From Cryobacterium flavum (GTDB lineage: Bacteria > Actinomycetota > Actinomycetes > Actinomycetales > Microbacteriaceae), in contig NZ_FNIB01000004.1 of NCBI RefSeq assembly GCF_900103805.1, positions 1 to 64,000 on the forward strand: a stretch of DNA of 64,000 nt, written 5' to 3'. Under the pieces are notes generated by a model. The model was not told where the DNA came from. It ran no database searches and was given only the letters and a program-made list of their open reading frames with translations. Positions 1-64,000 of this stretch are shown here, one piece after another (position 1 is the first letter of the stretch; every line of letters begins with the position of its first letter). The position numbers and the translations under genes were made by a program.

Positions 1-283
1 CATCCGTTTCGGTACGCCAGCGACCCGTTGCCAAGGTCGGTCTCGGCGCGCACACCGATGTCGGTGGTGGCGCGTGCGCGGTTAATTGGTACTGGGCCCC
101 ATCGACCTTGCGGCCGAGCCCCTCCAACGCCGCGAGAACCGCAACAGCTTCAGCATCGTCGAGGTGACCGAACCGCACCTCGTCAAACGCTGCTGCCAGA
201 ATGGCACCGGCCTGAGCCACCGCTTCAACGCGAGAACCCTGCGGCATCGAGCCGGCTGTGGCGGGCGGGGCGGTGAGGGTCAT
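1..283 (-). pseudogene. DUF222/13E12-family N-terminal fragment, frameshifted, cut by window edge
   Basis: The gene reads leftward from an ATG at 283 with a clear Shine-Dalgarno (GAAGGAGG) 10 nt upstream. The first ~65 codons give a hydrophilic helical region (VAVLAALEGLGRKVDGAQYQ) typical of the start of DUF222 proteins, which usually carry a C-terminal HNH nuclease domain. Near 82-87 the frame fails: frame 0 becomes a low-quality Pro-rich string, while the next frame continues plausibly (RARATTDIGVRAETDLGNG). Adding one base restores a single frame. The C-terminal part lies outside the window. The other DUF222 relic at 20376-22020 is similarly damaged. The family call is from pattern recognition, moderately sure; whether the lesion is biological or a sequencing error cannot be told here. 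Confidence 0.6.
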
Positions 284-396
284 GGCGTCGGTGCCTCCTT
301 CACCCACAATTATAGCCGAAATCGCCCCTAAAGGCGAGAGAATCTCAGTAAAATATCGATGAGACTTCAAAAGTTTCTTCTTATCCGCGAGAGTGA

Positions 397-435
397 GTGA
401 ACGGATACTTCAGCAGTCCTGAAACAACCGTTCAC
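397..435. repeat. Nested inverted repeat
   Basis: Outer arms GTGAACGG (397-404) and CCGTTCAC (428-435) enclose an inner pair TTCAG/CTGAA with a 5-nt loop. It lies between the leftward lipoprotein gene and the leftward DUF222 relic. It could fold as a hairpin (terminator or processing site) or be an operator. The rest of the 284-562 gap shows a weak GC hairpin near 521-540 (GCCCCG...CGGGGC), a candidate terminator for the lipoprotein gene, and no gene. Confidence 0.45.
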
Positions 436-562
436 CCGCTTTCGAGACCAGTCCGGACGGCGCAGACGGTTCTGCCGCGCGCTCTCCGCATGGCCTCCAT
501 CGAGGCGCTCAGAGATACCCGCCCCGTCATCGGCGGGGCCTTGGCGCTCTGCATCGAACGGG

Positions 563-1521
563 CTAGGCGATGACGTCGAGGCCCTGGTTCGTGTAGAGCT
601 GGATATTTGAATTCATACCGATGACCTGATCGTTGCTGTCCAGGCCGAAACCCAGAACGGTGTTCCCGGTCATGATGAAGAACGAGTTGTCCGCCCGTCA
701 AAGAGTTCGGGGTTGGAGGCTCGCAGAGCATCTGCGCTCTTGACGGGGTCGGCCGCGAGCACCAGCGCGACAATCTGGGCATCCGTCGCAACGAACGTGC
801 TCGTTGAGCTGAATCTGAAGATCAGATTCAGCTCGCCTCCGTCTGGCTCTTCGGCGTACACCCGATCCAGACGTACGACGGTGCTCGACGCGCGGGCGCC
901 TCCGTCGCGCGCAAGCGGGGCCGGCAGAATGTCGGTGACGACGAAGGCTGCCCTTCCGAGCACGGCACCGTCGTTATCGATCGCATTCTGAAACTTGGGT
1001 TGCCAATCGGTGGTGATGTAATCGGAGTTCGCCGCAAACCACTCGGCCGGGGCGACGCTGTAGTTGTCGAGCCGACTGCTGTCCAGAACCTCTTCGGTGA
1101 GAATGCGCAGGGCGGCCGGCAAGGCTTCCCTGGCATCGTCCTCGGTGAAGCCGAATTCGGCCAGGGTCTCGAAGTCGGTCTTGGTGGAGTCGTAGACGGC
1201 TGCCTCAGCCGTGGGGCTGATCGTGGTGTGGCAGTAGGTGCCGAACTCGTCGGTCACGTCTTCCAGGCCGACCACGTCGCCGTAGTCCAGTGCGAGTTCG
1301 GAACTGCAGCCTGCGCGTGCGGCGGCAGTCGGCTGCGCGGTCTGCTCAGCAGGTGTGCCATCCGTTTCGTCGTTCGTGACGGCGGCGCACCCGCCGAGTC
1401 CGGCCAAGAGAATACCGGACACAGCGATTGCCAGTGCAGACCGGCTGATTCCGCGAACCGTTCTGCCGGATCGTGCTTCGCTGAACTCCTCGTGCATGCT
1501 GTACTTATTTTCAACAATCAT
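563..1521 (-). pseudogene. Putative secreted lipoprotein with an interrupted frame
   Basis: The protein starts at 1521 (MIVENKYSM...), has a hydrophobic segment and a lipobox (LAGLGGC), then a Thr/Ala-rich linker and a ~230-residue extracytoplasmic domain rich in acidic residues with no recognised fold. The main frame runs into a stop near 670 after NPELFDG. Around 694-696 a missing base would join it to a second frame reading DNSFFIMTGNTVLGFGLD and ending at a TAG at 563-565; with one base added the total is exactly 319 codons plus stop. The continuation looks like genuine protein. The start codon is preceded by a run of nine G on the coding strand, the only Shine-Dalgarno-like sequence present. 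Likely a membrane-anchored lipoprotein of unknown role. Confidence 0.6.
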
Positions 1522-1529
1522 TATTGCGT

Positions 1530-1538
1530 CCCCCCCCC
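1530..1538. repeat. Homopolymeric C9/G9 tract at the lipoprotein start
   Basis: Nine consecutive C on the plus strand (G9 on the coding strand) lie about 9 nt before the start of the leftward lipoprotein gene and would serve as its ribosome-binding region. Tracts of this length can slip during replication and alter expression. Confidence 0.8.
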
Positions 1539-1602
1539 GAGCTGTCTTTGTCCTACCGTACGGGAAGATTTCGCCACGATTCGCCGGTACCCTGGTGCTG
1601 AT

Positions 1603-1659
1603 CTCGAGGCAGGCCGCAGCGCAAATTCTCGAGGCAGGCCGCAGCGCAAATTCTCGAGG
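1603..1659. repeat. 25-bp tandem repeat, about 2.3 copies
   Basis: Two exact 25-bp units (1603-1627 and 1628-1652, each starting CTCGAGGCAGGCC) are followed by a partial third (CTCGAGG, 1653-1659). They sit directly upstream of the putative nadE -10 box, where a -35 element or operator would be expected. Confidence 0.9.
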
Positions 1660-1664
1660 ATTGC

Positions 1665-1670
1665 TAGATT
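1665..1670 (+). promoter_or_regulatory. Putative -10 box (TAGATT) of nadE
   Basis: TAGATT fits the actinobacterial TANNNT -10 pattern and ends 5 nt before the nadE ATG, implying a leaderless mRNA. No convincing Shine-Dalgarno is present. Confidence 0.5.
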
Positions 1671-1675
1671 CAAGT

Positions 1676-2497
1676 ATGCGAGAACTCCAGGCGCGAATCA
1701 TCGCGGAACTCAACGTCTCACCCACCATCGACCCGGCCGCCGAAGTACGCCGCCGGGTGAAATTCCTCAAGGAATACCTCAAGCACACGGGTGCCCAGGG
1801 GCTCGTGCTCGGCATCAGCGGCGGCCAGGACTCTACCTTGGCCGGTCGGCTGTGCGCACTGGCCGTCGACGAACTCACCGCAGAGGGGTATCCGGCCACT
1901 TTTGTCGCCGTGCGCCTGCCCTACGCGGTGCAGCGCGACGAAGCGGATGCCCAACTCGCGTTGGAATTCATCCGCCCGCCCTCGCAGGCCACCTTCAACA
2001 TTGAGCTCGCCGTCGATGGATTCGAGAGCGAATTCCTGGCGAGCCTCGACGTGGCCATGACCGACTTCACCAAGGGCAACGTCAAGGCCCGCTCCCGCAT
2101 GATCGCGCAGTATGCGGTGGCCGGCCAGCTCGGCCTGCTCGTGGTCGGAACCGACCATGCGGCAGAGGCCGTCACCGGCTTCTTCACCAAGTACGGCGAC
2201 GGCGGAACCGACATTCTGCCGCTCACCGGACTCACCAAGCGCCAGGGCCGCGCCCTGCTGATGGAGCTGGGTGCGCCCGGACAGCTCTACCTGAAGGACC
2301 CCACCGCTGACCTGCTCGACCACACTCCCGGCCAGACCGACGAGGCCAATCTCGGTCTGCAGTACGAGCACATCGACGATTTCCTGGAGGGTCGGCCCGT
2401 CGACGACGAGGTGGCCGAGGCCATCGAGGCGCGCTACCTCAGCACCGAGCACAAGCGACGGGTGCCGGCCTCACTGTTTGATGAGTGGTGGCAGTAG
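1676..2497 (+). CDS. nadE: Ammonia-dependent NAD+ synthetase
   Basis: 273 residues, the usual length of the bacterial ammonia-dependent enzyme (E. coli NadE 275). It amidates nicotinate adenine dinucleotide to NAD+ using ATP and NH3, the last cytosolic step of NAD synthesis. The adenylation P-loop SGGQDS is at residues 48-53, and the conserved downstream elements ([29 protein letters not shown]) are all visible. No glutaminase domain is present, so free ammonia is the likely donor. The ATG at 1676 was chosen because it gives the standard N-terminus ([12 protein letters not shown]) and follows a TAGATT -10 box by 5 nt. A strong hairpin follows. Confidence is high. Confidence 0.97.
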
Positions 2498-2510
2498 GCC
2501 CAACATAAAG

Positions 2511-2550
2511 AACGAGCCGGTCAGCGCTGGGAAGCGCCGACCGGCTCGTT
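2511..2550. terminator. Bidirectional hairpin terminator
   Basis: Arms AACGAGCCGGTC and GACCGGCTCGTT (12 bp), extended by a GCGCT/AGCGC inner stem around a short loop, lie between convergent nadE and the leftward membrane-protein gene. T-rich ends are present on both sides, so it can serve both genes. Confidence 0.85.
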
Positions 2551-2563
2551 TCTTGTGTCGCGA

Positions 2564-3313
2564 CTACAGGGTCGGGGCCGCCGAGGAACGCGTGAGCGGG
2601 TCGGTGCCGCGAACCTCGAGCTTGTTGACGTCGTCGAGCAGACGCTGGGTTTCCGCCCCGGCGTCCGACGCGGATGGCGGCGTGCGATTGACGGCTGCCG
2701 GGGTGAGCGGCGCGACCCGCACGGGCGCCGGTGCCGAATCGGCGGCGTTGTACTGGTCGTGGTGCTGCTGCGCCACCCACGCTTCCTGCTCGGCGAGCAG
2801 GCTCTTCTCGGTGGAGGAATTCTGCGACTTCCAGCGATCGAGATCCCCCTGGAAGATTTTGCGGGCGCGAGCCGGCTTGTTCTGCCACTCGACCAGGCGG
2901 TCACGAAACTCGACCAAGGCCGGTTCCAACTGGTAGCCGAAGGTAGCTGAGGTGCGCTTGAGCTCGTAGAGCTCGTGAGCAGCCCAGTTGGCGGCAATTC
3001 CCGATCCGCGAATCGGCAGCAACCGCACCTGAATGTCGGCCTGGCCGACCGCCCGGTCGCTCATGACCTGCTCCTGCGGTGTCAGCGAATTCCAGACGGA
3101 TGCCTCGGTCGCGGCATCGACGAGGGTCGCGATCGCCGCCACTTTGATCTCGCGATCTCGCTGGGTGATGAGCCGTTTGACGGCCCCGCGCGAGATCAAC
3201 GCGGCCAGCACGCTGGCAATGACGATTGCGCCGATGAACACGACCGCGGTAAAAACCATCGGTTGGGTGCTCACGTCGGTAAACCAGGCTACGAAGTTAT
3301 TCCACCATTCCAT
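2564..3313 (-). CDS. Conserved membrane-anchored protein of unknown function
   Basis: 249 residues. One transmembrane segment (about residues 18-42, TAVVFIGAIVIASVLAALI) is followed by a long cytoplasmic helical region with conserved-looking Trp/Arg residues (RDRLVEWQNKPARARKIFQG, residues ~130-150) and a disordered Pro/Ser-rich tail. No enzymatic motif is visible. Proteins of this layout occur in Microbacteriaceae without assigned function. The start fits a leaderless transcript: TAAAAT (3321-3326) lies 7 nt before the ATG and there is no Shine-Dalgarno. Transcribed convergently with nadE across a shared hairpin. Real gene, function unknown. Confidence 0.75.
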   Translation of the reverse strand: MEWWNNFVAWFTDVSTQPMVFTAVVFIGAIVIASVLAALISRGAVKRLITQRDREIKVAAIATLVDAATEASVWNSLTPQEQVMSDRAVGQADIQVRLLPIRGSGIAANWAAHELYELKRTSATFGYQLEPALVEFRDRLVEWQNKPARARKIFQGDLDRWKSQNSSTEKSLLAEQEAWVAQQHHDQYNAADSAPAPVRVAPLTPAAVNRTPPSASDAGAETQRLLDDVNKLEVRGTDPLTRSSAAPTL

Positions 3314-3320
3314 GTGCTGG

Positions 3321-3326
3321 ATTTTA
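3321..3326 (-). promoter_or_regulatory. Putative -10 box (TAAAAT), leaderless
   Basis: TAAAAT on the minus strand, 7 nt upstream of the ATG at 3313. Confidence 0.5.
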
Positions 3327-3399
3327 TCCGCGCCGACCCCTGTTTTCGGGGATCAGACACGGCGTGCCCCCAACCCACTCTCTGGAACACGTAGCCTCG

Positions 3400-3675
3400 T
3401 CACCGGAAGCAGTCCACAGCATCGTCGATGCGACAGAACACACCGAGTTCGCGCGTGCGGGTCGCGAAGACGACGCGCCTGGCGCTGAACCGGTCGCCGT
3501 CAGCGCCGCCGGTACCAGCACCGCCTTTATCGGCACTAACCTCGCGTTCGATATAGCCGACGACAGCGCCGACCGGGTCGACGATGCGCCACAGCCCGTC
3601 GCGCACGAGGACGAACCGGCGGCCACGTACTGCTGGAAATGCTGAGTGAGTAACGGGTGCGATGAGAGTGGTCAT
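3400..3675 (-). CDS. Small conserved hypothetical protein
   Basis: 91 residues, no signal peptide. The segment RRFVLVRDGLWRIVDPVGAVVGYIER (residues ~19-44) looks like a small beta-rich domain and the C-terminus reads FSARRVVFATRTRELGVFCRIDDAVDCF. The ATG at 3675 is preceded by AAGGAG at good spacing, which supports expression. I do not recognise a family. It lies divergent from msrA across about 150 nt. Confidence 0.6.
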   Translation of the reverse strand: MTTLIAPVTHSAFPAVRGRRFVLVRDGLWRIVDPVGAVVGYIEREVSADKGGAGTGGADGDRFSARRVVFATRTRELGVFCRIDDAVDCFR

Positions 3676-3831
3676 GAGTGCTCCTTACGTACTGGTTCAG
3701 CGGTAACCCGGCCGGCCGCGGGTATTTCTCTTACCGTATGGACGACCACCGACATGCGCTTTCGGCGAACAGACGGCCAGGGTGCCGGATCAGCCTGTGG
3801 CTGCGGCGGGGGGAGGAGATAGAGTGGACGG

Positions 3832-4356
3832 GTGCAAACTTATGTGGTCGCAGGTGGATGTTTCTGGTGTCTCGATGCTGTGTATCGGGTGCTACGTGGA
3901 GTGAGCGACGTGGTGTCGGGGTATACCGGCGGCTCGACCGCCAACCCGAGCTACGAAGCGGTCTGCACCGGGCGCACCGGGCATGCCGAAGCCGTTGCCG
4001 TGACCTTCGACCCTGACGTCATTCCGGCCAGCGTCATTCTTGACGTGTTCTTCACGCTGCATGACCCCACCCAGCTCAACCGTCAGGGTAACGACGTCGG
4101 AACCCAGTACCGGTCGGCCATGTTCTACACCGACGACGCTCAGAAGCAGCTTTTTGAAACGGCCCGCGACCGGGCGACCGAATGGTGGGGCTCCGGCATC
4201 ACGACCACGATCGAGCCGCTCGGCGACTACCACGAGGCCGAGGACTACCACCAGGACTTCTTCAACAAGAACCCCGGGCAGGGCTACTGCATGGCCGTCG
4301 CCGTGCCGAAGGTCAACAAGATCCGCAAGTCGTACTCCCAATACCTGGTCAGCTAG
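3832..4356 (+). CDS. msrA: Peptide-methionine (S)-S-oxide reductase
   Basis: 174 residues beginning at GTG 3832. It reduces the S-epimer of methionine sulfoxide in proteins, repairing oxidative damage in the cytosol. The MsrA signature GCFWC (catalytic Cys at residue 10) is followed by SGYTGG and NPSYEAVCTGRTGHAE, then DPTQLNRQGNDVGTQYRS, all diagnostic. A resolving-type Cys lies near the C-terminus (GYCMAV). A purine-rich GGGAGGAG 13 nt upstream is a slightly distant Shine-Dalgarno. No msrB is adjacent. The 4357-4563 gap to ssb holds no gene I can support. Confidence 0.97.
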   Translation: MQTYVVAGGCFWCLDAVYRVLRGVSDVVSGYTGGSTANPSYEAVCTGRTGHAEAVAVTFDPDVIPASVILDVFFTLHDPTQLNRQGNDVGTQYRSAMFYTDDAQKQLFETARDRATEWWGSGITTTIEPLGDYHEAEDYHQDFFNKNPGQGYCMAVAVPKVNKIRKSYSQYLVS

Positions 4357-4563
4357 CCTCTCCTCCCCAATCGGTGAATAGCTGAATTCTCCACGGATTT
4401 CCGCGGTTTCAGTCGGGTCGTCGTTTCGGGCGGCACACTCACTGTGTGCGACCCGGGTTCAACGAAGACTGGCACGAGTTGTTGTTCCCGGGTCGTGTGC
4501 GCCGGCGGTTCGCATGGCGCCGCGAGTGTGCGTGTTCACGCGATCACCGTGCCGGGAGAAACC

Positions 4564-5094
4564 ATGAGCGACAGCATCACAATATCCGGCGTTATTGGCA
4601 CCGTTCCCCACCTGACCTTCGGCAAGAACGGGACCCCGATCACCTCCTTTCGGCTGGCCTCCCGCCAGAGCCACCGTGACAAGGCCAAAGACGAATGGAT
4701 CGTCGACGAAAGCTGCTGGTATTCCGTCACGACCTTTCGACAGCTGGCCACGAATGCGGGAAAATCGCTCAGCAAGGGCGAGCACGTTGTCGTCACCGGA
4801 CGGCTGGTCATTCGCCAATGGAACAACGCCGAAAAATCTGGGACGTCCGTTGAGATCATTGCTGATTCTGTCGGCCACGACCTCGCCTGGTACACCACGA
4901 CGCCGGTGCGTAGCGGGGTACCGGCCCGTGACGCCGCGGACCAGACCGAGCCGGAACCGGTCGAATCCTTCACATCGGTCGAATCGGCCACGGCATATGA
5001 GACCGATCTTGGCCCCATCGACCGGTCCGGAGACGGGTTTGTCCCCGTCGACACCGATGCCGATCAGGACGCGTATGCGCGTTTAGACTCGTAG
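4564..5094 (+). CDS. ssb: Short single-stranded DNA-binding protein (paralogue type)
   Basis: 176 residues from ATG 4564 (Shine-Dalgarno GGGAGA 6 nt upstream). The first ~110 residues are an SSB OB fold: SDSITISGVIGTVP, ITSFRLASRQ, SWYSVTTFRQLATN (here CWYSVTT), GEHVVVTGRLVIRQW. The rest is acidic and disordered. It lacks the Gly-rich linker and the conserved DDDIPF tail of housekeeping SSB, and it is not in the rpsF-ssb-rpsR context, so it is probably an accessory SSB (SsbB-like) used in recombination or DNA uptake rather than the replication protein. That functional assignment is inference. Confidence 0.85.
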   Translation: MSDSITISGVIGTVPHLTFGKNGTPITSFRLASRQSHRDKAKDEWIVDESCWYSVTTFRQLATNAGKSLSKGEHVVVTGRLVIRQWNNAEKSGTSVEIIADSVGHDLAWYTTTPVRSGVPARDAADQTEPEPVESFTSVESATAYETDLGPIDRSGDGFVPVDTDADQDAYARLDS

Positions 5095-5129
5095 CATCGT
5101 CCACGCGCGTGGACCGGGGGAGGCAGTGC

Positions 5130-5678
5130 GTGAGCGTGGCACAATCAACACGGCAGAATATGACCGTGAGAACAGCACGGTGGTCTGCACGCCGCCCGTG
5201 GTACACACTGGCAGTGGTTGGGGCCGTGCTGCTGGTCGGAGTCGGCCTGACCGCGTGCACCGGTGCCCCGGCCGAACCCCCGACCAGCGGCACGGCGCCG
5301 GCCAGCTCCTCAGCGCCGGAGCCGTCAGCAACTCCGGTGTCCGACCCGGTACTGCTGCCCGACGGCACCGCGTCCGAGAACCTCGTCTACTTCAACTTTC
5401 TCGCTGCCGCTGTCACCAAGGTCAACCCCAGCGCTGACGGGCGCGCCTACATCGACGCGCTCGTGGCCGGCGGGTTCGACCGAGCGGCCATGGAAGTGTC
5501 CTTCGATCGAACCCAGGCCGACCTGGCCGCTGACTCGATCCAGTTCTCGGTGCGATTCAATGGCGAATGCCTGATTGGGCAGATCGGGCCGGCCAGTGAC
5601 GGTTTCCACAGCGTGGTCGCACCGATTCTGTCTACTGGTTTGTGTCTCGTCGGGTCCACCCGGCAAATAGACTGGTAA
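5130..5678 (+). CDS. Lipoprotein, DUF6993-like
   Basis: 182 residues from GTG 5130, preceded by GGGGGAGG at 7 nt. The N-terminus is a signal peptide (WYTLAVVGAVLLVGVGL) ending in a lipobox (LTAC), then a Pro/Ser-rich linker, then a ~110-residue domain with two Cys (FNGECLIGQIGP and STGLCLVGSTRQIDW) that could form a disulfide. The C-terminal motif matches what I remember of the actinobacterial DUF6993 family, which has no known role. The last codons overlap the ettA -10 box; ettA starts 5 nt after the stop. Confidence 0.7.
   Translation: MSVAQSTRQNMTVRTARWSARRPWYTLAVVGAVLLVGVGLTACTGAPAEPPTSGTAPASSSAPEPSATPVSDPVLLPDGTASENLVYFNFLAAAVTKVNPSADGRAYIDALVAGGFDRAAMEVSFDRTQADLAADSIQFSVRFNGECLIGQIGPASDGFHSVVAPILSTGLCLVGSTRQIDW
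5668..5673 (+). promoter_or_regulatory. Putative -10 box (TAGACT) of ettA
   Basis: TAGACT sits inside the final codons of the preceding lipoprotein gene, 10 nt before the ettA ATG. It would give ettA its own promoter and a leader of only a few nucleotides. Confidence 0.4.
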
Positions 5679-5683
5679 ATATT

Positions 5684-7366
5684 ATGGCCGAATTTATTTA
5701 CTCAATGGTCCGCGCTCGCAAGGCGATCGGCGAAAAGCTGATTCTTGACGACGTCACCATGTCCTTTTTTCCCGGTGCCAAGATCGGTGTGGTCGGCCCG
5801 AACGGTGCCGGAAAGTCCACGATCCTCAAGATCATGGCGGGCCTGGACACCCCCAGCAACGGTGAGGCGAGACTCTCGCCGGGCTACACCGTCGGCATCC
5901 TCATGCAGGAGCCGCAGCTCGACGAGAGCAAGACCGTGCTGGAGAACGTGCAGGAAGGCGTCGGCCCGATCAAGGCCAAGGTCGATCGCTTCAATGAGAT
6001 CAGCCTCGCCCTCGGCGAACCCGACGCCGACTTCGATACCCTCCTCGCCGAAATGGGCGTGCTGCAGGAAGCTATCGATGCAGCCGATGCCTGGGACCTC
6101 GACTCCCAGCTCGAACAGGCCATGGATGCCCTGCGCACCCCGCCGGGCGACTCCGAGGTCTCCAACCTCTCCGGTGGTGAGAAGCGCCGGGTGGCGTTGA
6201 CCAAGCTGCTGCTGCAGAAGCCAGACCTGCTCCTTCTCGACGAGCCCACTAACCACCTCGACGCCGAGAGCGTGCTTTGGCTCGAGCAGCACCTCGCCAA
6301 GTACCCGGGCGCCGTGCTCGCCGTCACTCACGACCGGTACTTCCTCGACCACGTTGCTGAGTGGATCGCCGAGATCGACCGCGGACACCTGTACCCGTAC
6401 GAGGGCAACTACTCGACCTACCTCGAGAAGAAGCAGGAGCGTCTGCTCGTGCAGGGCAAGAAAGACGCGAAGCTGTCACGTCGTCTCGCCGACGAGCTTG
6501 AGTGGGTGCGCTCCAACGCCAAGGGCCGTCAGGTGAAGTCGAAGGCCCGCCTGGCCCGCTACGAAGAGATGGTCACCGCCGCCGAAAGCACCCGCAAGCT
6601 CGACTTCGAAGAAATCGTGATTCCGGTCGGCCCGCGCCTCGGCGCGCAGGTCATCGATGCGAGCAAGTTGGAGAAGGGCTTCGACGGGCGCATGCTCATC
6701 GAGAACCTCAGCTTCACGCTGCCGCGCAACGGTATCGTCGGCATCATCGGCCCGAACGGCGTAGGAAAGACCACACTGTTCAAGACCATCGTCGGCAAGG
6801 AACCGCTCGACGGCGGCGAACTGCGAATCGGTGAGACGGTGGATATCTCCTACGTCGACCAGGACCGCGGCGGCATCGACCCGAACAAAACCCTGTGGGA
6901 GGTCGTCTCTGACGGCCAGGACTACATCCAGGTCGGCAAGACCGAGATACCCTCGCGCGCCTACGTATCGACCTTCGGTTTCAAGGGCCCCGACCAGCAG
7001 AAGAAGGCCGGTGTGCTCTCCGGTGGTGAGCGCAACCGCCTGAACCTGGCGCTCACCCTCAAGCAGGGCGGCAACCTGCTGCTCCTCGACGAGCCCACTA
7101 ACGACCTCGACGTCGAAACGCTCGGTTCGCTCGAGAACGCGCTGCTCGAATTTCCCGGTTGCGCCGTGGTGATCACTCACGACCGGTGGTTCCTCGACCG
7201 GGTGGCCACGCACATCCTCTCGTACGAGGGCACCGACGACAACCCGGCCAACTGGTACTGGTTCGAGGGCAACTTCGAGTCGTATGAACAGAACAAGATC
7301 GAGCGGCTCGGACCGGATGCGGCCAAGCCGCATCGTTCCGCCTACCGCAAGCTCACCCGCGACTAA
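5684..7366 (+). CDS. ettA: Energy-dependent translational throttle protein EttA (ABC-F)
   Basis: 560 residues, close to E. coli EttA (555). A soluble ABC-F ATPase that binds the ribosomal E site and gates entry into elongation according to ATP/ADP ratio. Two ABC domains are visible: Walker A GPNGAGKST at residues 38-46 with signature LSGGEKRR and LLLLDEPTNHLD, and a second Walker A GPNGVGKTT with LSGGERNR and LLLLDEPTNDLD. The linker region with YEGNYSTYLEKKQ corresponds to the arm/P-site-interacting motif, and the C-terminal YEQNKIERLGPDA...YRKLTRD is the EttA hallmark. There are no transmembrane segments. ATG 5684 starts the standard MAEFIYSM N-terminus. Confidence 0.97.
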   Translation: MAEFIYSMVRARKAIGEKLILDDVTMSFFPGAKIGVVGPNGAGKSTILKIMAGLDTPSNGEARLSPGYTVGILMQEPQLDESKTVLENVQEGVGPIKAKVDRFNEISLALGEPDADFDTLLAEMGVLQEAIDAADAWDLDSQLEQAMDALRTPPGDSEVSNLSGGEKRRVALTKLLLQKPDLLLLDEPTNHLDAESVLWLEQHLAKYPGAVLAVTHDRYFLDHVAEWIAEIDRGHLYPYEGNYSTYLEKKQERLLVQGKKDAKLSRRLADELEWVRSNAKGRQVKSKARLARYEEMVTAAESTRKLDFEEIVIPVGPRLGAQVIDASKLEKGFDGRMLIENLSFTLPRNGIVGIIGPNGVGKTTLFKTIVGKEPLDGGELRIGETVDISYVDQDRGGIDPNKTLWEVVSDGQDYIQVGKTEIPSRAYVSTFGFKGPDQQKKAGVLSGGERNRLNLALTLKQGGNLLLLDEPTNDLDVETLGSLENALLEFPGCAVVITHDRWFLDRVATHILSYEGTDDNPANWYWFEGNFESYEQNKIERLGPDAAKPHRSAYRKLTRD

Positions 7367-7386
7367 CAAAAAAATAGGGAGACCGT

Positions 7387-7857
7387 GTGAAGCTGCACGT
7401 ACCGATTCGCCTGCGTTGGTCCGACCTCGACGCGTACGGTCACGTCAACAATTCTGAGATGCTGCGCCTGCTCGAGGAGGCGCGCATTCTGGCTTTCTGG
7501 GTGACCGAAGACGACGGTGCGATCGGCGCGAGCACGGCTGTGCTCGATGGACGCCCGGGTGCGGCAACGCTCACGTTGATCGCGCGGCAGGAGATCGAGT
7601 ATCTGGCGCCGGTACCGTACCTGCGTCAGCCGCTGGACGTGCGACTCTGGCTGGGCAAACTCGGCGGCGCCAGCCTCGACGTCTGCTACGAGGTGTGCAG
7701 CCCCGACGGCGTGACACCCGAGGTTCTGTACGCGCGGGCGAACACCACGATTGTGCTCGTTGATGCGGCGAGCGAACGCCCCCGCCGCATTAACGACACC
7801 GAACGCGCCGCGTGGACTCCGTACCTCGACGCGCCGATCGAGTTCGCCCGACGCTGA
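7387..7857 (+). CDS. Hotdog-fold acyl-CoA thioesterase (4HBT family)
   Basis: 156 residues from GTG 7387, with AGGGAG 6 nt upstream. The motif IRLRWSDLDAYGHVNNSEMLRLLEEAR (residues ~5-31) is the active-site helix of 4-hydroxybenzoyl-CoA thioesterase-like enzymes, with the catalytic Asp in WSDLDAYGHVNN. It probably hydrolyses short or medium acyl-CoA in the cytosol; the substrate cannot be inferred. It follows ettA by 20 nt and may be cotranscribed, a frequent arrangement in Actinobacteria. Confidence 0.88.
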   Translation: MKLHVPIRLRWSDLDAYGHVNNSEMLRLLEEARILAFWVTEDDGAIGASTAVLDGRPGAATLTLIARQEIEYLAPVPYLRQPLDVRLWLGKLGGASLDVCYEVCSPDGVTPEVLYARANTTIVLVDAASERPRRINDTERAAWTPYLDAPIEFARR

Positions 7858-7904
7858 CAATTCCCCGACTGAGCGGCCCGAGTTGCCGCGAAACCGGGTA
7901 GTAC

Positions 7905-7932
7905 TGAACCGAACACGCGTCCGTCGCGTGTT
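7905..7932 (+). promoter_or_regulatory. ECF sigma-type promoter (TGAACC-N16-CGTGTT)
   Basis: TGAACC at 7905-7910 and CGTGTT at 7927-7932 are separated by exactly 16 nt, upstream of the ECF sigma gene. As I recall it, the Mycobacterium tuberculosis SigL consensus is TGAACC-N16/17-CGT, and SigL autoregulates. The leader to ATG 7950 would be about 10 nt and contains GGGGAGG. Confidence 0.6.
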
Positions 7933-7949
7933 AAGCCGGGGAGGTAGTC

Positions 7950-8459
7950 ATGGCTGATGAGCGTGCCGAACTTCTGCAAGCCCTGCACGACGAACACGCG
8001 CCGCTCCTGTGGCGCTATGTTGTGCGGTTGACGCACGATCCGGCCTTTGCCGACGACGTCGTGCAGGAGACGCTCCTGCGCGCCTGGCGACGCCCCCGCC
8101 TGCTCGACCAGACCGAGGTGTCAGCTCGGGCCTGGCTGTTCACGGTGGCCCGCAACCTGGTGATCGACGATCGCCGCTCGGCCAGGGCCCGCCACGAGAT
8201 CCCCACCGATCAGCTGCCCGAGGTACCCACAGACGACCAGACCGATGCCCTGCTCGACGCCTGGCTGGTCGCGGATGCCCTGCACGATCTCTCACCCGAC
8301 CACCGGGCGGTCATTGTCTGCGCGTACTATCGAGGCCAGTCCGTGGCTGAGACCGCGCGGGACCTGGTCATTCCCGAAGGCACCGTGAAGTCCAGGCTGC
8401 ACTACGGCCTGCGAGCCCTGCGGCTCGCACTGCAAGAGCGAGGAGTGACGGAGCGATGA
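7950..8459 (+). CDS. ECF sigma factor (SigL-like)
   Basis: 169 residues. Region 2 is seen as ALLRAWRRP-type core (FADDVVQETLLRAWRRPRLL, residues ~32-51) with ARAWLFTVARNLVIDDRR for region 2.4, and region 4 as LSPDHRAVIVCAYYRGQSVAETA...IPEGTVKSRLHYGLRALR. It directs RNA polymerase to a small regulon. The stop codon overlaps the start of the next gene, a zinc-binding anti-sigma factor, by 4 nt, and a SigL-type promoter precedes it, so the pair is most likely autoregulated and comparable to SigL-RslA. The sigma-group assignment rests on promoter and partner type rather than alignment. Confidence 0.9.
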   Translation: MADERAELLQALHDEHAPLLWRYVVRLTHDPAFADDVVQETLLRAWRRPRLLDQTEVSARAWLFTVARNLVIDDRRSARARHEIPTDQLPEVPTDDQTDALLDAWLVADALHDLSPDHRAVIVCAYYRGQSVAETARDLVIPEGTVKSRLHYGLRALRLALQERGVTER

Positions 8460-9160
8460 ACACTCCAGCAGATCTGTACGCCGACTGGGACGGCGCCTAC
8501 GTGCTCGGCGCCCTGTCACCGGCCGACCGCCGGGACTACGAACGTCACCTCAACGACTGTGTCGCCTGCAGCCAGGCGGTCGCTCATCTCGTGGGTCTTC
8601 CGGGGCTGCTGGCCCAGGTGCCGCTCGATCAGGCCCTGCAACTGGACCAGCCCGTTGATTCCCGAGCGGATGCCGCCCCCTCCGCCACCCTGCTGCCCCG
8701 CCTGGTGCAGGCGGCCAGGGCGCACACCCGGCGCGCCCGCCTGCTCGCCGCTGGCGCGGTCGTGGCGGCCGCCGCGATCGCGGCATCCGCTGCCCTCGTC
8801 CTGCCCGGCTGGCTCGATCAGCCCGGTCAGAGCATCACCGAACCCGCCGTCGCCATGACCGCCGTGGTTCCCAGCCCGCTCACGGCCTCGTTTCGCCTGA
8901 CCGGCGAAGAGTGGGGCACGCGCATCGACGCGAACTGCAGCTACGCGCGCGGCGGCGACGATTTCGGCGCCCAGCCCTACGCCCTGTTCGTGACCGACCG
9001 GGACGGCCAGGAGACCCTCGTGGCCAGCTGGATCTCCGGACCCGGCAGCACCATCAGCGCGGCCGGTACCACGAGTGTGTCCGAAAACGACATCGCCAGC
9101 GTGGATATTCGGTGGATGCCCGACGAGAAGGTGCTGCTCGAATCCAAACCCAGCTGGTAG
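8456..9160 (+). CDS. Transmembrane zinc anti-sigma factor
   Basis: 234 residues. The N-terminal ~60 residues form a ZAS anti-sigma domain with the motif HX3CX2C (His31, Cys35, Cys38 in RHLNDCVACSQ), which in RslA/RsrA-type proteins binds zinc and can sense thiol oxidation. A transmembrane helix follows at about residues 98-122 (AAGAVVAAAAIAASAALVLPGW), then a ~100-residue extracytoplasmic domain (FRLTGEEWGTRIDANCSYA...). It should hold the ECF sigma factor at the membrane until a redox or envelope signal releases it. Overlaps the sigma gene by 4 nt, hence translationally coupled. It ends 5 nt from convergent tesB. Confidence 0.88.
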   Translation: MNTPADLYADWDGAYVLGALSPADRRDYERHLNDCVACSQAVAHLVGLPGLLAQVPLDQALQLDQPVDSRADAAPSATLLPRLVQAARAHTRRARLLAAGAVVAAAAIAASAALVLPGWLDQPGQSITEPAVAMTAVVPSPLTASFRLTGEEWGTRIDANCSYARGGDDFGAQPYALFVTDRDGQETLVASWISGPGSTISAAGTTSVSENDIASVDIRWMPDEKVLLESKPSW

Positions 9161-9165
9161 CGCTG

Positions 9166-10041
9166 CTACTCGAGAACGATGGGCACGCGCAGCATGCCCT
9201 CCTGCGCCACGGTAGCCAGGAGCACGCCGTCGCGGCTGAAGATGCTGCCCGTGGCCAGGCCGCGGCCACCCTGCGCGCTCGGTGAATCCTGCACGTAGAG
9301 CAGCCACTCGTCGACCCGACCGAACCGGTGCCACCACATGGCGTGATCCAGGCTGGCAACTTTGAGACCGGGAGTCGCCCAGGCCACTCCGTGCCGGCGC
9401 ATGATCGGTTCCATGATCGAATAGTCGCTCGCGTAGGCCAGGGCTGCGCGGTGCAGGTCGGGGTCGTCGGGCAGCGGTAAGAACGTCTTCATCCACACGG
9501 CCTGGCGCGAGGTGTGCTCACCGTTGACCTTGAGAAAGATCGGCGAGGGAACGTGCCGCATGTCGAAGGGCCGCTCGTTGGCCCAATAACGCGCTACCGA
9601 GTGGTCGATGTGGGCCAGCGCTTCGGATGCCGTCGGCAGGCTTTCCGGATCGGGGATATCTTTCGGCATCTCCAGATGATGCTCCAAGCCCTCATCGGCG
9701 TCCTGGAAGGAGGCGATCATCGACAGGATCGGCACGCCGTCTTGATAGCACTGCGTGCGGCGGGTGGAGAAGGAGCGGCCGTCGTGAATGCGTTCGACCG
9801 AAAAAGTAATCGGCTGGTTGACATCACCCGGGCGCAGAAAGTAGCCGTGCATCGAGTGCACGTGGCGTTCGTCGGGCACGGTGCGCATCGCAGCGACGAG
9901 GGACTGGGCCAGCACCTGCCCGCCGAACACGCGGCCGAGCGGCATCCACTGGGACGGCCCGGTGAAGATGTCCTCGCTGGTGCGTGCACCGGTGTCGGTC
10001 AGATCGAGGACGGCCAGAAGGCTTTCCATGGGCTTGTGCAT
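9166..10041 (-). CDS. tesB: Acyl-CoA thioesterase II
   Basis: 291 residues, the normal TesB length, from ATG 10041 with GAGGAG 6 nt upstream. A double-hotdog enzyme hydrolysing medium/long acyl-CoA in the cytosol. Visible hallmarks: RVFGGQVLAQSLVAA (N-terminal hotdog helix), HSMHGYFLRPGD, and in the second domain LDHAMWWHR, which carries the active-site Asp, plus GLATGSIFSRDGVLLATVAQEGMLR. Divergent from the conserved unknown gene at 10107; the 65-nt gap holds both promoters. Confidence 0.95.
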   Translation of the reverse strand: MHKPMESLLAVLDLTDTGARTSEDIFTGPSQWMPLGRVFGGQVLAQSLVAAMRTVPDERHVHSMHGYFLRPGDVNQPITFSVERIHDGRSFSTRRTQCYQDGVPILSMIASFQDADEGLEHHLEMPKDIPDPESLPTASEALAHIDHSVARYWANERPFDMRHVPSPIFLKVNGEHTSRQAVWMKTFLPLPDDPDLHRAALAYASDYSIMEPIMRRHGVAWATPGLKVASLDHAMWWHRFGRVDEWLLYVQDSPSAQGGRGLATGSIFSRDGVLLATVAQEGMLRVPIVLE

Positions 10042-10095
10042 GCTGTCTCCTCGGGCAAGTTCGCGTTCGCGGCATGCGGTCGTGGCGCATCTTGG

Positions 10096-10101
10096 TAGTT
10101 T
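10096..10101 (+). promoter_or_regulatory. Putative -10 box (TAGTTT), leaderless
   Basis: TAGTTT ends 5 nt before ATG 10107; no Shine-Dalgarno is seen. Confidence 0.45.
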
Positions 10102-10106
10102 AGAAG

Positions 10107-10787
10107 ATGATGAGCCAGTCATTCACTCTTACCGATTCCCAGTCCCTCAGCGATCTGATCATGTTTCTGTCACGATCCGGCCGCGTTCTCGACGGTTCCG
10201 TGCGCCTCATGGCGTCCGACGGCGTTCTGGCGGTGTACACCGCCATTTTCTATCCGCGCGGTCTGCTCGACGCGAGCCCGACCGTGCTCGGCCTGCGCAC
10301 CTTCGCCCTGACCGAGCCGGTCGACCTCGACAAGGTCGTGCCGGTGCGGTCGCTGCTGGAACGCCTCAAACGCCTGGAGTCCACCGCGCGCGACCTGAGC
10401 CTGCCGGTCATCGTGACTGTTCCGCTCGAGGTGAACACCGTGACCTGGGCCGGCATCTCCCCGCCGAAGGGCGGCTGGGAACCACACGGCCAGACTCCGG
10501 CGTCGCACCTTGAAACCGCCGCTCGGGAGGGCATCGACGAGGTTGCCGCCGCCGTGCCGGAGGGCACCGGCGAGCTGATCGTGGAACGCGTGCGCTCCGA
10601 AGTGTGGGGCCGTCAGGTTGACGGGCTCGAATTCGTACCGACCGGGGCCGGTTTCGCGGCGTTCAGCCTGGGATTTCTCTCCGATGACGAACCCGTGCAG
10701 CTGTTCGAGTCGGGCCTGTGGACCCGCCTCAGCACGAGTCGTGGCCATGTTCTGGTGCGGCGCAGGCCGTGGACGCTCACGGCCTGA
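10107..10787 (+). CDS. Conserved actinobacterial hypothetical protein
   Basis: 226 residues without signal peptide or transmembrane segment. The sequence is well ordered (RVLDGSVRLMASDGVLAVYT near residues 30-50; WAGISPPKGGWEPHG near 112-126) and reads like a known but uncharacterised actinobacterial family. No catalytic motif is recognised. An ATG at 10110 is an alternative start. Its last 11 nt overlap the end of the leftward pucR gene, so the two messages are complementary at their 3' ends. Confidence 0.7.
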   Translation: MMSQSFTLTDSQSLSDLIMFLSRSGRVLDGSVRLMASDGVLAVYTAIFYPRGLLDASPTVLGLRTFALTEPVDLDKVVPVRSLLERLKRLESTARDLSLPVIVTVPLEVNTVTWAGISPPKGGWEPHGQTPASHLETAAREGIDEVAAAVPEGTGELIVERVRSEVWGRQVDGLEFVPTGAGFAAFSLGFLSDDEPVQLFESGLWTRLSTSRGHVLVRRRPWTLTA

Positions 10788-12360
10788 CCGGCTCCACAAC
10801 GGCAGCGTCGGTGGCGAGCAGGGCCGCCCAGACATCCGCTCGAGCCGGAAACGACCCCAGGTCGCGGGCGAGCAGCTGCTCAGCCTGTTGAATGCGGGTG
10901 CGCACCGTGTGGCGGTGTACCCCGAGCTGCGCGGCGGCCTCGCCGAAGTGTCCGTTGCACACGAGCCACGCCCGCACGGTAGCCAGCAGCTCGCTGCCGT
11001 GTGCCCGATCGTGCGCCATCACCGGCGCGAGGGTGGCGAGGCCGACCTCGCGGGCATCCGTTCTGGCCAGCAGGGCCAGCACGCCCTGCCGGGCGACGAT
11101 ACTGAAATCGGTCACGCCCGGTGCGCTCTCCCGTGCCCGGGCCAGCGCCTGATGGGCCTGATCGAGGGCGCGAGGTAGCTGGCGGTAACCCGTCGGCTCC
11201 GACAGTCCTGCGTGCAGTTCGAACAGTGCGCACAGATTTAAGAGGATGCCGTTGGCCGCGCGGTCGAGACACAGAACCACGGTGTCGTCTTGGCGGGCGA
11301 AGAAGAGCTGCCCGGGGGAATCGTCGACGCGTAGTTCCAGGTACTCGGTGATCGCATCCCGGCGAACGGCCGGCACATCCACGACGGCGACGAGCACCGG
11401 TGGGTCAGGGAGCGCGCCCCACATTTGTCTGGAGATCTGGTCGACCAGGGTCTGGTCCCCGGCGAGCAGGGTGTTCAGCAGGCCGGAGCGCAGCAGCCCC
11501 TGGGCACGATCCAGGGCATTGTTCTGCTCGAGGGCGAGACCGGCCAGGGCAATCACGCTCGTCACCACCTCAGTGCTGGCCTGGTCCAGGGCGAGTGCGC
11601 CGCCGAGGGCGAGTACACCGCGCAGGTGGTCGTGGCCGCCGAGGGTCTGCAGGGTAAGGGTTTCACCGCCAGCGTCAACGGTGCTGCTGGACCGCTGACC
11701 GCGGGCGAGCAGTCGCCGGGCTTCCTGCTGCACGGTGGCGAGGGCTGTGGGGGCCGCGGCGAACGTGGCGCGGGGAAACACCCGATCCAGGGTTCCGCTC
11801 GCATCGAACAGGGCCACCCAATGGCCGAGCTGGGCGGACAGCTCAGCGAGCGTCGCACTCAGGCCGTCCGGACGCAGGGCGGCGAGCGCGATCGCGCGCT
11901 GGGCCTTGAGCGCCCAGGTGGCGCGGGCATACCGATCCTCGGCCACGAGGTCGCCGGCCGCCCGCGCAACGGCGATGAACGGGGTGCGATAGGGAACCTC
12001 GAACAACGGCAGCCCGAGCGTTCGGCACGCGGCGATCAGTCCGTCGGGCGTGCCGTCCCGAACGACGTCGGTGCCGAATCCGAGCGCCGTGATACCCCGC
12101 TCGTGCAGGCGCTGCACGTAGGGGCGGTAGTCGGTATCCGCTGCCGGATCACTGCCGAACTGGGTGCCGGTCGTGAGCAGCACGTGGTCGGCGGAGAGGA
12201 ACGGGGTCGGGTCGATCAGATCGGAGCTGTGTACCCATTCAACCGTGCGGTCGAGCCGTGCCGCCCGCGTGATCGGGTTGGCCTTGCCCGCATCAGCGTG
12301 CTCGAGCAGGGTGAGTCCCAGGTTCGAATCAGCGAGGAGCAGGCGCAGGGTGGGGAGCAT
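10777..12360 (-). CDS. PucR-family transcriptional regulator of the polyamine/GABA unit
   Basis: 527 residues. The N-terminal PucR domain (residues ~1-130, with HSSDLIDPTPFLSADHVLLTTG and GTDVVRDGTPDGLIAACRTLGLPLFEVPY) senses a purine- or amine-type ligand in characterised members. A GGDEF-like central region and a C-terminal HTH_30 (FGEAAAQLGVHRHTVRTRIQQAEQLL, residues ~484-509) bind DNA. Divergent from gabT across 138 nt that contain a direct repeat; one copy overlaps its own TATAGT -10 box, so autoregulation is likely. It probably controls gabT-gabD-puo-usp-permease in response to putrescine or a catabolite (inference). GabR-type MocR regulators, by contrast, have an aminotransferase domain that is absent here. 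Confidence 0.88.
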   Translation of the reverse strand: MLPTLRLLLADSNLGLTLLEHADAGKANPITRAARLDRTVEWVHSSDLIDPTPFLSADHVLLTTGTQFGSDPAADTDYRPYVQRLHERGITALGFGTDVVRDGTPDGLIAACRTLGLPLFEVPYRTPFIAVARAAGDLVAEDRYARATWALKAQRAIALAALRPDGLSATLAELSAQLGHWVALFDASGTLDRVFPRATFAAAPTALATVQQEARRLLARGQRSSSTVDAGGETLTLQTLGGHDHLRGVLALGGALALDQASTEVVTSVIALAGLALEQNNALDRAQGLLRSGLLNTLLAGDQTLVDQISRQMWGALPDPPVLVAVVDVPAVRRDAITEYLELRVDDSPGQLFFARQDDTVVLCLDRAANGILLNLCALFELHAGLSEPTGYRQLPRALDQAHQALARARESAPGVTDFSIVARQGVLALLARTDAREVGLATLAPVMAHDRAHGSELLATVRAWLVCNGHFGEAAAQLGVHRHTVRTRIQQAEQLLARDLGSFPARADVWAALLATDAAVVEPVRP

Positions 12361-12365
12361 GGGCT

Positions 12366-12407
12366 GACTATACAGCGTGGCGGGAAATTACGCCCCGACT
12401 ATACAGC
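12366..12407. promoter_or_regulatory. Direct-repeat operator between pucR and gabT
   Basis: GACTATACAGC occurs exactly at 12366-12376 and again at 12397-12407, 31 bp apart (three helical turns), so both copies face the same side of DNA. The left copy contains the minus-strand TATAGT (12367-12372), 6 nt from the pucR ATG, so binding there would block pucR transcription. The right copy lies about 90 nt upstream of gabT. Confidence 0.65.
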
Positions 12408-12498
12408 TAAGAGATAGTGCTGTCGCCGGGTTGTGCCTAGCATTGCCGCATTGGCACCGTGGCCGCGGTACCGCCCGTCGCATCGATCGGAAACACTC

Positions 12499-13878
12499 AT
12501 GACACTCGTAGACACTCCTCGCCTCACCAGCACGCCGCTCGGTGGCCCCACGCTGGCTCAGGAACGCAGACTGGTCACGAGCATCCCCGGGCCGAAATCG
12601 CGCCGCTTGAGCGAACGCAAGGCCCAGGCGGTCTCTGCCGGAGTGGGTATCTCCCTCCCCGTGTATGTTGTGGCCGCTGGCGGAGGCGTTCTGGTCGACG
12701 TGGATGGCAACTCTCTGATCGACCTGGGGTCGGGCATCGCCGTCACCGGTGTCGGCAACAGCGCCCCGCGGGTGGTCGAGGCCGTCGCCGCCCAGCTGGC
12801 CCAGTTCACCCACACCTGTTTCACCGTTGCTCCCTATGACTCCTACATCGAGGTGGCCGAGGCCCTGAACCGTCTCACCCCCGGTGACCACGTCAAGCGC
12901 AGCGTGCTGTTCAACTCCGGCGCCGAATCGGTGGAGAACGCCGTGAAGATCGCCCGCCACTTCACCGGCAAGCAGGCCATTGTGGCCTTCGACCACGCTT
13001 ACCACGGCCGCACCAACCTCACCATGGGACTGACCGCCAAGAACCAGCCCTACAAGAACGGCTTCGGTCCCTTCGCGCCTGAGGTGTACCGGGCACCCAT
13101 GTCGTACCCGCTGCGTGACGGCGGTCTCGATGGCGTCGTGGCGGCGAACCGTGCCATATCGCAGATCGAGAAGCAGGTCGGCGCGAGCAACCTCGCCGCG
13201 ATCATCATCGAACCCATTCAGGGCGAGGGCGGCTTCATCGTTCCCGCACCCGGCTTTTTGGCCACCCTGCTGGCCTGGTGCCGCGCCAACGAGGTCGTCT
13301 TCATCGCCGACGAGATCCAGACCGGATTCGCCCGCACTGGCGCTATGTTCGCCTGCGAGTACGAGGGCATTGTGCCCGACATGATCTGCACCGCCAAGGG
13401 CATCGCCGGCGGCCTGCCGCTGTCGGCCGTCACCGGGCGCGCCGACATCATGGATTCACCCCAGGCCGGCGGCCTCGGCGGCACCTATGGGGGTAACCCG
13501 CTCGCCTGTGCTGCCGCGCTCGCCACCATCGACACCTACGAGGCCGAGCACCTGGTCGAACGCGCCGCCGCCATCGGCGCGATCATGGGTGACCGCCTCG
13601 GCGCGCTCGCCGCAGCCGATCCGCGCATCGCCGAGGTGCGCGGACGCGGCGCCATGATGGCCATCGAGCTGGTCGATCCCGCCACCGGGGAGCCGGATGC
13701 AGCCCTGACCGGCCGCGTCATCGCCGCCTCCCACGAGCAGGGCGTCATTCTGCTCGGCTGCGGAACGTACGGCAACGTCATCCGCTTTCTGCCGCCGCTC
13801 AGCATTCCCGACTCCCTGCTACTCGAGGGCCTGCAGGTTTTGGCCGAGGCCCTCGCTGCCGATTCGGCCGCAGTATGA
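12499..13878 (+). CDS. gabT: 4-aminobutyrate (or related omega-amine) aminotransferase
   Basis: 459 residues, class III PLP aminotransferase. It transfers the amino group of GABA to 2-oxoglutarate, giving succinate semialdehyde and glutamate. Visible: VLFNSGAESVENAVKIAR (cofactor phosphate binding), DHAYHGRTNLTMGLT, IIIEPIQGEGG, VFIADEIQTGFARTG (Asp for PLP nitrogen) and the Schiff-base Lys in CTAKGIAGGLPLSAVTGR. The length matches actinobacterial GabT. ATG 12499 was chosen to give the family N-terminus; its Shine-Dalgarno (CGGAAA) is weak. First gene of a five-gene unit; its stop overlaps gabD by 4 nt. Confidence 0.93.
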   Translation: MTLVDTPRLTSTPLGGPTLAQERRLVTSIPGPKSRRLSERKAQAVSAGVGISLPVYVVAAGGGVLVDVDGNSLIDLGSGIAVTGVGNSAPRVVEAVAAQLAQFTHTCFTVAPYDSYIEVAEALNRLTPGDHVKRSVLFNSGAESVENAVKIARHFTGKQAIVAFDHAYHGRTNLTMGLTAKNQPYKNGFGPFAPEVYRAPMSYPLRDGGLDGVVAANRAISQIEKQVGASNLAAIIIEPIQGEGGFIVPAPGFLATLLAWCRANEVVFIADEIQTGFARTGAMFACEYEGIVPDMICTAKGIAGGLPLSAVTGRADIMDSPQAGGLGGTYGGNPLACAAALATIDTYEAEHLVERAAAIGAIMGDRLGALAAADPRIAEVRGRGAMMAIELVDPATGEPDAALTGRVIAASHEQGVILLGCGTYGNVIRFLPPLSIPDSLLLEGLQVLAEALAADSAAV

Positions 13879-15362
13879 GCACCGTGATCGAGGGCGCCGT
13901 GCGCTCCGACGGTCAGGTCGCACTCCTGGCCCGCGTACCCGACCAGCTCTACATCAACGGTCAGTGGGCGAACGGCACCGGGGAGCCGATCGTGGTGACC
14001 GACCCGGCCACCGGTCTGGTGCTGAAAACCATCCAGAACGCATCCGTCGCTGATGGCGCCCGCGCCCTCGACGCGGCCGTCGCGGCCGCGGACTCCTGGG
14101 CAGAAACTCCGGCCCGAGTACGCGCCGAGATTCTGCGCCGCGCCTTCGATCTGCTCCAGGAGCGTCGGGGCGATTTCGCCACGCTCATGACACTCGAGAT
14201 GGGCAAACCCATCGCCGAAGCCAACGGCGAAGTGAGCTACGGCGGCGAATTTCTGCGCTGGTTCAGCGAAGAGGCCGTGCGCATCAACGGTCGGTACAGT
14301 GCCAACCCGGAGGGCACCGGCACGATGGTCGTCACTCACCGGCCGGTGGGCCCGTGCTACCTGATCACACCGTGGAACTTTCCGCTCGCCATGGCCACCC
14401 GCAAGATTGCCCCGGCGCTCGCCGCTGGCTGCACCGTTGTGGTCAAGCCGGCCGAACTGACCCCCCTGACCACCCTGCTGTTCGTGCAGCTGCTGACGGA
14501 TGCCGGAGTGCCTGCCGGTGTCGTGAACGTCATCACGACCACCGAGTCGCAGGCCGTCTCGGCCCCGATCATCGCCGACCCCCGGCTGCGCAAGCTGAGC
14601 TTCACCGGGTCGACCGCAGTGGGTCGGGCCTTGATCGCTCAGGCGGCCCAGAACGTGCTGCGTACCTCGATGGAGCTCGGCGGCAACGCCCCCTTTATCG
14701 TGTTCGCCGACGCCGACCTCGAGAAGGCCGTCAGCGGCGCGATGCTCGCGAAGTTTCGCAACACCGGCCAGGCCTGCACGGCGGCCAACCGGTTCATCGT
14801 GCACGCGTCGATCGCCGAGGAATTCGGCCGCCGACTCACCGAGCGGGTGAACGCCCTCGTGCAGGGCCCCGGCATCGACCCCGCGGTGAACTTTGGGCCG
14901 CTCGTGACGGAGACGGCCGTCGACAACGTTGACGCCCTCGTGCAGGATGCCCTCGCGCGCGGCGCCACGCTGCTCACCGGAGGCACCCGCCCCGACGGAC
15001 CCGGCTCGTTCTATGCCCCCACAGTGTTGACCGGTGTTCCCGCTGACAGCCGCATGGTGCGGGAAGAGATCTTCGGCCCGGTGGTCGGCATTACAACTTT
15101 CGAAACAGACGAAGAGGCTATTAAAATGGCAAATGACACCGAATATGGTCTGATCGGATACGTTTTCACCACCGATATCGCACGTTCACACCGTATGATC
15201 GACAGTATCGACACCGGAATGATGGGCCTGAATACCGGCCTGGTTTCCAACGCCGCGGCACCGTTCGGCGGCGTCAAGCAGTCCGGGCTCGGTCGTGAGG
15301 GTGGCCTGGAAGGCATCAACGAATACCTCTCGACCAAGTACACCCTCATTCCCGCGTCTTAA
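13875..15362 (+). CDS. gabD: NAD(P)-dependent succinate-semialdehyde dehydrogenase
   Basis: 495 residues, aldehyde dehydrogenase superfamily. It oxidises succinate semialdehyde to succinate; since it is the only dehydrogenase in the unit it may also take 4-aminobutanal from putrescine oxidase (inference). Motifs: ITPWNFPLAMATRKIAPALAAG, KPAELTPLT, FTGSTAVGR, MELGGNAPFIVFADADLE (catalytic Glu) and NTGQACTAANRF (catalytic Cys), then EEIFGPVVGI and APFGGVKQSGLGREGG. The ATGA overlap with gabT indicates translational coupling. Codons for roughly 15090-15240 are much AT-richer than the rest of the gene (25 of 60 G+C in 15121-15180). Confidence 0.93.
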   Translation: MSTVIEGAVRSDGQVALLARVPDQLYINGQWANGTGEPIVVTDPATGLVLKTIQNASVADGARALDAAVAAADSWAETPARVRAEILRRAFDLLQERRGDFATLMTLEMGKPIAEANGEVSYGGEFLRWFSEEAVRINGRYSANPEGTGTMVVTHRPVGPCYLITPWNFPLAMATRKIAPALAAGCTVVVKPAELTPLTTLLFVQLLTDAGVPAGVVNVITTTESQAVSAPIIADPRLRKLSFTGSTAVGRALIAQAAQNVLRTSMELGGNAPFIVFADADLEKAVSGAMLAKFRNTGQACTAANRFIVHASIAEEFGRRLTERVNALVQGPGIDPAVNFGPLVTETAVDNVDALVQDALARGATLLTGGTRPDGPGSFYAPTVLTGVPADSRMVREEIFGPVVGITTFETDEEAIKMANDTEYGLIGYVFTTDIARSHRMIDSIDTGMMGLNTGLVSNAAAPFGGVKQSGLGREGGLEGINEYLSTKYTLIPAS

Positions 15363-15385
15363 CCCCACTCAACACAGGAGCAACC

Positions 15386-16753
15386 ATGACCACGATTGAT
15401 CGTGACGTCGTTATTATCGGCGCCGGGGCATCCGGTCTCACCGCCGCCACCGCACTGCAGAAAGCCGGCCTCAGCGTGGCCGTGCTGGAAGCCCGCGACC
15501 GCGTCGGCGGGCGCCTGTGGACCGACCAGATCGAGGGCGCCATGCTCGAGATCGGCGGCCAGTGGGTCTCGCCCGACCAGCATGCCCTCAAAGAGACCCT
15601 GGCCGAGCTGGGTCTCGCGACCTACCCGCGTTACCGGGCCGGTCGCAACGTCTACATCAATGCTGCCGGCGTGGTGAGCCGGTTCGACGGCGATATCTTT
15701 CCGGTCCCGGCCGGCACCGAAGCCCAGATCGTCGGTTTGATTGAGAAGCTCGACGCCCTCGTGGCCGAGATCAACCCAGATAGCCCGTGGGGTCATCCGC
15801 TCGCCAAAGAACTCGACGAGGTGTCCTTCAGTCGCTGGCTCGAGACCCAGACCGACGACCAGGAAGCCCGCGACAACATCGGCATGTTCATTGCCGGAGC
15901 CATGCTCACCAAGCCCGCGCACGCCTTCTCGGCATTGCAGGCCCTGCTCATGGCGGCCAGCGCTGGTTCCTTCAGCAACCTCGTCGACGCCGATTTCATT
16001 CTCGACGAGCGCGTCATCGGTGGGCTGCAGCAGGTGCCGCTACTTCTCGCCGAGAAGCTCGGCGCTGACGTGTTTCTTGATTCACCGGTGCGCAGCCTGG
16101 CCTGGAACGACAGCGGCGTCGCCGTCATAGCCGACGGCATGACGGTGACCGCTCGGCATGCCATCGTGGCCGTTCCGCCGCCCCTGATCAGCCGCATCAG
16201 CTTCGAACCACCCCTGCCGCGCCGCCAGCAGCAGCTGCACCAGCACCTCTCCATGGGCTTCGTGATCAAGGTGCACGCCGTCTACGAGACTCCGTTCTGG
16301 CGCGCCGATGACCTCTCCGGCACCGCGTTCAGCCCGTACGAGCTCGTGCACGAGGCCTATGACAACACCAACTTCGAGGACCCGCGCGGTACCCTGGTGG
16401 GCTTTGTCTCCGATGAAGAAGCGGATGCCGTCTTCGCGCTGACCGCAGACGAGCGCAAGACGCGCATCCTGGAATCCCTGTCGCACTACTACGGTGAGCA
16501 GGCCCTGCACCCGGTCGTCTATTACGAGAGCGACTGGGGTTCCGAGGAATGGACCCGTGGCGCCTACGCTGCGAGCTTCGACATGGGTGGACTGGCCCGG
16601 TATGGCGCCGAACTGCGCAGCCCCGTCGGCCCGATCTCGTTCTCCTGCAGCGATATGGCCGGCAAGGGCTACCAGCACGTTGACGGTGCCATTCGGGTTG
16701 GCCAGGAATCCGCTGCGGCGATTATCGCCCAGCGTGTCTTGGCCACCGTGTGA
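15386..16753 (+). CDS. puo: Putrescine oxidase (flavin amine oxidase)
   Basis: 455 residues, close to the Rhodococcus and Micrococcus enzymes. It oxidises putrescine to 4-aminobutanal, H2O2 and NH3 with FAD. The N-terminal FAD dinucleotide motif GAGASG (residues 12-17) is followed by VLEARDRVGGRLWT, LEIGGQWVSPDQ and, at the C-terminus, the flavin-site region around PISFSCSDMAGKGYQHVDGAIRVG. CAGGAG lies 7 nt before ATG 15386. Other members of the family act on tyramine or other monoamines; the combination with gabT/gabD favours putrescine. Overlaps the downstream usp start by 4 nt. Confidence 0.9.
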   Translation: MTTIDRDVVIIGAGASGLTAATALQKAGLSVAVLEARDRVGGRLWTDQIEGAMLEIGGQWVSPDQHALKETLAELGLATYPRYRAGRNVYINAAGVVSRFDGDIFPVPAGTEAQIVGLIEKLDALVAEINPDSPWGHPLAKELDEVSFSRWLETQTDDQEARDNIGMFIAGAMLTKPAHAFSALQALLMAASAGSFSNLVDADFILDERVIGGLQQVPLLLAEKLGADVFLDSPVRSLAWNDSGVAVIADGMTVTARHAIVAVPPPLISRISFEPPLPRRQQQLHQHLSMGFVIKVHAVYETPFWRADDLSGTAFSPYELVHEAYDNTNFEDPRGTLVGFVSDEEADAVFALTADERKTRILESLSHYYGEQALHPVVYYESDWGSEEWTRGAYAASFDMGGLARYGAELRSPVGPISFSCSDMAGKGYQHVDGAIRVGQESAAAIIAQRVLATV

Positions 16754-17622
16754 GGTTTCTGGTCGGCTATACCGCCACCTCGGCGGGAGCGGATGCCCTC
16801 GCCCTCGGCGTGCGCCTCGCCCGCGCGCCGGGCGCCGAACTCGACATCGTGCTCGTGCTCAATGCGGGGGAGCGTGCGACGCTCACCCCCACCGATCCCG
16901 GCTACGACCGGCTGCTGCTCGAAACGGCCGAGGTCTGGCTGGCCGAAGCGCTGACTCTGGTGCCCGAGGGTATTTCCGTGCACACCCACCTCGAACACGC
17001 CGACTCCTTCACGCGGGGGCTGCTCAAAGCGGCCGAACGGCTGCAGGCCAACCTGATCGTGGTCGGCGCGGCCACCCACGGCCTGCTGGGGCGCTTCGCC
17101 ATCGGCAGTGTCGCGGGCGGTCTGCTGCACTCCTCCCACGTTCCCGTTGCGCTGGCTCCGGAAGGCAGCCGCGTGATGGGCACCGACGAACCGATCGGCC
17201 GAGTCACCTGCGCGGTCGGGACCAAACCCGGCGCCGACGGACTGCTGACGGCCGGCATCCGTTTGGCCCGTACAGTGGATGCTCCGCTAAGGCTGGTCTC
17301 CCTCGTCGCGATCGACCGCCCCGGCGCCGACGCCCAGACCATCCAGCTCGCCGCCGACCACGCCCAGGCCGTGCTCGACTACGCCACCGAACACCTGATG
17401 GACGGGCTCGAGGTCACCGCCAGCGTCGCTTCCGGCGGCAGCATCGAGCATGCCGTGCGCGGCCTGCACTGGGACCCGGCCGAGGTCTGCATCGTCGGCT
17501 CCAGCCGGCTGGCGCAACCGCATCGACTCTTTTTGGGTTCGATCGCGGCCAAAATGCTGCGCGAATTGCCGGTGCCGCTCATCGTGGTGCCGCGAGATTT
17601 CACCGAGACGGTGGGGAAGTAA
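16750..17622 (+). CDS. Tandem UspA universal stress protein
   Basis: 290 residues from GTG 16750 (GTGA overlap with puo). Two UspA domains, about residues 1-140 and 153-290, each ending in an ATP-binding-type loop (VVGAATHGLLGRFAIGSVAGGLLH and IVGSSRLAQPHRLFLGSIAAKMLR). Proteins of this type are cytosolic, often nucleotide-binding, and frequently encoded beside transporters, where they are thought to modulate uptake. Here it sits between the oxidase and the permease of a polyamine unit, which suggests regulation of the permease or protection from the H2O2 made by Puo (inference). Confidence 0.85.
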   Translation: MRFLVGYTATSAGADALALGVRLARAPGAELDIVLVLNAGERATLTPTDPGYDRLLLETAEVWLAEALTLVPEGISVHTHLEHADSFTRGLLKAAERLQANLIVVGAATHGLLGRFAIGSVAGGLLHSSHVPVALAPEGSRVMGTDEPIGRVTCAVGTKPGADGLLTAGIRLARTVDAPLRLVSLVAIDRPGADAQTIQLAADHAQAVLDYATEHLMDGLEVTASVASGGSIEHAVRGLHWDPAEVCIVGSSRLAQPHRLFLGSIAAKMLRELPVPLIVVPRDFTETVGK

Positions 17623-17629
17623 CCGAAAC

Positions 17630-19180
17630 ATGACACTAGAAATCAACGCCAGCGAAGCCGTTGAGAAAACGACCGGGGGAATCTCCAAGAAGGGGCTGAG
17701 CGCCGGCTCGGTCGGGCTGGTCGGGGCTGTCGTCATCGGCATCTCCTGCATCGCCCCGGCCTACACGCTCACGGGAGCCCTCGGCCCCACTGTCGCGGAG
17801 GTGGGATTACAGCTGCCGGCGATCTTCGTGGCCGGGTTCATCCCCATGCTCCTGGTCGCCCTCGGCTACCGCGAGCTGAACAAGGCGATGCCCGACAGCG
17901 GCACGAGCTTCACCTGGGCTACCCGCGCCTTCGGCCCGTGGATCGGCTGGATGTCCGGCTGGGGGCTCATCGCCGCCACGGTCGTGGTGCTGAGTAACCT
18001 CGCCGGCATCGCGGTCGACTTCTTCTACCTGATGCTCTCGCAGATCTTCGGCAACAGCGCCGAGATCGCTGGCCTCGCCGGCAATCCGTGGATCAACGTG
18101 GGCACCTGTCTGGTTTTCATTTTCGCCGCCACCTGGATCAGCTATCGGGACATGCAGACCACCCAGAAGGTGCAGTACTGGCTGGTCGGGTTCCAGCTGA
18201 TCGTGCTGGTCGGCTTCGGCATCATGGCCTTCGTGCACATTGCCAGCGGAACGGCCTTCGACCCCACACCGGTGTCGCTGTCGTGGTTCAACCCCTTCGC
18301 CGTCACCTCGTTCTCCGCCTTCGCGGCCGGACTGAGCCTGTCGATCTTCATCTTCTGGGGCTGGGATGTCACCCTGACCATGTCGGAAGAGACCAAGGGC
18401 TCCCGCTCGACACCCGGCCGGGCCGCGACCCTCACCGTGATCATCGTCATGGTGCTCTACCTGTTCGTCGCCATCGCAGCCATCTCTTTCGCCGGTGTTG
18501 GCGGGGTGGGCGTTGGCCTCGGCAACCCGGCGATCCAGGGCAACGTGTTCTTCGCCCTGGCCGGCCCAGCGCTCGGCCCGTTCGCTATTCTCATGTCGAT
18601 CGCTGTGCTCTCGAGCTCTGCTGCCTCGCTGCAGTCCACGTTCGTTTCGCCGGCCCGCACCCTGCTCGCGATGGGTCACTACGGCGCGTTGCCTCCGGCC
18701 TACGCCAAGGTCAGCCCGCGCTTCTTCACCCCCGGGTATGCCACCATCGCGTCAGCGATCGTCGCTGCCGGGTTCTACACGATCATGCGTTTCGTCAGCG
18801 AAGACGTACTCTGGGACACCATCACGACCCTCGGCATGATGATCTGCTTCTACTATGGCCTGACCGCGTTCGCCTGCGTCTGGTACTTTCGCCGCCAGTG
18901 GTTCGCCACCGTGCGCAACGCCTTCTTTACCCTCGTGTTTCCCCTGATCGGCGGCATTATTCTGGCGGTGCTGTTCTGCACGACCCTGGTCGACAGCATG
19001 GACCCGAACTACGGCAGCGGCTCCGAGATCTTTGGGCTCGGTCTCGTCTTCGTGCTCGGTATGGCCATCCTGTTGATCGGCGTGGTGATTATGATCGCGC
19101 AGTCGCGGGTGCGGCCGGCTTTCTTCCGCGGCGAGACGCTCAGCCTGGCCGCGCCGCGGTTCGGCGAGCACGAGGAGTAG
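17630..19180 (+). CDS. APC-superfamily amino acid/polyamine permease
   Basis: 516 residues, about 12 transmembrane helices. The N-terminal signature KKGLSAGSVGLVGAVVIGISCIAPAYTLTGALG with PAYTLT is the start of TM1, followed by IPMLLVALGYRELNKAMPDSGTSFTWATRAFGPWIGWMSGW, a conserved APC element. By context it probably imports putrescine or GABA using a cation gradient. It follows usp by 7 nt with GGGGAAG as Shine-Dalgarno. The next 80 nt hold a large inverted repeat that may end the transcript. Confidence 0.9.
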   Translation: MTLEINASEAVEKTTGGISKKGLSAGSVGLVGAVVIGISCIAPAYTLTGALGPTVAEVGLQLPAIFVAGFIPMLLVALGYRELNKAMPDSGTSFTWATRAFGPWIGWMSGWGLIAATVVVLSNLAGIAVDFFYLMLSQIFGNSAEIAGLAGNPWINVGTCLVFIFAATWISYRDMQTTQKVQYWLVGFQLIVLVGFGIMAFVHIASGTAFDPTPVSLSWFNPFAVTSFSAFAAGLSLSIFIFWGWDVTLTMSEETKGSRSTPGRAATLTVIIVMVLYLFVAIAAISFAGVGGVGVGLGNPAIQGNVFFALAGPALGPFAILMSIAVLSSSAASLQSTFVSPARTLLAMGHYGALPPAYAKVSPRFFTPGYATIASAIVAAGFYTIMRFVSEDVLWDTITTLGMMICFYYGLTAFACVWYFRRQWFATVRNAFFTLVFPLIGGIILAVLFCTTLVDSMDPNYGSGSEIFGLGLVFVLGMAILLIGVVIMIAQSRVRPAFFRGETLSLAAPRFGEHEE

Positions 19181-19218
19181 GCGAACTGAGGCATCCGCCC
19201 GCACCCGCCCGCCACCGT

Positions 19219-19281
19219 CGCCGAGGTGTGAGTTTCGGGTCCTTGTAACGTTTCAATCGCGCTGAAACTCACACCTCGGCG
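19219..19281. repeat. 18-bp perfect inverted repeat with 27-nt spacer
   Basis: CGCCGAGGTGTGAGTTTC at 19219-19236 is exactly repeated inverted at 19264-19281. The spacer can form an alternative smaller hairpin (GTTTCA...TGAAAC). It lies between the permease gene and the azoreductase gene. It may act as a terminator, but the long spacer and lack of a T run suggest a REP-like intergenic element. Confidence 0.8.
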
Positions 19282-19331
19282 AACGCGTGAGAACCTAAAG
19301 GCACGACACGAGTGGTTGTGCTCGCTGCACC

Positions 19332-19337
19332 TAGGCT
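19332..19337 (+). promoter_or_regulatory. Putative -10 box (TAGGCT) of the azoreductase gene
   Basis: TAGGCT lies 6 nt before ATG 19344; leaderless pattern. Confidence 0.5.
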
Positions 19338-19343
19338 GTGGGA

Positions 19344-19991
19344 ATGCCCACACTGTTGCACCTCGACTCGTCCGCAGACCTCGTGACCTCGCGTTCGCGC
19401 GCGATCACCGCGACTTTCGCGGACACCTGGCGCAGTCTCGGCGGCGACCACACCGTCGTTCACCGCGACCTGCACCGTGAGCCGCTGCCGCACCTGACGG
19501 ACGCCGCGCTGCACTTTCCGCCCCACCTCCGCCCCGAGGGTGCGAACCCCAGCGCTGAGCAGGAAGCGCTGCAGCAGCTGCTCATCGCGGAACTTCTCGC
19601 GGCCGACGTGCTGCTGATCGGTGTTCCGCTCTACAACTACTCGATGCCGTCGACGTTGAAGGCCTGGATCGACTACATCCACCTGCCAGCGGTGACGGCC
19701 CCGTTCGACGATCCCGCCCGTCAGCAACCGCTGGCCGGTCGCCCTGCCGTGCTCGTGTCGACCCGCGGTGGCGTCTACGACGCCGGAACGTCCACGGAGT
19801 TCGACGACCACGCGCTTCCTGCGCTGACGCTCATTCTGGCCAAGGCCCTGGGCATGACGGTCGAGACGATTGTCGCCACGCGCACACTCAGCGAACGATT
19901 CGGTGCCCCCGCCGACGAGGTCGCCAAGCAGCACGGGGAACTGGCCGCCGCCCACGAGTCTGCAGCCCAAGCTGCCCGCCGCCTCGGCTGA
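19344..19991 (+). CDS. FMN-dependent NADH-azoreductase / flavodoxin-like quinone reductase
   Basis: 215 residues. The N-terminus TLLHLDSSADLVTSRSRAITATFAD is the FMN-phosphate-binding loop of AzoR-type proteins, followed by LLIGVPLYNYSMPSTLKAWIDYI (isoalloxazine contact) and VLVSTRGGVYDAG. Such enzymes reduce quinones or azo bonds with NAD(P)H as a detoxification step. ATG 19344 fits a leaderless start; a GTG at 19338 is possible. The azoR name is not assigned because orthology within the family is unclear. Confidence 0.85.
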   Translation: MPTLLHLDSSADLVTSRSRAITATFADTWRSLGGDHTVVHRDLHREPLPHLTDAALHFPPHLRPEGANPSAEQEALQQLLIAELLAADVLLIGVPLYNYSMPSTLKAWIDYIHLPAVTAPFDDPARQQPLAGRPAVLVSTRGGVYDAGTSTEFDDHALPALTLILAKALGMTVETIVATRTLSERFGAPADEVAKQHGELAAAHESAAQAARRLG

Positions 19992-20127
19992 CGCGCGCCG
20001 CCTTGAGTGGGCGATCACAAATGCGGTTCTGAGTCGGAGTAGGTTCCAGCCATGTCTTCGCTTACGCCGCTTGAGTGGGATGATCCCGTCGAACTCTGAA
20101 TAGGAGAGCCACGGCATCCGCTTTTTC

Positions 20128-20150
20128 GCTGGCTGGCTGGCTGGCTGGCT
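20128..20150. repeat. GGCT tetranucleotide repeat (about 5.75 units)
   Basis: GCT followed by five GGCT units, then degenerate copies. It lies in the 19992-20375 gap, which has no gene I can support; on the minus strand a basic peptide frame (near 20010-20105) is open but unrecognised. A copy of the dispersed AGCGGATGCC motif is immediately upstream (20113-20122). Confidence 0.8.
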
Positions 20151-20375
20151 AGCTGGCAGGCTCGCTCGTATTCGTGATGAAGAATCGCTCATTGCTTCGA
20201 GGTCGCAGGTTTCGCGCCGAAACGCTGCGGTAGTGAGAGTGATAGTCCCTGTCTTGTGGAAGTGGCGGTGACATAGACGAAATTGGATGAGTCGGTCAAT
20301 TTCTTTCCCGAAAATAATGCTGAGCATCTCTCGCTTTTGCGTTCGATTCGAGGTAGAATCGGTGTGAAGGAGGCA

Positions 20376-22020
20376 ATGGCGCCCATGTTCATGGAAAACC
20401 CCAGCGAGGCCAGTTCGAACACCGTCGTTGTGGCGGTCGAGCAGGCGCGGGATGCGTTGTTGGCGGCGTTGGGCGGGGTGTCGTTCGGGTCGCTGGGCGA
20501 TGAAGAATCGCTGAGCATGTTGCTCGCCCTGGAGAGTGTGGGCCGGATTGTTGATGGTGCCCGGGTGCTCTCGACGACGGATGTGCTGCGCCGCTCCGAA
20601 TATCTTGATAAGTCCGTTGCCGCGACTGCGGCGGAGGTGACGGCCGATCAGACCGAGCTGGCGGCCGTGGGGGCGGTGTCGCTGGCTCGTCATCTCGGCT
20701 GCCGAAGCGGCCTCGTGCTGGTCTCTACCTTGGCCCGGTTGTCGCGCGGTGAGGTGCGGCAGCGTGCGTCGCTGGGTAAGAATGCCGGTGAGCGGATGCT
20801 GCTCGGTCGCCCTCTCGCGCCGACCTACCCCGTGGTCGGGGAGGCATTGCAGGGTGGGAAACTCGGTGTGGAGCAGGCCCGGGTGATCGTGAAGGTTCTC
20901 GACGAACTGCGCCCTCCGTGTTGGTGGATGACCTTGACCGAGTGGAGCGTTCCCTGGTGGCGAGCGGGTCCGGTGCGATCACCCCCGAGACCGAGGGCCT
21001 GCAGGGCGCCGGCATCGCGTTTGCGCCGGAGTCGCTGCGACTGCAGGGTATTGCGTGGCAGGCGCGCCTGGCGCCCGACGGGTCGGCGCCGGGCGAGGCC
21101 GCGACGGAATGGCGCAGCTGGTTGGCCTTTGGTGGGCTGGCGAACGACGGCTACAGCCTGAGTGGCTGGCTGACCACCCTCGACCGCGCCATTATCAGCA
21201 CAGTTTTCGACGCCTACCTCTCCAGCGCGGCGGCGAACCCGGTTCCGGGGCTGCGCCCCGTGCGAAAGTCGCGTTCCGTGAGACGGACCCCTGCGCCGAC
21301 GGCACCGCGAGTGACGTCGCCACTAGTGGCAGCGCGTCAAGCGACAGCGACACAAATGACATCAACACCATCGACCTTGACAGCGGCGCAGGCCTCACCG
21401 AAAGTGGAGCCTTCGGCGAGCAGGGCGAGCAGGCTGAGCAGGGCGAGCAGGCTGAGCAGGGCAGCGCGACCGTGCAGTACAGCCAAGCCGTGCAGGGCGC
21501 CGCGGGCGAACAGGCCGAGCCGAGCCACTGCCACGACGACGACGCACAGACCGAGCAGAACGGCCGGAGCGACGACTATGACGAGTCGGCGCGGGGCGAG
21601 AACGGCGACCTTCACGGCTCCGACCGGCCCGCCACGCTCAGCCCGTGCCCGCAGGAACCGGCCGACGCCCGCTCCATCAGTGAGAAGCAGGCCGGAATCC
21701 TCCGCGCGGTGTTCGAAGCCGCCGCCCGGCAGCCGAGCACCCCAACCATGGGCGGGGCGGCACCGACGGTGCTCGTTCACATCAACATCAACGACCTCCT
21801 CGCCGGCCGGGGTACCGGCTGGATCGACGACATCGACAACGCCGTTCTCCTCTGCAACCCGGCGCACGCGAGCATCGAAACATCCGGCTGGGACATCGAC
21901 ATGAGAGACGGCCGCCGCTGGCTACGCGGACCCCTCCTGTTCGACCCGACTCAAACCTGGCGGCCCGGCGGCCAAAACCGCGCTGCCAGTCCCGCCGAGA
22001 AACCCAACTGGGAAAAGTAG
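20376..22020 (+). pseudogene. DUF222/13E12-family HNH endonuclease relic: two frameshifts and loss of the HNH core
   Basis: The gene starts at ATG 20376 or 20385 behind GAAGGAGG. The first ~180 residues are a DUF222 domain (VDGARVLSTTDVLRRSEYLD...). At ~20912-20917 the frame must shift to continue as VLVDDLDRVERSLVASGSGAITPE, and at 21247-21250 (GGGG) again to continue as APRAKVAFRETDPCADG; one extra base at each site makes one frame of 548 codons. A low-complexity Glu/Gln linker (GEQGEQAEQGEQAEQG) follows. The C-terminus jumps from NDLLAGRGTGWID straight to DIDNAVLLCNPAHASIETSGWDI, omitting the ~85 residues that in relatives hold the CxxPxC and HHV motifs of the HNH site. The encoded nuclease should therefore be inactive even if the frame were intact. 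The family is common and repetitive in Microbacteriaceae. Confidence 0.8.
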
Positions 22021-22156
22021 CGCCTCCGTCGCGATCCTCGCCAGATAGAAGCGGACAGATCAATTCGTCAGCACGTGCCCGGGCAGTCGTGGATACCCTC
22101 TGCGCTCAGGGCGAAACCACCGCCTTTTGAGTGGCTGTTGCGCTTGACTGGGTGCC

Positions 22157-23146
22157 ATGACTCGCACACTTATTCTTGGCGGGACGGGCTGGCTCGGTCG
22201 CGAGATCGCCGAACAGTTGGTGGCGAACGGCGACGACGTGACGTGCCTTGCTCGAGGTGAGTCAGGAGCTGTCCCCAGTGGCGTGACGTTTATTCGATCC
22301 GACCGGCGAACACCGGATGCTTACGTCCTGGTCGCAGGCATCGCCTGGGACGAAATTATCGAGCTCGCCTACGAGGCTGACCTAGTCACCGGAGCTCTCG
22401 AGGCTCTGGCCGATTGCGCGCAGCACTGGACGCTGGTCTCCTCCGTCTCCGTGTACGCCAGTAACGCTGAAGCGGGAGCCGATGAAGAAGCCGTTGTCGT
22501 CGAGGCAGTCGACTTTGATGACTACGCGCAGGCCAAAGTCGCCGCTGAGCGCGTCACCACTGAAGCAGTTGGCGACCACCTACTCATCGCGAGGCCGGGA
22601 CTTATCGTTGGGCCGGGCGACACGAGCGACCGGTTCAGTTACTGGGTCGCGCGACTGGCCCTGGCGTCGCACGAAGCCGTTCTCCTGCCGGAGGTTCGAG
22701 ATCGTTCCGTGCAATTCATCGATGTTCGTGACCTGGCCGCGTGGCTGATCGGTGCTGGACATCGAGGCCTCACCGGAATTTACAACGCTGTTGGCAGCGA
22801 ACGCGATCTCTCCACGGTTCTGCTGGCGGCCGCCCAAGTGGCTGGCCATACGGGCAATCTCATTTCGGTCGATGATGAATGGCTGATCGAACACAGCGTC
22901 AACTATTGGGCCGGACGTCGTTCGCTGCCGTTGTGGCTTCCCCGAAGTGACTCCGCATTTGCACAACGCAGCCGGGACCGATTCGTTGCCGCTGGAGGAA
23001 CCGAGCGAAACCTGCACGAAGTCCTCGAGGACGTTCTAGCTGACGAACGAAAACGCGGACTCGACCGGGAGCGCAGATCAGGCCTCACTCGAGAGGAAGA
23101 GAACCTTCTTCTGGATGAAATCGCCCGGCAGCTGGCGAGTGTCTAG
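22157..23146 (+). CDS. NAD(P)-dependent epimerase/reductase-like protein
   Basis: 329 residues, extended SDR. The Rossmann motif is LILGGTGWLGREIAEQL (residues ~4-20). The active-site region reads LVSSVSVYAS and later DYAQAKVAAERV, matching the Ser/Tyr-X3-Lys catalytic arrangement (YAQAK). RSVQFIDVRDLAAWL is a typical substrate/cofactor loop. The substrate is not evident. The C-terminal region has EE/RR-rich helices. Preceded by 136 nt without a recognisable gene or terminator. Confidence 0.82.
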   Translation: MTRTLILGGTGWLGREIAEQLVANGDDVTCLARGESGAVPSGVTFIRSDRRTPDAYVLVAGIAWDEIIELAYEADLVTGALEALADCAQHWTLVSSVSVYASNAEAGADEEAVVVEAVDFDDYAQAKVAAERVTTEAVGDHLLIARPGLIVGPGDTSDRFSYWVARLALASHEAVLLPEVRDRSVQFIDVRDLAAWLIGAGHRGLTGIYNAVGSERDLSTVLLAAAQVAGHTGNLISVDDEWLIEHSVNYWAGRRSLPLWLPRSDSAFAQRSRDRFVAAGGTERNLHEVLEDVLADERKRGLDRERRSGLTREEENLLLDEIARQLASV

Positions 23147-23175
23147 GGCTGCGCTGGTGATCGGCCGTCACGCCG

Positions 23176-23433
23176 TCAACGCGAAACTGGGCGCCGCACC
23201 AGTCGATAGACGAGGTATGACAGAGCGGCGAGACTGATGATCCCGATTGCCCACGCCCCGGGGATTCCCAGGAATGGTTCGCTCCTACAGGCGCTCACCG
23301 CCCCCGACTCGGCCGTGTAGTCCGTGCACTGGCCCGTGCGAGGTCCAAGAAGCACGACGTTGACGGCAATGATCAGGAGGCCCGCGACCACCCATCGAAT
23401 CCGTGGTTCGGTCGTGCGCGACTTTGTGGACAT
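23176..23433 (-). CDS. Small two-helix membrane protein
   Basis: 85 residues: TM1 about residues 14-30 (VVAGLLIIAVNVVLLGP), a short extracytoplasmic loop with two Cys (GQCTDYTAESGAVSACRSE) that could pair, and TM2 about residues 57-77. No function recognised. Convergent with the epimerase-like gene 30 nt away. Confidence 0.55.
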   Translation of the reverse strand: MSTKSRTTEPRIRWVVAGLLIIAVNVVLLGPRTGQCTDYTAESGAVSACRSEPFLGIPGAWAIGIISLAALSYLVYRLVRRPVSR

Positions 23434-23507
23434 GCCGAAAGACTAGGCCGCACACAATGCGACTGGTCGCGGTTTCGACCCATCGTGATCGAAACGTGCG
23501 TTACCGG

Positions 23508-24386
23508 CTAGTCGTGCTTGAGTTCGCCTAGCTCCGATCCGCCCGCGTCCAGTAGCCGTAGCACTCCGCCGTCGACGCTGGCCAATCGGGCCTCGGCCAC
23601 CCAAAACGGCACAGGGGCGCCGTCGCACGCCATTAAGGTCGATGCCCCGGACGTCGTCAGCAGCCCTCCCGCACCGTCGGCTCCCCAGCGGCCCTGGCCT
23701 CCGTTGCAGCCGTCGGAGCCCGTCCACGTGCCGTCCGCCGCGAAAAGCACGTGCGGATCGGTTGCGCCGCTGATTGCAACGGGTAGCCACCGTCCAACCA
23801 GATTCTCGGGCGTGGCCGGCGAGGACCCTTCCGGCAGGGCAGCTGGTTGACGCAACTCCTCGCGCATCGCATCCGTGATGACGGGTGGCTCGGTGTAGAA
23901 CTCGGCCGCCGTCGGAATCGCATCCGGCTTGCCATCTATGGTGAGCGTGGCGACCACCGCGCCGTTCGCATCGTTGAGTTCCCAGCCAGCACCCTGAGCC
24001 CGATACCCCGTGACGGATTCGAGCCAGGCGACGCGCGGCAGGGTCGCTCCCGTGACGCACTCACCGCTCGCGGCGTCGGTCGAGGCAAGAAACAGGCTTT
24101 CGCTCGCCCCCCACGAGCCTTGGATCATGCCGCAGTCTCGCCACAGCTGGAACTCCGGTACGTCCAACCGCAACCAGGTATCGGTTGTCTCACCTTCGGC
24201 GCCCGAGACGCGCCAAATGTTGACCAATCCAATCGCGGCAGATTCCGCGCCGGCATGAGGGCTGGCCGGGGGAGGAGAATCCGAGCTGGGATCGACCTGT
24301 CCTCCCGGGACTTGGGCACACGCCGTTAGCACGAGCACGAACATGGCCGCCCCGCTCGATAGCCAATGCCCGCGCCGTCGTCCCAT
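23508..24386 (-). CDS. Putative lipoprotein with META/HslJ-like repeats
   Basis: About 292 residues if started at ATG 24386 (MGRRRGHWLSSGAAMFVLVLTAC, a good lipoprotein signal with lipobox LTAC). Two related domains can be seen: NIWRVSGAEGETTDTWLRLDVPEFQLWRDCG near residues 45-75 and LVGRWLPVAISGATDPHVLFAADGTWTGSDGCNG near 200-235, each of the W-x-(V/L) ... DG-x-W-x-(A/G)-x-x-G-C type found in META-domain proteins. The open frame extends further upstream, so the start is uncertain; no clear Shine-Dalgarno is seen. Role unknown; probably membrane-anchored, outside the cell. Confidence 0.65.
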   Translation of the reverse strand: MGRRRGHWLSSGAAMFVLVLTACAQVPGGQVDPSSDSPPPASPHAGAESAAIGLVNIWRVSGAEGETTDTWLRLDVPEFQLWRDCGMIQGSWGASESLFLASTDAASGECVTGATLPRVAWLESVTGYRAQGAGWELNDANGAVVATLTIDGKPDAIPTAAEFYTEPPVITDAMREELRQPAALPEGSSPATPENLVGRWLPVAISGATDPHVLFAADGTWTGSDGCNGGQGRWGADGAGGLLTTSGASTLMACDGAPVPFWVAEARLASVDGGVLRLLDAGGSELGELKHD

Positions 24387-24669
24387 CGCGTAATCCGTTG
24401 GCCAGACCCGCTTCTGCCCCGACCCAGCCCGCTTCGAGGCGGTTGCCTTCGTAGTTCCTGACCTGATCCCCATGCCTTTGATCATGGCCGAGTGTCGGCG
24501 GGATTGTCCAGTGCAGCGGATGCTCGCGTCGGACAGCCGGCGTGGTGACACGATCGCGATTTTGGCGGTGGGCTGTTGGCTCCGGAATTCGGCCCGCAAC
24601 CCATCCCGGTCAGTCGCCTCTAGGCCGCGGCCAACGCGCGGACCTGCCGCTGCTCCCGTTTGCCCGCTC

Positions 24670-25016
24670 CTACAGGACGTGTGCCTGGGTGTCGATGCGC
24701 CGCGTCAGACCGCGCAGTAGGGCGAGCTCCTGGGAGCTGAGTTCCACCACGAATTGCCCTGCCGTCGCCGACGGAGGCTCAAGCTCAATTGATGCGGGTG
24801 CGCCGCTGTAGTGCTCGAGAAGGAGCGCAAGACCCTCGCGCAGCAGATCGCTCTGCTTGCGATGTGTTGACTCAGTCAGCTTTCGCAGCGCGGAGCGATC
24901 CTCCTCGGGAACGCGGAATCGGAGAATCGGGGGTTCCTCGCCCGACCGTCCGAGCGCCGGCGGGCCCTCTCGCTTGGTTCGTCTGGGGGAGCGCTCCTGC
25001 TAGCCACGGTGATCAT
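24670..25016 (-). pseudogene. Ribbon-helix-helix (CopG-like) protein, single-base frame break
   Basis: Reading leftward, the second part encodes PILRFRVPEEDRSALRKL then HRKQSDLLREGLALLLEHY, a typical ribbon-helix-helix DNA-binding fold, and ends at a TAG (24670-24672) after a helical tail. In this frame no start codon exists before an upstream stop. The adjacent frame begins at ATG 25016 (or GTG 25008) with ASRSAPPDEPSE; one extra G in the GGG run at 24965-24967 joins them into 115 codons plus stop. No partner toxin gene is recognisable next to it. Family call is moderate. Confidence 0.55.
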
Positions 25017-25040
25017 GGCGGGGCCCAATCGACGATTTCA

Positions 25041-25639
25041 CAGATCCCCTTTGGCGGCAGAATTCGCACGATACTGTTCAGCGCGGCCCTGCTGTTCGCC
25101 TGGGGTATTCGAGGTGCCGGCAGCGTCACGGCTCGCCGTCCGCTGGGAACGGCCGCGCTGACGGGACAGGCCGCCTGGGTACTCCTGGGCTCGGTGCTGG
25201 AGGAGTTCATCGCTGAGAGCTTCTCGAATGATCCTGCGCGGCGTGCGCTGCTGGTTTTCGGCTACGTGACTCGTTCGTGCGTTCGCGCTGGCTCTCATCG
25301 CCGCCATGCAGATTGCCCGCGCTGGGGTCGTGCTGGCGCCGTGGAATTGGGCCAGCGTGGGTCGTGGTGGCGGCATCCGCTTCATGGCTGTTTCTGTAGG
25401 CTTTGGTCGTCGGTGCCGCTGCGGACTACGGCATCTTCCCAGCGCTCCTGTTGAGCCTGAACGGTCTCGTGTGCGTCGGTGGCACCGTGTTACTCGTTGT
25501 TCTCGCGATAGTTCTCGCGGATCGAGCACAGCGCCCAACGGCGTCACCGTCGACCGGGGCGGAAGCCCGATATCGCACTGGAGGGCTCCCTAGCGCGAGA
25601 TTTGCTGCAGCGCCCAGGAGTTACCGTCGGGGTCGCTGA
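25041..25639 (+). pseudogene. Decayed integral-membrane protein gene
   Basis: Hydrophobic helices appear successively in three frames: RTILFSAALLFAWGIRG and LGTAALTGQAAWVLLGSVLEEFIA, then (frame shifted near 25270) VRAFALALIAAMQIARAG, then (shifted near 25360) VVVAASASWLFL, an in-frame TAG near 25411, and LVVGAAADYGIFPALLLSLNGLVCVGGTVLLVVLAIVLADR. Together they would make a 5-6 helix membrane protein of about 180 residues. Several lesions of different kinds, including a nonsense codon, favour true decay. Family not recognised. It overlaps the end of the VOC gene. Confidence 0.5.
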
Positions 25640-25958
25640 AGAAGGCGTACCGCACGCCGCCACCCATGTCGTTGACGTCGGACACTGCAACACCGTTTTC
25701 GATGAGGGTTGCACGGGCAGCGTCGACGTCGTCGACCACGAGATGAAGGTTCTGCACCGGCGCGGCGTGGGGGGCGCTGAATCCCACTCCCATGGCGATG
25801 GAGCAGGCCGATCCCGGCGGTGTCAGTTGCACGACCCGCATGCCGTTGCCGGGTTCCACGTCGTGATCCAGGCGAAAGCCCAACTGATCGACGTAAAAGG
25901 CCTTGCTGCGGTCGACGTCCGTCGAGGGCAGCGGAACAAGTTCAAGTCGCATGTCCAT
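25590..25958 (-). CDS. VOC-superfamily (glyoxalase/bleomycin-resistance fold) protein
   Basis: 122 residues from ATG 25958, GAAGGAG 6-7 nt upstream. Two beta-alpha-beta-beta-beta modules: LVPLPSTDVDRSKAFYVDQLGFRLDHD and LHLVVDDVDAARATLIENGVAV, ending YAFFSDPDGNSWALQQ, the typical metal-site strand with a Glu/Gln position near the end. Activity cannot be deduced (dioxygenase, lyase or drug-binding roles exist in this superfamily). Confidence 0.85.
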   Translation of the reverse strand: MDMRLELVPLPSTDVDRSKAFYVDQLGFRLDHDVEPGNGMRVVQLTPPGSACSIAMGVGFSAPHAAPVQNLHLVVDDVDAARATLIENGVAVSDVNDMGGGVRYAFFSDPDGNSWALQQISR

Positions 25959-26052
25959 GGTGCACTCCTTCGTGCCGCAGGTTGGGTGCCTGCACGAGAG
26001 TTAAGCATGCCACCACACCACACCGCAACGCTCAGGCATCCGTTTGGAGCGC

Positions 26053-26454
26053 CTAGAAGTCGATCAGCGAGTCGAGGTCGGCGAGCGGTACGAGACCTTC
26101 GGCCGTGGCCGCCAGCGCCGGGTCGATGGTGATCAGTGCGTCGGCCTGAAGCGCCGTGACCGCGATGTATTCAGCCTCGTAGGTTGTCTCCCAGGCGTGG
26201 TCGCGGGCGAGGTTCCACGCCGTGCGGCGCGAGACCCGGTCGCCGAGCAGCCTCATCTTCAGCGCGGTAAGGCGCTCGTGCTGCTCGAGGGCCTCGCCGT
26301 CGGTGAGGTCCCCGGCACGCACGGCCGCAAGCAGCAGGGCCAAAGCCTGCGAGCGGATGGTGCCCGGCGCGACGATCTGAGGGCTCGGGTCGACACGGAT
26401 GCCGGTGGCTACGATGTGCAGCAGGGTCGATGCGTCGATCACGAAACGAGTCAT
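26053..26454 (-). CDS. PIN-domain protein (VapC-like)
   Basis: 133 residues from ATG 26454. The N-terminal FVIDAST holds the first catalytic Asp of PIN nucleases; further acidic positions are TTYEAEYIAVTALQADALITIDPAL (Glu, Asp, Asp). VapC-type PIN toxins cleave tRNA or rRNA with Mg2+. No antitoxin-sized gene with a DNA-binding motif is visible just upstream in the 26468-26683 gap, so it may be solitary or its antitoxin may be elsewhere. A TAGGGT -10 box lies 7 nt before the ATG (leaderless). Confidence 0.75.
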   Translation of the reverse strand: MTRFVIDASTLLHIVATGIRVDPSPQIVAPGTIRSQALALLLAAVRAGDLTDGEALEQHERLTALKMRLLGDRVSRRTAWNLARDHAWETTYEAEYIAVTALQADALITIDPALAATAEGLVPLADLDSLIDF

Positions 26455-26461
26455 GCTGCAC

Positions 26462-26467
26462 ACCCTA
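26462..26467 (-). promoter_or_regulatory. Putative -10 box (TAGGGT) of the PIN gene
   Basis: On the minus strand, 7 nt from ATG 26454. The following 26468-26683 stretch (about 215 nt) contains no gene I can support. Confidence 0.45.
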
Positions 26468-26683
26468 GACCGGTCGATCTCGATCCCACGGAAGAGAACT
26501 GCGTGAGACGTTGCTGACGTTCATTTGGCGCACGTACATGCACCGAAGGAGCTTGGCCCGATGAAGCCCACGATTGGAAGACGGTGGCACCGGCCAGGCG
26601 GCCCTCGACCGCGACGTGAAGAGTCACCGCCGCACCGCGCTGGAACTCGTAATCCTCACGACTCCGTTATGCGTGTGAATGAA

Positions 26684-27364
26684 CTAGGCCTGCGAGAAAA
26701 GAAAACTCGGCGCGACAATTTTGGTGATAGCGCTTGATCCCTGATCGGATTGGCCAATGACGCCGTAGGGCATTTCGATCCCGGGATCGACGACGATGCC
26801 CGGGAACGACGTCGTGAGGTCGAGCGCCACCGAGCGCTGGCCGAATGCGTCGTCCAGGTGCACTCGGTTCGCGTCCTGACCGGCGGAGACAGCGTCAAAG
26901 GCAGCTCCGACGCCTGTGCCGTCGACCGAGGCGATGGCGATTCCACCGGCTGTTGTGGCCGCCGTGGCCTGAACACTGAATGCGGGCAGGTATGGGCTGG
27001 CCTCGTCGGTGGACGTTCGCTCGCTCCGGTAACGGTTCACCACGATGTCGAACCCGCCCCAGGATGTCCCATCCATCTCGGGGTAATGTTTCGAGCCGTC
27101 CTGATGATGCGTGGCCTGTGGCTCGCCGAGAATGTCGATGGCGGAAGCGACGGCTTCATCGCCGTTCTCGGAATAGCGGAGTGAGAGCAGCACGTTTCCG
27201 CCGTCGTCCACGATGTCGGCGGTCTCAGCTCCGATGAGGATGCGGGCTGGCTCTGGTGCTGGGGCCGCTGTTTCGGACGCTACCGGTTCGACGGTCGGTG
27301 GTGCTTGGGGTGATGCGGCGGTGCAGGCCGACAAGGCGCCGGCCAGAATGATCATGGCGATCAC
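26684..27364 (-). CDS. Putative lipoprotein of unknown function
   Basis: About 226 residues from GTG 27364 (an ATG at 27355 is the alternative). Signal peptide VIAMIILAGALSAC with lipobox LSAC, a Pro/Ala/Glu linker, then a domain with DIVDDGGNVLLSLRYSENGDEAVASAIDILGEPQATHH, which looks like a small alpha/beta extracytoplasmic module, and a C-terminal segment ending in an aromatic tail. The open frame continues upstream past both starts, and no clear Shine-Dalgarno is present, so the start is uncertain. The 195-nt gap to the next gene holds only that gene's promoter. Confidence 0.65.
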   Translation of the reverse strand: MIAMIILAGALSACTAASPQAPPTVEPVASETAAPAPEPARILIGAETADIVDDGGNVLLSLRYSENGDEAVASAIDILGEPQATHHQDGSKHYPEMDGTSWGGFDIVVNRYRSERTSTDEASPYLPAFSVQATAATTAGGIAIASVDGTGVGAAFDAVSAGQDANRVHLDDAFGQRSVALDLTTSFPGIVVDPGIEMPYGVIGQSDQGSSAITKIVAPSFLFSQA

Positions 27365-27547
27365 AGCACGTGGTTTACGGATATGAGCCCCCAAAAACAG
27401 TCGAGGTGACCAAGCCCGCTTCACCAGACTCCACGCTATGGTGCCCAGAACAGCCCTGGCCAGCTGCGACAAACGGTGAATCACGAGGTCGATGTACGTC
27501 GCGAATGCTCCGAACGTCGCGATCGAGCTCGGCTCGCGGGGAGTCGA

Positions 27548-27553
27548 TAGACT
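27548..27553 (+). promoter_or_regulatory. Putative -10 box (TAGACT) of the glycosylase gene
   Basis: TAGACT lies 6 nt before GTG 27560; leaderless pattern with a GTG start. Confidence 0.5.
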
Positions 27554-27559
27554 GCGTGC

Positions 27560-28201
27560 GTGAACGTGCTGGAGGGGTTTCATCTCGCCGACCGGGCATT
27601 TTTTGCCCGTGAGGTGCTCGAACTCGCACCCGAAGTTCTCGGCTGCATCCTGCAACGCACGGATGACGATGGCACTGTGGCCCTTCGAATAACCGAGGTC
27701 GAGGCGTATGCGGGTGAACGCGACCCCGGCGCGCACTCTTATCGGGGCCAGACAAATCGGAATAAGACCATGTTCGGCCCCGCCGGGCACCTCTACTGCT
27801 ACTTCACCTACGGAATGCACCACGCGCTCAACCTCGTCGCCGGACAACCAGCCGAGCCCTACGGTTGCCTTATCAGAGCGGGAGACGTGCTGGAGGGAGC
27901 CGACATCGCCCGCAGCCGTCGAGAAAGCAAACCACGAAAATTTCCCCTTCTCGATCGGAGTTTGGCGCGAGGCCCTGGCTGCGTCGCTCAAAGCTTTGGG
28001 GCAACCCTGACCAACGATGGTGATGATCTTTTCGGCGGACAGTGGACGTTCTTCGTGCCGGACGGTGGATTGGCGCTACCGTATCTGACCGGACCACGCG
28101 TCGGCGTCAGCGGACCCGGCGGCAGTGCGACGAACTTCCCCTGGCGATACTGGCTAGCGGATGCCTCGTCGGTCTCGGCCTACAAACCGGGCCGCCCGTA
28201 A
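27560..28201 (+). CDS. 3-methyladenine (alkyladenine) DNA glycosylase, AAG/MPG family
   Basis: 213 residues from GTG 27560. It excises alkylated purines, starting base-excision repair. The AAG hallmark ALRITEVEAYAGERDPGAHSYRG (catalytic Glu in EVEAY, residues ~42-64) is followed by RNKTMFGPAGHLYCYFTYGMHHALN, which contains the intercalating Tyr and active-site His. The C-terminus keeps GPRVGVS and WRYWLAD. Length is normal for bacterial members (about 200). The start follows a TAGACT -10 box by 6 nt. Convergent with the DUF488 gene. Confidence 0.93.
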   Translation: MNVLEGFHLADRAFFAREVLELAPEVLGCILQRTDDDGTVALRITEVEAYAGERDPGAHSYRGQTNRNKTMFGPAGHLYCYFTYGMHHALNLVAGQPAEPYGCLIRAGDVLEGADIARSRRESKPRKFPLLDRSLARGPGCVAQSFGATLTNDGDDLFGGQWTFFVPDGGLALPYLTGPRVGVSGPGGSATNFPWRYWLADASSVSAYKPGRP

Positions 28202-28213
28202 CCTGGCCCAGCA

Positions 28214-28747
28214 TCATTCTTCGGGCGGGTACCAGACGCGGATGCCGTCGACCTTCGCGAAACTGGTCAGGGTGTGCGGCGTGGTGGAGATTCGGCTCAT
28301 CACATTGGCAACCTGCAGTCCCCGAGCGAGCAGCGCGTCTCCGATCAGCGATCGGTGACAACGCCAGGGCACGGCCTCTGCGCACATGATCGCCACCGTC
28401 TGCGTGCTCGCCAGCGCAATCAACTCGTCGACGCCGTGAACGAATTCGGGGGTTTGCATGTAATCGGCGTAGTCACGAAAGCTCTTGTTGCGCCACGCTC
28501 CGTTGATCGTTGCGTCTGCCACCGGGGTGTGCCGTAGCCCGCCGAGCGCACTCAGCCGCTGATAGTCGATACCGGCGGCAGGCATGCTGGTGAGCAGCTC
28601 GCTTTCCCCGAATTGCGGGTTGTGACGAGACCCCGGCACGGTGCGCACGTCAATGAGCCGTTCGATACCATTTGCTCTCAACATTCCGACGAACTCATCA
28701 AGCGGATGAGTCGAATGCCCGATCGTGTACACACAGGTTCCTGCCAT
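28214..28747 (-). CDS. DUF488 family protein
   Basis: 177 residues from ATG 28747. The signature VYTIGHSTHPLDEFVGMLRANGIERLIDVRTVPGSRHNPQF is the DUF488 N-terminus, and AVPWRCHRSLIGDALLARG carries the conserved CHR motif near the C-terminus. Members occur widely and may act in nucleic-acid repair or stress, but the biochemical function is unknown. It lies next to a DNA glycosylase, consistent with but not proving a repair role. Start choice is moderate (GGA 4 nt upstream). Confidence 0.88.
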   Translation of the reverse strand: MAGTCVYTIGHSTHPLDEFVGMLRANGIERLIDVRTVPGSRHNPQFGESELLTSMPAAGIDYQRLSALGGLRHTPVADATINGAWRNKSFRDYADYMQTPEFVHGVDELIALASTQTVAIMCAEAVPWRCHRSLIGDALLARGLQVANVMSRISTTPHTLTSFAKVDGIRVWYPPEE

Positions 28748-28840
28748 GATTCCATTAAACGGCATCACGAATTCATGTCGAATCTGTTCCATGACCAAGG
28801 TCGTGTCGAAGCGGTGTCGACGGGTGGCGACCACGGCGGG

Positions 28841-29311
28841 TCAGGTGAGCGAAAAGATCAGAGCGACAGCGGCACCGACGGACACGGCCGCACGCGCATA
28901 GTTGGCCCGAGACCAGCTCCGGTCGAAGGACTGCCAGGCAACCGTCAGGCCGGATGAACTGGCGTCGGCGCGCACGAGGGCATTGTTCAATGGCACGTTG
29001 CGCACCACGGTGATCACGACCGCGGCCAGGGCGAGAACTGCTCCAAGAATACGGGTGGGTCCGGCAGGCGCCTCTGACGTAAGTTGCAGCACGATCACAA
29101 CAACGGATGCTGCGGCGCCGCCAAAAAAGACCGTCATGAACGGCGCCCGAACCGCGCTCACATTGATGCGCTGCATGGCGGCCACTGCGGCGGCATCGGG
29201 AAGGGTAAGAAAGGCGGGCAGGACCAAAAAGGAGAAGGCCAGATAGACGCCCGCCGTCAGGCCGGCCCCGAGTGCTGCCGTGATAGTCAGGGCGATTTCG
29301 ACCGCGCTCAT
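28841..29311 (-). CDS. DUF1772 membrane protein
   Basis: 156 residues, four predicted transmembrane segments (about 5-32, 56-78, 85-104, 135-155). LTAGVYLAFSFLVLPAFLTLPD near the N-terminus and PLNNALVRAD near residue 107 are typical of DUF1772 (anthrone-oxygenase-like) proteins. Function in bacteria is unknown. Confidence 0.8.
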   Translation of the reverse strand: MSAVEIALTITAALGAGLTAGVYLAFSFLVLPAFLTLPDAAAVAAMQRINVSAVRAPFMTVFFGGAAASVVVIVLQLTSEAPAGPTRILGAVLALAAVVITVVRNVPLNNALVRADASSSGLTVAWQSFDRSWSRANYARAAVSVGAAVALIFSLT

Positions 29312-29392
29312 CGGATGATCGCTCGGTGGTCGCTAGCCTTATGGCACCGAGTGTCCTTCACCGGGCGGGGAAGCGTCACGTAGTACCCATTC

Positions 29393-29584
29393 CTAATGGG
29401 ATCTGCGCGACCGCATGGCCACGCCCCCGATGGGCACGAGAACCAGTCCCACAGCACAGAGGATGGCGATCCACTCGCTGGTCACCAGGCTCACCCACAG
29501 ACCTATTCCGAGAATCACGACGCTGTACACGATTCCGAAAAACCAGATCCAGCGTTGTGATGGGTTGATCTGCGCCGTCGACAT
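29393..29584 (-). CDS. Small two-helix membrane protein
   Basis: 63 residues: TM1 (WIWFFGIVYSVVILGIGLWVSL) and TM2 (WIAILCAVGLVLVPIGGVAM) with a basic C-terminus (RSRRSH). Composition and two clean hydrophobic helices support a real small gene. No function recognised. Confidence 0.5.
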   Translation of the reverse strand: MSTAQINPSQRWIWFFGIVYSVVILGIGLWVSLVTSEWIAILCAVGLVLVPIGGVAMRSRRSH

Positions 29585-29657
29585 GACTTCAGGCTATCCG
29601 GCCGAGACCACGTGCCGACAGCCCCTCCCCGGAAAGGGGTGTCGGTGCTTCCGGTTC

Positions 29658-30701
29658 CTACTTGGCGGCGAGCAGGCGCGCGACGCGCGGCTTGACCGCG
29701 GTGGCCAGCAGCGTGAGGGATTCGAGCAGGTGTTCCTGGGGGAGGCCGCCGAAGTCGCCCTGCAGAAAATGACGCATGTGGCCAAGGTGCCCGTGCAGGT
29801 CGACGATGCGTTGTGCGATTTCGTCGGGGGCGCCGACGAAATAGGCGCTGGGCGCGTCGACCTGGGCCAGAAAGTCGCGTCGCTGTGGCGCGGGCCAGCC
29901 GCGCAGCCGGCCCATTTCCACGTTGAGCCTGACCCACCCCGGGTACATCCGGTCGATCGCTTCCTGTTTCGTGGGCGCGACCAGCCCCAGGGTCGCCACC
30001 GAGACCTTGATGTTGTCGCCGGTGTGCCCGGCCTGCGCTGCAGACTGCCGGTAGAGGTTGGCGAGTGGCGCGAACCGGTGCGGCTGACCGCCGATGATGC
30101 CGTAGGAGAGGGGCAGGCCGAGGCGGCCAGCGCGGGCCGACGACGGCGCGCTGCCGCCGGTGGCGATCCAGATCGGCAGTGACCCGGTGACCGGACGTGG
30201 CACCACGGCCAGGTCGCCGATCGCCGGGCGCGTGCGGCCCGACCAGGTGACGTTCTCGGTCGTGCTGTTGTTCAGCGTCAGCAGCAGGTCGAGCTTCTGG
30301 GCGTAGAGCTCGTCGTAGTCGTTCAGGTCGTGCCCGAACAGCGGAAACGTCTCGACCGAGGAGCCGCGGCCGGCCGTGATCTCGATGCGACCGCCGCCGG
30401 AGATGGCGTCGGCGGTGGCGAACTGCTGGAACACTCGCACCGGGTCATCCGTTGAGATGATGCTGGCCGCGCTGCCGAGGATGATCTGCGACGTGGCGGC
30501 GGCTGCGGCCGCGATCAGGGTGCCGGGCGAGGATGCCGGCATCGACACGGTGTGGTGTTCACCGACGCCGAAATAGTCGAGGCCCACTCGGTCGGCGTGC
30601 ACGATGGCGTCGAACAGGTTCTTGATCGCCTCCGCGGTGGCACGCGTCGTGCCGTCGGGGTTGAGTTGCGTGTCGCCAAAGCTGTAGGCGCCAATTTGCA
30701 T
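29658..30701 (-). CDS. Luciferase-like (LLM-class) flavin-dependent oxidoreductase
   Basis: 347 residues from ATG 30701 (GGAG 7 nt upstream; ATG 30713 also in frame). TIM-barrel monooxygenase fold: GLDYFGVGEHHTVSMPASSPGTLIAAAAAATSQIILGSAASIISTDDPVRVFQQFATADAISGGRIEIT is characteristic. Uses FMNH2 or F420H2; the adjacent upstream gene is F420-NADP reductase-like, which favours a reduced deazaflavin or flavin supply from that partner (inference). The two genes are 17 nt apart on the same strand and are divergent from a MarR regulator. Confidence 0.87.
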   Translation of the reverse strand: MQIGAYSFGDTQLNPDGTTRATAEAIKNLFDAIVHADRVGLDYFGVGEHHTVSMPASSPGTLIAAAAAATSQIILGSAASIISTDDPVRVFQQFATADAISGGGRIEITAGRGSSVETFPLFGHDLNDYDELYAQKLDLLLTLNNSTTENVTWSGRTRPAIGDLAVVPRPVTGSLPIWIATGGSAPSSARAGRLGLPLSYGIIGGQPHRFAPLANLYRQSAAQAGHTGDNIKVSVATLGLVAPTKQEAIDRMYPGWVRLNVEMGRLRGWPAPQRRDFLAQVDAPSAYFVGAPDEIAQRIVDLHGHLGHMRHFLQGDFGGLPQEHLLESLTLLATAVKPRVARLLAAK

Positions 30702-30718
30702 GGAGTTCTCCATTGTGT

Positions 30719-31399
30719 TTAGGCCGCGTCCGCGAGCGGACGGTTCTTCTGGATGAGGGCGCGAAGCTGGTTCGCAGTGTGGCTGCCGGTGAAAATCTCG
30801 GTGGCGGGCTGGAAGGCGCGGCCGGCGGAGAGCGGTCCGGCATCGACCGCGTCGTAGCCGAGGCGGTCGATGAAGCTCGAGACGAATGCCTTGGCGTCGG
30901 CGTCGTCACCGGCCAGCGCGAGCGCGCGCCGCGTCGGCACGCCGGCGGCCTCGTCATCTTCTTCGAGCTCGTGATAACCGATGTGGTTGAGCGACTTCAC
31001 GACCCGGGCGTGCCGCAGAAACTCTTCGACGACCTCGCTGGAGGTGCGCGGATCGCTCTCGAAGTCGTCGAATACGCCGTCGACCGGCGCCCAATAGTTC
31101 ATCGCGTCGATGACTATTCGGCCGGCGAGTTCGCTCGGGTGGAGCGTGCGGAACTTGTGCAGCGGAATCGCCAAAACCACCAGATCGGATGCGGCGGCCT
31201 GGCTTGATTCCACCGCTACCGCCCCTGGGGTCACAATATCGACCAGCAGGGCGTTCTCCGCCGCGGGTTTAGCAGTCGCGATCAGCACCCGGTATCCGGC
31301 TTTAACCGCCTGCCGGGCCAGGGCCGTTCCGACCCGCCCGGCTCCCAGAATGCCGATGGTGGTGTCGTGGTGACTGCTCAAGACATGTTGACCGCTCAA
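30719..31399 (-). CDS. F420-dependent NADP reductase-like / coenzyme-binding oxidoreductase
   Basis: 226 residues if started at TTG 31399 (GGGAG 6 nt upstream); other starts up to 31492 are in frame. The N-terminal Rossmann motif GILGAGRVGTALARQAVKAGYRV resembles Fno and proC/YjgR-type dehydrogenases, and VIDAMNYW and VVKSLNHIGYHEL match the NADPH-dependent F420 reductase family. It may supply reduced cofactor to the neighbouring LLM enzyme. Divergent from marR with a 23-bp palindrome in the promoter region. Confidence 0.78.
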   Translation of the reverse strand: MSGQHVLSSHHDTTIGILGAGRVGTALARQAVKAGYRVLIATAKPAAENALLVDIVTPGAVAVESSQAAASDLVVLAIPLHKFRTLHPSELAGRIVIDAMNYWAPVDGVFDDFESDPRTSSEVVEEFLRHARVVKSLNHIGYHELEEDDEAAGVPTRRALALAGDDADAKAFVSSFIDRLGYDAVDAGPLSAGRAFQPATEIFTGSHTANQLRALIQKNRPLADAA

Positions 31400-31417
31400 A
31401 GCGCTGCTCCCGTCGAA

Positions 31418-31440
31418 ATATGATGCTCTGCAGATCATAT
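31418..31440. promoter_or_regulatory. Palindromic operator ATATGAT-N9-ATCATAT
   Basis: Seven-bp perfect arms (31418-31424 and 31434-31440) separated by 9 nt lie in the gap between the divergent oxidoreductase and MarR genes, the normal position for a MarR operator. Confidence 0.65.
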
Positions 31441-31477
31441 GTTGAAAAGAATATCTCTGCCACATCACGCTCTCAGG

Positions 31478-31483
31478 TAAGCT
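31478..31483 (+). promoter_or_regulatory. Putative -10 box (TAAGCT) of the MarR gene
   Basis: TAAGCT lies 7 nt before ATG 31491; leaderless pattern. Confidence 0.5.
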
Positions 31484-31490
31484 GACCTGC

Positions 31491-32021
31491 ATGACTGCCG
31501 AATTACGCCCGACCTCACCGGTGCCCGGTGACCTCGGGTGGAACCTCGCGATGGTTCTGCGCGGTTATCAGCGCCAGCTGGAGACCGCCGTCGAGGGGCT
31601 GCCCGGGGGAGTGCGCTGCTATCAGGTGCTCTCCACCGTCATTCACCGCGACCTGCCATCCCAGCAGGCCATCGGGGCGCACCTAGCCATCGATCGCACG
31701 GTGTTGACCTACCTGCTCGACGGCATGGTCGACGCCAAGCTGGTCGAACGCATTCCCGACCCGACCGATCGCCGGGCCCGAAAGATTCGGGCCACGGCGG
31801 AGGGAACCAGCGTTCTCACTCGATACGAGGCGCGCGTTGCTGCCGTGGAAGCCAGCATCCTCTCGGGCATACCAGCGGATGCCGCCTACCAGCTCGCGGG
31901 GCTCCTCGGCACGCTGGCCACGAGTGTGCACCGAGCCCACCCCACGGCCAGCCCCTGCGAGGCCGTCGAGTTGCTCGGGCGCCCTGACGCGCGCCCGCTT
32001 AGCGCTTCACAACATCGTTGA
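31491..32021 (+). CDS. MarR-family transcriptional regulator
   Basis: 176 residues. Winged-helix core: SQQAIGAHLAIDRTVLTYLLDGMVDAKLVERIPDPTDRRARKIRATAEG, with the recognition helix and the beta-wing DPTDRRAR (DxRxR wing motif). MarR proteins are dimers that repress divergent detoxification genes until a small phenolic or oxidant ligand binds. Here the divergent target is the oxidoreductase pair. The last 23 nt overlap the end of the leftward epimerase gene. Confidence 0.9.
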   Translation: MTAELRPTSPVPGDLGWNLAMVLRGYQRQLETAVEGLPGGVRCYQVLSTVIHRDLPSQQAIGAHLAIDRTVLTYLLDGMVDAKLVERIPDPTDRRARKIRATAEGTSVLTRYEARVAAVEASILSGIPADAAYQLAGLLGTLATSVHRAHPTASPCEAVELLGRPDARPLSASQHR

Positions 32022-32976
32022 TCGCCGGCTCGAGATCGGGCCAGGCAAATGTATATCCAGCTTGAAGCAGTCGCTCCGGTGTCACCCAGCGGCTTTTTAG
32101 AACCAATTCGGGTTCGGTGCGCAGTATCCACATGGCTGGTTCGAGCATCCACCTGAATGCCGGCAATCCCACGACAGCCCCAACGCGTCGTCGTAACGTC
32201 GACATGAGCGTGCGGTTGTCACTGATCTGCGGTGCCGACAGGTTGACCGGCCCGTCAAGAGCAGCGTTGTCGACGATGAACTTCACGGCGTTGACAACAT
32301 CGTCGATGTGAATCCAGCTGAATTTCTGGCGTCCGTGGGAGTGGTGGGTTTGAGCCCCAGTGCTGGTCGGTTTCGTGCCGATCCCGCGATACCGCCGATG
32401 CGGGAACCACCAGCCGTCGAGCTGAGGACCTCCGAGCCCAAACCGTGCCAGCCGCACCAAGGCAGCCGTTGCGGGACCGTCTCCCAGCACGATCGCCATC
32501 CGCAGCGCCACCCGGCGGGTAGCGGGCAGCTCTCCAGCGAAGAACTCCACTTCCCACGCCTGCGCGATGTCCGCGGAGAATCCTGTGCCCAGGTCGCCGT
32601 TGGTTTCGGTCATCGGCCGGTCTAGGGAATAGCGGTAAATGGTCGCGGTACTCGCGTTGAGCCAGACCCGTGGGGGATTCGCGCTCGTTGCGATGGCCTG
32701 GCGGAACGCACGGGTGGTGTCGATGCGTGAGCGCAGGATTTCGTCGCGGTTCCGGTCGGTGTAGCGACAGTTGACGCTTTTCCCCGCCAAGTTCACCACG
32801 AGCTTGGAACCATCAATCAACGTCCTTACAGCGGATGCATCGTCCCACCGGGCATCCGGCCCGTTCCGACCGATGCGGGCAATGTCGTAACCCTGGTCGC
32901 GAAGCTCGCGAACAAGTCGCTGCCCGATGAATCCCGTTGCCCCGGCTATTACTGCGCGTCCTCGAATGTTCCCCAC
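31999..32976 (-). CDS. TIGR01777-type NAD(P)-dependent epimerase (SDR39U1-like)
   Basis: 325 residues from GTG 32976. N-terminal AVIAGATGFIGQRLVRELRDQGYDI is an atypical SDR dinucleotide motif; LVVNLAGKSVNCRYTDRNRDEILRSRIDTTRAF is diagnostic of the TIGR01777 family, and the C-terminal SRWVTPERLLQAGYTFAWPDLEPAI is its DUF1731 domain. The catalytic role is unknown in bacteria. A TATGCT -10 box is 6 nt before the GTG. Confidence 0.9.
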   Translation of the reverse strand: MGNIRGRAVIAGATGFIGQRLVRELRDQGYDIARIGRNGPDARWDDASAVRTLIDGSKLVVNLAGKSVNCRYTDRNRDEILRSRIDTTRAFRQAIATSANPPRVWLNASTATIYRYSLDRPMTETNGDLGTGFSADIAQAWEVEFFAGELPATRRVALRMAIVLGDGPATAALVRLARFGLGGPQLDGWWFPHRRYRGIGTKPTSTGAQTHHSHGRQKFSWIHIDDVVNAVKFIVDNAALDGPVNLSAPQISDNRTLMSTLRRRVGAVVGLPAFRWMLEPAMWILRTEPELVLKSRWVTPERLLQAGYTFAWPDLEPAINDVVKR

Positions 32977-32982
32977 TGGTCA

Positions 32983-32988
32983 AGCATA
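32983..32988 (-). promoter_or_regulatory. Putative -10 box (TATGCT) of the epimerase gene
   Basis: On the minus strand, 6 nt before GTG 32976; leaderless pattern. Confidence 0.5.
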
Positions 32989-33026
32989 CGAGGCAACGGT
33001 CACGGGATGCTCGCGGCCGGCGTTTT

Positions 33027-33449
33027 CTATGACGTTGGCTGGACGAGCCATTTGGAGCGCACCTGCACGCTGGCGTCCTCGTAGCCGAGGTGCTCGTAAA
33101 ATCCCAGAACGGAGTCGTTGCCCGCACGCACCATGAGCTGAACCTTCACAACACCGTGCGTGCGCAGCCAGTTTTCTGCGGCAGCCATCATGCGCTTGCC
33201 CAACCCGGTTCCGCGCTGGCCCTCGTCAACTGCAAGGTAGTGTACCCACCCGCGATGGCCATCGTGGCCGACCATGACCGTGCCGACCAGCCGCTCGTCG
33301 TCGAATGCGCCCAGAACCGTGGAGGTGTCGCCGTCGAGGGCGCGCTGCGCGTCAAGCCCGGGTGAATTCCACGACCGGGTCAGCCCGGCCCGGTGCCAGA
33401 GCGCAGCCGCCGCGTCGATGTTGCCCGGGGTCAGGTCGCGGATTGTCAT
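33027..33449 (-). CDS. GNAT-family N-acetyltransferase (YpeA-like)
   Basis: 140 residues from ATG 33449. The acetyl-CoA motif A appears as VHYLAVDEGQRGTGLGKRMMAAAENWLR (Q/R-x-x-G-x-G/A), then VQLMVRAGNDSVLGFYEHLGYED, typical of small GNATs such as YpeA/RimI-like proteins. The substrate is not deducible. No Shine-Dalgarno; TACTAA lies 4 nt upstream. Confidence 0.88.
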   Translation of the reverse strand: MTIRDLTPGNIDAAAALWHRAGLTRSWNSPGLDAQRALDGDTSTVLGAFDDERLVGTVMVGHDGHRGWVHYLAVDEGQRGTGLGKRMMAAAENWLRTHGVVKVQLMVRAGNDSVLGFYEHLGYEDASVQVRSKWLVQPTS

Positions 33450-33527
33450 GTCTTTAGTATCGGCGGTTCTGACACACGCCGTGAGATTGCGGTTCCGCGG
33501 CGATGGGGCCGAAGATGGCATCTCGCG

Positions 33528-33549
33528 GTGTGGGTGTGGGTGTGGGTGT
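33528..33549. repeat. GTGTGG hexanucleotide repeat (about 3.7 units)
   Basis: Lies in the 33450-33625 gap, which has no other recognisable feature. Confidence 0.75.
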
Positions 33550-33625
33550 CATCGGCGACACGACATCTTCAGCCCGATGGGTCTGTGCGACCAGCCACCA
33601 GACGATTTCAAGGGCTGCAGTAGAG

Positions 33626-34087
33626 CTACTCGTCGAAGCTGTTCACCATGGCGAAGGCGGCGCGTTCCAGATAATCCCAGAGGATGCCCCGCTGCAGCGG
33701 CGGCAGGTTGGCTGCGTCCACGGCGACTTTCATGTGTCCGAGCCACCGGTCGCGGGCATCCGGATTGACCTTGAACGGCACGTGCCGCTGGCGCAGACGC
33801 GGGTGACCACGCTGTTCGCTGTAGGTGCCTGGACCACCCCAGAACTGCTCGAGGAACATGACCAGTCGGTGTTCGGCCGGGCCCAGGTCGTCTTCGGGAT
33901 ACATCGGCTTCAGCACCGGGTCGGTGGCCACGCCGACATAGAAGTCGTGCACGAGCTTCTCGAAGAACGGGGTTCCGCCGACCTCGTCGAAGAACGTCGG
34001 CACCACGGCTGGGCCGTTTTCGGCCTCGCGCAGGTGGACGCCGGCGGGGACGGTCGGCTGGTCGGTCGGGTGTCGTTCAGAGGTCAC
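33626..34087 (-). CDS. glbO: Group II truncated haemoglobin (trHbO)
   Basis: 153 residues from GTG 34087. A 2/2 globin binding haem, involved in oxygen or NO/peroxide chemistry in the cytosol. The family features visible are FFDEVGGTPFFEKLVHDFYVGVATDPVLKPMYP, then EHRLVMFLEQFWGGPGTYSEQRGHPRLRQRH, with the proximal His in RQRH region and WGGP typical of group II. The N-terminal extension of ~25 residues is common in actinobacterial GlbO. Confidence 0.92.
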   Translation of the reverse strand: MTSERHPTDQPTVPAGVHLREAENGPAVVPTFFDEVGGTPFFEKLVHDFYVGVATDPVLKPMYPEDDLGPAEHRLVMFLEQFWGGPGTYSEQRGHPRLRQRHVPFKVNPDARDRWLGHMKVAVDAANLPPLQRGILWDYLERAAFAMVNSFDE

Positions 34088-34126
34088 GTGGTGCGGCTTT
34101 CTACTGTGTGCTGGAGTTATTTCAGG

Positions 34127-35263
34127 CTAGTCAATGCCGTCGCTGCGGGTTTCAGGGTCTGGCGTCTTCATCGGAACAGGAACGTCCTTGGGCTTGGGCT
34201 TGGCCTTGCGCGGTCCGCGGGGCTTGCGCACCGAGACTGGACCGGTGCGCACACCGGCAACGACGTCGGGCACGGCGGCCGCGGCCTCTTCGGCTGCGTC
34301 AACGGCTCCCTCGATTGGTTCAACGGTCGAGCCGTCGATGGTGCCGTCGCCGGTGGTCATGACGACGCTGTTGAGTGGGGTGAGCGGCACGCCCATGCCG
34401 TCGAGGGCCTTCTTCATGTGCAGGCGCAGGTCACGGGCGAAGTCCCACTTGGCCGAGACCCGGGTCTTGACCACGAGACGGGTGACGAGGGCTTCAGCGC
34501 TAATCGACTCCAGGCCCCAGATTTCGGGCTTCTCCAGAATGAATGCGCGCCACTTGCGGCTCGAGGCGAGGGCGCTGGCCACGCGCAGCAGCTCGTCTTG
34601 CACGGCTTCCACGTCTGAACTGTACGGAATGGCGAGGTCGATGATGACGCGCGCCCAGCCCTGCGACATGTTGCCAACGCGCAAAATCTCACCGTTGCGC
34701 ACGAACCAGAGGGTGCCGTCGACGTCGCGCACCTGCGTGATGCGAATTCCGACCGTTTCTACGACACCGGATGCGAATCCCACGTCGACGATATCGCCCA
34801 CACCGATCTGGTCTTCCACCACCATGAACAGGCCGTTGAGAATGTCCTTGACGATGTTCTGCGCGCCGAAACCGAGGCCGGCACCGATCGCCGCCGTGAG
34901 CAGGGCGAAGGAACCAAGGATGTCTTTGTTCAGGGTAGTGACGATGAGCAGCAGGGCCGTGATCAGAATGAAGACGTTGACGATGTTCGCCAACACGGCC
35001 CCGAGGGTACGGGAGCGCTGCACGACGCGAACGGCGGCCATCGGCGACACGTTCAGCGCCTGCGTGTCATCGACCTTCTGGGTTTTCTTCACGCCGGAGA
35101 CGATCTGCTGCACGACCCGTCGAATCACGTATTGCAGGGCCCAGCGCACGGCGAAGGCGACGGCGATAATCATCGCCACGGCGAAGATTTTCTCCAAGTA
35201 AATGGTCCACGTAATTTGAGCGAAGTAGGCGCCGAGGTCGGCCCAGAAAGTATCCCAATTCAT
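34127..35263 (-). CDS. Small-conductance mechanosensitive channel (MscS family)
   Basis: 378 residues from ATG 35263. About three N-terminal transmembrane helices, with the pore-lining TM3 seen as LLTAAIGAGLGFGAQNIVKDILNGLFMVVEDQIGVGDIVDVG, the MscS signature, followed by the beta domain (VVETVGIRITQVRDVDGTLWFVRNGEIL) and C-terminal alpha/beta vestibule. The last ~70 residues are a Pro/Lys-rich disordered tail (PRGPRKAKPKPKDVPVP). It releases solutes during hypo-osmotic shock. A TAGACT element lies 9 nt upstream of the ATG. The 35264-35486 gap holds a terminator and a GCAGGCAGG short repeat, no gene. Confidence 0.92.
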   Translation of the reverse strand: MNWDTFWADLGAYFAQITWTIYLEKIFAVAMIIAVAFAVRWALQYVIRRVVQQIVSGVKKTQKVDDTQALNVSPMAAVRVVQRSRTLGAVLANIVNVFILITALLLIVTTLNKDILGSFALLTAAIGAGLGFGAQNIVKDILNGLFMVVEDQIGVGDIVDVGFASGVVETVGIRITQVRDVDGTLWFVRNGEILRVGNMSQGWARVIIDLAIPYSSDVEAVQDELLRVASALASSRKWRAFILEKPEIWGLESISAEALVTRLVVKTRVSAKWDFARDLRLHMKKALDGMGVPLTPLNSVVMTTGDGTIDGSTVEPIEGAVDAAEEAAAAVPDVVAGVRTGPVSVRKPRGPRKAKPKPKDVPVPMKTPDPETRSDGID

Positions 35264-35439
35264 ATCCAAGCCAGTCTACCGAGGGGTCTCGGCGGCACCC
35301 GGAAACCGGCCACGGTCGCTGGCATTGCGCCCAGGCTGCCGGGGCACTCAGCCGGGCCCGGGCAGGCAGGCAGTGGCATACCGGCGGTTTGTGTGGAGTT
35401 TGCTGTGAACGTGCGGGGTGCTCGGGCGGGCAGACGCGA

Positions 35440-35471
35440 AAACCCCGCGCCCAGGGCTGGGCGCGGGGTTT
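35440..35471 (-). terminator. Rho-independent terminator of pepN
   Basis: AAACCCCGCGCCCA (35440-35453) pairs perfectly with TGGGCGCGGGGTTT (35458-35471) around a 4-nt loop, just downstream of the pepN stop on the minus strand, where it is followed by a short T run. Confidence 0.9.
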
Positions 35472-35486
35472 GCTGTCGCTGACTAC

Positions 35487-38030
35487 TTAAGCGTCGCGCG
35501 CCTGCACCTTCAGGGAACGCTCAACCCCGGCCAAGTTCTCGACCACCAGGCGGCGCAGGGCGGCCGGCTCGGGGTTGGCATCGAGCCAGGCCTGCGTCGC
35601 GTCGGCGAGGGCCTGGTTGTTCAGCGGCGCCGGGTAGAGGCCGATGACGAGCTTTTCGCCGATCGAGAAGCTGCGTGCCGCCCACACCGACTGCAGCATG
35701 TCGAAGTAGTTCGCGACGAACGGCTCGAGGAGTTTCGAGTCGTTCACGCGCAGGAACCCGGCGGCGGTCGTGCGCACGATTGTCGTCGCGGCCGTGTCCA
35801 CGTCGATCAGTGATGACCAGGCGGCGAGCTTGCCCGCGGCCGTGGGCAGGGCAGCCCGGGCGAGGGCGGCGGACTGGGCGCCGGTGGCGGTGTTGTCGGC
35901 TTCGAGCGCCGCATCGATCTCGGTCGCGGTGGCACGGCCCCCGGCCACGAGGGCGGTGAGCAGCTCCCAGGCCAGGTCGGTGTCGACCTCGAGGCCCTGG
36001 AGTACCGTCGCGCCGGAACGCAAAGCAGCCACGTTATCGAGCTGCGCGGCGGTGGCTGCGATGGAGGCGAAGAACTTTACGAATTGGAACTGGGCATCGC
36101 TGCCGCCCGCCGCGCCCTGTGCGAGCGTCCAGAGTGCGTCGGCGACCTCGGTCGCGACCCCCTCGCGGTGCGGCTCGGCCACGTAGTAGCTGGCGGTGAG
36201 CACGACCTGGCCGAGCACCGTGCGCAGCGTGGTCGACTCGGTTTCCGTGGCGACATTGTTCAAGACCAGGCGCACGAAGTCGCGTGCCGTGGTTTCGGCG
36301 TCCCGGGTGGCGTCCCAGACCGAACCCCAGACCAGGGCGCGGGCGAGCGGGCTCTCGATCGCGGCGAGGTGCTGGAGCGCGACGGCCTCCGAGGCCGGGT
36401 CGAGGCGCACCTTGGCGTAGCTCAGATCGTCATCGTTGAGCAGAATCAGGTCAGCGCGTTCGCGGCCGACGAGAGCGGGGACATTCGTTCTGGGGCCGTC
36501 AACGTCGAGCTCGACCCGGTGGGTGCGCACCAGCTTGCGGGCGTCGTTGATGGTGTAGAAGCCGATCGCGAGGCGGTGCGGGCGAATGGTGGGCCAGGAG
36601 GGCGCCGCGCTCTGCAGCACGGTGAAGGCGGTGATGACGCCGTGGTCATCAACGGTGATCTCGGGGCGGAGGGTGTTGACGCCGGCCGTTTCGAGCCAGA
36701 GCGCTGCCCATTCGCCGAGGTCGCGGCCGCTGGCGAGTTCGAGTTCGACCAGCAGGTCGCGCAACTCGGTGTTACCCCATTGGTGCTTCTGAAAGTAGGA
36801 GCCGACGCCGGTGAAGAAGGCGTCGATGCCGACCCAGGCGGCGAGCTGCTTGAGCACCGAACCGCCCTTGGCGTAGGTGATGCCGTCGAAGTTCACGAGA
36901 ACGTCGTCGAGGTCGCGGATAGTCGCGACGACCGGGTGGGTCGAGGGCAGCTGGTCCTGCTTGTAGGCCCAGCTCTTCTCCATCACGGCGAAGGTAGTCC
37001 ACGCTTCGTGCCACTCGGTGGCCTCGGCCGTGGCAATGGTCGACGCCCACTCGGCGAAGCTCTCGTTGAGCCAGAGGTCGTTCCACCAGGTCATGGTGAC
37101 CAGGTCGCCGAACCACATGTGGGCCAGCTCGTGCAGAATCGTCACTACGCGGCGTTCCTTGATGGCGTCGGTCACCTTGGAGCGAAAGATGTACGTTTCG
37201 GTGAAGGTGACCGCGCCGGCGTTCTCCATGGCGCCGGCGTTGAACTCCGGCACGAACAGCTGGTCGTACTTGTCGAAGGGGTAGGCGTAACCGAACTTCT
37301 CCTCGTAGTAGGCGAAGCCCTGGCGGGTCTTCTCCAGGATGTAGTCGGCGTCGAGGTACTCGCTGAGGCTCTTGCGGCTGAATACCCCGAGTGGAATGGT
37401 GCGTCCGTCGCTCGACGTGAGCTCGCTGCGCACGACGGCGTACGGGCCGGCGATGAGCGCAGTGATATAGCTCGAGATGGTGTGGGTCGGTTCGAACGCC
37501 CAGGTGCTGGCACCATTGCCGGCATCGATCGGGGTGGGCGTGGTGGAGTTGGAGACGACCTGCCACTGGCTGGGGGCAGTGACGGTGAAGGAGAATTTTG
37601 CCTTCAGGTCGGGCTGCTCGAACACGGCGAACACGCGGCGGGAGTCGGGTACCTCGAACTGGCTGTACAGGTAGACCTCGTTGTCGACCGGGTCGACGAA
37701 ACGGTGTAGTCCCTCACCGGTGTTGGTGTACAGCGCGTCGGCGACGACGACGAGCTCATTGTCGGCCTGCAGGCCGTCAAGCGCAATGCGGATGCCGTCA
37801 CTCACGACGGCCGGGTCGAGCAGGGCGCCGTTGAGGGTGACCGAGTACACCCGCGCCGTGATGGCGTCGATGAAGGTCGAGGCTCCGGGGGTGGCGGTGA
37901 AGTGCACGGTGGTGGTGCTGCCGAACGTGGTGGGACCGCTGGCGAGGTCGAGCACAACGTTGTAGCTCGCTACGGTGACCAGCGCAGCGCGCTCGGTCGC
38001 TTCAATGCGGGTGAGATTTTCTCCAGGCAA
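35487..38030 (-). CDS. pepN: Aminopeptidase N (M1 zinc metallopeptidase)
   Basis: 847 residues if started at TTG 38030 (MPGENLTRIEA-like N-terminus; GGAG 6-7 nt upstream). An in-frame start at 38042 lacks a Shine-Dalgarno. Cytosolic exopeptidase that removes N-terminal residues. GAMEN exopeptidase motif (FNAGAMENAG) and zinc motif HELAHMWFGD...WLNESFAEW (HEXXH-X18-E) are intact, and an ERAP-like C-terminal domain with VRLDPASEA follows. Length matches actinobacterial PepN. A perfect terminator follows. Confidence 0.96.
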   Translation of the reverse strand: MPGENLTRIEATERAALVTVASYNVVLDLASGPTTFGSTTTVHFTATPGASTFIDAITARVYSVTLNGALLDPAVVSDGIRIALDGLQADNELVVVADALYTNTGEGLHRFVDPVDNEVYLYSQFEVPDSRRVFAVFEQPDLKAKFSFTVTAPSQWQVVSNSTTPTPIDAGNGASTWAFEPTHTISSYITALIAGPYAVVRSELTSSDGRTIPLGVFSRKSLSEYLDADYILEKTRQGFAYYEEKFGYAYPFDKYDQLFVPEFNAGAMENAGAVTFTETYIFRSKVTDAIKERRVVTILHELAHMWFGDLVTMTWWNDLWLNESFAEWASTIATAEATEWHEAWTTFAVMEKSWAYKQDQLPSTHPVVATIRDLDDVLVNFDGITYAKGGSVLKQLAAWVGIDAFFTGVGSYFQKHQWGNTELRDLLVELELASGRDLGEWAALWLETAGVNTLRPEITVDDHGVITAFTVLQSAAPSWPTIRPHRLAIGFYTINDARKLVRTHRVELDVDGPRTNVPALVGRERADLILLNDDDLSYAKVRLDPASEAVALQHLAAIESPLARALVWGSVWDATRDAETTARDFVRLVLNNVATETESTTLRTVLGQVVLTASYYVAEPHREGVATEVADALWTLAQGAAGGSDAQFQFVKFFASIAATAAQLDNVAALRSGATVLQGLEVDTDLAWELLTALVAGGRATATEIDAALEADNTATGAQSAALARAALPTAAGKLAAWSSLIDVDTAATTIVRTTAAGFLRVNDSKLLEPFVANYFDMLQSVWAARSFSIGEKLVIGLYPAPLNNQALADATQAWLDANPEPAALRRLVVENLAGVERSLKVQARDA

Positions 38031-38108
38031 CAGATTCTCCAATTCGATTCACGATTGTGAAGCTTTGGCACTCGTGGCGCCATCGCACCCCGCAAGCCTA
38101 ACCATGAT

Positions 38109-38114
38109 TACGAT
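38109..38114 (+). promoter_or_regulatory. Putative -10 box (TACGAT) of the DUF2332 gene
   Basis: 6 nt before ATG 38121; leaderless pattern. Confidence 0.45.
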
Positions 38115-38120
38115 GTGGGC

Positions 38121-39179
38121 ATGAGAGCAAGCACCGACCCACTGGTCCCCACCGCCGAACGCTACCGAGCCTTCGCCGAAGTGGAAGCTCGCGGAATGAG
38201 CGCCTGCTACGAGGCCTGGGCGGCCGGTGTCGCGGCCGATCCCGCTACCGTTGCCCTGATCGACCAACTGCCCGCGGTCAAGCGCCAACCGAACCTGGTG
38301 TTCAGCGCGGCACGGCTGCACGGTGCGTCGGTGGGGAAGTACCCCGAGTTCGCGGCCTGGCTGCGTGAGCACTGGACCGACGTGGCCGCGACCTGCCTGA
38401 CCCACGCCACCCAGACCAACGAGCCCGGTCGTTGCGCCGTGCTGTTGCCGGCCCTGGCGGCGCTCGCCGGGCCGCTCGCGCTGATCGAGGTGGGGGCATC
38501 CGCTGGTCTGTGCCTGCACCCAGACCGGTACAGCTACCGGTATCGGTTGGCTGATGGCAGTGAGCGGATGCTGCACCCATTCGACGGTCCGAGCCCGGTC
38601 GTTCTGGACTGTGACGTCACCGGCCCGGTTCCGTTGCCCGAGCGGATGCCCGAGATCGTCTGGCGCGCCGGCATCGACCTGCACCCGCTTGACGTGTCGA
38701 GCGAGACGGATGTGGCCTGGCTCGACGCGCTCATCTGGCCGGAGCACGATGACCGGCGGGCCCGACTGGGCGCCGCGGTTGCCGTGGCCCGCCGGGAGCC
38801 GGCCCCGATCGTGTCGGGTGACCTGGGCGAACAGATCGAAGCACTCGTTGCCCGGGCTCCAGCCGGGGCGACCGTCGTGGTGTTCCACACCGCGGTGCTC
38901 GCCTACCTCAACGAGGCTGATCGTAACCGGTTCGCCGAGCAGATGACCCGGCTGCCGGTGCGCTGGCTGTCGAACGAGGGACAGAGCGTGGTGCCCGGGG
39001 TGCTGGAGCGACTTGCGGAGGTGCCGGCACTGTTAGATCACATGCCGGCATCCGCCTTCATTCTTGCGCTGGACGGCGAGCCGATCGCCCTGACCCAGCC
39101 GCACGGCCGGTCACTGCACTGGCTCGCGCCGGAGGACGAGTGCCACAACCGCAGGTTTAACCGCACGCTGCTACTCTAA
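38121..39179 (+). CDS. DUF2332 family protein
   Basis: 352 residues from ATG 38121, no membrane segment. RYRAFAEVEARGMSACYEAWAAGVA and LLPALAALAGPLALIEVGASAGLCLHPDRYSY are typical of DUF2332, a widespread actinobacterial family with a methyltransferase-like core (EVGASAGL resembles an AdoMet-binding loop). No activity is established. Its stop codon overlaps the -10 box of the following regulator. Confidence 0.85.
   Translation: MRASTDPLVPTAERYRAFAEVEARGMSACYEAWAAGVAADPATVALIDQLPAVKRQPNLVFSAARLHGASVGKYPEFAAWLREHWTDVAATCLTHATQTNEPGRCAVLLPALAALAGPLALIEVGASAGLCLHPDRYSYRYRLADGSERMLHPFDGPSPVVLDCDVTGPVPLPERMPEIVWRAGIDLHPLDVSSETDVAWLDALIWPEHDDRRARLGAAVAVARREPAPIVSGDLGEQIEALVARAPAGATVVVFHTAVLAYLNEADRNRFAEQMTRLPVRWLSNEGQSVVPGVLERLAEVPALLDHMPASAFILALDGEPIALTQPHGRSLHWLAPEDECHNRRFNRTLLL
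39172..39177 (+). promoter_or_regulatory. Putative -10 box (TACTCT) of the HTH regulator
   Basis: Overlaps the DUF2332 stop codon, 6 nt before ATG 39184; leaderless pattern. Confidence 0.45.
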
Positions 39180-39183
39180 AATC

Positions 39184-39861
39184 ATGGTTCCGCCCACGCA
39201 GAATGAAGCCAGGCACGCTGCCCTGGCCAGTGAGCCGCGCCGTCGTGCCCTGGCGCTGCTCACCGAATCCGCTGTGCCGCTGGGCGTTGCCGCCGTGGCC
39301 GACGCCCTCGGACTTCACATCACGACGGCACGGTTTCACCTTGAGCACCTCGAGGCGGCCGGGCTCATCGAGCGCCAGGTCGCCCGGGCCGGGCAGCGCG
39401 GCCGCCCACACGTGTTGTTCAGCGCGGTCGCGGCGCCGCTGGCGGCAGAGAACGCCCAGCAGCAGCTGATCGAGACTCTCGCCGGGGTCATTGGCGAGGA
39501 TGCCGACGGCGGCCGCGCCCGTGCGATACGGGCCGGCGATCGCTGGTCGGCGCAGTACGCGGCCGCGGCCGCTGGGGTGGCGACCGATGGGCCCGCTGCC
39601 GACGTGGTGCCTCCGCTGTTGAGTGTGCTCACCGAGATCGGTTTCGAGCCCGAACTTCGAGCTGATGAAGCCGTAATCGCGCTGAAGGCCTGCCCGTTCC
39701 GGGCCGAGGCGCGATCGAATCCCGATGTGGTCTGCTCGGTGCACCTGGGCCTGATGAAAGGCCTCGCCCGCTCACTTGGCCACGACGCCGAGGACATCAG
39801 CCTGGAGCCCTTCGTGCAGCCGACGCTCTGCCTCGTGCACCTGTCCCCACAGCACTCGTGA
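39184..39861 (+). CDS. Winged-helix regulator with C-terminal Cys motif, possible Fe-S or metal sensor
   Basis: 225 residues. N-terminal ArsR-like helix-turn-helix: ALASEPRRRALALLTESAVPLGVAAVADALGLHITTARFHLEHLEAAGLIER. The C-terminal domain has three Cys: KACPFRAEA, DVVCSVHLGLMKG and PTLCLVHL, an arrangement like SufR-type or related HTH proteins that coordinate a [4Fe-4S] cluster or another metal (inference). Its position before a DUF2249 gene and a NirK-like copper protein suggests control by nitric oxide, oxygen or redox state. TACTCT lies 6 nt before the ATG (leaderless). Confidence 0.75.
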   Translation: MVPPTQNEARHAALASEPRRRALALLTESAVPLGVAAVADALGLHITTARFHLEHLEAAGLIERQVARAGQRGRPHVLFSAVAAPLAAENAQQQLIETLAGVIGEDADGGRARAIRAGDRWSAQYAAAAAGVATDGPAADVVPPLLSVLTEIGFEPELRADEAVIALKACPFRAEARSNPDVVCSVHLGLMKGLARSLGHDAEDISLEPFVQPTLCLVHLSPQHS

Positions 39862-39932
39862 GCTGATTGAAAGGAATAAAGTCCTCTAAACTGGTCACGA
39901 GGGTCATTCGACCCGGTGAAAGGGGATTTTTT

Positions 39933-40294
39933 ATGACTGCCGAACCGATCAACCTGTCTGCCAGCCGGCCCGGTGCCGCAGATGTCGACGCTCCCGCCGC
40001 GCACGCGTGCGCCTGCGGTCACGACGACACCGAGACCATCGTTCTCGACACTCGCCCCATCCCACACGCCATTCGCCACGCCACGATCTTTGGCGCACTC
40101 GGTGTTATTCAGCCCGGCTTCGCCCTCGACCTGGTGGCCTCGCACAACCCGCTGCCGCTGCTCGGACAGCTCGAAGCCAGCCGCCTCGGCGACTTTGCCG
40201 TTTCCTACCTCGAGAGCGGACCCGAAACTGGACCGTGCGCCTCACCCGCACTCACTCGTCCGACAGCCGGGTTGATCTGACCCAACGCCGCTGA
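39933..40294 (+). pseudogene. DUF2249 protein, frame-interrupted near the C-terminus
   Basis: ATG 39933 is preceded by AAAGGGGA. The N-terminus has a Cys/His element (HACACGHDDTE) that could bind metal, then the DUF2249 body VLDTRPIPHAIRHATIFGALGVIQPGFALDLVASHNPLPLLGQLEASR...YLESGPE. The existing frame then runs as TGPCASPALTRPTAGLI and stops at 40280, whereas the neighbouring frame gives the family-like ending NWTVRLTRTHSS...RR to a stop at 40292-40294. One extra A in the AAA run at 40225-40227 restores a 120-codon gene. DUF2249 proteins are found in denitrification and NO-related clusters. A possible hairpin (GGGTcattcgACCC, 39901-39914) precedes the start. Confidence 0.6.
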
Positions 40295-40304
40295 TGACCA
40301 CCCT

Positions 40305-42908
40305 ATGAAAGACAAGCTCTGGCACATCGTCTCCGGCAGTTTGGTGCCTGCCTGGCTGGCCGCCGCGGTGATTCTCACTCTGCTGCACCGCCAGGTGCCG
40401 TCGTCGGGCTGGCTGCTCGTGCACCTGCTGCTGCTCGGCGCGGTGAGCACGGCAATTCTGATCTGGAGTCAGCACTTCGCCGACACCCTGCTTCGCCACA
40501 AGGCCCTCGGGGACCGCCGCTCACTCGGCCTGCGTCTGAGCGTGCACACCGGGGGCGCGATGGCGGTTATGACCGGCATGGTCGCCGAGTGGTACCCGCT
40601 CGTGCTGGTCGGAGGCAGCCTGGTCGGACTGAACGCGCTGGTCCACGCCGTGGTGATCGTGAGCCAGACCCGTGGAGCGATGCCGGGTCGGTTCGCCCCG
40701 CTGGTGCGCTACTACATTGTCAGCGCAGTGATGCTCTCCGGCGGCGTTACCCTCGGCATTCTGATGGCCAGGCTCGACGGCGGAGGCGAGGCCTACGAAC
40801 GCCTGTTCATCGGCCATCTCGGCCTCAACCTGCTCGGGTGGGTGGGCCTCACCGTCATCGGTACCGTTGCGTTGCTCTGGCCCACGGTGCTGCATACCCG
40901 TGTCGAGGGCGCCACAGTGGCGGCCGGAAGCACCCTTCCGGTATTGGCGGGCGGCCTCGGGCTGCTCCTCGTCGGTTGCCTGGCCGACCAGCGGATGCTC
41001 GTGGCGCTCGGCGTTCTGATCTACCTCGTTGCCCTGGGTCGAGTGCTCTGGGAGGGTATCGGGCACCTGCGCCGGGCGCCCGCCGTGACCTTCGCCGCCT
41101 GGAGCCTCGGTGCCGCCCAGATCTGGTTTGCCCTCTGTACCGCCGGTTTCGGGTTGCTGGTGGCTCTCGCCCCCAGCTGGGCGGCCGCGGCCGCCGGCGT
41201 CGAAACCCTCGTGCCGTACTTCGCGATCGGCTTTGCGGCCCAGATTCTACTCGGGGCCCTCAGCTATCTGGTGCCCGTCGTGCTCGGTGGAGGCCCGGCC
41301 GCCCTCAAGGCAACCGCGGCCGAGCTCGACCGTGGCGGCCTCTTTCGGGTCGTGGTCGTCAATGGCGCCCTCGCCCTGTCGTTGCTGCCCATCTCCAGCA
41401 CTCTCACGGTGGCATTGTCGGTGCTGATCGTGGCCACCCTGGCCGGTTTTCTGGTGCTGTTCACCAGGGCCCTGCGGGTCAACCGGCGGGTGCGCGTCCT
41501 GCCGCTCGTGCGCGTGGTGCCGGGAGAACGAACGGCCGTCGATCGACCGCGTGCCGCCGGGCGGATGCTCGCGGCGGCGAGTGTGCTGCTGCTCACGGTT
41601 ACCGTCGGCATCGTGCTCGATCCGGCCTCGGCTGGCCTCTGGACGGTGTCGACCCAGGCGGCCGGCTCCTCCGCGGCCGGCGCCGCCGCGACCGGACACA
41701 CCACCACGGTGGCGGTCGACATGGTCGACACCCGCTTCGTGCCCGACCGCATCGAGGTGCCGGTCGGTGATGAACTGGTCATCACCCTCACGAATAGCGA
41801 CGAGATGGTGCACAACTTGGTCCTGCAATCCGGTCTGGTGTCGGGCTCCCTCGAGCCGGGCGCCTCCGAGACCGTGAACGTTGGCGTGATCGGCGCGAGC
41901 GTGGCGGGCTGGTGCTCCATTGCCGGACACCGGCTGCAAGGTATGGAGATCAGCATCGTCGCCGGGGGCGCCGCGAGCGGAACCCACTCTGACCACGGTG
42001 CGGCCGCAGCCGGGGCATCCGCTGCTGAGGATCTCGACCCGATGGCTGAACCCGACGCCGGTTTCGAGGCGAGGGACGCCGTGCTGCCGCCCGCCTCGTC
42101 CGCCAAAGTCCACCGGCAGACCTTGACCGTGCAGAACATCGAGACCGAGGTGACACCCGGCGTCACCCAGATGCTCTGGACGTTCAACGGCACCGCGCCA
42201 GGGCCCACCCTGCGCGGCACCGTGGGCGACGTATTCGAGATCACGCTGGTGAACGAGGGCACGGTCGGGCACTCGATCGACTTCCACGCCGGCGATATCG
42301 CGCCAGACGCCGTGATGCGCACCATCGCACCCGGAGAATCCTTGTTCTACACCTTCACCGCCACACGGTCGGGCATCTGGCTCTATCACTGCTCCACCAT
42401 GCCCATGTCCGTGCACATCGCCAACGGCATGTTCGGCGCGGTGATCATCGACCCGCCGGGCCGGGCGGAGGTGGACCGCGAGTACCTCCTCGTACAGTCC
42501 GAGCTGTACCTCGGCGCTCAGGGCGGTGAAGTGGACGCCGTGAAGGTGGCGACGCAGATCCCCGACATCGTGGTCTTCAACGGCTACGCGAACCAATACG
42601 CTGCCCGGCCGCTAGAGGCGACGGCGGGCGAGACCGTGCGCGTCTGGGTGCTGGCGGCCGGGCCCAATGTGGGCAGTGCCTTCCATGTCGTGGGCGGTCA
42701 GTTCTCCACCGTGTATAAGGAGGGCGACTACCTGTTGAAGCACGGCGGCAGCACCGGTAGCGGCGGCTCCCAGGTGCTCGATCTCGCCGTTGCGCAGGGC
42801 GGGTTCGTCGAGCTCAGCTTCACCCAGCCGGGCGACTATCCCTTCGTCAGCCACATCATGTCGGATGCCGAGAAGGGTGCCCGCGGTATCTTCGAGGTGC
42901 TGCCGTAA
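40305..42908 (+). CDS. Membrane-fused cupredoxin/NirK-like multicopper oxidase
   Basis: 867 residues in three parts. Residues ~1-450: about 11-12 transmembrane helices with several His (VHLLLLGAVSTAILIWSQHFADTLLRH), reminiscent of NnrS-type membrane domains. Residues ~465-560: cupredoxin with type-1 copper ligands in MVHNLV and WCSIAGHRLQGM. Residues ~600-867: two-domain copper nitrite reductase-like core, with SIDFHAGD (His and Asp ligands), WLYHCSTMPMSVHIANGMFG (His-Cys-Met ligands) and SAFHVVGGQF. Such three-part proteins are known in Actinobacteria as NirK variants. It is predicted to reduce nitrite to NO at the outer membrane face, or to act as another copper oxidase. The residue expected to be the second catalytic His, in NGYANQYAARPLEA, appears to be Arg. 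Ends 89 nt from the convergent AAA gene. Confidence 0.85.
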   Translation: MKDKLWHIVSGSLVPAWLAAAVILTLLHRQVPSSGWLLVHLLLLGAVSTAILIWSQHFADTLLRHKALGDRRSLGLRLSVHTGGAMAVMTGMVAEWYPLVLVGGSLVGLNALVHAVVIVSQTRGAMPGRFAPLVRYYIVSAVMLSGGVTLGILMARLDGGGEAYERLFIGHLGLNLLGWVGLTVIGTVALLWPTVLHTRVEGATVAAGSTLPVLAGGLGLLLVGCLADQRMLVALGVLIYLVALGRVLWEGIGHLRRAPAVTFAAWSLGAAQIWFALCTAGFGLLVALAPSWAAAAAGVETLVPYFAIGFAAQILLGALSYLVPVVLGGGPAALKATAAELDRGGLFRVVVVNGALALSLLPISSTLTVALSVLIVATLAGFLVLFTRALRVNRRVRVLPLVRVVPGERTAVDRPRAAGRMLAAASVLLLTVTVGIVLDPASAGLWTVSTQAAGSSAAGAAATGHTTTVAVDMVDTRFVPDRIEVPVGDELVITLTNSDEMVHNLVLQSGLVSGSLEPGASETVNVGVIGASVAGWCSIAGHRLQGMEISIVAGGAASGTHSDHGAAAAGASAAEDLDPMAEPDAGFEARDAVLPPASSAKVHRQTLTVQNIETEVTPGVTQMLWTFNGTAPGPTLRGTVGDVFEITLVNEGTVGHSIDFHAGDIAPDAVMRTIAPGESLFYTFTATRSGIWLYHCSTMPMSVHIANGMFGAVIIDPPGRAEVDREYLLVQSELYLGAQGGEVDAVKVATQIPDIVVFNGYANQYAARPLEATAGETVRVWVLAAGPNVGSAFHVVGGQFSTVYKEGDYLLKHGGSTGSGGSQVLDLAVAQGGFVELSFTQPGDYPFVSHIMSDAEKGARGIFEVLP

Positions 42909-42997
42909 TCGCCACCGGGAATCCGCTTTAATCCGGCGCTGGACGGTAGGGCGCTGCCCGGGCGGCCATCGTCGTGACGTCTACGAGCGCTGACCGG

Positions 42998-44557
42998 TCA
43001 TTGGGGCTCGTCGGTTTGCTCGGGGTCGCCTTCAGCGGCGTCCACTGCTGTGACCGGCCCTGTCGGGCCGCCCCACCCGAAGGAGAATTGGCGCGTCACC
43101 ACGGGCGCCGTCTCCTGCATCGGAACGTAGCTGCCGCCATTCGGCCCATGGCCCGGCTCCTCATCGGGTTGCCAGCGCGGGATTTCACCACTGCTCGTGC
43201 CGAGGAGCCGTCGGGTGAGGGATGCGCCCGCCGACAGCAGATCGTCGAGGGACGCCTGCAGGTCGGTGTCGTTGACGGTGCCGGCACGGAGGGCAGCGCG
43301 GAGCACGCCCCGACGAATGAGCTCCTTGGCGAAGGATCCGGTCACGCCCTCCGCTCGGCCGGCGGCGGCATCGAGGGCGGCCGGGCTGAACGGCAGCCCG
43401 CCCGCATAACGCCGGAACAACCGCTCGCGTTCAGCCAGCGCGGGCAGGGGCACTTCCACGGCGAGATCGACCCGGCCTGGCCGTTCGGCGAGGGCACTTT
43501 CGAGTACCTCGACCCGGTTGGTGGTCATGACGAAGGCCACATCGGCGTCGCCGTCGAGCCCATCGAGGGCGTCGAGCACCTCGAATAAGAGTGGCTGCGG
43601 AGTCGTGTTGCGTTGCATCGCGACCAGGTCGATGTCTTCGAGCACGACGATGGACGGCGCGAATGTGCGCGCGATTTCGGCGGCGGCAGCGATGTGCACG
43701 ATGCTGGTGCCGGTCAGGAGCACGGCGGTGATGCCCGGGGTAACGCTCAGCAGGTGGCGTACGGTGAGGGTTTTGCCGGTACCGGGAGGACCGTAAAGCA
43801 ATACGCCGCGCTTCAAGTGTTGACCGGCGGCGAGCAGTGCCTGGCGCTGCTCGCCGATTCCGATGACGTGGTCGGTGATCGTGCTGAGGATGCCGTCCGG
43901 TAGCACGATGGCGGCCGCCGGAACGACGGGTCGTTCCAGAAAACTGATTCCGGCACCGGCCCCGTATTCGGTCTGCACGAACGAGAGCACCTGCCCGCGC
44001 AGCACGCTGTGCTCGATCATGAGCGCGCGCAGGTGCTCGAGAAAGCCGGTGACCGCCTGCGGTGATGTGGCCATGATCTCGAGTTCGGCCGTGTTGCGCC
44101 CGAATTGCGGGTTCGCGGCGCGTTGCAGCACCGCAATCGGCTCACCCTCAAAGCGGATGAGCCGCAGGCCGAATGAGACCACCTGACGGGTCGATGTCGG
44201 TCCGGTCGCCCGGGCCGAGTAGTCCACCGGCCCGGGAGCGAAACCCTGGAACGGGCTGGCCACCAGTTCGGACAGGCTTGAGTGAAAACGCTGCTGCCCG
44301 CCAGAGACGCCGAGAAGCGCGGCCGGATCGGTTCCGGCCAGGGCAGTCAGGGCAATGTCCGCGTCGACCAGGCGATGATCGGCGAGAGTCTCGGATACGA
44401 CCGGCAGGGTCGATGCGTTCGCGCCGAGAAACTCGGTGATCGCGTCGCCGAGCGGCGACTGGCCCGACGGGTTTTGGGCATCCGCCGTTGCCACGACGCG
44501 TTCCATGAATTTCTTGAACGAGCGCATGACGTCGCGGTCGAAAGTATCCTCGGTCAT
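42998..44557 (-). CDS. AAA+ ATPase of unknown target
   Basis: 519 residues from ATG 44557 (AGGAG 7-8 nt upstream). The N-terminal ~230 residues are unrecognised (includes RQVVSFGLRLIRFEGEPIAVLQRAA). The AAA core carries Walker A GPPGTGKT, Walker B IVVLEDID, sensor TTNR and arginine-finger region ALAERPGRVDLAVEVPLP. The order and the C-terminal Pro/Gly-rich tail resemble actinobacterial CbxX/FtsH-like solitary ATPases without a protease domain. It likely remodels a protein complex in the cytosol; the partner is unknown. The adjacent leftward lipoprotein 33 nt away may be cotranscribed. Confidence 0.8.
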   Translation of the reverse strand: MTEDTFDRDVMRSFKKFMERVVATADAQNPSGQSPLGDAITEFLGANASTLPVVSETLADHRLVDADIALTALAGTDPAALLGVSGGQQRFHSSLSELVASPFQGFAPGPVDYSARATGPTSTRQVVSFGLRLIRFEGEPIAVLQRAANPQFGRNTAELEIMATSPQAVTGFLEHLRALMIEHSVLRGQVLSFVQTEYGAGAGISFLERPVVPAAAIVLPDGILSTITDHVIGIGEQRQALLAAGQHLKRGVLLYGPPGTGKTLTVRHLLSVTPGITAVLLTGTSIVHIAAAAEIARTFAPSIVVLEDIDLVAMQRNTTPQPLLFEVLDALDGLDGDADVAFVMTTNRVEVLESALAERPGRVDLAVEVPLPALAERERLFRRYAGGLPFSPAALDAAAGRAEGVTGSFAKELIRRGVLRAALRAGTVNDTDLQASLDDLLSAGASLTRRLLGTSSGEIPRWQPDEEPGHGPNGGSYVPMQETAPVVTRQFSFGWGGPTGPVTAVDAAEGDPEQTDEPQ

Positions 44558-44590
44558 CTCGTGCTCCTGTCGTTGTAGCGCAGTAGGAGG

Positions 44591-45703
44591 TTAGCGGGCC
44601 TGGGCGATGATCGCCTCGGCGACAGCCACAGCCTGGGAGACAGATTCGACCGAGTAGGCCGATTCGCCGAGCGAGAAAATCACGGTGCAGTAACCGGAGG
44701 GGTCGGCGCAGACCTGCACGGCGTGCTCACCTTCGACGGCTCCCTCGAGCACGATCGGCGACAATGCGGCCTGACTGTCCGGCTCCGTGATCATCGTGTC
44801 AACGATCCCGGCGAGACCATAGCCGACATGGATCGAGGTGCCCAAAACGCCGTCGGCACGCACGTCGCACCGAAACAACCCGGCGGCCTGCGACACGAAG
44901 CCGTCGAAGTAGACCGGGTTCATGTTTGACGAGTCGAAGATTTCGTACTCGAGCGAGTCGACGCCGAGGGCCATGGCGATGCCCTGCGGCTTGAGCGCGC
45001 CGGTGCAGGCCGGTTCACGCGGGGTCAGGGCGACCGCCGGCCAGGCTACCTGGCTGGGTTCGGCATCCGTCAGAGTGGTATAAACGGATGCCGCGAGCGG
45101 CGTCATCTGCGCTACGATCGCGTCGCTCGTCATGCCGTCAAAGCGCACATCGCGGGTACCGAATGAGTTCGTGCTCAGCGTGATTTCGACCCAGGCGTCA
45201 CCGACGGGTGCTGAGATGAAACACCCGGGGTCGCCGCATCCGGTGGCCGCTTCGATGCCGCCGATGCTGGTGAGCGGGTCGGCCGGACCGGCGCCGGAAT
45301 CGTTTGGCGCCCAGGTGTCGGCCGCGCCGGGCAGTACCTTGACGCTCAGGTAGGCCCAGTCGGAGTCGGATTGGTGATCCATCGGATTGCCCGCTGCCGC
45401 GCCGACTCGCCAGGAGCAGGACAGCCCGCCGAGGGCTGGAACGGAGTACTCGACCAGGAATGTCGACGGCTGCATCGCGGCAACCGGGGTTGGCACGGTG
45501 CCGGCGGGATCCGCGAAGACGTTGGCAATGTCGCCCGGGGCCGCGATATCGTCGCAGCTGAGCGGGCTGGTGGCTGCGGCAGGCGTTGCGGTTGGCGAAG
45601 TCGTTGACGTGGCCGACGGTTCCGGCACGGGTTCGGCTGCGCATCCGCTGAGGGCGACGAGAGCGAGAGAAACGATCGGCAGGATCAGGGTGCGGCGCAG
45701 CAT
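44591..45703 (-). CDS. Putative lipoprotein
   Basis: 370 residues from ATG 45703. Signal peptide RTLILPIVSLALVALSGC with lipobox LSGC, Ser/Thr/Pro-rich linker, then a domain with at least eight Cys (SCDDIA, LSCSWRVG, ATGCGDPGC, PACTGAL, LFRCDVR, QVCADPSGYC) that suggests disulfide bonds in an exported protein. Cys spacing vaguely resembles DUF3558-like actinobacterial lipoproteins. Function unknown. TAGGCT 6 nt before the ATG indicates a leaderless promoter. Confidence 0.72.
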   Translation of the reverse strand: MLRRTLILPIVSLALVALSGCAAEPVPEPSATSTTSPTATPAAATSPLSCDDIAAPGDIANVFADPAGTVPTPVAAMQPSTFLVEYSVPALGGLSCSWRVGAAAGNPMDHQSDSDWAYLSVKVLPGAADTWAPNDSGAGPADPLTSIGGIEAATGCGDPGCFISAPVGDAWVEITLSTNSFGTRDVRFDGMTSDAIVAQMTPLAASVYTTLTDAEPSQVAWPAVALTPREPACTGALKPQGIAMALGVDSLEYEIFDSSNMNPVYFDGFVSQAAGLFRCDVRADGVLGTSIHVGYGLAGIVDTMITEPDSQAALSPIVLEGAVEGEHAVQVCADPSGYCTVIFSLGESAYSVESVSQAVAVAEAIIAQAR

Positions 45704-45709
45704 CCGGTC

Positions 45710-45715
45710 AGCCTA
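45710..45715 (-). promoter_or_regulatory. Putative -10 box (TAGGCT) of the lipoprotein gene
   Basis: Minus strand, 6 nt before ATG 45703; leaderless pattern. Confidence 0.5.
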
Positions 45716-45810
45716 GCAGGGGAGAGTTTTGGCCCGTGACCTGTGCTTTCCTTGCTATCGCGCTGCTGCTGCTCGACGTCGCACAGCCCGAGAATCGCAT
45801 ACCAAATCGG

Positions 45811-45828
45811 GTTCTAGAACGGTATGCT
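45811..45828 (+). promoter_or_regulatory. mazE promoter with overlapping palindrome
   Basis: The perfect 10-bp palindrome GTTCTAGAAC (45811-45820) is followed 2 nt later by TATGCT (45823-45828), itself 6 nt before the antitoxin ATG. A palindrome touching the -10 box is the expected site for autorepression by a ribbon-helix-helix antitoxin. Confidence 0.6.
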
Positions 45829-45834
45829 GCAGGT

Positions 45835-46071
45835 ATGAGTCGACAAATTGCGGTGCGCCTCCCCGACGACATCGTTGATTATCTTGACCTCGCCGTAACG
45901 GAGGGCCGCGACAGCAGCCGCGCCGCAGTGATCACGCGGGCCCTCGAACGAGAACGTCGTCGCGAGGTTGCACTGCGTGACGTTCGTATTCTCTCCGAGA
46001 AGTCGACAGACGTCGATGACCTGGACGAACTCGCACGCTACGGCGCGACCCTCCCGACTGACGTCCCGTGA
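45835..46071 (+). CDS. MazE-like ribbon-helix-helix antitoxin
   Basis: 78 residues. The N-terminal RQIAVRLPDDIVDYLDLAVTEGRDSSRAAVITRALERERRR is a typical RHH DNA-binding domain; the C-terminal acidic tail (STDVDDLDELARYGATLP) would bind and neutralise the toxin. Its TGA overlaps the downstream GTG by 4 nt. Likely represses its own promoter through GTTCTAGAAC. Confidence 0.85.
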   Translation: MSRQIAVRLPDDIVDYLDLAVTEGRDSSRAAVITRALERERRREVALRDVRILSEKSTDVDDLDELARYGATLPTDVP

Positions 46072-46373
46072 CGATGCGCGCGATTCATATTGCGCACCTC
46101 GACAAGGCACGGCCGGTTCTTGTGCTCACCCGCGAGCTCGTGCGCCCGTATCTCACGCGGGTCACGGTCGCACCGATCACCAGTTCGGTGCGGGGGCTGT
46201 CCACCGAAGTGCCGGTCGGCCCGTCGAACGGCCTCGACCAGGACTGCGTCGTGAGTTGCGACAACATCGTGACCATCCCGGTAGCGAGCCTCGGCCGCCA
46301 TATTGGTTTTCTGCTGCCCAGCCAGGAGTCACAACTCAGCGCCGCCATCCAGACGGCGTTCGAGCTCGACTGA
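46068..46373 (+). CDS. MazF-like (PemK) endoribonuclease toxin
   Basis: 101 residues from GTG 46068 (GTGACG; an ATG at 46074 is an alternative). The MazF fold signature is RAIHIAHLDKARPVLVLTREL...RVTVAPITSSVRGLSTEVPVG, then NGLDQDCVVSCDNIVTIP. Such toxins cleave single-stranded mRNA at short motifs when the antitoxin is degraded. The antitoxin-toxin order and coupling are standard for type II modules. Stop is 4 nt from the convergent SDR gene. Confidence 0.87.
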   Translation: MTMRAIHIAHLDKARPVLVLTRELVRPYLTRVTVAPITSSVRGLSTEVPVGPSNGLDQDCVVSCDNIVTIPVASLGRHIGFLLPSQESQLSAAIQTAFELD

Positions 46374-46376
46374 CGA

Positions 46377-47924
46377 CTACCAGGCGCCGGGCTGGTAGTC
46401 CTTGAGGAAGACGCCGTAGAGGTCTTCGCCGGCCTCGCCGCGCACGATCGGGTCGTAGACCCGGGCCGCGCCGTCGACCAGGTCGAGCGGAGCGTGAAAG
46501 CCTTCCTCGGCCAGGCGAACCTTCGTGGGGTGCGGGCGTTCGTCGGTGATCCAGCCGGTGTCAACGCTCGTCATGAGAATTCCGTCTTCGAGCATCTCCT
46601 TCGCGCTCGTGCGGGTGAGCATGTTCAGCGCGGCCTTGGCCATGTTGGTGTGCGGGTGGCCTGGCCCCTTGTAGCCGCGACCGAACACCCCCTCCATCGC
46701 CGACACGTTCACGATGTAGGTGCGCCGGGCAGCGGATGCCGTGAGCGACGCCCGCAGACGGCTCACCAATAAGAATGGTGCGGTCGTATTGCACAGCTGT
46801 ACTTCGAGCATCTCGAGCGGATCGACGTCCTCGACATTGGCCGTCCAGCTATTCACGTCGTGCAGGTCGGGAACGAGGCCGCCGGCGTCGATCGCGGTGC
46901 CGGCGGCGAGCTTTTCGAGCGAAGAGGACCCGGCGGCGAGGGCCAGCCGGGTGAGGTCATCCGCTGTGAGCGCACCCGCGCCGGAGGCGGCCGCGAGTAG
47001 CGGATGCCCCGACACCGACGCCGCCAGGGCCAGCGGATGCGCGTCGTTGGTGTGCCCGAACGACACGATCTCCGGCAGCGGGCCATCGGGCAGCGGCGAA
47101 TCCTCGGCCTCGACCAGGGGGGAGTACGAGCCGCGTGATCGACGCACGGTCTGCGCGGCGTTGTTGATGAGAATGTCGAGCGGGCCCTGGGCGGCGACGG
47201 AATCGGCCAGGGCGATCACCTGGGCCGGGTCACGCAGGTCGATGCCGACGATGCGCAGGCGGTGCAGCCAGTCCGTGGAGTCGGGCATGGCGGCGAAGCG
47301 GCGTACGGCATCGCGCGGAAAGCGGGTGGTGACGGTGGTGTGGGCTCCGTCGCGCAGCAGACGCAACGCGATATACATGCCGATCTTGGCCCGGCCGCCG
47401 GTGAGCAGGGCACGCTTGCCGGTCAGGTCGGTGCGGGCGTCGCGCTTGGCGTGGCTCGACAGTGCGCAGCTCGGGCAAAGCTGGTGGTAGAACGCGTCGA
47501 CCACGGTGTACTTCTGTTTGCAGATGTAGCAGGCGCGGGGGACGAGTAGTTCTCCGGCGGTGGCCGCGCTGGTGCCGAGTGACAGCTGCGCGCCGCGGGT
47601 CTCGTCGTCGATGCGGGTGGGCGCGCCGGTGGCGGTGGCGGCGATGACGCTGCGATCGGCGTCGGCGATGACCGCACGCTTCTCCAGGCGGCGCGCCATT
47701 TTGACCGACTTGAACATCTTGGCGGTGGCCTGGCGCACGGTGACAAAGTCGGCGCTGTCCGGGTCGACGTCGCTGAGGGAAGCGAGAACCCGCAGGGTCA
47801 CCGCGAGGTCGTGCGGGTCGATGTCGATGAATTCCGGATCGGATGATTCGAAGTCAGCGGTCGACACGCCCGATTCTTCTGGTGCCGAGCCGGTGGGCGC
47901 AGTGGTGGAGGGCGCGGTGGTCAT
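46377..47924 (-). CDS. SDR oxidoreductase with N-terminal Cys4 ribbon
   Basis: 515 residues. Residues ~125-160 contain CYICKQKYTVVDAFYHQLCPSC, a CxxC...CxxC element likely to bind zinc, immediately followed by an SDR core: ALLTGGRAKIGMYIALRLLRDGA (cofactor loop GGRAKIG in place of TGxxxGIG), DILINNAAQTV, and a C-terminal YKGPGHPHTNMAKAALNMLTRTSAKEM that resembles the Tyr-Lys active site, although the Tyr is replaced by His in the PHTNMAK segment. A related family with the GGRxKIG loop occurs in eukaryotes and Actinobacteria. Substrate unknown. TAGAAT 6 nt before the ATG indicates a leaderless promoter. Confidence 0.8.
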   Translation of the reverse strand: MTTAPSTTAPTGSAPEESGVSTADFESSDPEFIDIDPHDLAVTLRVLASLSDVDPDSADFVTVRQATAKMFKSVKMARRLEKRAVIADADRSVIAATATGAPTRIDDETRGAQLSLGTSAATAGELLVPRACYICKQKYTVVDAFYHQLCPSCALSSHAKRDARTDLTGKRALLTGGRAKIGMYIALRLLRDGAHTTVTTRFPRDAVRRFAAMPDSTDWLHRLRIVGIDLRDPAQVIALADSVAAQGPLDILINNAAQTVRRSRGSYSPLVEAEDSPLPDGPLPEIVSFGHTNDAHPLALAASVSGHPLLAAASGAGALTADDLTRLALAAGSSSLEKLAAGTAIDAGGLVPDLHDVNSWTANVEDVDPLEMLEVQLCNTTAPFLLVSRLRASLTASAARRTYIVNVSAMEGVFGRGYKGPGHPHTNMAKAALNMLTRTSAKEMLEDGILMTSVDTGWITDERPHPTKVRLAEEGFHAPLDLVDGAARVYDPIVRGEAGEDLYGVFLKDYQPGAW

Positions 47925-47930
47925 TCGAGG

Positions 47931-47936
47931 ATTCTA
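47931..47936 (-). promoter_or_regulatory. Putative -10 box (TAGAAT) of the SDR gene
   Basis: Minus strand, 6 nt before ATG 47924; leaderless pattern. Confidence 0.5.
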
Positions 47937-48005
47937 CGCGGGGTGACTGTGAGCATCCGTTTGTGGGTGCGTGACCGAAAGCCGGCCACGCACTCACGCG
48001 AGACG

Positions 48006-49580
48006 TTAGATCTTCGCCGGCTCCTGAATGGGGATGGCGTAGGTCGGCGGCTCGAAGGTATGGTCGAACGGCATTTCGTCGGTGTCGAGCAGCGGGTTGT
48101 CGTCCTGGGTCTTGACCAGTTCGTGCGCCTCTTCGTGGGTGTTCACACTCGGCATGGAGCCGGGCAGCGGACGGTTGGCCGATTCGCGCAGGAAGAAGAT
48201 GGCGATCGCCCCGATGAACGAGGTACCCATGAGGTAGAACGCCGGCATCATGTCGTTGCCGGTGCCCACGATGAGGGCCGCGATGATGAACGGCGTGGTA
48301 CCGCCGAAGATGGCCACCGCGAAGTTGTACGAGATGCCCATGGCGCCATACCGGCTCGCCGTCGGGAACAGGGCCGGCAGGGCCGAGGCGAGGTTCGAGA
48401 CGTAGAACGTGACCGGGAATGCGATGAGCGCCAGGCCGAGCAGGGTCGACCAGATGTCGCCGATACCGATCAGCAGGAACGCCGGGGACGACAGCACGAC
48501 CGTGCTGACGGCTCCGATCCAGAGCACCGGGCGACGCCCGATGCGGTCGGAGAGCCGGCCGGCCAGCGGGATGCACAACGCCATGACTACAAGAATCGGA
48601 ATGGTCAGCGCCGTACCGTGCAATTCGTCGTACCCCTTATTCTCCGTGAGGTAGGTGGGCATATACGAGGTCAGCGCGTAGCCGACGGTGTTCGCGGCGG
48701 CGACCAGAATCATCGCGATGATGATGTTGCGCCAGTACGCCTTGAAGATGGCGATCGGGCCCTTGGGAGTGTCGGCCGTGGCACCGATGGGGTTCTTCTG
48801 GGCTTCCTCCTGCGCGTCGAGCGTGGCCTGGAAGGCGGGGGACTCGTCGATCTTCATGCGGAAGTAGATGGCGATCAGGCCGAGCGGCCCGGCGATGAGG
48901 AACGGCACACGCCAGCCCCACGCCTCCATCACGTCCTGGCCGAGGGTGAGCTGCAACACAGAGACGAGTGACGCGCCGATGGCGAAACCGAGGTAGCTGC
49001 CCATGTCGAGAAAGCTCGCGAAGTAGCCGCGCTGCTTGTCGGGCGCGTGCTCGCTGACGAAGGTCGTCGCCCCGGCGTACTCGCCACCGGTCGAGAAACC
49101 CTGCACGAGCTTGACGAACACCAGCAGCACCGCCGCCCAGACCCCGATCTGCGCGTAGCCGGGCAGCAGCCCGACGGCGAAGGTCGACGCGGCCATCAGA
49201 ATCAGCGTGGTCGCGAGCACCTTCTGCCGACCGATGCGGTCACCGAGCCAGCCAAAGAACACGCCGCCGAGCGGGCGGGCGAAGAAGGTGGCCGCGAAGG
49301 TGCCGAGCAAAAACAGGGTTTGAACGGATGCGTCCGCCTCCGGCAAAAAGACCGGACCCATGGTGGTGATGAGGTAGCCGAAGATTCCCACGTCGTACCA
49401 CTCCATGGTGTTTCCCACGATCGTGCCGCCGAGGGCGCGCTTCATGATGGGCTTGTCGACGACGTTGACGTCGGACACGGCGATACGGCGGCGGCGAAGA
49501 GACTTCAGGGGCTTTGCCCGGGCTGCCGAGGCGCTCCGGGCGCTGGACGTCGGGTTGGATGTGCTTCGGTCAGTGAGCAT
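48006..49580 (-). CDS. MFS transporter, metabolite:H+ symporter (MHS/ProP-like)
   Basis: 524 residues from ATG 49580 with GGGAG about 9 nt upstream. About 12 transmembrane segments. Motif FFGWLGDRIGRQKVL after TM2 and GRLSDRIGRRPVLW in the second half are MFS motif A repeats. RALGGTIVGNTMEWYDVGIFGYL and QGFSTGGEYAGATTFVSEHAP are typical of the MHS family (ProP, ShiA, KgtP). It should import a small carboxylate or zwitterion with protons. The 161-nt divergent gap to the next gene holds its promoter and TAGGCT of the neighbour. Confidence 0.9.
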   Translation of the reverse strand: MLTDRSTSNPTSSARSASAARAKPLKSLRRRRIAVSDVNVVDKPIMKRALGGTIVGNTMEWYDVGIFGYLITTMGPVFLPEADASVQTLFLLGTFAATFFARPLGGVFFGWLGDRIGRQKVLATTLILMAASTFAVGLLPGYAQIGVWAAVLLVFVKLVQGFSTGGEYAGATTFVSEHAPDKQRGYFASFLDMGSYLGFAIGASLVSVLQLTLGQDVMEAWGWRVPFLIAGPLGLIAIYFRMKIDESPAFQATLDAQEEAQKNPIGATADTPKGPIAIFKAYWRNIIIAMILVAAANTVGYALTSYMPTYLTENKGYDELHGTALTIPILVVMALCIPLAGRLSDRIGRRPVLWIGAVSTVVLSSPAFLLIGIGDIWSTLLGLALIAFPVTFYVSNLASALPALFPTASRYGAMGISYNFAVAIFGGTTPFIIAALIVGTGNDMMPAFYLMGTSFIGAIAIFFLRESANRPLPGSMPSVNTHEEAHELVKTQDDNPLLDTDEMPFDHTFEPPTYAIPIQEPAKI

Positions 49581-49729
49581 AAGAATTTCTCCCGTGGAGA
49601 TATTGTGCTGCGAAGACACAGCTGTACTGCGTGGTGCAGATTTTTTTCAACCCACCCACAATACCCCCTCACGGGGGGCATCGCCCAAATGTTGGGTCTA
49701 ACTTTCGGGGATGACTCAGGAGTGCTGCT

Positions 49730-49735
49730 TAGGCT
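49730..49735 (+). promoter_or_regulatory. Putative -10 box (TAGGCT) of the DsbA-like gene
   Basis: 6 nt before ATG 49742; leaderless pattern. Confidence 0.5.
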
Positions 49736-49741
49736 GGGGGC

Positions 49742-50362
49742 ATGACTGATTCTGTAGATTTCTGGTTTGACCCCTCGTGCCCCTGGGCCTGGATGACGTC
49801 GCGCTGGGTTGACGAAGTGGCACACCTGCGCGAATTTGACGTGACCTGGCACGTGATGAGCCTCGCCGTTCTCAACGAAGACCAGGACGTCAGCGAGGAA
49901 TACGCCGCCTTCTTCCCGCGGGCACTCAAGTACACCCGACTCGTGGCCGCGGCCAACGAATTGCACGGCCAGAAGATAGTCAAGGCGCTCTACGACGCGC
50001 TCGGCACCCAGATTCACCTTGGCGGCAACCGCAATCCCGACGAGGTCATCCCCGCCGCGCTCGCCGAGGTGGGCCTTCCCGCGAGCTTCGCCGCCTTTGC
50101 GGACAGCGACGAGTACGACGCTCAGATGCGTGCCAGCCACTTCGACGGCATCAACCGGGTCGGCCAGGATGTCGGCACCCCGGTCATCGCGGTCAACGGC
50201 GTGGCCTTCTTCGGACCCGTCATCTCCCCGGCACCCATGGGCGACGACGCTCTCACGCTCTGGGACGGCGTGGTCGCGCTCGCGAGCTACGACGGGTTCT
50301 TCGAGCTCAAGCGCAGCCGTACCCGCGACCCAATTTTCGCCGAGGTCGTCGGCACTAAATAG
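49742..50362 (+). CDS. DsbA-fold, mycothiol-dependent nitroreductase-like protein with CPWA motif
   Basis: 206 residues. The whole sequence resembles Mycobacterium tuberculosis Rv2466c as I recall it: DFWFDPSCPWAWMTSRWVDEVA, then WHVMSLAVLNEDQD, VGQDVGTPVIAVNGVAFFGPVISPAP and FFELKRSRTRDP. The thioredoxin-like active site has Cys13 but Ala at the second Cys position (CPWA instead of CPWC), so it cannot form the usual intramolecular disulfide. It may act as a monothiol, mycothiol-linked oxidoreductase. First gene of a row with rpiB and the Nei-type glycosylase. Confidence 0.85.
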   Translation: MTDSVDFWFDPSCPWAWMTSRWVDEVAHLREFDVTWHVMSLAVLNEDQDVSEEYAAFFPRALKYTRLVAAANELHGQKIVKALYDALGTQIHLGGNRNPDEVIPAALAEVGLPASFAAFADSDEYDAQMRASHFDGINRVGQDVGTPVIAVNGVAFFGPVISPAPMGDDALTLWDGVVALASYDGFFELKRSRTRDPIFAEVVGTK

Positions 50363-50371
50363 GATGGTGAC

Positions 50372-50863
50372 ATGCGCATCCACATCGCCACGGACCATGC
50401 CGGTCTCGACCTCAGCCACCACCTGATCACGCACCTGCGTGCGGCGGGCCACGAGGTCATCGACCACGGGCCCCAGACCTACGACGCCCTCGACGACTAC
50501 CCCGCGTTCTGCATCAATGCCGCGCAGGCCACCGTCGACGACCTTGAAGGAGGCATTGAAGCGCTCGGTGTCGTGTTCGGCGGCTCCGGCAACGGCGAGC
50601 AGATGGCCGCCAACAAGGTGACCGGCGCCCGCGCCGCCCTGGTCTGGAACCTCTCTACAGCCAGGCTCGCCCGAGAACACAACGACGCCAACGTCATCTC
50701 GATCGGTGCCCGCGAGCACACGATCGAGGAGGCCACCGGCTTTATCGACGCGTTCATCGCCGAACCGTTCAGCGACGAGGAGCGCCACGTGCGTCGCATC
50801 CGTCAGCTGGGTGAATACGAGATCACCGGAACCATTGCCGGCAAGAACGTCGACGGCAAGTGA
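50372..50863 (+). CDS. rpiB: Ribose-5-phosphate isomerase B
   Basis: 163 residues. Interconverts ribose 5-phosphate and ribulose 5-phosphate in the pentose-phosphate pathway. MRIHIATDHAGLDLSHHL, HEVIDHGPQTYDALDDYPAFC and GVVFGGSGNGEQMAANKVTGARAALVWN are the RpiB core; mycobacterial-type members have Glu in place of the usual active Cys (here GGSGNGE). ARLAREHNDANVISIGARE is also diagnostic. AGGATGGTGAC precedes the ATG. Confidence 0.95.
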   Translation: MRIHIATDHAGLDLSHHLITHLRAAGHEVIDHGPQTYDALDDYPAFCINAAQATVDDLEGGIEALGVVFGGSGNGEQMAANKVTGARAALVWNLSTARLAREHNDANVISIGAREHTIEEATGFIDAFIAEPFSDEERHVRRIRQLGEYEITGTIAGKNVDGK

Positions 50864-50869
50864 GCTGAG

Positions 50870-51853
50870 GTGCCCGAAGGTCATTCCGTTCATCGCATTA
50901 CCCGACAATTCCAGCGCAACTTCGTCGGGCACCGCGTCACCGTCTCGTCGCCGCAGGGCCGTTTTGTGGTCGGCGCCGCCCAGCTCAGTGGCCACACCAT
51001 AACGGATGCCCGCGCCGTCGGTAAGCAGATGTTTCTGGAGTTCGACCACGGACTGTGGTTGCGCATCCACTTAGGAATGTACGGCGCCTGGGACTTCAGC
51101 GGCGAGATTCTGATGGATGCCACGATGGCCTCGGCCAACGGGAGGATGGGTCAGACCAACCAGCACGGCACCGACCTCGCTACGTATGACTCGGCCGGGG
51201 AAAACTCGATCTTCAGCATCGGAGCGCCCCGCAGTACCCGGGTGCGGATGTCCGAGCAGGAGAAGGAGATCGACCTGGCCGATGCCTTTCCGCCTGAGCC
51301 GGTCGGACAGGTGCGGGTGCGCCTCTTGAGCGACACGGTGTGCGCCGACCTGCGCGGCCCGACCGCTTGTGAGGTTCTCGACCCGGCCCAGGTCGACGCC
51401 GTGATCGGTAAGCTCGGCCCCGATCCGGAACAGGGCAACACGCCCGAGGCCGAGGAACGTTTCGTGAGCGTCGTGCGCAAGAAGCCCACGCCGATCGGCC
51501 GGCTGCTAATGGACCAGAGCGTGGTCAGCGGCATCGGCAACGTCTACCGCGCCGAGATGCTCTTTCGTGCCGGCCTCAACCCGCACGCCCCCGGCAAGTC
51601 GCTCAGCGATGACACCGTGCGCGCGCTCTGGCAGGACTGGGCGCACCTGTTGCACATCGGCGTCGCGACCGGTCAGATGATGACCATGGACAAGCTCGAG
51701 GGCGACGAGTATCGCCTCGCCATGAAGAGGCGCGCCGACCGGCACTGGGTCTACAAGCGCGAAGGCCTGCCCTGCCGGGTCTGCGGCACCCACATCGTGC
51801 TCGAAGAGATGGCGGCTCGCAAACTGTACTGGTGCCCGCGCTGTCAGGCCTGA
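50870..51853 (+). CDS. Fpg/Nei-family DNA glycosylase
   Basis: 327 residues from GTG 50870. After Met removal, Pro2-Glu3 (PEGHSVHR) are the catalytic N-terminus; KQMFLEF gives the conserved Lys, and LLMDQSVVSGIGNVYRAEMLFRAGLNP is the H2TH DNA-binding domain. A zinc ribbon closes the protein (PCRVCGT ... YWCPRCQA). It removes oxidised bases and nicks at AP sites. The length and His-containing N-terminus are closer to actinobacterial Nei2 than to classical Fpg; exact subtype unsure. Confidence 0.92.
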   Translation: MPEGHSVHRITRQFQRNFVGHRVTVSSPQGRFVVGAAQLSGHTITDARAVGKQMFLEFDHGLWLRIHLGMYGAWDFSGEILMDATMASANGRMGQTNQHGTDLATYDSAGENSIFSIGAPRSTRVRMSEQEKEIDLADAFPPEPVGQVRVRLLSDTVCADLRGPTACEVLDPAQVDAVIGKLGPDPEQGNTPEAEERFVSVVRKKPTPIGRLLMDQSVVSGIGNVYRAEMLFRAGLNPHAPGKSLSDDTVRALWQDWAHLLHIGVATGQMMTMDKLEGDEYRLAMKRRADRHWVYKREGLPCRVCGTHIVLEEMAARKLYWCPRCQA

Positions 51854-51900
51854 GCACCGCCGTGGTGTGAGGGCGCCCGGCACACTGCGAAAATAGGGTA

Positions 51901-53493
51901 ATGATCCAGAGTCGACTTGCCCGGCCGCGCCGTCGTGTGGCAACCATCATCAGCGGCACGGTGGTCGCCGCCGTGACACTCGCCGTGGGCCTGACCGCCT
52001 GCACCAGCGACACCGGTGCCGGCGTGATCGATACCGTCGGTACCATCGATTTCGTGAACCCGCTCGCCATCCCGCCATTGGCGGAAGCGACCGTGAATGC
52101 TGCCGGGGAGCGAGTCTTCGACCTTACGGCCGAGGAGGGCACGACCGAGTTCACTCCCGGCGTCGCCACTGACACCTGGGGTTACAACGGCAGCTATCTC
52201 GGCCCGACCCTCGTCGCGAAGCGCGGCGACGACGTGCGCATCAATGTCGGCAATGACCTCGATGAGGCCACGACCGTGCACTGGCACGGCATGAACCTGC
52301 CCGCCGAAATGGATGGCGGCCCGCACCAGACGGTCGAACCCGGCGCCAGCTGGAGCCCGAACTTCACGATCGACCAGCCCGCAGCGACCCTCTGGTATCA
52401 CCCGCACCCCACCGAAAAGACCGAACACCAGGTTGAGATGGGGTTGGCCGGCCTGTTCCTGCTGCAGGACGACGAGGAGTCGGCGCTCAACCTGCCGCGC
52501 AGCTACGGGGTCGATGACATTCCCGTCGTCGTGCAGGACCGCCGCTTCGACGACAACGGCCAGTTTGTCACTGACGTGCGTGGCTACATCGGGCCGATCG
52601 GCGACCAGCTGCTGGTCAACGGCACCCTCGCGCCCTATCTCGACGTGACCAGCGATGTCGTGCGGCTGCGACTGGTCAACGGGTCCACCGCGCGCCTGTA
52701 CGACTTCGGGTTCAGCGATGGGCGCTCGTTCGACCTGATCGCAACCGACGGGGGACTGCTCCGCGAGGCGGCACCGATGGACGGCATCCGCTTGTCACCG
52801 GGGGAACGTGCTGAAATTCTCGTGAAAATGACCCCGGGTGAGACCGTGAAACTGCAATCCACCCCGCCCGATCTCGGCACGTCGGCCAGCGCAGCGACGC
52901 GCAACGCCGGCGACGACACCCTCGACGTCATGGAACTGCGCGCGGCCGACGCGCTCAGCAGCATCGGCGCCACGCCGACCACCCTGGCCAACATCGTGCC
53001 GCTGGACAAAGCGGATGCCACCACCGACCGTTCCTTCACCCTCAACGGCTACACGATCAACAACCGGCTGATGGACATGACCCGCATCGACGAGACCGTC
53101 GAGGCCGGCGCCACCGAGGTGTGGACCGTCGACAACGCCATGCCGCTTCCGCACAACTTTCACGTGCACGCCGTGCAGTTTCAGGTGTTGCGGGTGGGGA
53201 CCGAGTCGCCGCCAGCCGAACTCTCCGGGTGGAAGGACACGATCTATCTCGAACCCGGCGTTCGCTACGAATTGATCATGCAGTTTGCGGAATATACCGA
53301 TCCGAACTTTCCGTATATGTTCCACTGCCACATGCTCGCGCACGAAGATGCCGGAATGATGGGCCAGTTCGTGGTCGTCGGGCCGGGCGAGCAGGCCGGA
53401 ACGCCACCGACCGCTCACGACGCGATCATTTCGCGGGAGAACCTGGCCGTCGGAAATGGCCCGCGCGTACTGACGCCAGACCACGGGCATTGA
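51901..53493 (+). CDS. CueO-like secreted multicopper oxidase (lipoprotein)
   Basis: 530 residues. Signal peptide with lipobox LTAC (residues ~30-34), three cupredoxin domains. All copper clusters are visible: VHWHGMNLP, LWYHPHP, PLPHNFHVHAVQF and MFHCHMLAHEDAGMMG (His-Cys-His with axial Met). It likely oxidises Cu(I) or phenolic substrates on the outer face, contributing to copper tolerance. Unlike CueO no Met-rich insert is evident. ATG 51901 directly follows a TAGGGT-like string; the start is probably right. Confidence 0.9.
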   Translation: MIQSRLARPRRRVATIISGTVVAAVTLAVGLTACTSDTGAGVIDTVGTIDFVNPLAIPPLAEATVNAAGERVFDLTAEEGTTEFTPGVATDTWGYNGSYLGPTLVAKRGDDVRINVGNDLDEATTVHWHGMNLPAEMDGGPHQTVEPGASWSPNFTIDQPAATLWYHPHPTEKTEHQVEMGLAGLFLLQDDEESALNLPRSYGVDDIPVVVQDRRFDDNGQFVTDVRGYIGPIGDQLLVNGTLAPYLDVTSDVVRLRLVNGSTARLYDFGFSDGRSFDLIATDGGLLREAAPMDGIRLSPGERAEILVKMTPGETVKLQSTPPDLGTSASAATRNAGDDTLDVMELRAADALSSIGATPTTLANIVPLDKADATTDRSFTLNGYTINNRLMDMTRIDETVEAGATEVWTVDNAMPLPHNFHVHAVQFQVLRVGTESPPAELSGWKDTIYLEPGVRYELIMQFAEYTDPNFPYMFHCHMLAHEDAGMMGQFVVVGPGEQAGTPPTAHDAIISRENLAVGNGPRVLTPDHGH

Positions 53494-53646
53494 CGTAACG
53501 CACTCTCTTTCGGACCCATGAGTATGGTCTACGGCCCAGCGCCTGACCAGCCCCAGTTTTGGTATTTGTGAGCAAAACTCGTGTCGAATATATTTCAGCT
53601 ACCGATCGGCACTCAGGCTGATTTCTCACAGAATGGACTACCCGAC

Positions 53647-53838
53647 ATGAAGTTCTTCACCCAGATTTCCGCATTCGTCAACAGCCTGCGTTCAGAAGAA
53701 AAGGGTGCTACCGCGGTGGAGTACGGCCTCATGGTCGCGCTGATCGCCGTCGCCATCATCGTCAGCGTCACCCTGCTCGGGACCAACCTTGGCACGCTCT
53801 TCACCAGCGTCGCCGGCAAACTGCCCGTCATTAAGTAG
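53647..53838 (+). CDS. flp: Flp/Fap-type pilin
   Basis: 63 residues. Prepilin cleavage motif EEKG|ATAVEYGLMVAL (cut after Gly, Glu+5/Tyr+6) followed by a hydrophobic helix to residue ~50, the normal size of Flp pilins. It is the structural subunit of the Tad pilus. The start is ATG 53647 (GGA 10-12 nt upstream). A palindrome-rich stretch with TCGGTCGACCGA (53864-53875) and a hairpin follow before tadE. The 53494-53646 gap holds only its promoter region. Confidence 0.93.
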   Translation: MKFFTQISAFVNSLRSEEKGATAVEYGLMVALIAVAIIVSVTLLGTNLGTLFTSVAGKLPVIK

Positions 53839-53902
53839 CCAGCGATAGAACTCGGTCGGCCGGTCGGTCGACCGAACGGCACAGTGACAGCGGTAAAAGG
53901 TG

Positions 53903-53924
53903 GCGGCTTCCGCAGGGAAGCCGC
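53903..53924 (+). terminator. Intercistronic hairpin between flp and tadE
   Basis: GCGGCTTCC (53903-53911) and GGAAGCCGC (53916-53924) form a perfect 9-bp stem with a 4-nt loop, 27 nt before the tadE ATG. No T run follows, so it may attenuate or protect mRNA rather than fully terminate, letting pilin transcripts exceed assembly-gene transcripts. Confidence 0.6.
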
Positions 53925-53950
53925 TGCCGCTCAAGCTGAAGGGACCTCCG

Positions 53951-54352
53951 ATGTTGGGGTTACGTCGACGACTGATGCGCCTGCACTCTGGTGAACGTGG
54001 CGCGGCAGCGGTGGAGTTCGCGCTGGTACTGCCAATTCTCATCATTCTTATCTTCTTCATCATCGAGTTCGGTCGGCTGTACAACATCCAGATCTCCATC
54101 ACCGGAGCCGCCCGCGAGGGTGCCCGGTCGATGGCGATTCACAACGTCGTGGACGACGCGAAGACGGCCACCCTTAATGCCGCCCCGTCAGTTCCACTGA
54201 CAGCTGGGGAAGTCACAGTCAGCCCGACCACCTGTGCGACCGATTCGACCATTACGGTTACGGTCAAACACACGGTCGATCTCATCTCGGGCTACCTTCC
54301 ATACACATCAATGGTGCTCACCGGAAAGGGAGTCATGCTGTGCGGTGGCTAA
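53951..54352 (+). CDS. tadE: TadE-family minor pilin
   Basis: 133 residues from ATG 53951 (GAAGGGA 7 nt upstream). The TadE domain SGERGAAAVEFALVLPILIILIFFIIEFGRLYNIQISITGAAREGAR (G|AAAVEF prepilin-like cleavage) is followed by a small exported domain with two Cys (TTCATD ... VMLCGG). Overlaps the next gene by 13 nt. Confidence 0.92.
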   Translation: MLGLRRRLMRLHSGERGAAAVEFALVLPILIILIFFIIEFGRLYNIQISITGAAREGARSMAIHNVVDDAKTATLNAAPSVPLTAGEVTVSPTTCATDSTITVTVKHTVDLISGYLPYTSMVLTGKGVMLCGG

Positions 54353-55359
54353 ATCATCTGCTCCGCGCCGAGCGCGGCGCCAGCGCCGTCATGGTCGGCA
54401 TCCTCATGATTCCCCTGCTGGGATTCCTGGCGATCGCGATCGACGTCGGCGCCCTCTACGCCGAAAAAGCGCAACTGCAGAACGGGGCGGATGCAGCAGC
54501 CATTGCCATCGCCCGCAACTGCGCCGTCGACGGCCTGTGCAACTCCCCGACCACGGTCGCGAACCAGGCTCAAGACTTTGCGAATGTCAATTCAAACGAC
54601 GCGAAATCCAATGCCTCAGCGGTCGTGCCCGCGCCGTCACCCGCGCCTCCCAACAGCGTTCAGGTTGTAGCGACGACTTTGGAGGCATCTGGAGCGTCCG
54701 CGATTAGGCCGTTCTTCGCCATCGGAGCTGCTCCAACGACAATGAGCGTGGTAGCGCAGGCGGAGTGGGGTTCGCCCGAAGCCGCCAACGTGTTGCCACT
54801 CGCTATTTCTTACTGCGAATTTCGGCCGGCTCTCGACGGCAAACTACAGCTCATTCGCTACGATCGGAATCTGGAGTGCGCTGGCCGCGACGGGCACCCT
54901 ATTCCGGGAGGTTTCGGCTGGATTGACCCGATCGCCGACACCTGCGAAGCTGCCGTCAACCTTACCAGCGAGACCGTACCCAGCGACCCGGGAAACGACC
55001 CGCCGACGAGTGACTGCGACACGTACTTCAACGCCATGCTGAACACCACGATCTTGGTGCCCATCTTCGATCGCGCCTACGCCAGCAACGGCAACGACGC
55101 CGTGACGGGAGCCGTGGGCAGCTACCACATCTATGCCTTTGCCGCCTTTCGCATCACCGGGTGGAAGTTCAGCGGAAACAATAATCTTCCGATGACCAGC
55201 CTCGATCCAGTTGCGCAAGCCTCGCCGGCGACGAAATGCACCGGAAATTGCAGGGGCATTCAGGGATATTTCGACCACTGGGTGTCGGTTGACTCGGCAG
55301 AAGTACAAGAGCTCGGCGGACCGAATCTCGGCGCAGAGTTTGTCAGACTCATCAAATAG
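54340..55359 (+). CDS. tadG: TadG-like pilus assembly protein
   Basis: 339 residues from GTG 54340 (GGGAG 9 nt upstream). N-terminal AERGASAVMVGILMIPLLGFLAIAIDVGALYAEKAQLQNGADAAAIA is the Flp-assembly TadG N-terminal domain. The remaining ~290 residues are exported, with several Cys (ARNCAVDGLC, DCDTYF, KCTGNC). It is a predicted membrane-anchored accessory subunit of the pilus. Confidence 0.9.
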   Translation: MRWLNHLLRAERGASAVMVGILMIPLLGFLAIAIDVGALYAEKAQLQNGADAAAIAIARNCAVDGLCNSPTTVANQAQDFANVNSNDAKSNASAVVPAPSPAPPNSVQVVATTLEASGASAIRPFFAIGAAPTTMSVVAQAEWGSPEAANVLPLAISYCEFRPALDGKLQLIRYDRNLECAGRDGHPIPGGFGWIDPIADTCEAAVNLTSETVPSDPGNDPPTSDCDTYFNAMLNTTILVPIFDRAYASNGNDAVTGAVGSYHIYAFAAFRITGWKFSGNNNLPMTSLDPVAQASPATKCTGNCRGIQGYFDHWVSVDSAEVQELGGPNLGAEFVRLIK

Positions 55360-55367
55360 GAGATCCC

Positions 55368-56093
55368 ATGAAAACCCGACTTATCGGTGCGATCGTCGCG
55401 ATTATCTTGGCCCTCGTGGGCACCTTCGCGCTCACCGGCTACGTGCGCGGTGCCGATGCCCGAGCGGCAGACGGCGCAGCCTTGGTCTCCGTGTTCGTCG
55501 TGACGACTCAGATTCCGCAGGGCACCAAGGCTGAAGACATCACCACGTTCATTGAACAGAAGCAGATTCCTGCGGTAGCCGCCGTTCCGGGTCGGGTGAC
55601 CAAACTGAGCGCGCTTGCTGGCACGGTAGCGGATGCTGCGCTCGTACCCGGCGAGCAGCTGATCAGTTCTCGTTGGGTCGAAGCGGCCGACCTCGCCGCC
55701 CGCGGTGACGTCAAGGTTCCCGACGGCATGCAGGTGCTCACCCTCGCGTTACCGCTGGAACGAGTCGTGGGCGGCGTGCTCAAAGCCGGCGACACCGTGG
55801 GAGTGGTGATCACCGCGACCAAAACCGTCGACGGAACGGAAATGCTGCTGAGCAAGCAGGTCTTCCACAAGGTGCTGGTCACGGCCGTACAGGCCGGCAC
55901 CACGACGACGCCCGACGCTGGCGCCGATGCCACCCCGGTGAGCGTCATTATGGTCACTCTGGCCCGCACCACCCCCGACATCGAGTCCCTGGTCTGGGGC
56001 CAGCAGTTCGGAACGGTCTGGCTCACGATCGAACCCGACAAGGCTACCGAGGCCGGCTCCCGGGTCGTCGACGGGTCGGAGATGTTCCGGTGA
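55368..56093 (+). CDS. cpaB: CpaB/RcpC-like pilus protein
   Basis: 241 residues, AGGAG before the ATG. N-terminal membrane anchor (LIGAIVAIILALVGTFALTGYV) and an SAF domain (VVTTQIPQGTKAEDITTFIEQKQIP; LVPGEQLISSRWV), then the RcpC-type domain with LALPLERVVGGVLKAGDTVGVV. In diderms CpaB supports the secretin; in a monoderm it probably lines the wall passage. The stop overlaps the next gene. Confidence 0.9.
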   Translation: MKTRLIGAIVAIILALVGTFALTGYVRGADARAADGAALVSVFVVTTQIPQGTKAEDITTFIEQKQIPAVAAVPGRVTKLSALAGTVADAALVPGEQLISSRWVEAADLAARGDVKVPDGMQVLTLALPLERVVGGVLKAGDTVGVVITATKTVDGTEMLLSKQVFHKVLVTAVQAGTTTTPDAGADATPVSVIMVTLARTTPDIESLVWGQQFGTVWLTIEPDKATEAGSRVVDGSEMFR

Positions 56094-57028
56094 GGCAAAT
56101 GCAAAGTTTCGGGCCCCTGCCGCAAGGTAGCCCAGTGGGGGCAAACCCCGTATCCGACCAGGTGATTGTCGAAATGCCGGATGGACCGGTCGGCCTGGCA
56201 GCGGCGACGAGTACCCAGCCAGCGGCACAAGACCTTCCTCCGACTGGCAGCCCACCAAGACGTCGCATCATCGCGGTCGTCGCGGCGAAAGGCGGCCTCG
56301 GCAAGACCACCGTCGCCACGAACCTCGCCGTCGGACTCGCCCGGCTGGCCCCGCACTCCGTCGTGCTCATCGATGCTGACGTGCAATTCGGAGACGTTGC
56401 AATGGCGCTTTCCCTGGAGCCGGCGCTGACCCTGCCCGATGTCGTCTTGGGGAACGCCGTCGACGATCTCATGGTGCTCAAGTCCTCGCTGACCGCACAT
56501 TCGAGCGGCTTCTACACGGTGTGCGGTTCCGACCAGCCGGATGCCGGCGATCGCGTCACCGGCGATCAGCTCGGTCATCTCATCAATCAACTCGCTGACG
56601 TCTTTCAGTACATCATCATCGATACAGCGCCGGGGCTCGGCGATCATGCTCTCGCTGCCTTGGAGCTAGCCACCGATGCCGTCTTCCTCTGCGACATGAC
56701 TGTACCCAGTGCCAGGGGGTTGCGCAAAGAGCTCGCCGTGCTCGATCGCATTGGCATCATGCCGCCCGCGCGTCACGTCGTGCTCAACCTCGCCGATCGG
56801 CGCAGTGGGCTGAGCGTTCGAGATGTCGAGGCGACCATCGGTGTGCCGGTCGACGTAGCAGTGCCCCGTTCCACCCTGGTCTCGGTGTCGACAAACCGGG
56901 GCGTACCGGTGTTGCAGGAGGGCGGACGAAGTCCCGTCGCCCGCGCCCTCGACAGGCTGGTCGCCCGGTTTGACGCCGGTGCCCCCAAGAAAACCTTTCA
57001 GCTGCACAAGAGGGTGGATATCTCATGA
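56090..57028 (+). CDS. cpaE: CpaE/TadZ-like ParA-type ATPase
   Basis: 312 residues from GTG 56090 (GTGA overlap). Deviant Walker A KGGLGKTT (residues ~69-76), then VLIDADVQFGDVAMAL and YIIIDTAPGLGDHAL. It lacks an N-terminal receiver domain, having only a ~60-residue disordered leader. Members position the Tad machine at the pole or other site. Overlaps cpaF by 4 nt. Confidence 0.9.
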   Translation: MRQMQSFGPLPQGSPVGANPVSDQVIVEMPDGPVGLAAATSTQPAAQDLPPTGSPPRRRIIAVVAAKGGLGKTTVATNLAVGLARLAPHSVVLIDADVQFGDVAMALSLEPALTLPDVVLGNAVDDLMVLKSSLTAHSSGFYTVCGSDQPDAGDRVTGDQLGHLINQLADVFQYIIIDTAPGLGDHALAALELATDAVFLCDMTVPSARGLRKELAVLDRIGIMPPARHVVLNLADRRSGLSVRDVEATIGVPVDVAVPRSTLVSVSTNRGVPVLQEGGRSPVARALDRLVARFDAGAPKKTFQLHKRVDIS

Positions 57029-58479
57029 GACTCAATGAACGAATGGACGCCGCACTGCGCGACGGTCCGCTGGCCCGCGTTGACCGCACCGCACCGCTGC
57101 ATCCGCTGCCAAGCGTGCCTGACGACGGCGTCGTACCGGCAGCCCGTACCGCCCCACCAGCGGCGGCGCCGCCGATCGTCGTCGATCCGCTTGCCGACAT
57201 TAAGGAGCGGGCGGCCCAGGAACTGTTCGAGCGCATCGGGTTTCGCCTGAACGACTCAAGCCTGACCGAGGAACAGCTGCACAGCTACGCCAGAACCGAG
57301 CTGGGCAACATCGTCACCGACGAGCAGGTGCCACTCAATTCTGACGAACGGGCGCGCCTGATCAATGAGATCGGCGACGACGTGCTCGGCTATGGTCCGC
57401 TGGAATCGCTGCTCGACGACGACACCGTGACCGAGATCATGGTGAACGGCCACGAGCAGATTTGGGTGGAACGCTTCGGCCGGCTGTCCCGCAGCGATAC
57501 CCACTTCACGAGCGAGGCCCAGCTTCGCCGGGTGATCGAGCGCATCGTGTCCAAGGTCGGTCGCCGCATCGACGAATCGTCTCCGCTCGTCGATGCCCGC
57601 CTGGCCGACGGTTCCCGGGTGAACGCCATCATCCCGCCGCTCGCTGTGGACGGCTCCTCCCTGACCATCCGCAAATTCGCCCGGGAACCGTTCACGGTGA
57701 CCGACCTCATCCGCTTGGGAACGATGAGCATCGAAATGGCACAGGTGCTCGACGCCTGCGTCAAGGCACAACTGAACATCATCGTGTCGGGTGGAACGGG
57801 GACTGGTAAAACGACCCTGCTCAACGTACTGTCCGGGTTCATTCCGGAGCGAGAGCGCATCGTGACCATCGAGGATGCGGTCGAGCTGCAACTGCAGCAG
57901 GAACACGTCATCCGCCTCGAATCCCGCCCAGCCAACATCGAGGGCAAGGGCGAGGTCACCATTCGTGACCTTGTGCGCAACTCCCTGCGCATGCGGCCCG
58001 ACCGCATCGTCATCGGTGAGTGCCGTGGTGGCGAGACCCTTGACATGCTTCAGGCCATGAACACCGGGCATGAGGGGTCGATTTCCACGGTGCACTCCAA
58101 TTCGCCGCGCGATGCGATCGCGCGCATGGAGACACTCGTGCTGATGGCGGGCATGGACCTGCCGGTGCGGGCGATCCGCGAGCAGATCTCTTCCGCCATC
58201 GACGTGATCGTGCAGATCAGCCGCATGAAAGACGGCTCTCGGCGCATTACCCATGTCACCGAGGTGCAGACCATGGAGGGGGAGATCGTCACCCTTCAGG
58301 AGGTGTTCGTGTTCGATCACCACGCCGGGGTCGATCCTGCGGGAAACCTGCTCGGTCGCGCGATAGCCACTGGCGTTCGGCCACGTTTCGCCGATCGCTT
58401 CGCCGACCTCGGTATCGTTTTGGACCCGAGTGTGTTCCAGGCCGACCTGCTGACCCGCAGCGCGAAGGCACTGCGATGA
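57025..58479 (+). CDS. cpaF: Tad pilus assembly ATPase CpaF/TadA
   Basis: 484 residues. Secretion ATPase powering pilus extension, and in many species retraction. Features: GPLESLLDDDTVTEIMVNG, Walker A SGGTGTGKTTLLN, Asp box TIEDAVELQL, Walker B RMRPDRIVIGECRGGETLDMLQAMNTGHEGS, His box. The first ~55 residues are disordered, as usual. Translationally coupled on both sides (4-nt overlaps). Confidence 0.96.
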   Translation: MRLNERMDAALRDGPLARVDRTAPLHPLPSVPDDGVVPAARTAPPAAAPPIVVDPLADIKERAAQELFERIGFRLNDSSLTEEQLHSYARTELGNIVTDEQVPLNSDERARLINEIGDDVLGYGPLESLLDDDTVTEIMVNGHEQIWVERFGRLSRSDTHFTSEAQLRRVIERIVSKVGRRIDESSPLVDARLADGSRVNAIIPPLAVDGSSLTIRKFAREPFTVTDLIRLGTMSIEMAQVLDACVKAQLNIIVSGGTGTGKTTLLNVLSGFIPERERIVTIEDAVELQLQQEHVIRLESRPANIEGKGEVTIRDLVRNSLRMRPDRIVIGECRGGETLDMLQAMNTGHEGSISTVHSNSPRDAIARMETLVLMAGMDLPVRAIREQISSAIDVIVQISRMKDGSRRITHVTEVQTMEGEIVTLQEVFVFDHHAGVDPAGNLLGRAIATGVRPRFADRFADLGIVLDPSVFQADLLTRSAKALR

Positions 58480-59432
58480 GTACCGCGATCTTTGCGTTCG
58501 GTGTGCTGTGCGTTGTTGCCGCACTGCTCGTGGTCGTGCTTCTTGTCATTGCGCCGCCGATGCTTCGCGTGCCGCTGGATCGTCGCCGCGCTCCCGGCGC
58601 GGTAGAGGTGTCCGGGCTGACCCGGCTCACCGACCGCACCGTCGGAGCAATCGACCGAGTGATCCGGCGACGCAACGTGGTGCCGTTCACCGCAGCCGAG
58701 CTGGAGCAGGCTGGGATCCGAATGCAGCCATCCGCTTTTGTGCTCATGGTGATTTCCGCAGCGGCGGTGGCAGCCCTGCTCGGCCTGCTTCTCGGTGACG
58801 GCACCGTTTGGATGGTGCCCCTCATGATTTTGTTCGCGGCACTCGCCGTCGTCGGCGCCAAGGTCTGGCTCCGGTTGCGCACAGGGCACCGCCGCGCCAA
58901 ATTCGCCGATCAGCTTGACGAATCACTCGGGCTGCTGGCCGGCGGACTGCGCGCCGGGCACAGCCTGATGCGGGCAGTGGATGCCGTCAGCCACGAAACC
59001 GAACAGCCCACGTCCGATGAATTTGCGCGCATCGTGAACGAAACACGCATCGGCCGTGACCTGAGCGACTCGCTCGAGAGTACGGCAGTGCGCATGCGCA
59101 GTGAGGATTTTCAGTGGGTCGCCCAGGCCATCTCGATTAACCGCGAGGCTGGTGGCAACCTCTCAGAGGTGCTCGACCAGGTGGGTCACACCATTCGGGA
59201 ACGCAATCAGGTTCGGCGTCAGGTCAAATCCCTCGCCGCTGAGGGAAAGCTCTCGGCTTGGGTGCTCGTGCTCCTGCCGATCGGAGTGTTCGCGTTCCTG
59301 CTCATCAGCCAGCCCAATTATTTCAACGGGTTCCTCGGCAACATCATCGGAATCATCGCGATCATCGTGGCCGCCGTTCTGCTCATTGTCGGTTCGCTCT
59401 GGATGATGGCCGTCGTCAAAGTGAAATTCTAA
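58476..59432 (+). CDS. tadB: Tad inner-membrane platform protein TadB
   Basis: 318 residues. Three to four transmembrane segments with the T2SSF domain RAKFADQLDESLGLLAGGLRAGHSLMRAVDAVSHETEQPTSDEFARIVNE...RIGRDLSDSLE, and SEDFQWVAQAISINREAGGNLSEVLDQVGHTI. Works with TadC and the CpaF ATPase. Confidence 0.94.
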   Translation: MSTAIFAFGVLCVVAALLVVVLLVIAPPMLRVPLDRRRAPGAVEVSGLTRLTDRTVGAIDRVIRRRNVVPFTAAELEQAGIRMQPSAFVLMVISAAAVAALLGLLLGDGTVWMVPLMILFAALAVVGAKVWLRLRTGHRRAKFADQLDESLGLLAGGLRAGHSLMRAVDAVSHETEQPTSDEFARIVNETRIGRDLSDSLESTAVRMRSEDFQWVAQAISINREAGGNLSEVLDQVGHTIRERNQVRRQVKSLAAEGKLSAWVLVLLPIGVFAFLLISQPNYFNGFLGNIIGIIAIIVAAVLLIVGSLWMMAVVKVKF

Positions 59433-59442
59433 GGAGAAGCGG

Positions 59443-60321
59443 ATGCCCCCGATACTCACCTTTTTCGCCGCCCTTGCTGTGGCCGGCGGCCTCGCCGCTG
59501 TCGTAGCCATTCTGGTCGGAGCCCGCCGAACCGACCCGGTCGCCGACGCGGTCATTGTGCTGCCCGGATTGGGTCGGCCGGGCCTGCTGCCTCATCGCTC
59601 GGGACTGCTCGCGGCCAGTCGTGAGTTGGCACCAAAGGGGTACGTGGGCTTTCTTGACCACCGCCTCGCCCTGGCCGGCCGCCCCGCCGCCTGGACCATC
59701 GATAAGATCTTCATCGCCAAACCAGCCCTGGCCGGAGCCGGCCTGCTGCTCGCGGTGCTGTGGATCACCAACGACCCCGTTCCGCTGCGCATCCTGGTCG
59801 GAAGCCTGCTCGTGGTGATCTGCTTCTTCGTGCCCGACCTGCTGCTGTACAGCCGTGGTCAGGAACGCCAGGCAGCCATGCAGAACGCGCTCGCCGACAC
59901 GCTTGACCAGATGACCATTTCGGTCGAGGCCGGCCTCGGCTTTGAGGCGGCGATGAGCAAGGCCGGAACCAATGGGTCCGGGCCGCTGGCTGAGGAGCTC
60001 ATCCGCACTCTGCAGGACATGAGCATCGGCCGCAGCCGCAAGGATGCCTACCTCGCGCTCGCCGATCGCACCGATTCCGCCGATCTGCGCCGCTTCACAC
60101 GGTCGGTCATCCAGGCCGACACCTACGGCATCGCAATCGCCGACGTCCTACGGGTGCAGGCAGGGGAGATGCGTCTGCGCCGCCGTCAGCGTGCGGAGGA
60201 GCAGGCGATGAAGGTGCCGGTCAAGGTCATCTTCCCGCTCGTGTTCTGCATCCTGCCGGTGCTGTTCATCGTGCTGCTGACGCCCGCGGTGATCAACATC
60301 ATGAAGGTCTTCTCGCTCTGA
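59443..60321 (+). CDS. tadC: Tad inner-membrane platform protein TadC
   Basis: 292 residues. ATG 59443 is preceded by AAGGAG and lies inside a copy of the dispersed AGCGGATGCC motif. T2SSF domain: ERQAAMQNALADTLDQMTISVEAGLGFEAAMSKAG ... ELIRTLQDMSIGRSRKDAYLALADRT, C-terminal membrane helices (FPLVFCILPVLFIVLLTPAV). Last gene of the pilus row; no prepilin peptidase is in the window. Confidence 0.94.
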   Translation: MPPILTFFAALAVAGGLAAVVAILVGARRTDPVADAVIVLPGLGRPGLLPHRSGLLAASRELAPKGYVGFLDHRLALAGRPAAWTIDKIFIAKPALAGAGLLLAVLWITNDPVPLRILVGSLLVVICFFVPDLLLYSRGQERQAAMQNALADTLDQMTISVEAGLGFEAAMSKAGTNGSGPLAEELIRTLQDMSIGRSRKDAYLALADRTDSADLRRFTRSVIQADTYGIAIADVLRVQAGEMRLRRRQRAEEQAMKVPVKVIFPLVFCILPVLFIVLLTPAVINIMKVFSL

Positions 60322-60349
60322 GCCCGGGGAGATCGTGACCAGGCGTGGA

Positions 60350-60386
60350 CAGAACCGCCTCCGCTGCAGCAGGGGAGGCGGTTCTG
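60350..60386 (+). terminator. Hairpin terminator after tadC
   Basis: CAGAACCGCCTCC (60350-60362) pairs with GGAGGCGGTTCTG (60374-60386). There is no T run, common for actinobacterial terminators. Confidence 0.75.
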
Positions 60387-60403
60387 TGTGGGTGGGCCCT
60401 GGA

Positions 60404-60650
60404 TCAGGCGAGGTTGCAGGTCACCTTACTGTTGCCGGGGTTGACCGTGGCGAGATAAGTTGCCGCCGGTGCCGTCCAGTTGGTGAAGTGCCGAGCGGCC
60501 ACGACGATTGTGAAGCCGACGCCACGTAGCCGTCGTCGGTGAACAGCGCAAAAGTCATTACGGCGCTCAGCCCGAGAACGGCGCCAGCCGTGAGAACGGC
60601 TTGGGCACGTACCGGGGACTTCTTGGGTAGAAAACTACGGTGCTAATCAC
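60404..60650 (-). pseudogene. Small exported protein gene with two frame breaks
   Basis: Reading leftward from GTG 60650: ISTVVF, then in the next frame LPKKSPVRAQAVLTAGAVLGLSAVMTFALFTDDGYVAS (a basic, hydrophobic export signal), then in the third frame GFTIVVAARHFTNWTAPAATYLATVNPGNSKVTCNLA and a stop at 60404-60406. One added base near 60631 and one near 60520 make a single frame of 82 codons. The signal resembles SipW-dependent actinobacterial proteins, but that is uncertain. It lies just after the Tad genes in opposite orientation. Confidence 0.5.
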
Positions 60651-60723
60651 GGGTTGGGTTGCGCCTCACCTTGCGGGAGACACGCAGAACCGAAGCCATC
60701 TGGCTTCGGTCCCTTCAATTGGG

Positions 60724-60794
60724 AGGGGTCGACGGGAATCGAACCCGCGTCATAAGTTTGGAAAACTCAGGCTCTACCATTGAGCTACGACCCC
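60724..60794 (-). tRNA. tRNA-Gly (anticodon UCC)
   Basis: 71-nt cloverleaf on the minus strand: acceptor GGGGTCG pairs with CGACCCC, D arm GCTC...GAGC, anticodon stem TGAGT/ACTTA with loop TTTCCAA (anticodon TCC), T arm CGGGT-TCGATTC-CCGTC (T-stem CGGG/CCCG). No CCA is encoded. Confidence 0.95.
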
Positions 60795-60977
60795 ACGCCC
60801 AACATTCGGGCACTGGAATAGCGTAGTACAAGAAACCGGGCACCGGATGCCAGTGCGGGCGTATCCGCTCGAATGCCGTGCATTAGACTGACTGAGGTCA
60901 ATCCGGCTGTCGCAAGCTTCTGCCTGCGCCGACAGATTGATTCCCCAACAAAAGTAGTACCAGCGGATCGAACGATC

Positions 60978-61051
60978 CGGGGCGTAGCTCAGCTTGGTAG
61001 AGCGCTCGTTTTGGGGGCGAGAAGTCGCAGGTTCAACTCCTGTCGCCCCGA
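60978..61051 (+). tRNA. tRNA-Pro (anticodon UGG)
   Basis: 74-nt cloverleaf: acceptor CGGGGCG/CGCCCCG, D arm GCTC...GAGC, anticodon stem CTCGT/GCGAG with loop TTTGGGG (anticodon TGG), T arm GCAGG-TTCAACT-CCTGT. It lies 43 nt upstream of tig on the same strand and may share its transcript. Confidence 0.95.
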
Positions 61052-61094
61052 CATTACCCGCAGCACACCGTTTCAATACACAGGAGAGTCTCGA

Positions 61095-62501
61095 GTGAAG
61101 TCCACGGTCGAAAAACTGAGCCCCACGCGCGCCAAGCTCACCATCACGGTGAGCCCCGACGAGCTGAAGCCAGCCATCACCCACGCCTACGGCCACATTG
61201 CCGAAGACATCAACATCCCCGGTTTTCGTAAGGGAAAGATCCCGCCCGCGATCATCGACCAGCGCGTCGGCAAGGCTGCCGTTCTGGAACACGCCGTCAA
61301 CGAGGGCCTCGACGGTTTCTACCGCGCCGCCGTCGAAGAGAACAAGCTGCGCCCGCTGGGTCGCCCCGAAGCCGACATCGTCGAATGGCCGAGCAACACC
61401 GACTTCTCCGGTGATCTGCTTCTCGCCATCGAGGTTGACGTGCGCCCCGAGATCGACCTGCCCGACTACGCCGGCCTCAAGCTCACCGTCGATGCTGTCT
61501 CGGTCTCCGACGAAGAAGTCGCGGAAGAACTCGACAAGCTGCGCAGCCGTTTCGGCACGCTTATCACCGTTGACCGCCCCGCCAAGACCGGCGACTTCGC
61601 CCAGATCGACCTGAACGCCGCGATCGACGGCGACGAGGTTGACACCGCCAGCGGAATTTCCTACGAGGTCGGCTCCGGCGACCTCATCGACGGCATCGAC
61701 GAGGCGCTCGATTCGCTCAGCGCCGGCGAGACCACCACCTTCAACTCCGACCTCATGGGCGGAGACCACGAGGGTGAGACGGCCGAGATCACGATTACGG
61801 TCATCGCTGTCAAGGAGCGCGAACTGCCAGAGGCCAACGACGACTTCGCTCAGATCTCGAGCGAGTTCGACACGATCGCCGAGTTGACCGAGAGCCTCAA
61901 GGTTCAGGTCGAGAATTCCAAGGCCTTCGGCCAGGGCAGCCAGGCCCGCGAGCGTCTCATTGAGACGCTGCTTGGTTCGGTCGACGTTCCGATCCCCGCC
62001 GCGATCATCCTCGACGAGGTGAACCGTCACCTCGAGGGCGAAAGCCGACTCGAAGACGACACCCACCGCGCCGAGGTCACCGAGGCTAGCGAGAAGACGT
62101 TCCGTCAGCAGATTCTGCTCGACACGATCGCCGAAGCGGAGCAGGTCAAGGTCAGCCAGGACGAGCTGACCCAGTACCTCATCCAGGGCGCCAGCCAGTA
62201 CGGCATGGACCCGAGCGAGTTCGTACAGACGCTCAACACCAACGGTCAGATTCCGTCGATGGTCGCCGAGGTTGCCCGTAACAAGGCCCTCGCCATCGCC
62301 CTGGGCAAGGCCGAGGTCGTTGACTCCAACGGCAAGCCGGTCGACCTGAGCGAATTCACCGGCCCGGTCGCTGATGATTCCGCCGACGACGCCGCTGTCG
62401 AAGCGGATGCCGCCACCAGCGACGACGACGCCCCCGTCGTCGAAGCCGACGCCGAGGTTGAAGAGAAGCCCAAGAAGAAGAAGGCCGCTGCCAAGAAGTA
62501 G
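61095..62501 (+). CDS. tig: Trigger factor
   Basis: 468 residues from GTG 61095 (CAGGAG 9 nt upstream). Ribosome-associated chaperone and peptidyl-prolyl isomerase. The N-terminal ribosome-binding motif GFRKGKIP (seen in [16 protein letters not shown]) is intact; the FKBP-type domain ([18 protein letters not shown]...[21 protein letters not shown]) and C-terminal arms follow. The tail is acidic then Lys-rich ([13 protein letters not shown]), common in Actinobacteria. Located just upstream of clpP1-clpP2, the usual order. A terminator follows. Confidence 0.97.
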
Positions 62502-62515
62502 CGGTTGTTTGCGTG

Positions 62516-62550
62516 AAAGGGCCGGCTGGAATCTTCCCAGTCGGCCTTTT
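62516..62550 (+). terminator. Rho-independent terminator after tig
   Basis: AAAGGGCCGGCTGG (62516-62529) pairs, with two G-T wobbles, with CCAGTCGGCCTTTT (62537-62550), which ends in four T. Confidence 0.85.
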
Positions 62551-62666
62551 GCATGCTGAGGGAGCCGTGTGCGCGGCCCGGTAATCTGCCGAGGGCGAAC
62601 AGAGCCGTTTTCGCTCGCGCGCTCCGATAGATTCATTGAGAAGCGACAACTGAAACGGAGCACGAC

Positions 62667-63269
62667 ATGGCCGACCCGACACCCACCAACGGTGTATTTG
62701 ACCGACTGCTGAAGGACCGCATCATCTGGCTCGGCTCAGAGGTCCGTGACGAAAATGCCAACGAGATCTGCGCCAAGATCCTGTTGCTGGCAGCCGAAGA
62801 CTCGAAGCGAGACATCTACCTCTACATCAACTCACCCGGTGGTTCGATCACCGCCGGAATGGCAATCTACGACACGATGCAGTTCGTACCCAACGATATT
62901 GTCACCGTCGGTATCGGCATGGCCGCCTCGATGGGGCAGTTCCTGCTGACCAGTGGAACCAAGGGCAAGCGGTACATCACCCCGAACGCCCGGGTGCTGC
63001 TGCACCAGCCGTCCGGAGGATTCGGCGGCACGGCTGCCGACATCCAGACCCAGGCGCGCCTCATTCTCGACATGAAGCAGCGACTGTCGGAGATCACGGC
63101 CGCGCAGACCGGCAAGACGCCAGAGCAGATCAACGCCGACGGTGACCGCGACAACTGGTTCAGCGCTCAGGAAGCCCTCGAATATGGTTTCGTCGATCAC
63201 CTCCGCGCATCCGCTTCGGATGTCATCGGCGGCGGCGGCACTGACCCCGACGCGGCAGTCACCAAGTAG
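62667..63269 (+). CDS. clpP1: ATP-dependent Clp protease proteolytic subunit 1
   Basis: 200 residues. Serine protease ring subunit: catalytic Ser in GMAASMGQF, His in LLHQPSGG and Asp in the C-terminal third, all in place. With ClpP2 it forms the mixed tetradecamer that ClpX or ClpC1 feeds. CGGAG lies 8 nt before the ATG. The upstream region (62551-62666) holds TAGATT (62628-62633), a plausible -10, and a weak inverted repeat GCGAA-N10-TTCGC (62595-62614). Confidence 0.97.
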
Positions 63270-63296
63270 TCCACCGAAACTGAACAGGAAGAAATC

Positions 63297-63980
63297 ATGA
63301 CTATCCCCACATTCGGTGGAACGGCCTACAGCTCGATGGGCGGCTCGACCAAGAACGCTCCTGAATCTCGCTACATTCTCCCCACCTTCGAAGAGCGCAC
63401 CGCCTACGGCTACAAGCGCCAGGACCCTTACGCCAAGCTGTTCGAAGACCGCATCATCTTTCTCGGTGTGCAGGTCGACGACGCCTCGGCCGATGACGTC
63501 ATGGCCCAGCTCCTCGTGCTCGAGAGTCAGGACCCCGACCGCGACATCACCATGTACATCAACTCGCCCGGCGGTTCGTTCACCGCTATGACGGCGATCT
63601 ACGACACCATGCAGTACATTCGTCCGCACGTGATGACCGTGTGCCTCGGCCAGGCGGCATCCGCTGCCGCAGTGCTGCTTGCCGGTGGTACAGCGGGCAA
63701 GCGTCTCGCCCTGCCGAACGCGCGCATCCTCATTCACCAGCCCTCGGTTGGTGGCCAGGGCGGCGGCCAGGCCTCGGACATCGAGATTCAGGCAGCCGAG
63801 ATTCTGCGCATGCGCGTTTGGCTTGAAGAGACCCTCGCTCACCACTCCAACCGGAGCGTGGAGCAAGTCAACAAGGACATTGACCGCGACAAGATCATGA
63901 GCGCGGCCGAGGCCCTCGAATACGGCCTGATCGACCAGGTTCTGACCAGCCGCAAAAACCTTCCGATGCTGGTCAAATAG
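63297..63980 (+). CDS. clpP2: ATP-dependent Clp protease proteolytic subunit 2
   Basis: 227 residues. Catalytic Ser lies in [11 protein letters not shown] and His in LIHQPSVGG, followed by [21 protein letters not shown]. The N-terminal extension ([16 protein letters not shown]...) is longer than in ClpP1, as in actinobacterial ClpP2. AGGAAG precedes the ATG and the gap to clpP1 is 27 nt, so the two are one operon; clpX is expected next, beyond the window. Confidence 0.97.
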
Positions 63981-64000
63981 CCTGTGACCTGAACCGGTAC

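Follow-up and report, generated by a model that had tools for sequence, protein, structure and literature searches.

The motif in the window and in the genome

The first 64,000 nucleotides of contig NZ_FNIB01000004.1 of Cryobacterium flavum, hereafter the window, raise the question of what a short word repeated in both orientations, inside and outside genes, is doing on this chromosome. The exact 10-mer AGCGGATGCC occurs 19 times in the window against 0.23 copies expected and at most 2 in dinucleotide shuffles (n = 100), and the octamer GCGGATGC occurs 37 times against 8.0 expected, the largest shuffle value being 15. Five further copies of AACGGATGCC appear to represent the same motif; counted together, the 19 and the 5 give 24 copies of A[A/G]CGGATGCC. 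The first-pass annotation, which had reported 18 exact 10-mers beginning at 8665 and at least 32 octamers against about 5 expected, was slightly low in its 10-mer count and its octamer expectation and missed the actual first copy at 1942, but the excess it described holds for both words, and its octamer count is consistent with ours. Independent gene calls bore out its placement of copies on both strands, in several frames and in intergenic DNA at 20113 and 25372.

Table 1 Positions of the motif copies and of the pilus locus in the window
Feature	Position	Strand	Remark
AGCGGATGCC	1942..1951	+	
AGCGGATGCC	8665..8674	+	
AGCGGATGCC	8782..8791	-	
AACGGATGCC	11053..11062	-	
AGCGGATGCC	16420..16429	+	
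AGCGGATGCC	16788..16797	+	
AACGGATGCC	17254..17263	-	
AGCGGATGCC	20113..20122	-	intergenic
AGCGGATGCC	25372..25381	-	intergenic
AACGGATGCC	26035..26044	-	intergenic
AGCGGATGCC	28156..28165	+	intergenic
AGCGGATGCC	31874..31883	+	
AGCGGATGCC	38495..38504	-	
AGCGGATGCC	38641..38650	+	
AGCGGATGCC	42014..42023	-	
AACGGATGCC	45083..45092	+	
AGCGGATGCC	46731..46740	+	
AGCGGATGCC	46999..47008	+	
AACGGATGCC	51001..51010	+	
AGCGGATGCC	52783..52792	-	
AGCGGATGCC	53010..53019	+	
Tad/Flp pilus locus	53647..60321	+	Flp, TadE, TadE/G-like, RcpC/CpaB, ParA-like, T2SSE ATPase, two T2SSF (Pfam matches, gene calls)
AGCGGATGCC	59438..59447	+	overlaps start of second T2SSF (tadC-like) gene
AGCGGATGCC	62402..62411	+	
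AGCGGATGCC	63656..63665	-	

The dispersed over-representation is real and larger in extent than first noted. Enrichment beyond the window, a check that had been named at the outset, is present in the 4.04-Mb genome of the same Cryobacterium, where 927 copies of AGCGGATGCC compare with 36 of the reversed-sequence control. The GGATG core of the motif is nearly rigid and its flanks are tolerant, the Cryobacterium form being A[A/G]C-GGATG-C[C>G>T]; neither AGCGGATGCC nor CGGATGCC is palindromic. The avoidance expected of a host restriction site is absent, the motif being strongly enriched instead.

Distribution and altered forms in the family

Of the 62 Microbacteriaceae genera tested, 36 are rich in the core word CGGATGCC, which reaches 4093 copies per genome, and none of 139 genomes from other families of the same order reaches a fourfold enrichment. 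Within Cryobacterium, one genome (G032) has 2028 copies of CGGATGCC but only 118 ten-mers, having kept the core while the AG flank is scarce, and another (G035) has 2139 and 913, respectively. In 27 of 49 genomes, GGATGCC is the top word of the panel, and some genera carry altered forms, including GGATGCG, GGATGACC, AGGATCC, and GGATCCG. These mostly have GGAT in common, GGAGGCG and CACCGAT being among those that lack it. One genus has two forms (G164 and G221), and the GGATCC of G221 is a palindrome.

On a ComEC tree, the motif-rich and motif-poor states, labeled from whole-genome counts with a fixed cut-off, require 9 changes versus 15.3 for shuffled labels, and none of 500 shuffles was as low, indicating that they are clustered. 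Hand-assigned labels for the motif forms also clustered. With strict form labels (the best panel word with z >= 4 on 20–120 kb per genome), clustering was lost, as 125 of 500 and 43 of 200 shuffles were as low; 15 of the 49 genomes fell under this bar, some of them motif-rich genome-wide, such as G084 (3019 vs 190). The forms GGAGGCG, AGGATCC, GGATGCG, and GGATGAC were found in two genomes each, and no such pair forms a clade on this tree. The motif-poor G109 and G083 sit inside supported clades with motif-rich genera, and the motif is therefore dispensable.

In five phages, one of them complete and the other four represented by about half of their length, CGGATGCC is not enriched, with 15 copies in total versus 13.7 expected; the highest single phage has 5 versus 1.9. 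A mobile-looking 40-kb stretch, picked for lacking the motif, has 4 versus 3.2 expected. Relative to these five phages and this one stretch, the motif is chromosome-specific. Between close species, 10 of 16 motif sites (L022, L001, and L002) are intact, compared with a proportion of 0.39–0.55 for any 8-mer of like GC, so that conservation of individual sites is not clearly above background.

Resemblance to DNA-uptake sequences

Among known systems, the motif best matches the tags by which some bacteria recognize DNA of their own kind during uptake. We put at roughly 45% the probability that much of the Microbacteriaceae carries a non-palindromic self-tag throughout the chromosome that works like the DNA-uptake sequences of Neisseriaceae, with AGCGGATGCC as its form in Cryobacterium. 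The initial description of the motif as uptake-like or iterated is upheld insofar as it is dispersed, free of orientation and frame, not enriched in the five phages and the one mobile-looking stretch, and present in altered forms on a mostly fixed core, whereas the accompanying link to Tad pili is unproven. Tentatively, the family as a whole may have uptake sequences whose dialects limit gene flow between species, with a receptor belonging to a Tad-type or ComEA-based system.

The mechanism that we infer comprises a receptor, uptake, and drive. A DNA receptor at the surface or envelope (a Tad minor pilin or ComEA might serve) would recognize, on double-stranded DNA and whichever way the motif points, GGATG together with flanks that differ between lineages. 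Motif-bearing DNA would preferentially enter through ComEA/ComEC and then be recombined. Over repeated rounds, this biased uptake would build up the motif and keep renewing it on the chromosome, but would not do so on phages or on elements that had just arrived. A shift of receptor specificity could give rise to the altered forms.

Known uptake sequences offer several parallels. The DUS of Neisseriaceae is likewise a dispersed word of about 10 nucleotides with hundreds to thousands of copies, a fixed inner core, and variable flanks, and it has several dialects, one of which arose by a one-base insertion (PMC3630211); here, GGATGCC and GGATCC are one base apart. The DUS differs in having a CTG core instead of GGATG, in belonging to another phylum, and in having a ComP-type receptor; in Microbacteriaceae a type IV pilus is not always present, and the rarer forms are not clades on the ComEC tree. 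The USS of Pasteurellaceae shares the copy number of hundreds to thousands and both orientations but is biased to gene ends (PMC2346458), while the present motif has another sequence and no clear bias toward gene ends.

In the papers found, descriptions of uptake sequences are confined to Neisseriaceae and Pasteurellaceae (PMC7811141, PMC3630211). Our search of the open-licence literature returned no paper on competence in Microbacteriaceae, and the matches listed, as judged from titles and abstract openings, contained neither an uptake sequence nor a motif like this one for either Microbacteriaceae or Actinobacteria. If the uptake reading is true, these would be uptake sequences outside the two Gram-negative families for which we found them described, the phenomenon having arisen again in one-membrane bacteria of an actinobacterial family, possibly with Tad pili. 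The origin of uptake specificity could then be tested by comparing the 85 sampled genera, including the genus with two forms, and the motif might aid getting DNA into harmless laboratory strains of Microbacteriaceae. Should the uptake reading be wrong, this family would still have a large chromosome tag of its own in need of explanation.

Candidate uptake machinery

ComEC was found in all 80 genomes (our own and 79 others), including motif-poor ones, and therefore does not predict the motif. A ComEA-like gene lies directly upstream of ComEC in 25 of 30 regions of relatives in which ComEC was called, as judged by eye; ComEA-like genes and the Tad locus also occur in motif-poor genomes. The Tad/Flp pilus locus that the first-pass annotation had recognized in the window was confirmed by Pfam matches (Table 1). 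It is a candidate uptake filament, although its connection to the motif is one that we infer. In another actinobacterium, Micrococcus luteus, transformation is reported to depend on Flp pili (PMC6370729).

At least two TadE matches are present in 28 of 36 motif-rich versus 8 of 26 motif-poor genera (Fisher p = 0.0003, uncorrected and ignoring relatedness among the 62 genera), and the motif-rich G066 and G076 have no TadE match. A relatedness-aware test had only 6 independent pairs and gave support neither way, leaving Tad as the machine that tracks the motif with an uncorrected association only. The case for the type IV pilus is similar: its marker PilM is present in 45 of 80 genomes and in 23 of 36 motif-rich versus 9 of 26 motif-poor genera, a weak association (p = 0.04, uncorrected) with no support in independent pairs, and several motif-rich genomes lack it (e.g., G116, G137, and G164).

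Alternative explanations

The main rival to an uptake sequence, which we regard as rather unlikely, is that the core is the target of a DNA methyltransferase and that repair or recombination dependent on this methylation gives rise to the copies and preserves them. The precedent is the cyanobacterial HIP1, an 8-mer iterated many times across a large taxon, in which, as in the present motif, the inner bases are rigid and the outer ones variable; it is tied to two orphan methyltransferases conserved in the same genomes, and its one-base deviations fall at the outer bases, comparable to the rigid GGATG core here (PMC4390886). We searched 80 genomes for the PF01555 and PF02086 methyltransferase families, taking the gene context of PF01555 from one genome. 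A PF01555 enzyme of about 300 aa is conserved family-wide, with some match in 79 of 80 genomes; G089 lacks it, G108, G110, and G179 have weak matches, and G089, G110, and G179 are motif-poor. Exchange of enzymes would also suit rarer forms that are not clades. However, the middle part of the protein, presumably the target recognition part, is nearly invariant when nine enzymes are compared, whose genomes cover five motif forms and include one lacking the motif, and the enzyme is about equally conserved in two other families (f6, 10/10 genomes; f20, 7/9), in which the core word does not exceed about 2.5 times the control. Moreover, G069, G072, G104, and G109 have the enzyme without a GGATG motif, while G108 lacks a strong match of this type and yet carries GGATGCG. 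HIP1 is also palindromic and mostly one sequence, whereas the main Microbacteriaceae motif is non-palindromic and has several forms that the methyltransferase does not follow. Methylation had been raised at the outset, and a conserved methyltransferase does exist; as a reader of the motif it is weakened by a sequence that tracks neither the forms nor their range. GGATG is the recognition site of M.FokI-type enzymes, but PF02086, which we take to be their methyltransferase family, exceeds the cut-off in just 12 of 80 genomes, and this candidate was rejected.

Next in plausibility, and also improbable, is a binding site for a family-specific chromosomal protein of the nucleoid, replication, repair, or segregation, selected for dense coverage regardless of orientation. 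The dense, near-random spacing in both orientations would fit (5-kb bins; mean 1.21 and variance 1.21 in our genome, 3.66 and 5.25 in G122), as would the unenriched phages and the clustering of motif state on the ComEC tree. Against this, we know of no nucleoid protein with thousands of such exact sites, site-by-site conservation between species is weak, and the motif is dispensable, as G109 and G083 illustrate.

A Chi-like recombination signal or an FtsK-orienting KOPS/AIMS sequence is very improbable. These are likewise short over-represented words of chromosomes; the 10-mer density of about one per 4.4 kb is similar to that of E. coli Chi, and the motif opens with AGCGG, which is the B. subtilis Chi. 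Chi and KOPS/AIMS are strand-polarized, however, whereas no sense/antisense, strand, or replichore polarity was found for the motif. On the one closed chromosome sampled, neither half shows a strand bias (68/66 and 79/82), though the gene strand flips there, and blocks of our own genome show no clustering of orientation (chi2 = 10.7, 19 df). Replication polarity was therefore dropped, and the chromosome-organization motif envisaged by the first-pass annotation is unsupported in its polar kind.

Finally, we all but dismiss the idea that the motif arises from codon usage, codon context, or mutation bias. Coding DNA makes up about 86% of the sample and certain frames are used more often than others, but the motif occupies all six frames and both strands, the five phages are not enriched, and 394 kb of coding DNA contains 98 copies versus 4.6 after within-gene synonymous-codon shuffling (maximum 9, n = 100). 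Because this shuffle falls far short and intergenic DNA, which has no codons, is enriched as well (14 copies versus 0.21 expected), the codon bias initially offered as an alternative, in its context-dependent form, is not supported as the source of the excess. Motif density in intergenic DNA is approximately equal to that in coding DNA.

Abundance and anatomy of the motif

The first-pass annotation described a highly over-represented dispersed motif in the window, and the counts bear this out. The exact 10-mer AGCGGATGCC occurs 19 times on both strands versus 0.23 expected (maximum of 2 in 100 dinucleotide shuffles), and the octamer GCGGATGC occurs 37 times versus 8.0 expected. An unbiased count under an order-2 Markov model returned overlapping parts of this motif, from AGCGGAT to AGCGGATGCCGC, as the top words for k = 7 to 12. 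The enrichment was also found in the rest of the genome, as AGCGGATGCC reaches 481 + 446 copies on the two strands of its 4,040,838 bases, versus 13 + 23 for the reversed-word control. The closest named relatives are the Cryobacterium loci L001 and L002, with best-segment identities of 91 and 89%.

Within the motif, one-mismatch neighbours of the inner GGATG total 24 versus about 33 expected, and four of its five positions, summed, lie at or below background (at position 5: 1, 0, and 0 copies), the exception being the final G (6 one-mismatch copies versus 2.4). Changes at outer positions are frequent, including A at position 2 (48 versus 1.3) and, at position 10, G (30 versus 2.0) or T (25 versus 1.1). 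Taken together, the scarce GGATG neighbours and the frequent outer changes define the form in this genome as A[A/G]C-GGATG-C[C>G>T]. The profile of G122, a genome of another genus, is C-GGATG-CCG, with slack again at the last core G.

Range across the family and altered forms

The finding holds up well and reaches across a whole family. We surveyed 299 Microbacteriaceae genomes from 85 genera for the core word CGGATGCC against its control. The counts range from depletion in G110 of genus g73 (43 versus 115) to 4093 versus 230 in G199 and 4041 versus 116 in G116, and with one genome per genus, 36 of 62 genera reach a ratio of at least 5. None of the 139 genomes from other families of the order reached a ratio of 4; the highest value, read off the table, was about 3.8 (G395, 293 versus 78), and the 10-mer was under control level in 19 of 23 such genomes. 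Small genomes of about 1-1.8 Mb mostly have low CGGATGCC, with exceptions including G124 and G234.

Altered forms were identified from k-mers with codon and intergenic nulls in 49 genomes, each represented by 20 to 456 kb of sequence. An 11-word panel, picked after this discovery step, was then scored with a bar of z 4. GGATGCC was the best panel word in 27 of the 49 genomes and in 22 of the 34 reaching z 4. GGATGCG characterizes G067, G108, G004, and G080, reaching z 4 only in the first three; G080 carries GGATGCC as well. The other forms are GGATGAC(C) in G101 and G111, GGATGCTG in the Microbacterium locus L029, GGATGCCC in G066, AGGATCC in G063 and G106, GATCCGG in G154, GGAGGCG in G094 and G114, CACCGAT in G069, a weak GCGATCCGC in G110, and GGATCCG in G221, of which the same-genus G164 and G271 carry GGATGCC. 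The stretches of G072, G073, G076, and G109 held no clear motif and those of G075, G083, and G104 only weak signals; the whole-genome CGGATGCC ratio of G076 is high (11.6) despite the lack of a motif in its 20 kb. Two Cryobacterium genomes share the core and differ in the flank, with 2028 CGGATGCC and only 118 ten-mers in G032 and 2139 and 913 in G035.

These states were followed on a quick tree built from the ComEC of 51 genomes (midpoint root, 21 of 48 inner forks open). Motif-rich and motif-poor genomes, by whole-genome count, are separated by 9 changes versus 15.3, with none of 500 shuffles as low for the rich state (7 changes at cut-off 4 and 10 at cut-off 6). This clustering suggests that the presence of the motif follows descent. 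Hand-set labels gave 11 changes versus 16.7 for GGATGCC (1 of 500 shuffles as low) and 16 versus 20.9 for all forms (0 of 200), and strict labels from short stretches showed no clustering (125 of 500 and 43 of 200 as low). GGATG forms are absent from all nine genomes on the early branches; the remaining 42 include four without the motif, one with a weak signal, and four with other forms. Each rare form occurs in two genomes, and these never group together on this tree.

Uptake machinery and interpretation

We read the motif as a candidate, unproven DNA-uptake sequence, with a probability of roughly 0.45. Its closest match is the DNA-uptake sequence (DUS) of Neisseriaceae, which it resembles in many tested respects but not in gene-end bias. 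One source (PMC3630211) describes eight DUS dialects with a fixed three-base core, CTG, one differing by an insertion, and their congruence with the core-genome tree; the forms found here have so far not followed the tree in this way.

All 80 family genomes searched have ComEC (PF03772), whether rich or poor in the motif. Among 40 ComEC neighbourhoods, 10 gave no ComEC call, and in 25 of the 30 readable regions, all from relatives, a ComEA-like, HhH-ended protein, judged by eye, lies directly upstream, including in motif-poor G104, G073, G083, G076, and G109. The ComEC frame is only about 558-574 residues in G002, G006, G014, G154, and G264, where the domain alignment begins at positions 22-28 of the profile, and is possibly split or truncated; G014 is motif-rich despite this short frame.

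The Tad locus noted earlier in the window was confirmed. Two sources report that transformation of the actinobacterium Micrococcus luteus needs Flp pili (PMC6370729) and link DNA uptake in Liberibacter to Tad pili (PMC8513845). Across the 80 family genomes, PilM was found in 45, pilin N_methyl in 47, and TadE in 71. At least two TadE copies occur in 28 of 36 motif-rich versus 8 of 26 motif-poor genera (p 0.0003, uncorrected), and the independent pairs, of which only six exist, gave no support either way. Several PilM homologues lie on single contigs (G003:C90, G014:C51, and G035:C11), which suggests that some Cryobacterium genomes carry multiple type IV pilus loci.

Features located in the genome under study (G000)
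Feature	Locus	Coordinates	Strand	GC	Remarks
Tad/Flp pilus genes		window 53647..60321	+		
Mobile-looking stretch, 40 kb	L090-L091	G000:C17:1-40000		0.60-0.62	recombinase-like and small unknown genes, by eye
PF01555 DNA methyltransferase	L262	G000:C25:440369-441223			homologues across Microbacteriaceae and f6, f20 (other families of the order)

A methylation-linked iterated motif, akin to the cyanobacterial HIP1 that PMC4390886 ties to orphan methyltransferases, is the main rival reading and the less likely one. Its candidate enzyme, the PF01555 protein of about 300 residues, is nearly universal in Microbacteriaceae, and no partner nuclease lies beside its gene in G122, the sole context read. 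Nine of these enzymes, taken from genomes that differ in motif state, share 58-80% identity, and their middle part hardly varies. The enzyme is about equally conserved in f6 (10 of 10 genomes) and f20 (7 of 9), two families in which the core word does not exceed about 2.5 times its control. Judged by its sequence, the enzyme appears not to read the forms. That the motif is a site for another chromosomal binding factor is a further, less likely reading.

Codon, strand, and position

Little weight falls on a Chi or KOPS signal or on a by-product of codon or composition bias, the readings to which the following counts relate. In a 456-kb sample of the genome (the window plus 20 stretches; 415 genes called), coding DNA holds 98 copies of AGCGGATGCC, whereas 100 shuffles of synonymous codons gave 4.6 (at most 9). 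The intergenic part, 62 kb, holds 14 versus 0.21 expected under an order-2 Markov model. The density is about equal, at 0.22 per kb intergenic and 0.25 per kb overall, and all six reading frames are used, unevenly. Orientations of A[A/G]CGGATGCC are balanced at 82/79 (sense versus antisense, 73/63), with no heterogeneity among blocks of this genome (p 0.93). On the closed chromosome of G122, sampled as 20 stretches of 20 kb, CGGATGCC shows no replichore polarity (68/66 in the first half, 79/82 in the second), whereas gene strand flips between the halves (109/67 to 66/125). In 5-kb bins, 10-mer spacing is random-like in the genome under study (mean 1.21, variance 1.21) and less even in G122 (mean 3.66, variance 5.25). 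No clear gene-end bias of the motif was seen.

Phages, mobile DNA, and other repeats

In the few elements compared, the motif behaves as chromosome-specific. Observed/expected counts of CGGATGCC were 6/5.4, 0/2.0, 1/2.4, 3/2.0, and 5/1.9 in five Microbacterium and Curtobacterium phages (Min1 in full, about half of each of the other four), drawn from at least 105 such records; four Microbacterium host loci, not the actual hosts of these phages, gave 67/6.6. The mobile-looking stretch, which was picked up because the 10-mer is absent from it, has CGGATGCC at 4/3.2, and the other 416 kb of the sample have 258/36, with the 10-mer at 113/1.8.

The 456-kb sample also contains six copies of an exact repeat, CATAACTCCTGCAA, and four of a palindrome around AGTTTATAAACTGG. 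Genome-specific, mostly intergenic repeat words, perhaps REP- or terminator-like, occur in stretches of G088 (L165), G108 (L174), G104, and G109, for example GGAAACTCA (11 copies), CCACTCAAG (13), TCTCGATA (18, intergenic), and TTCGACAG (14, intergenic).
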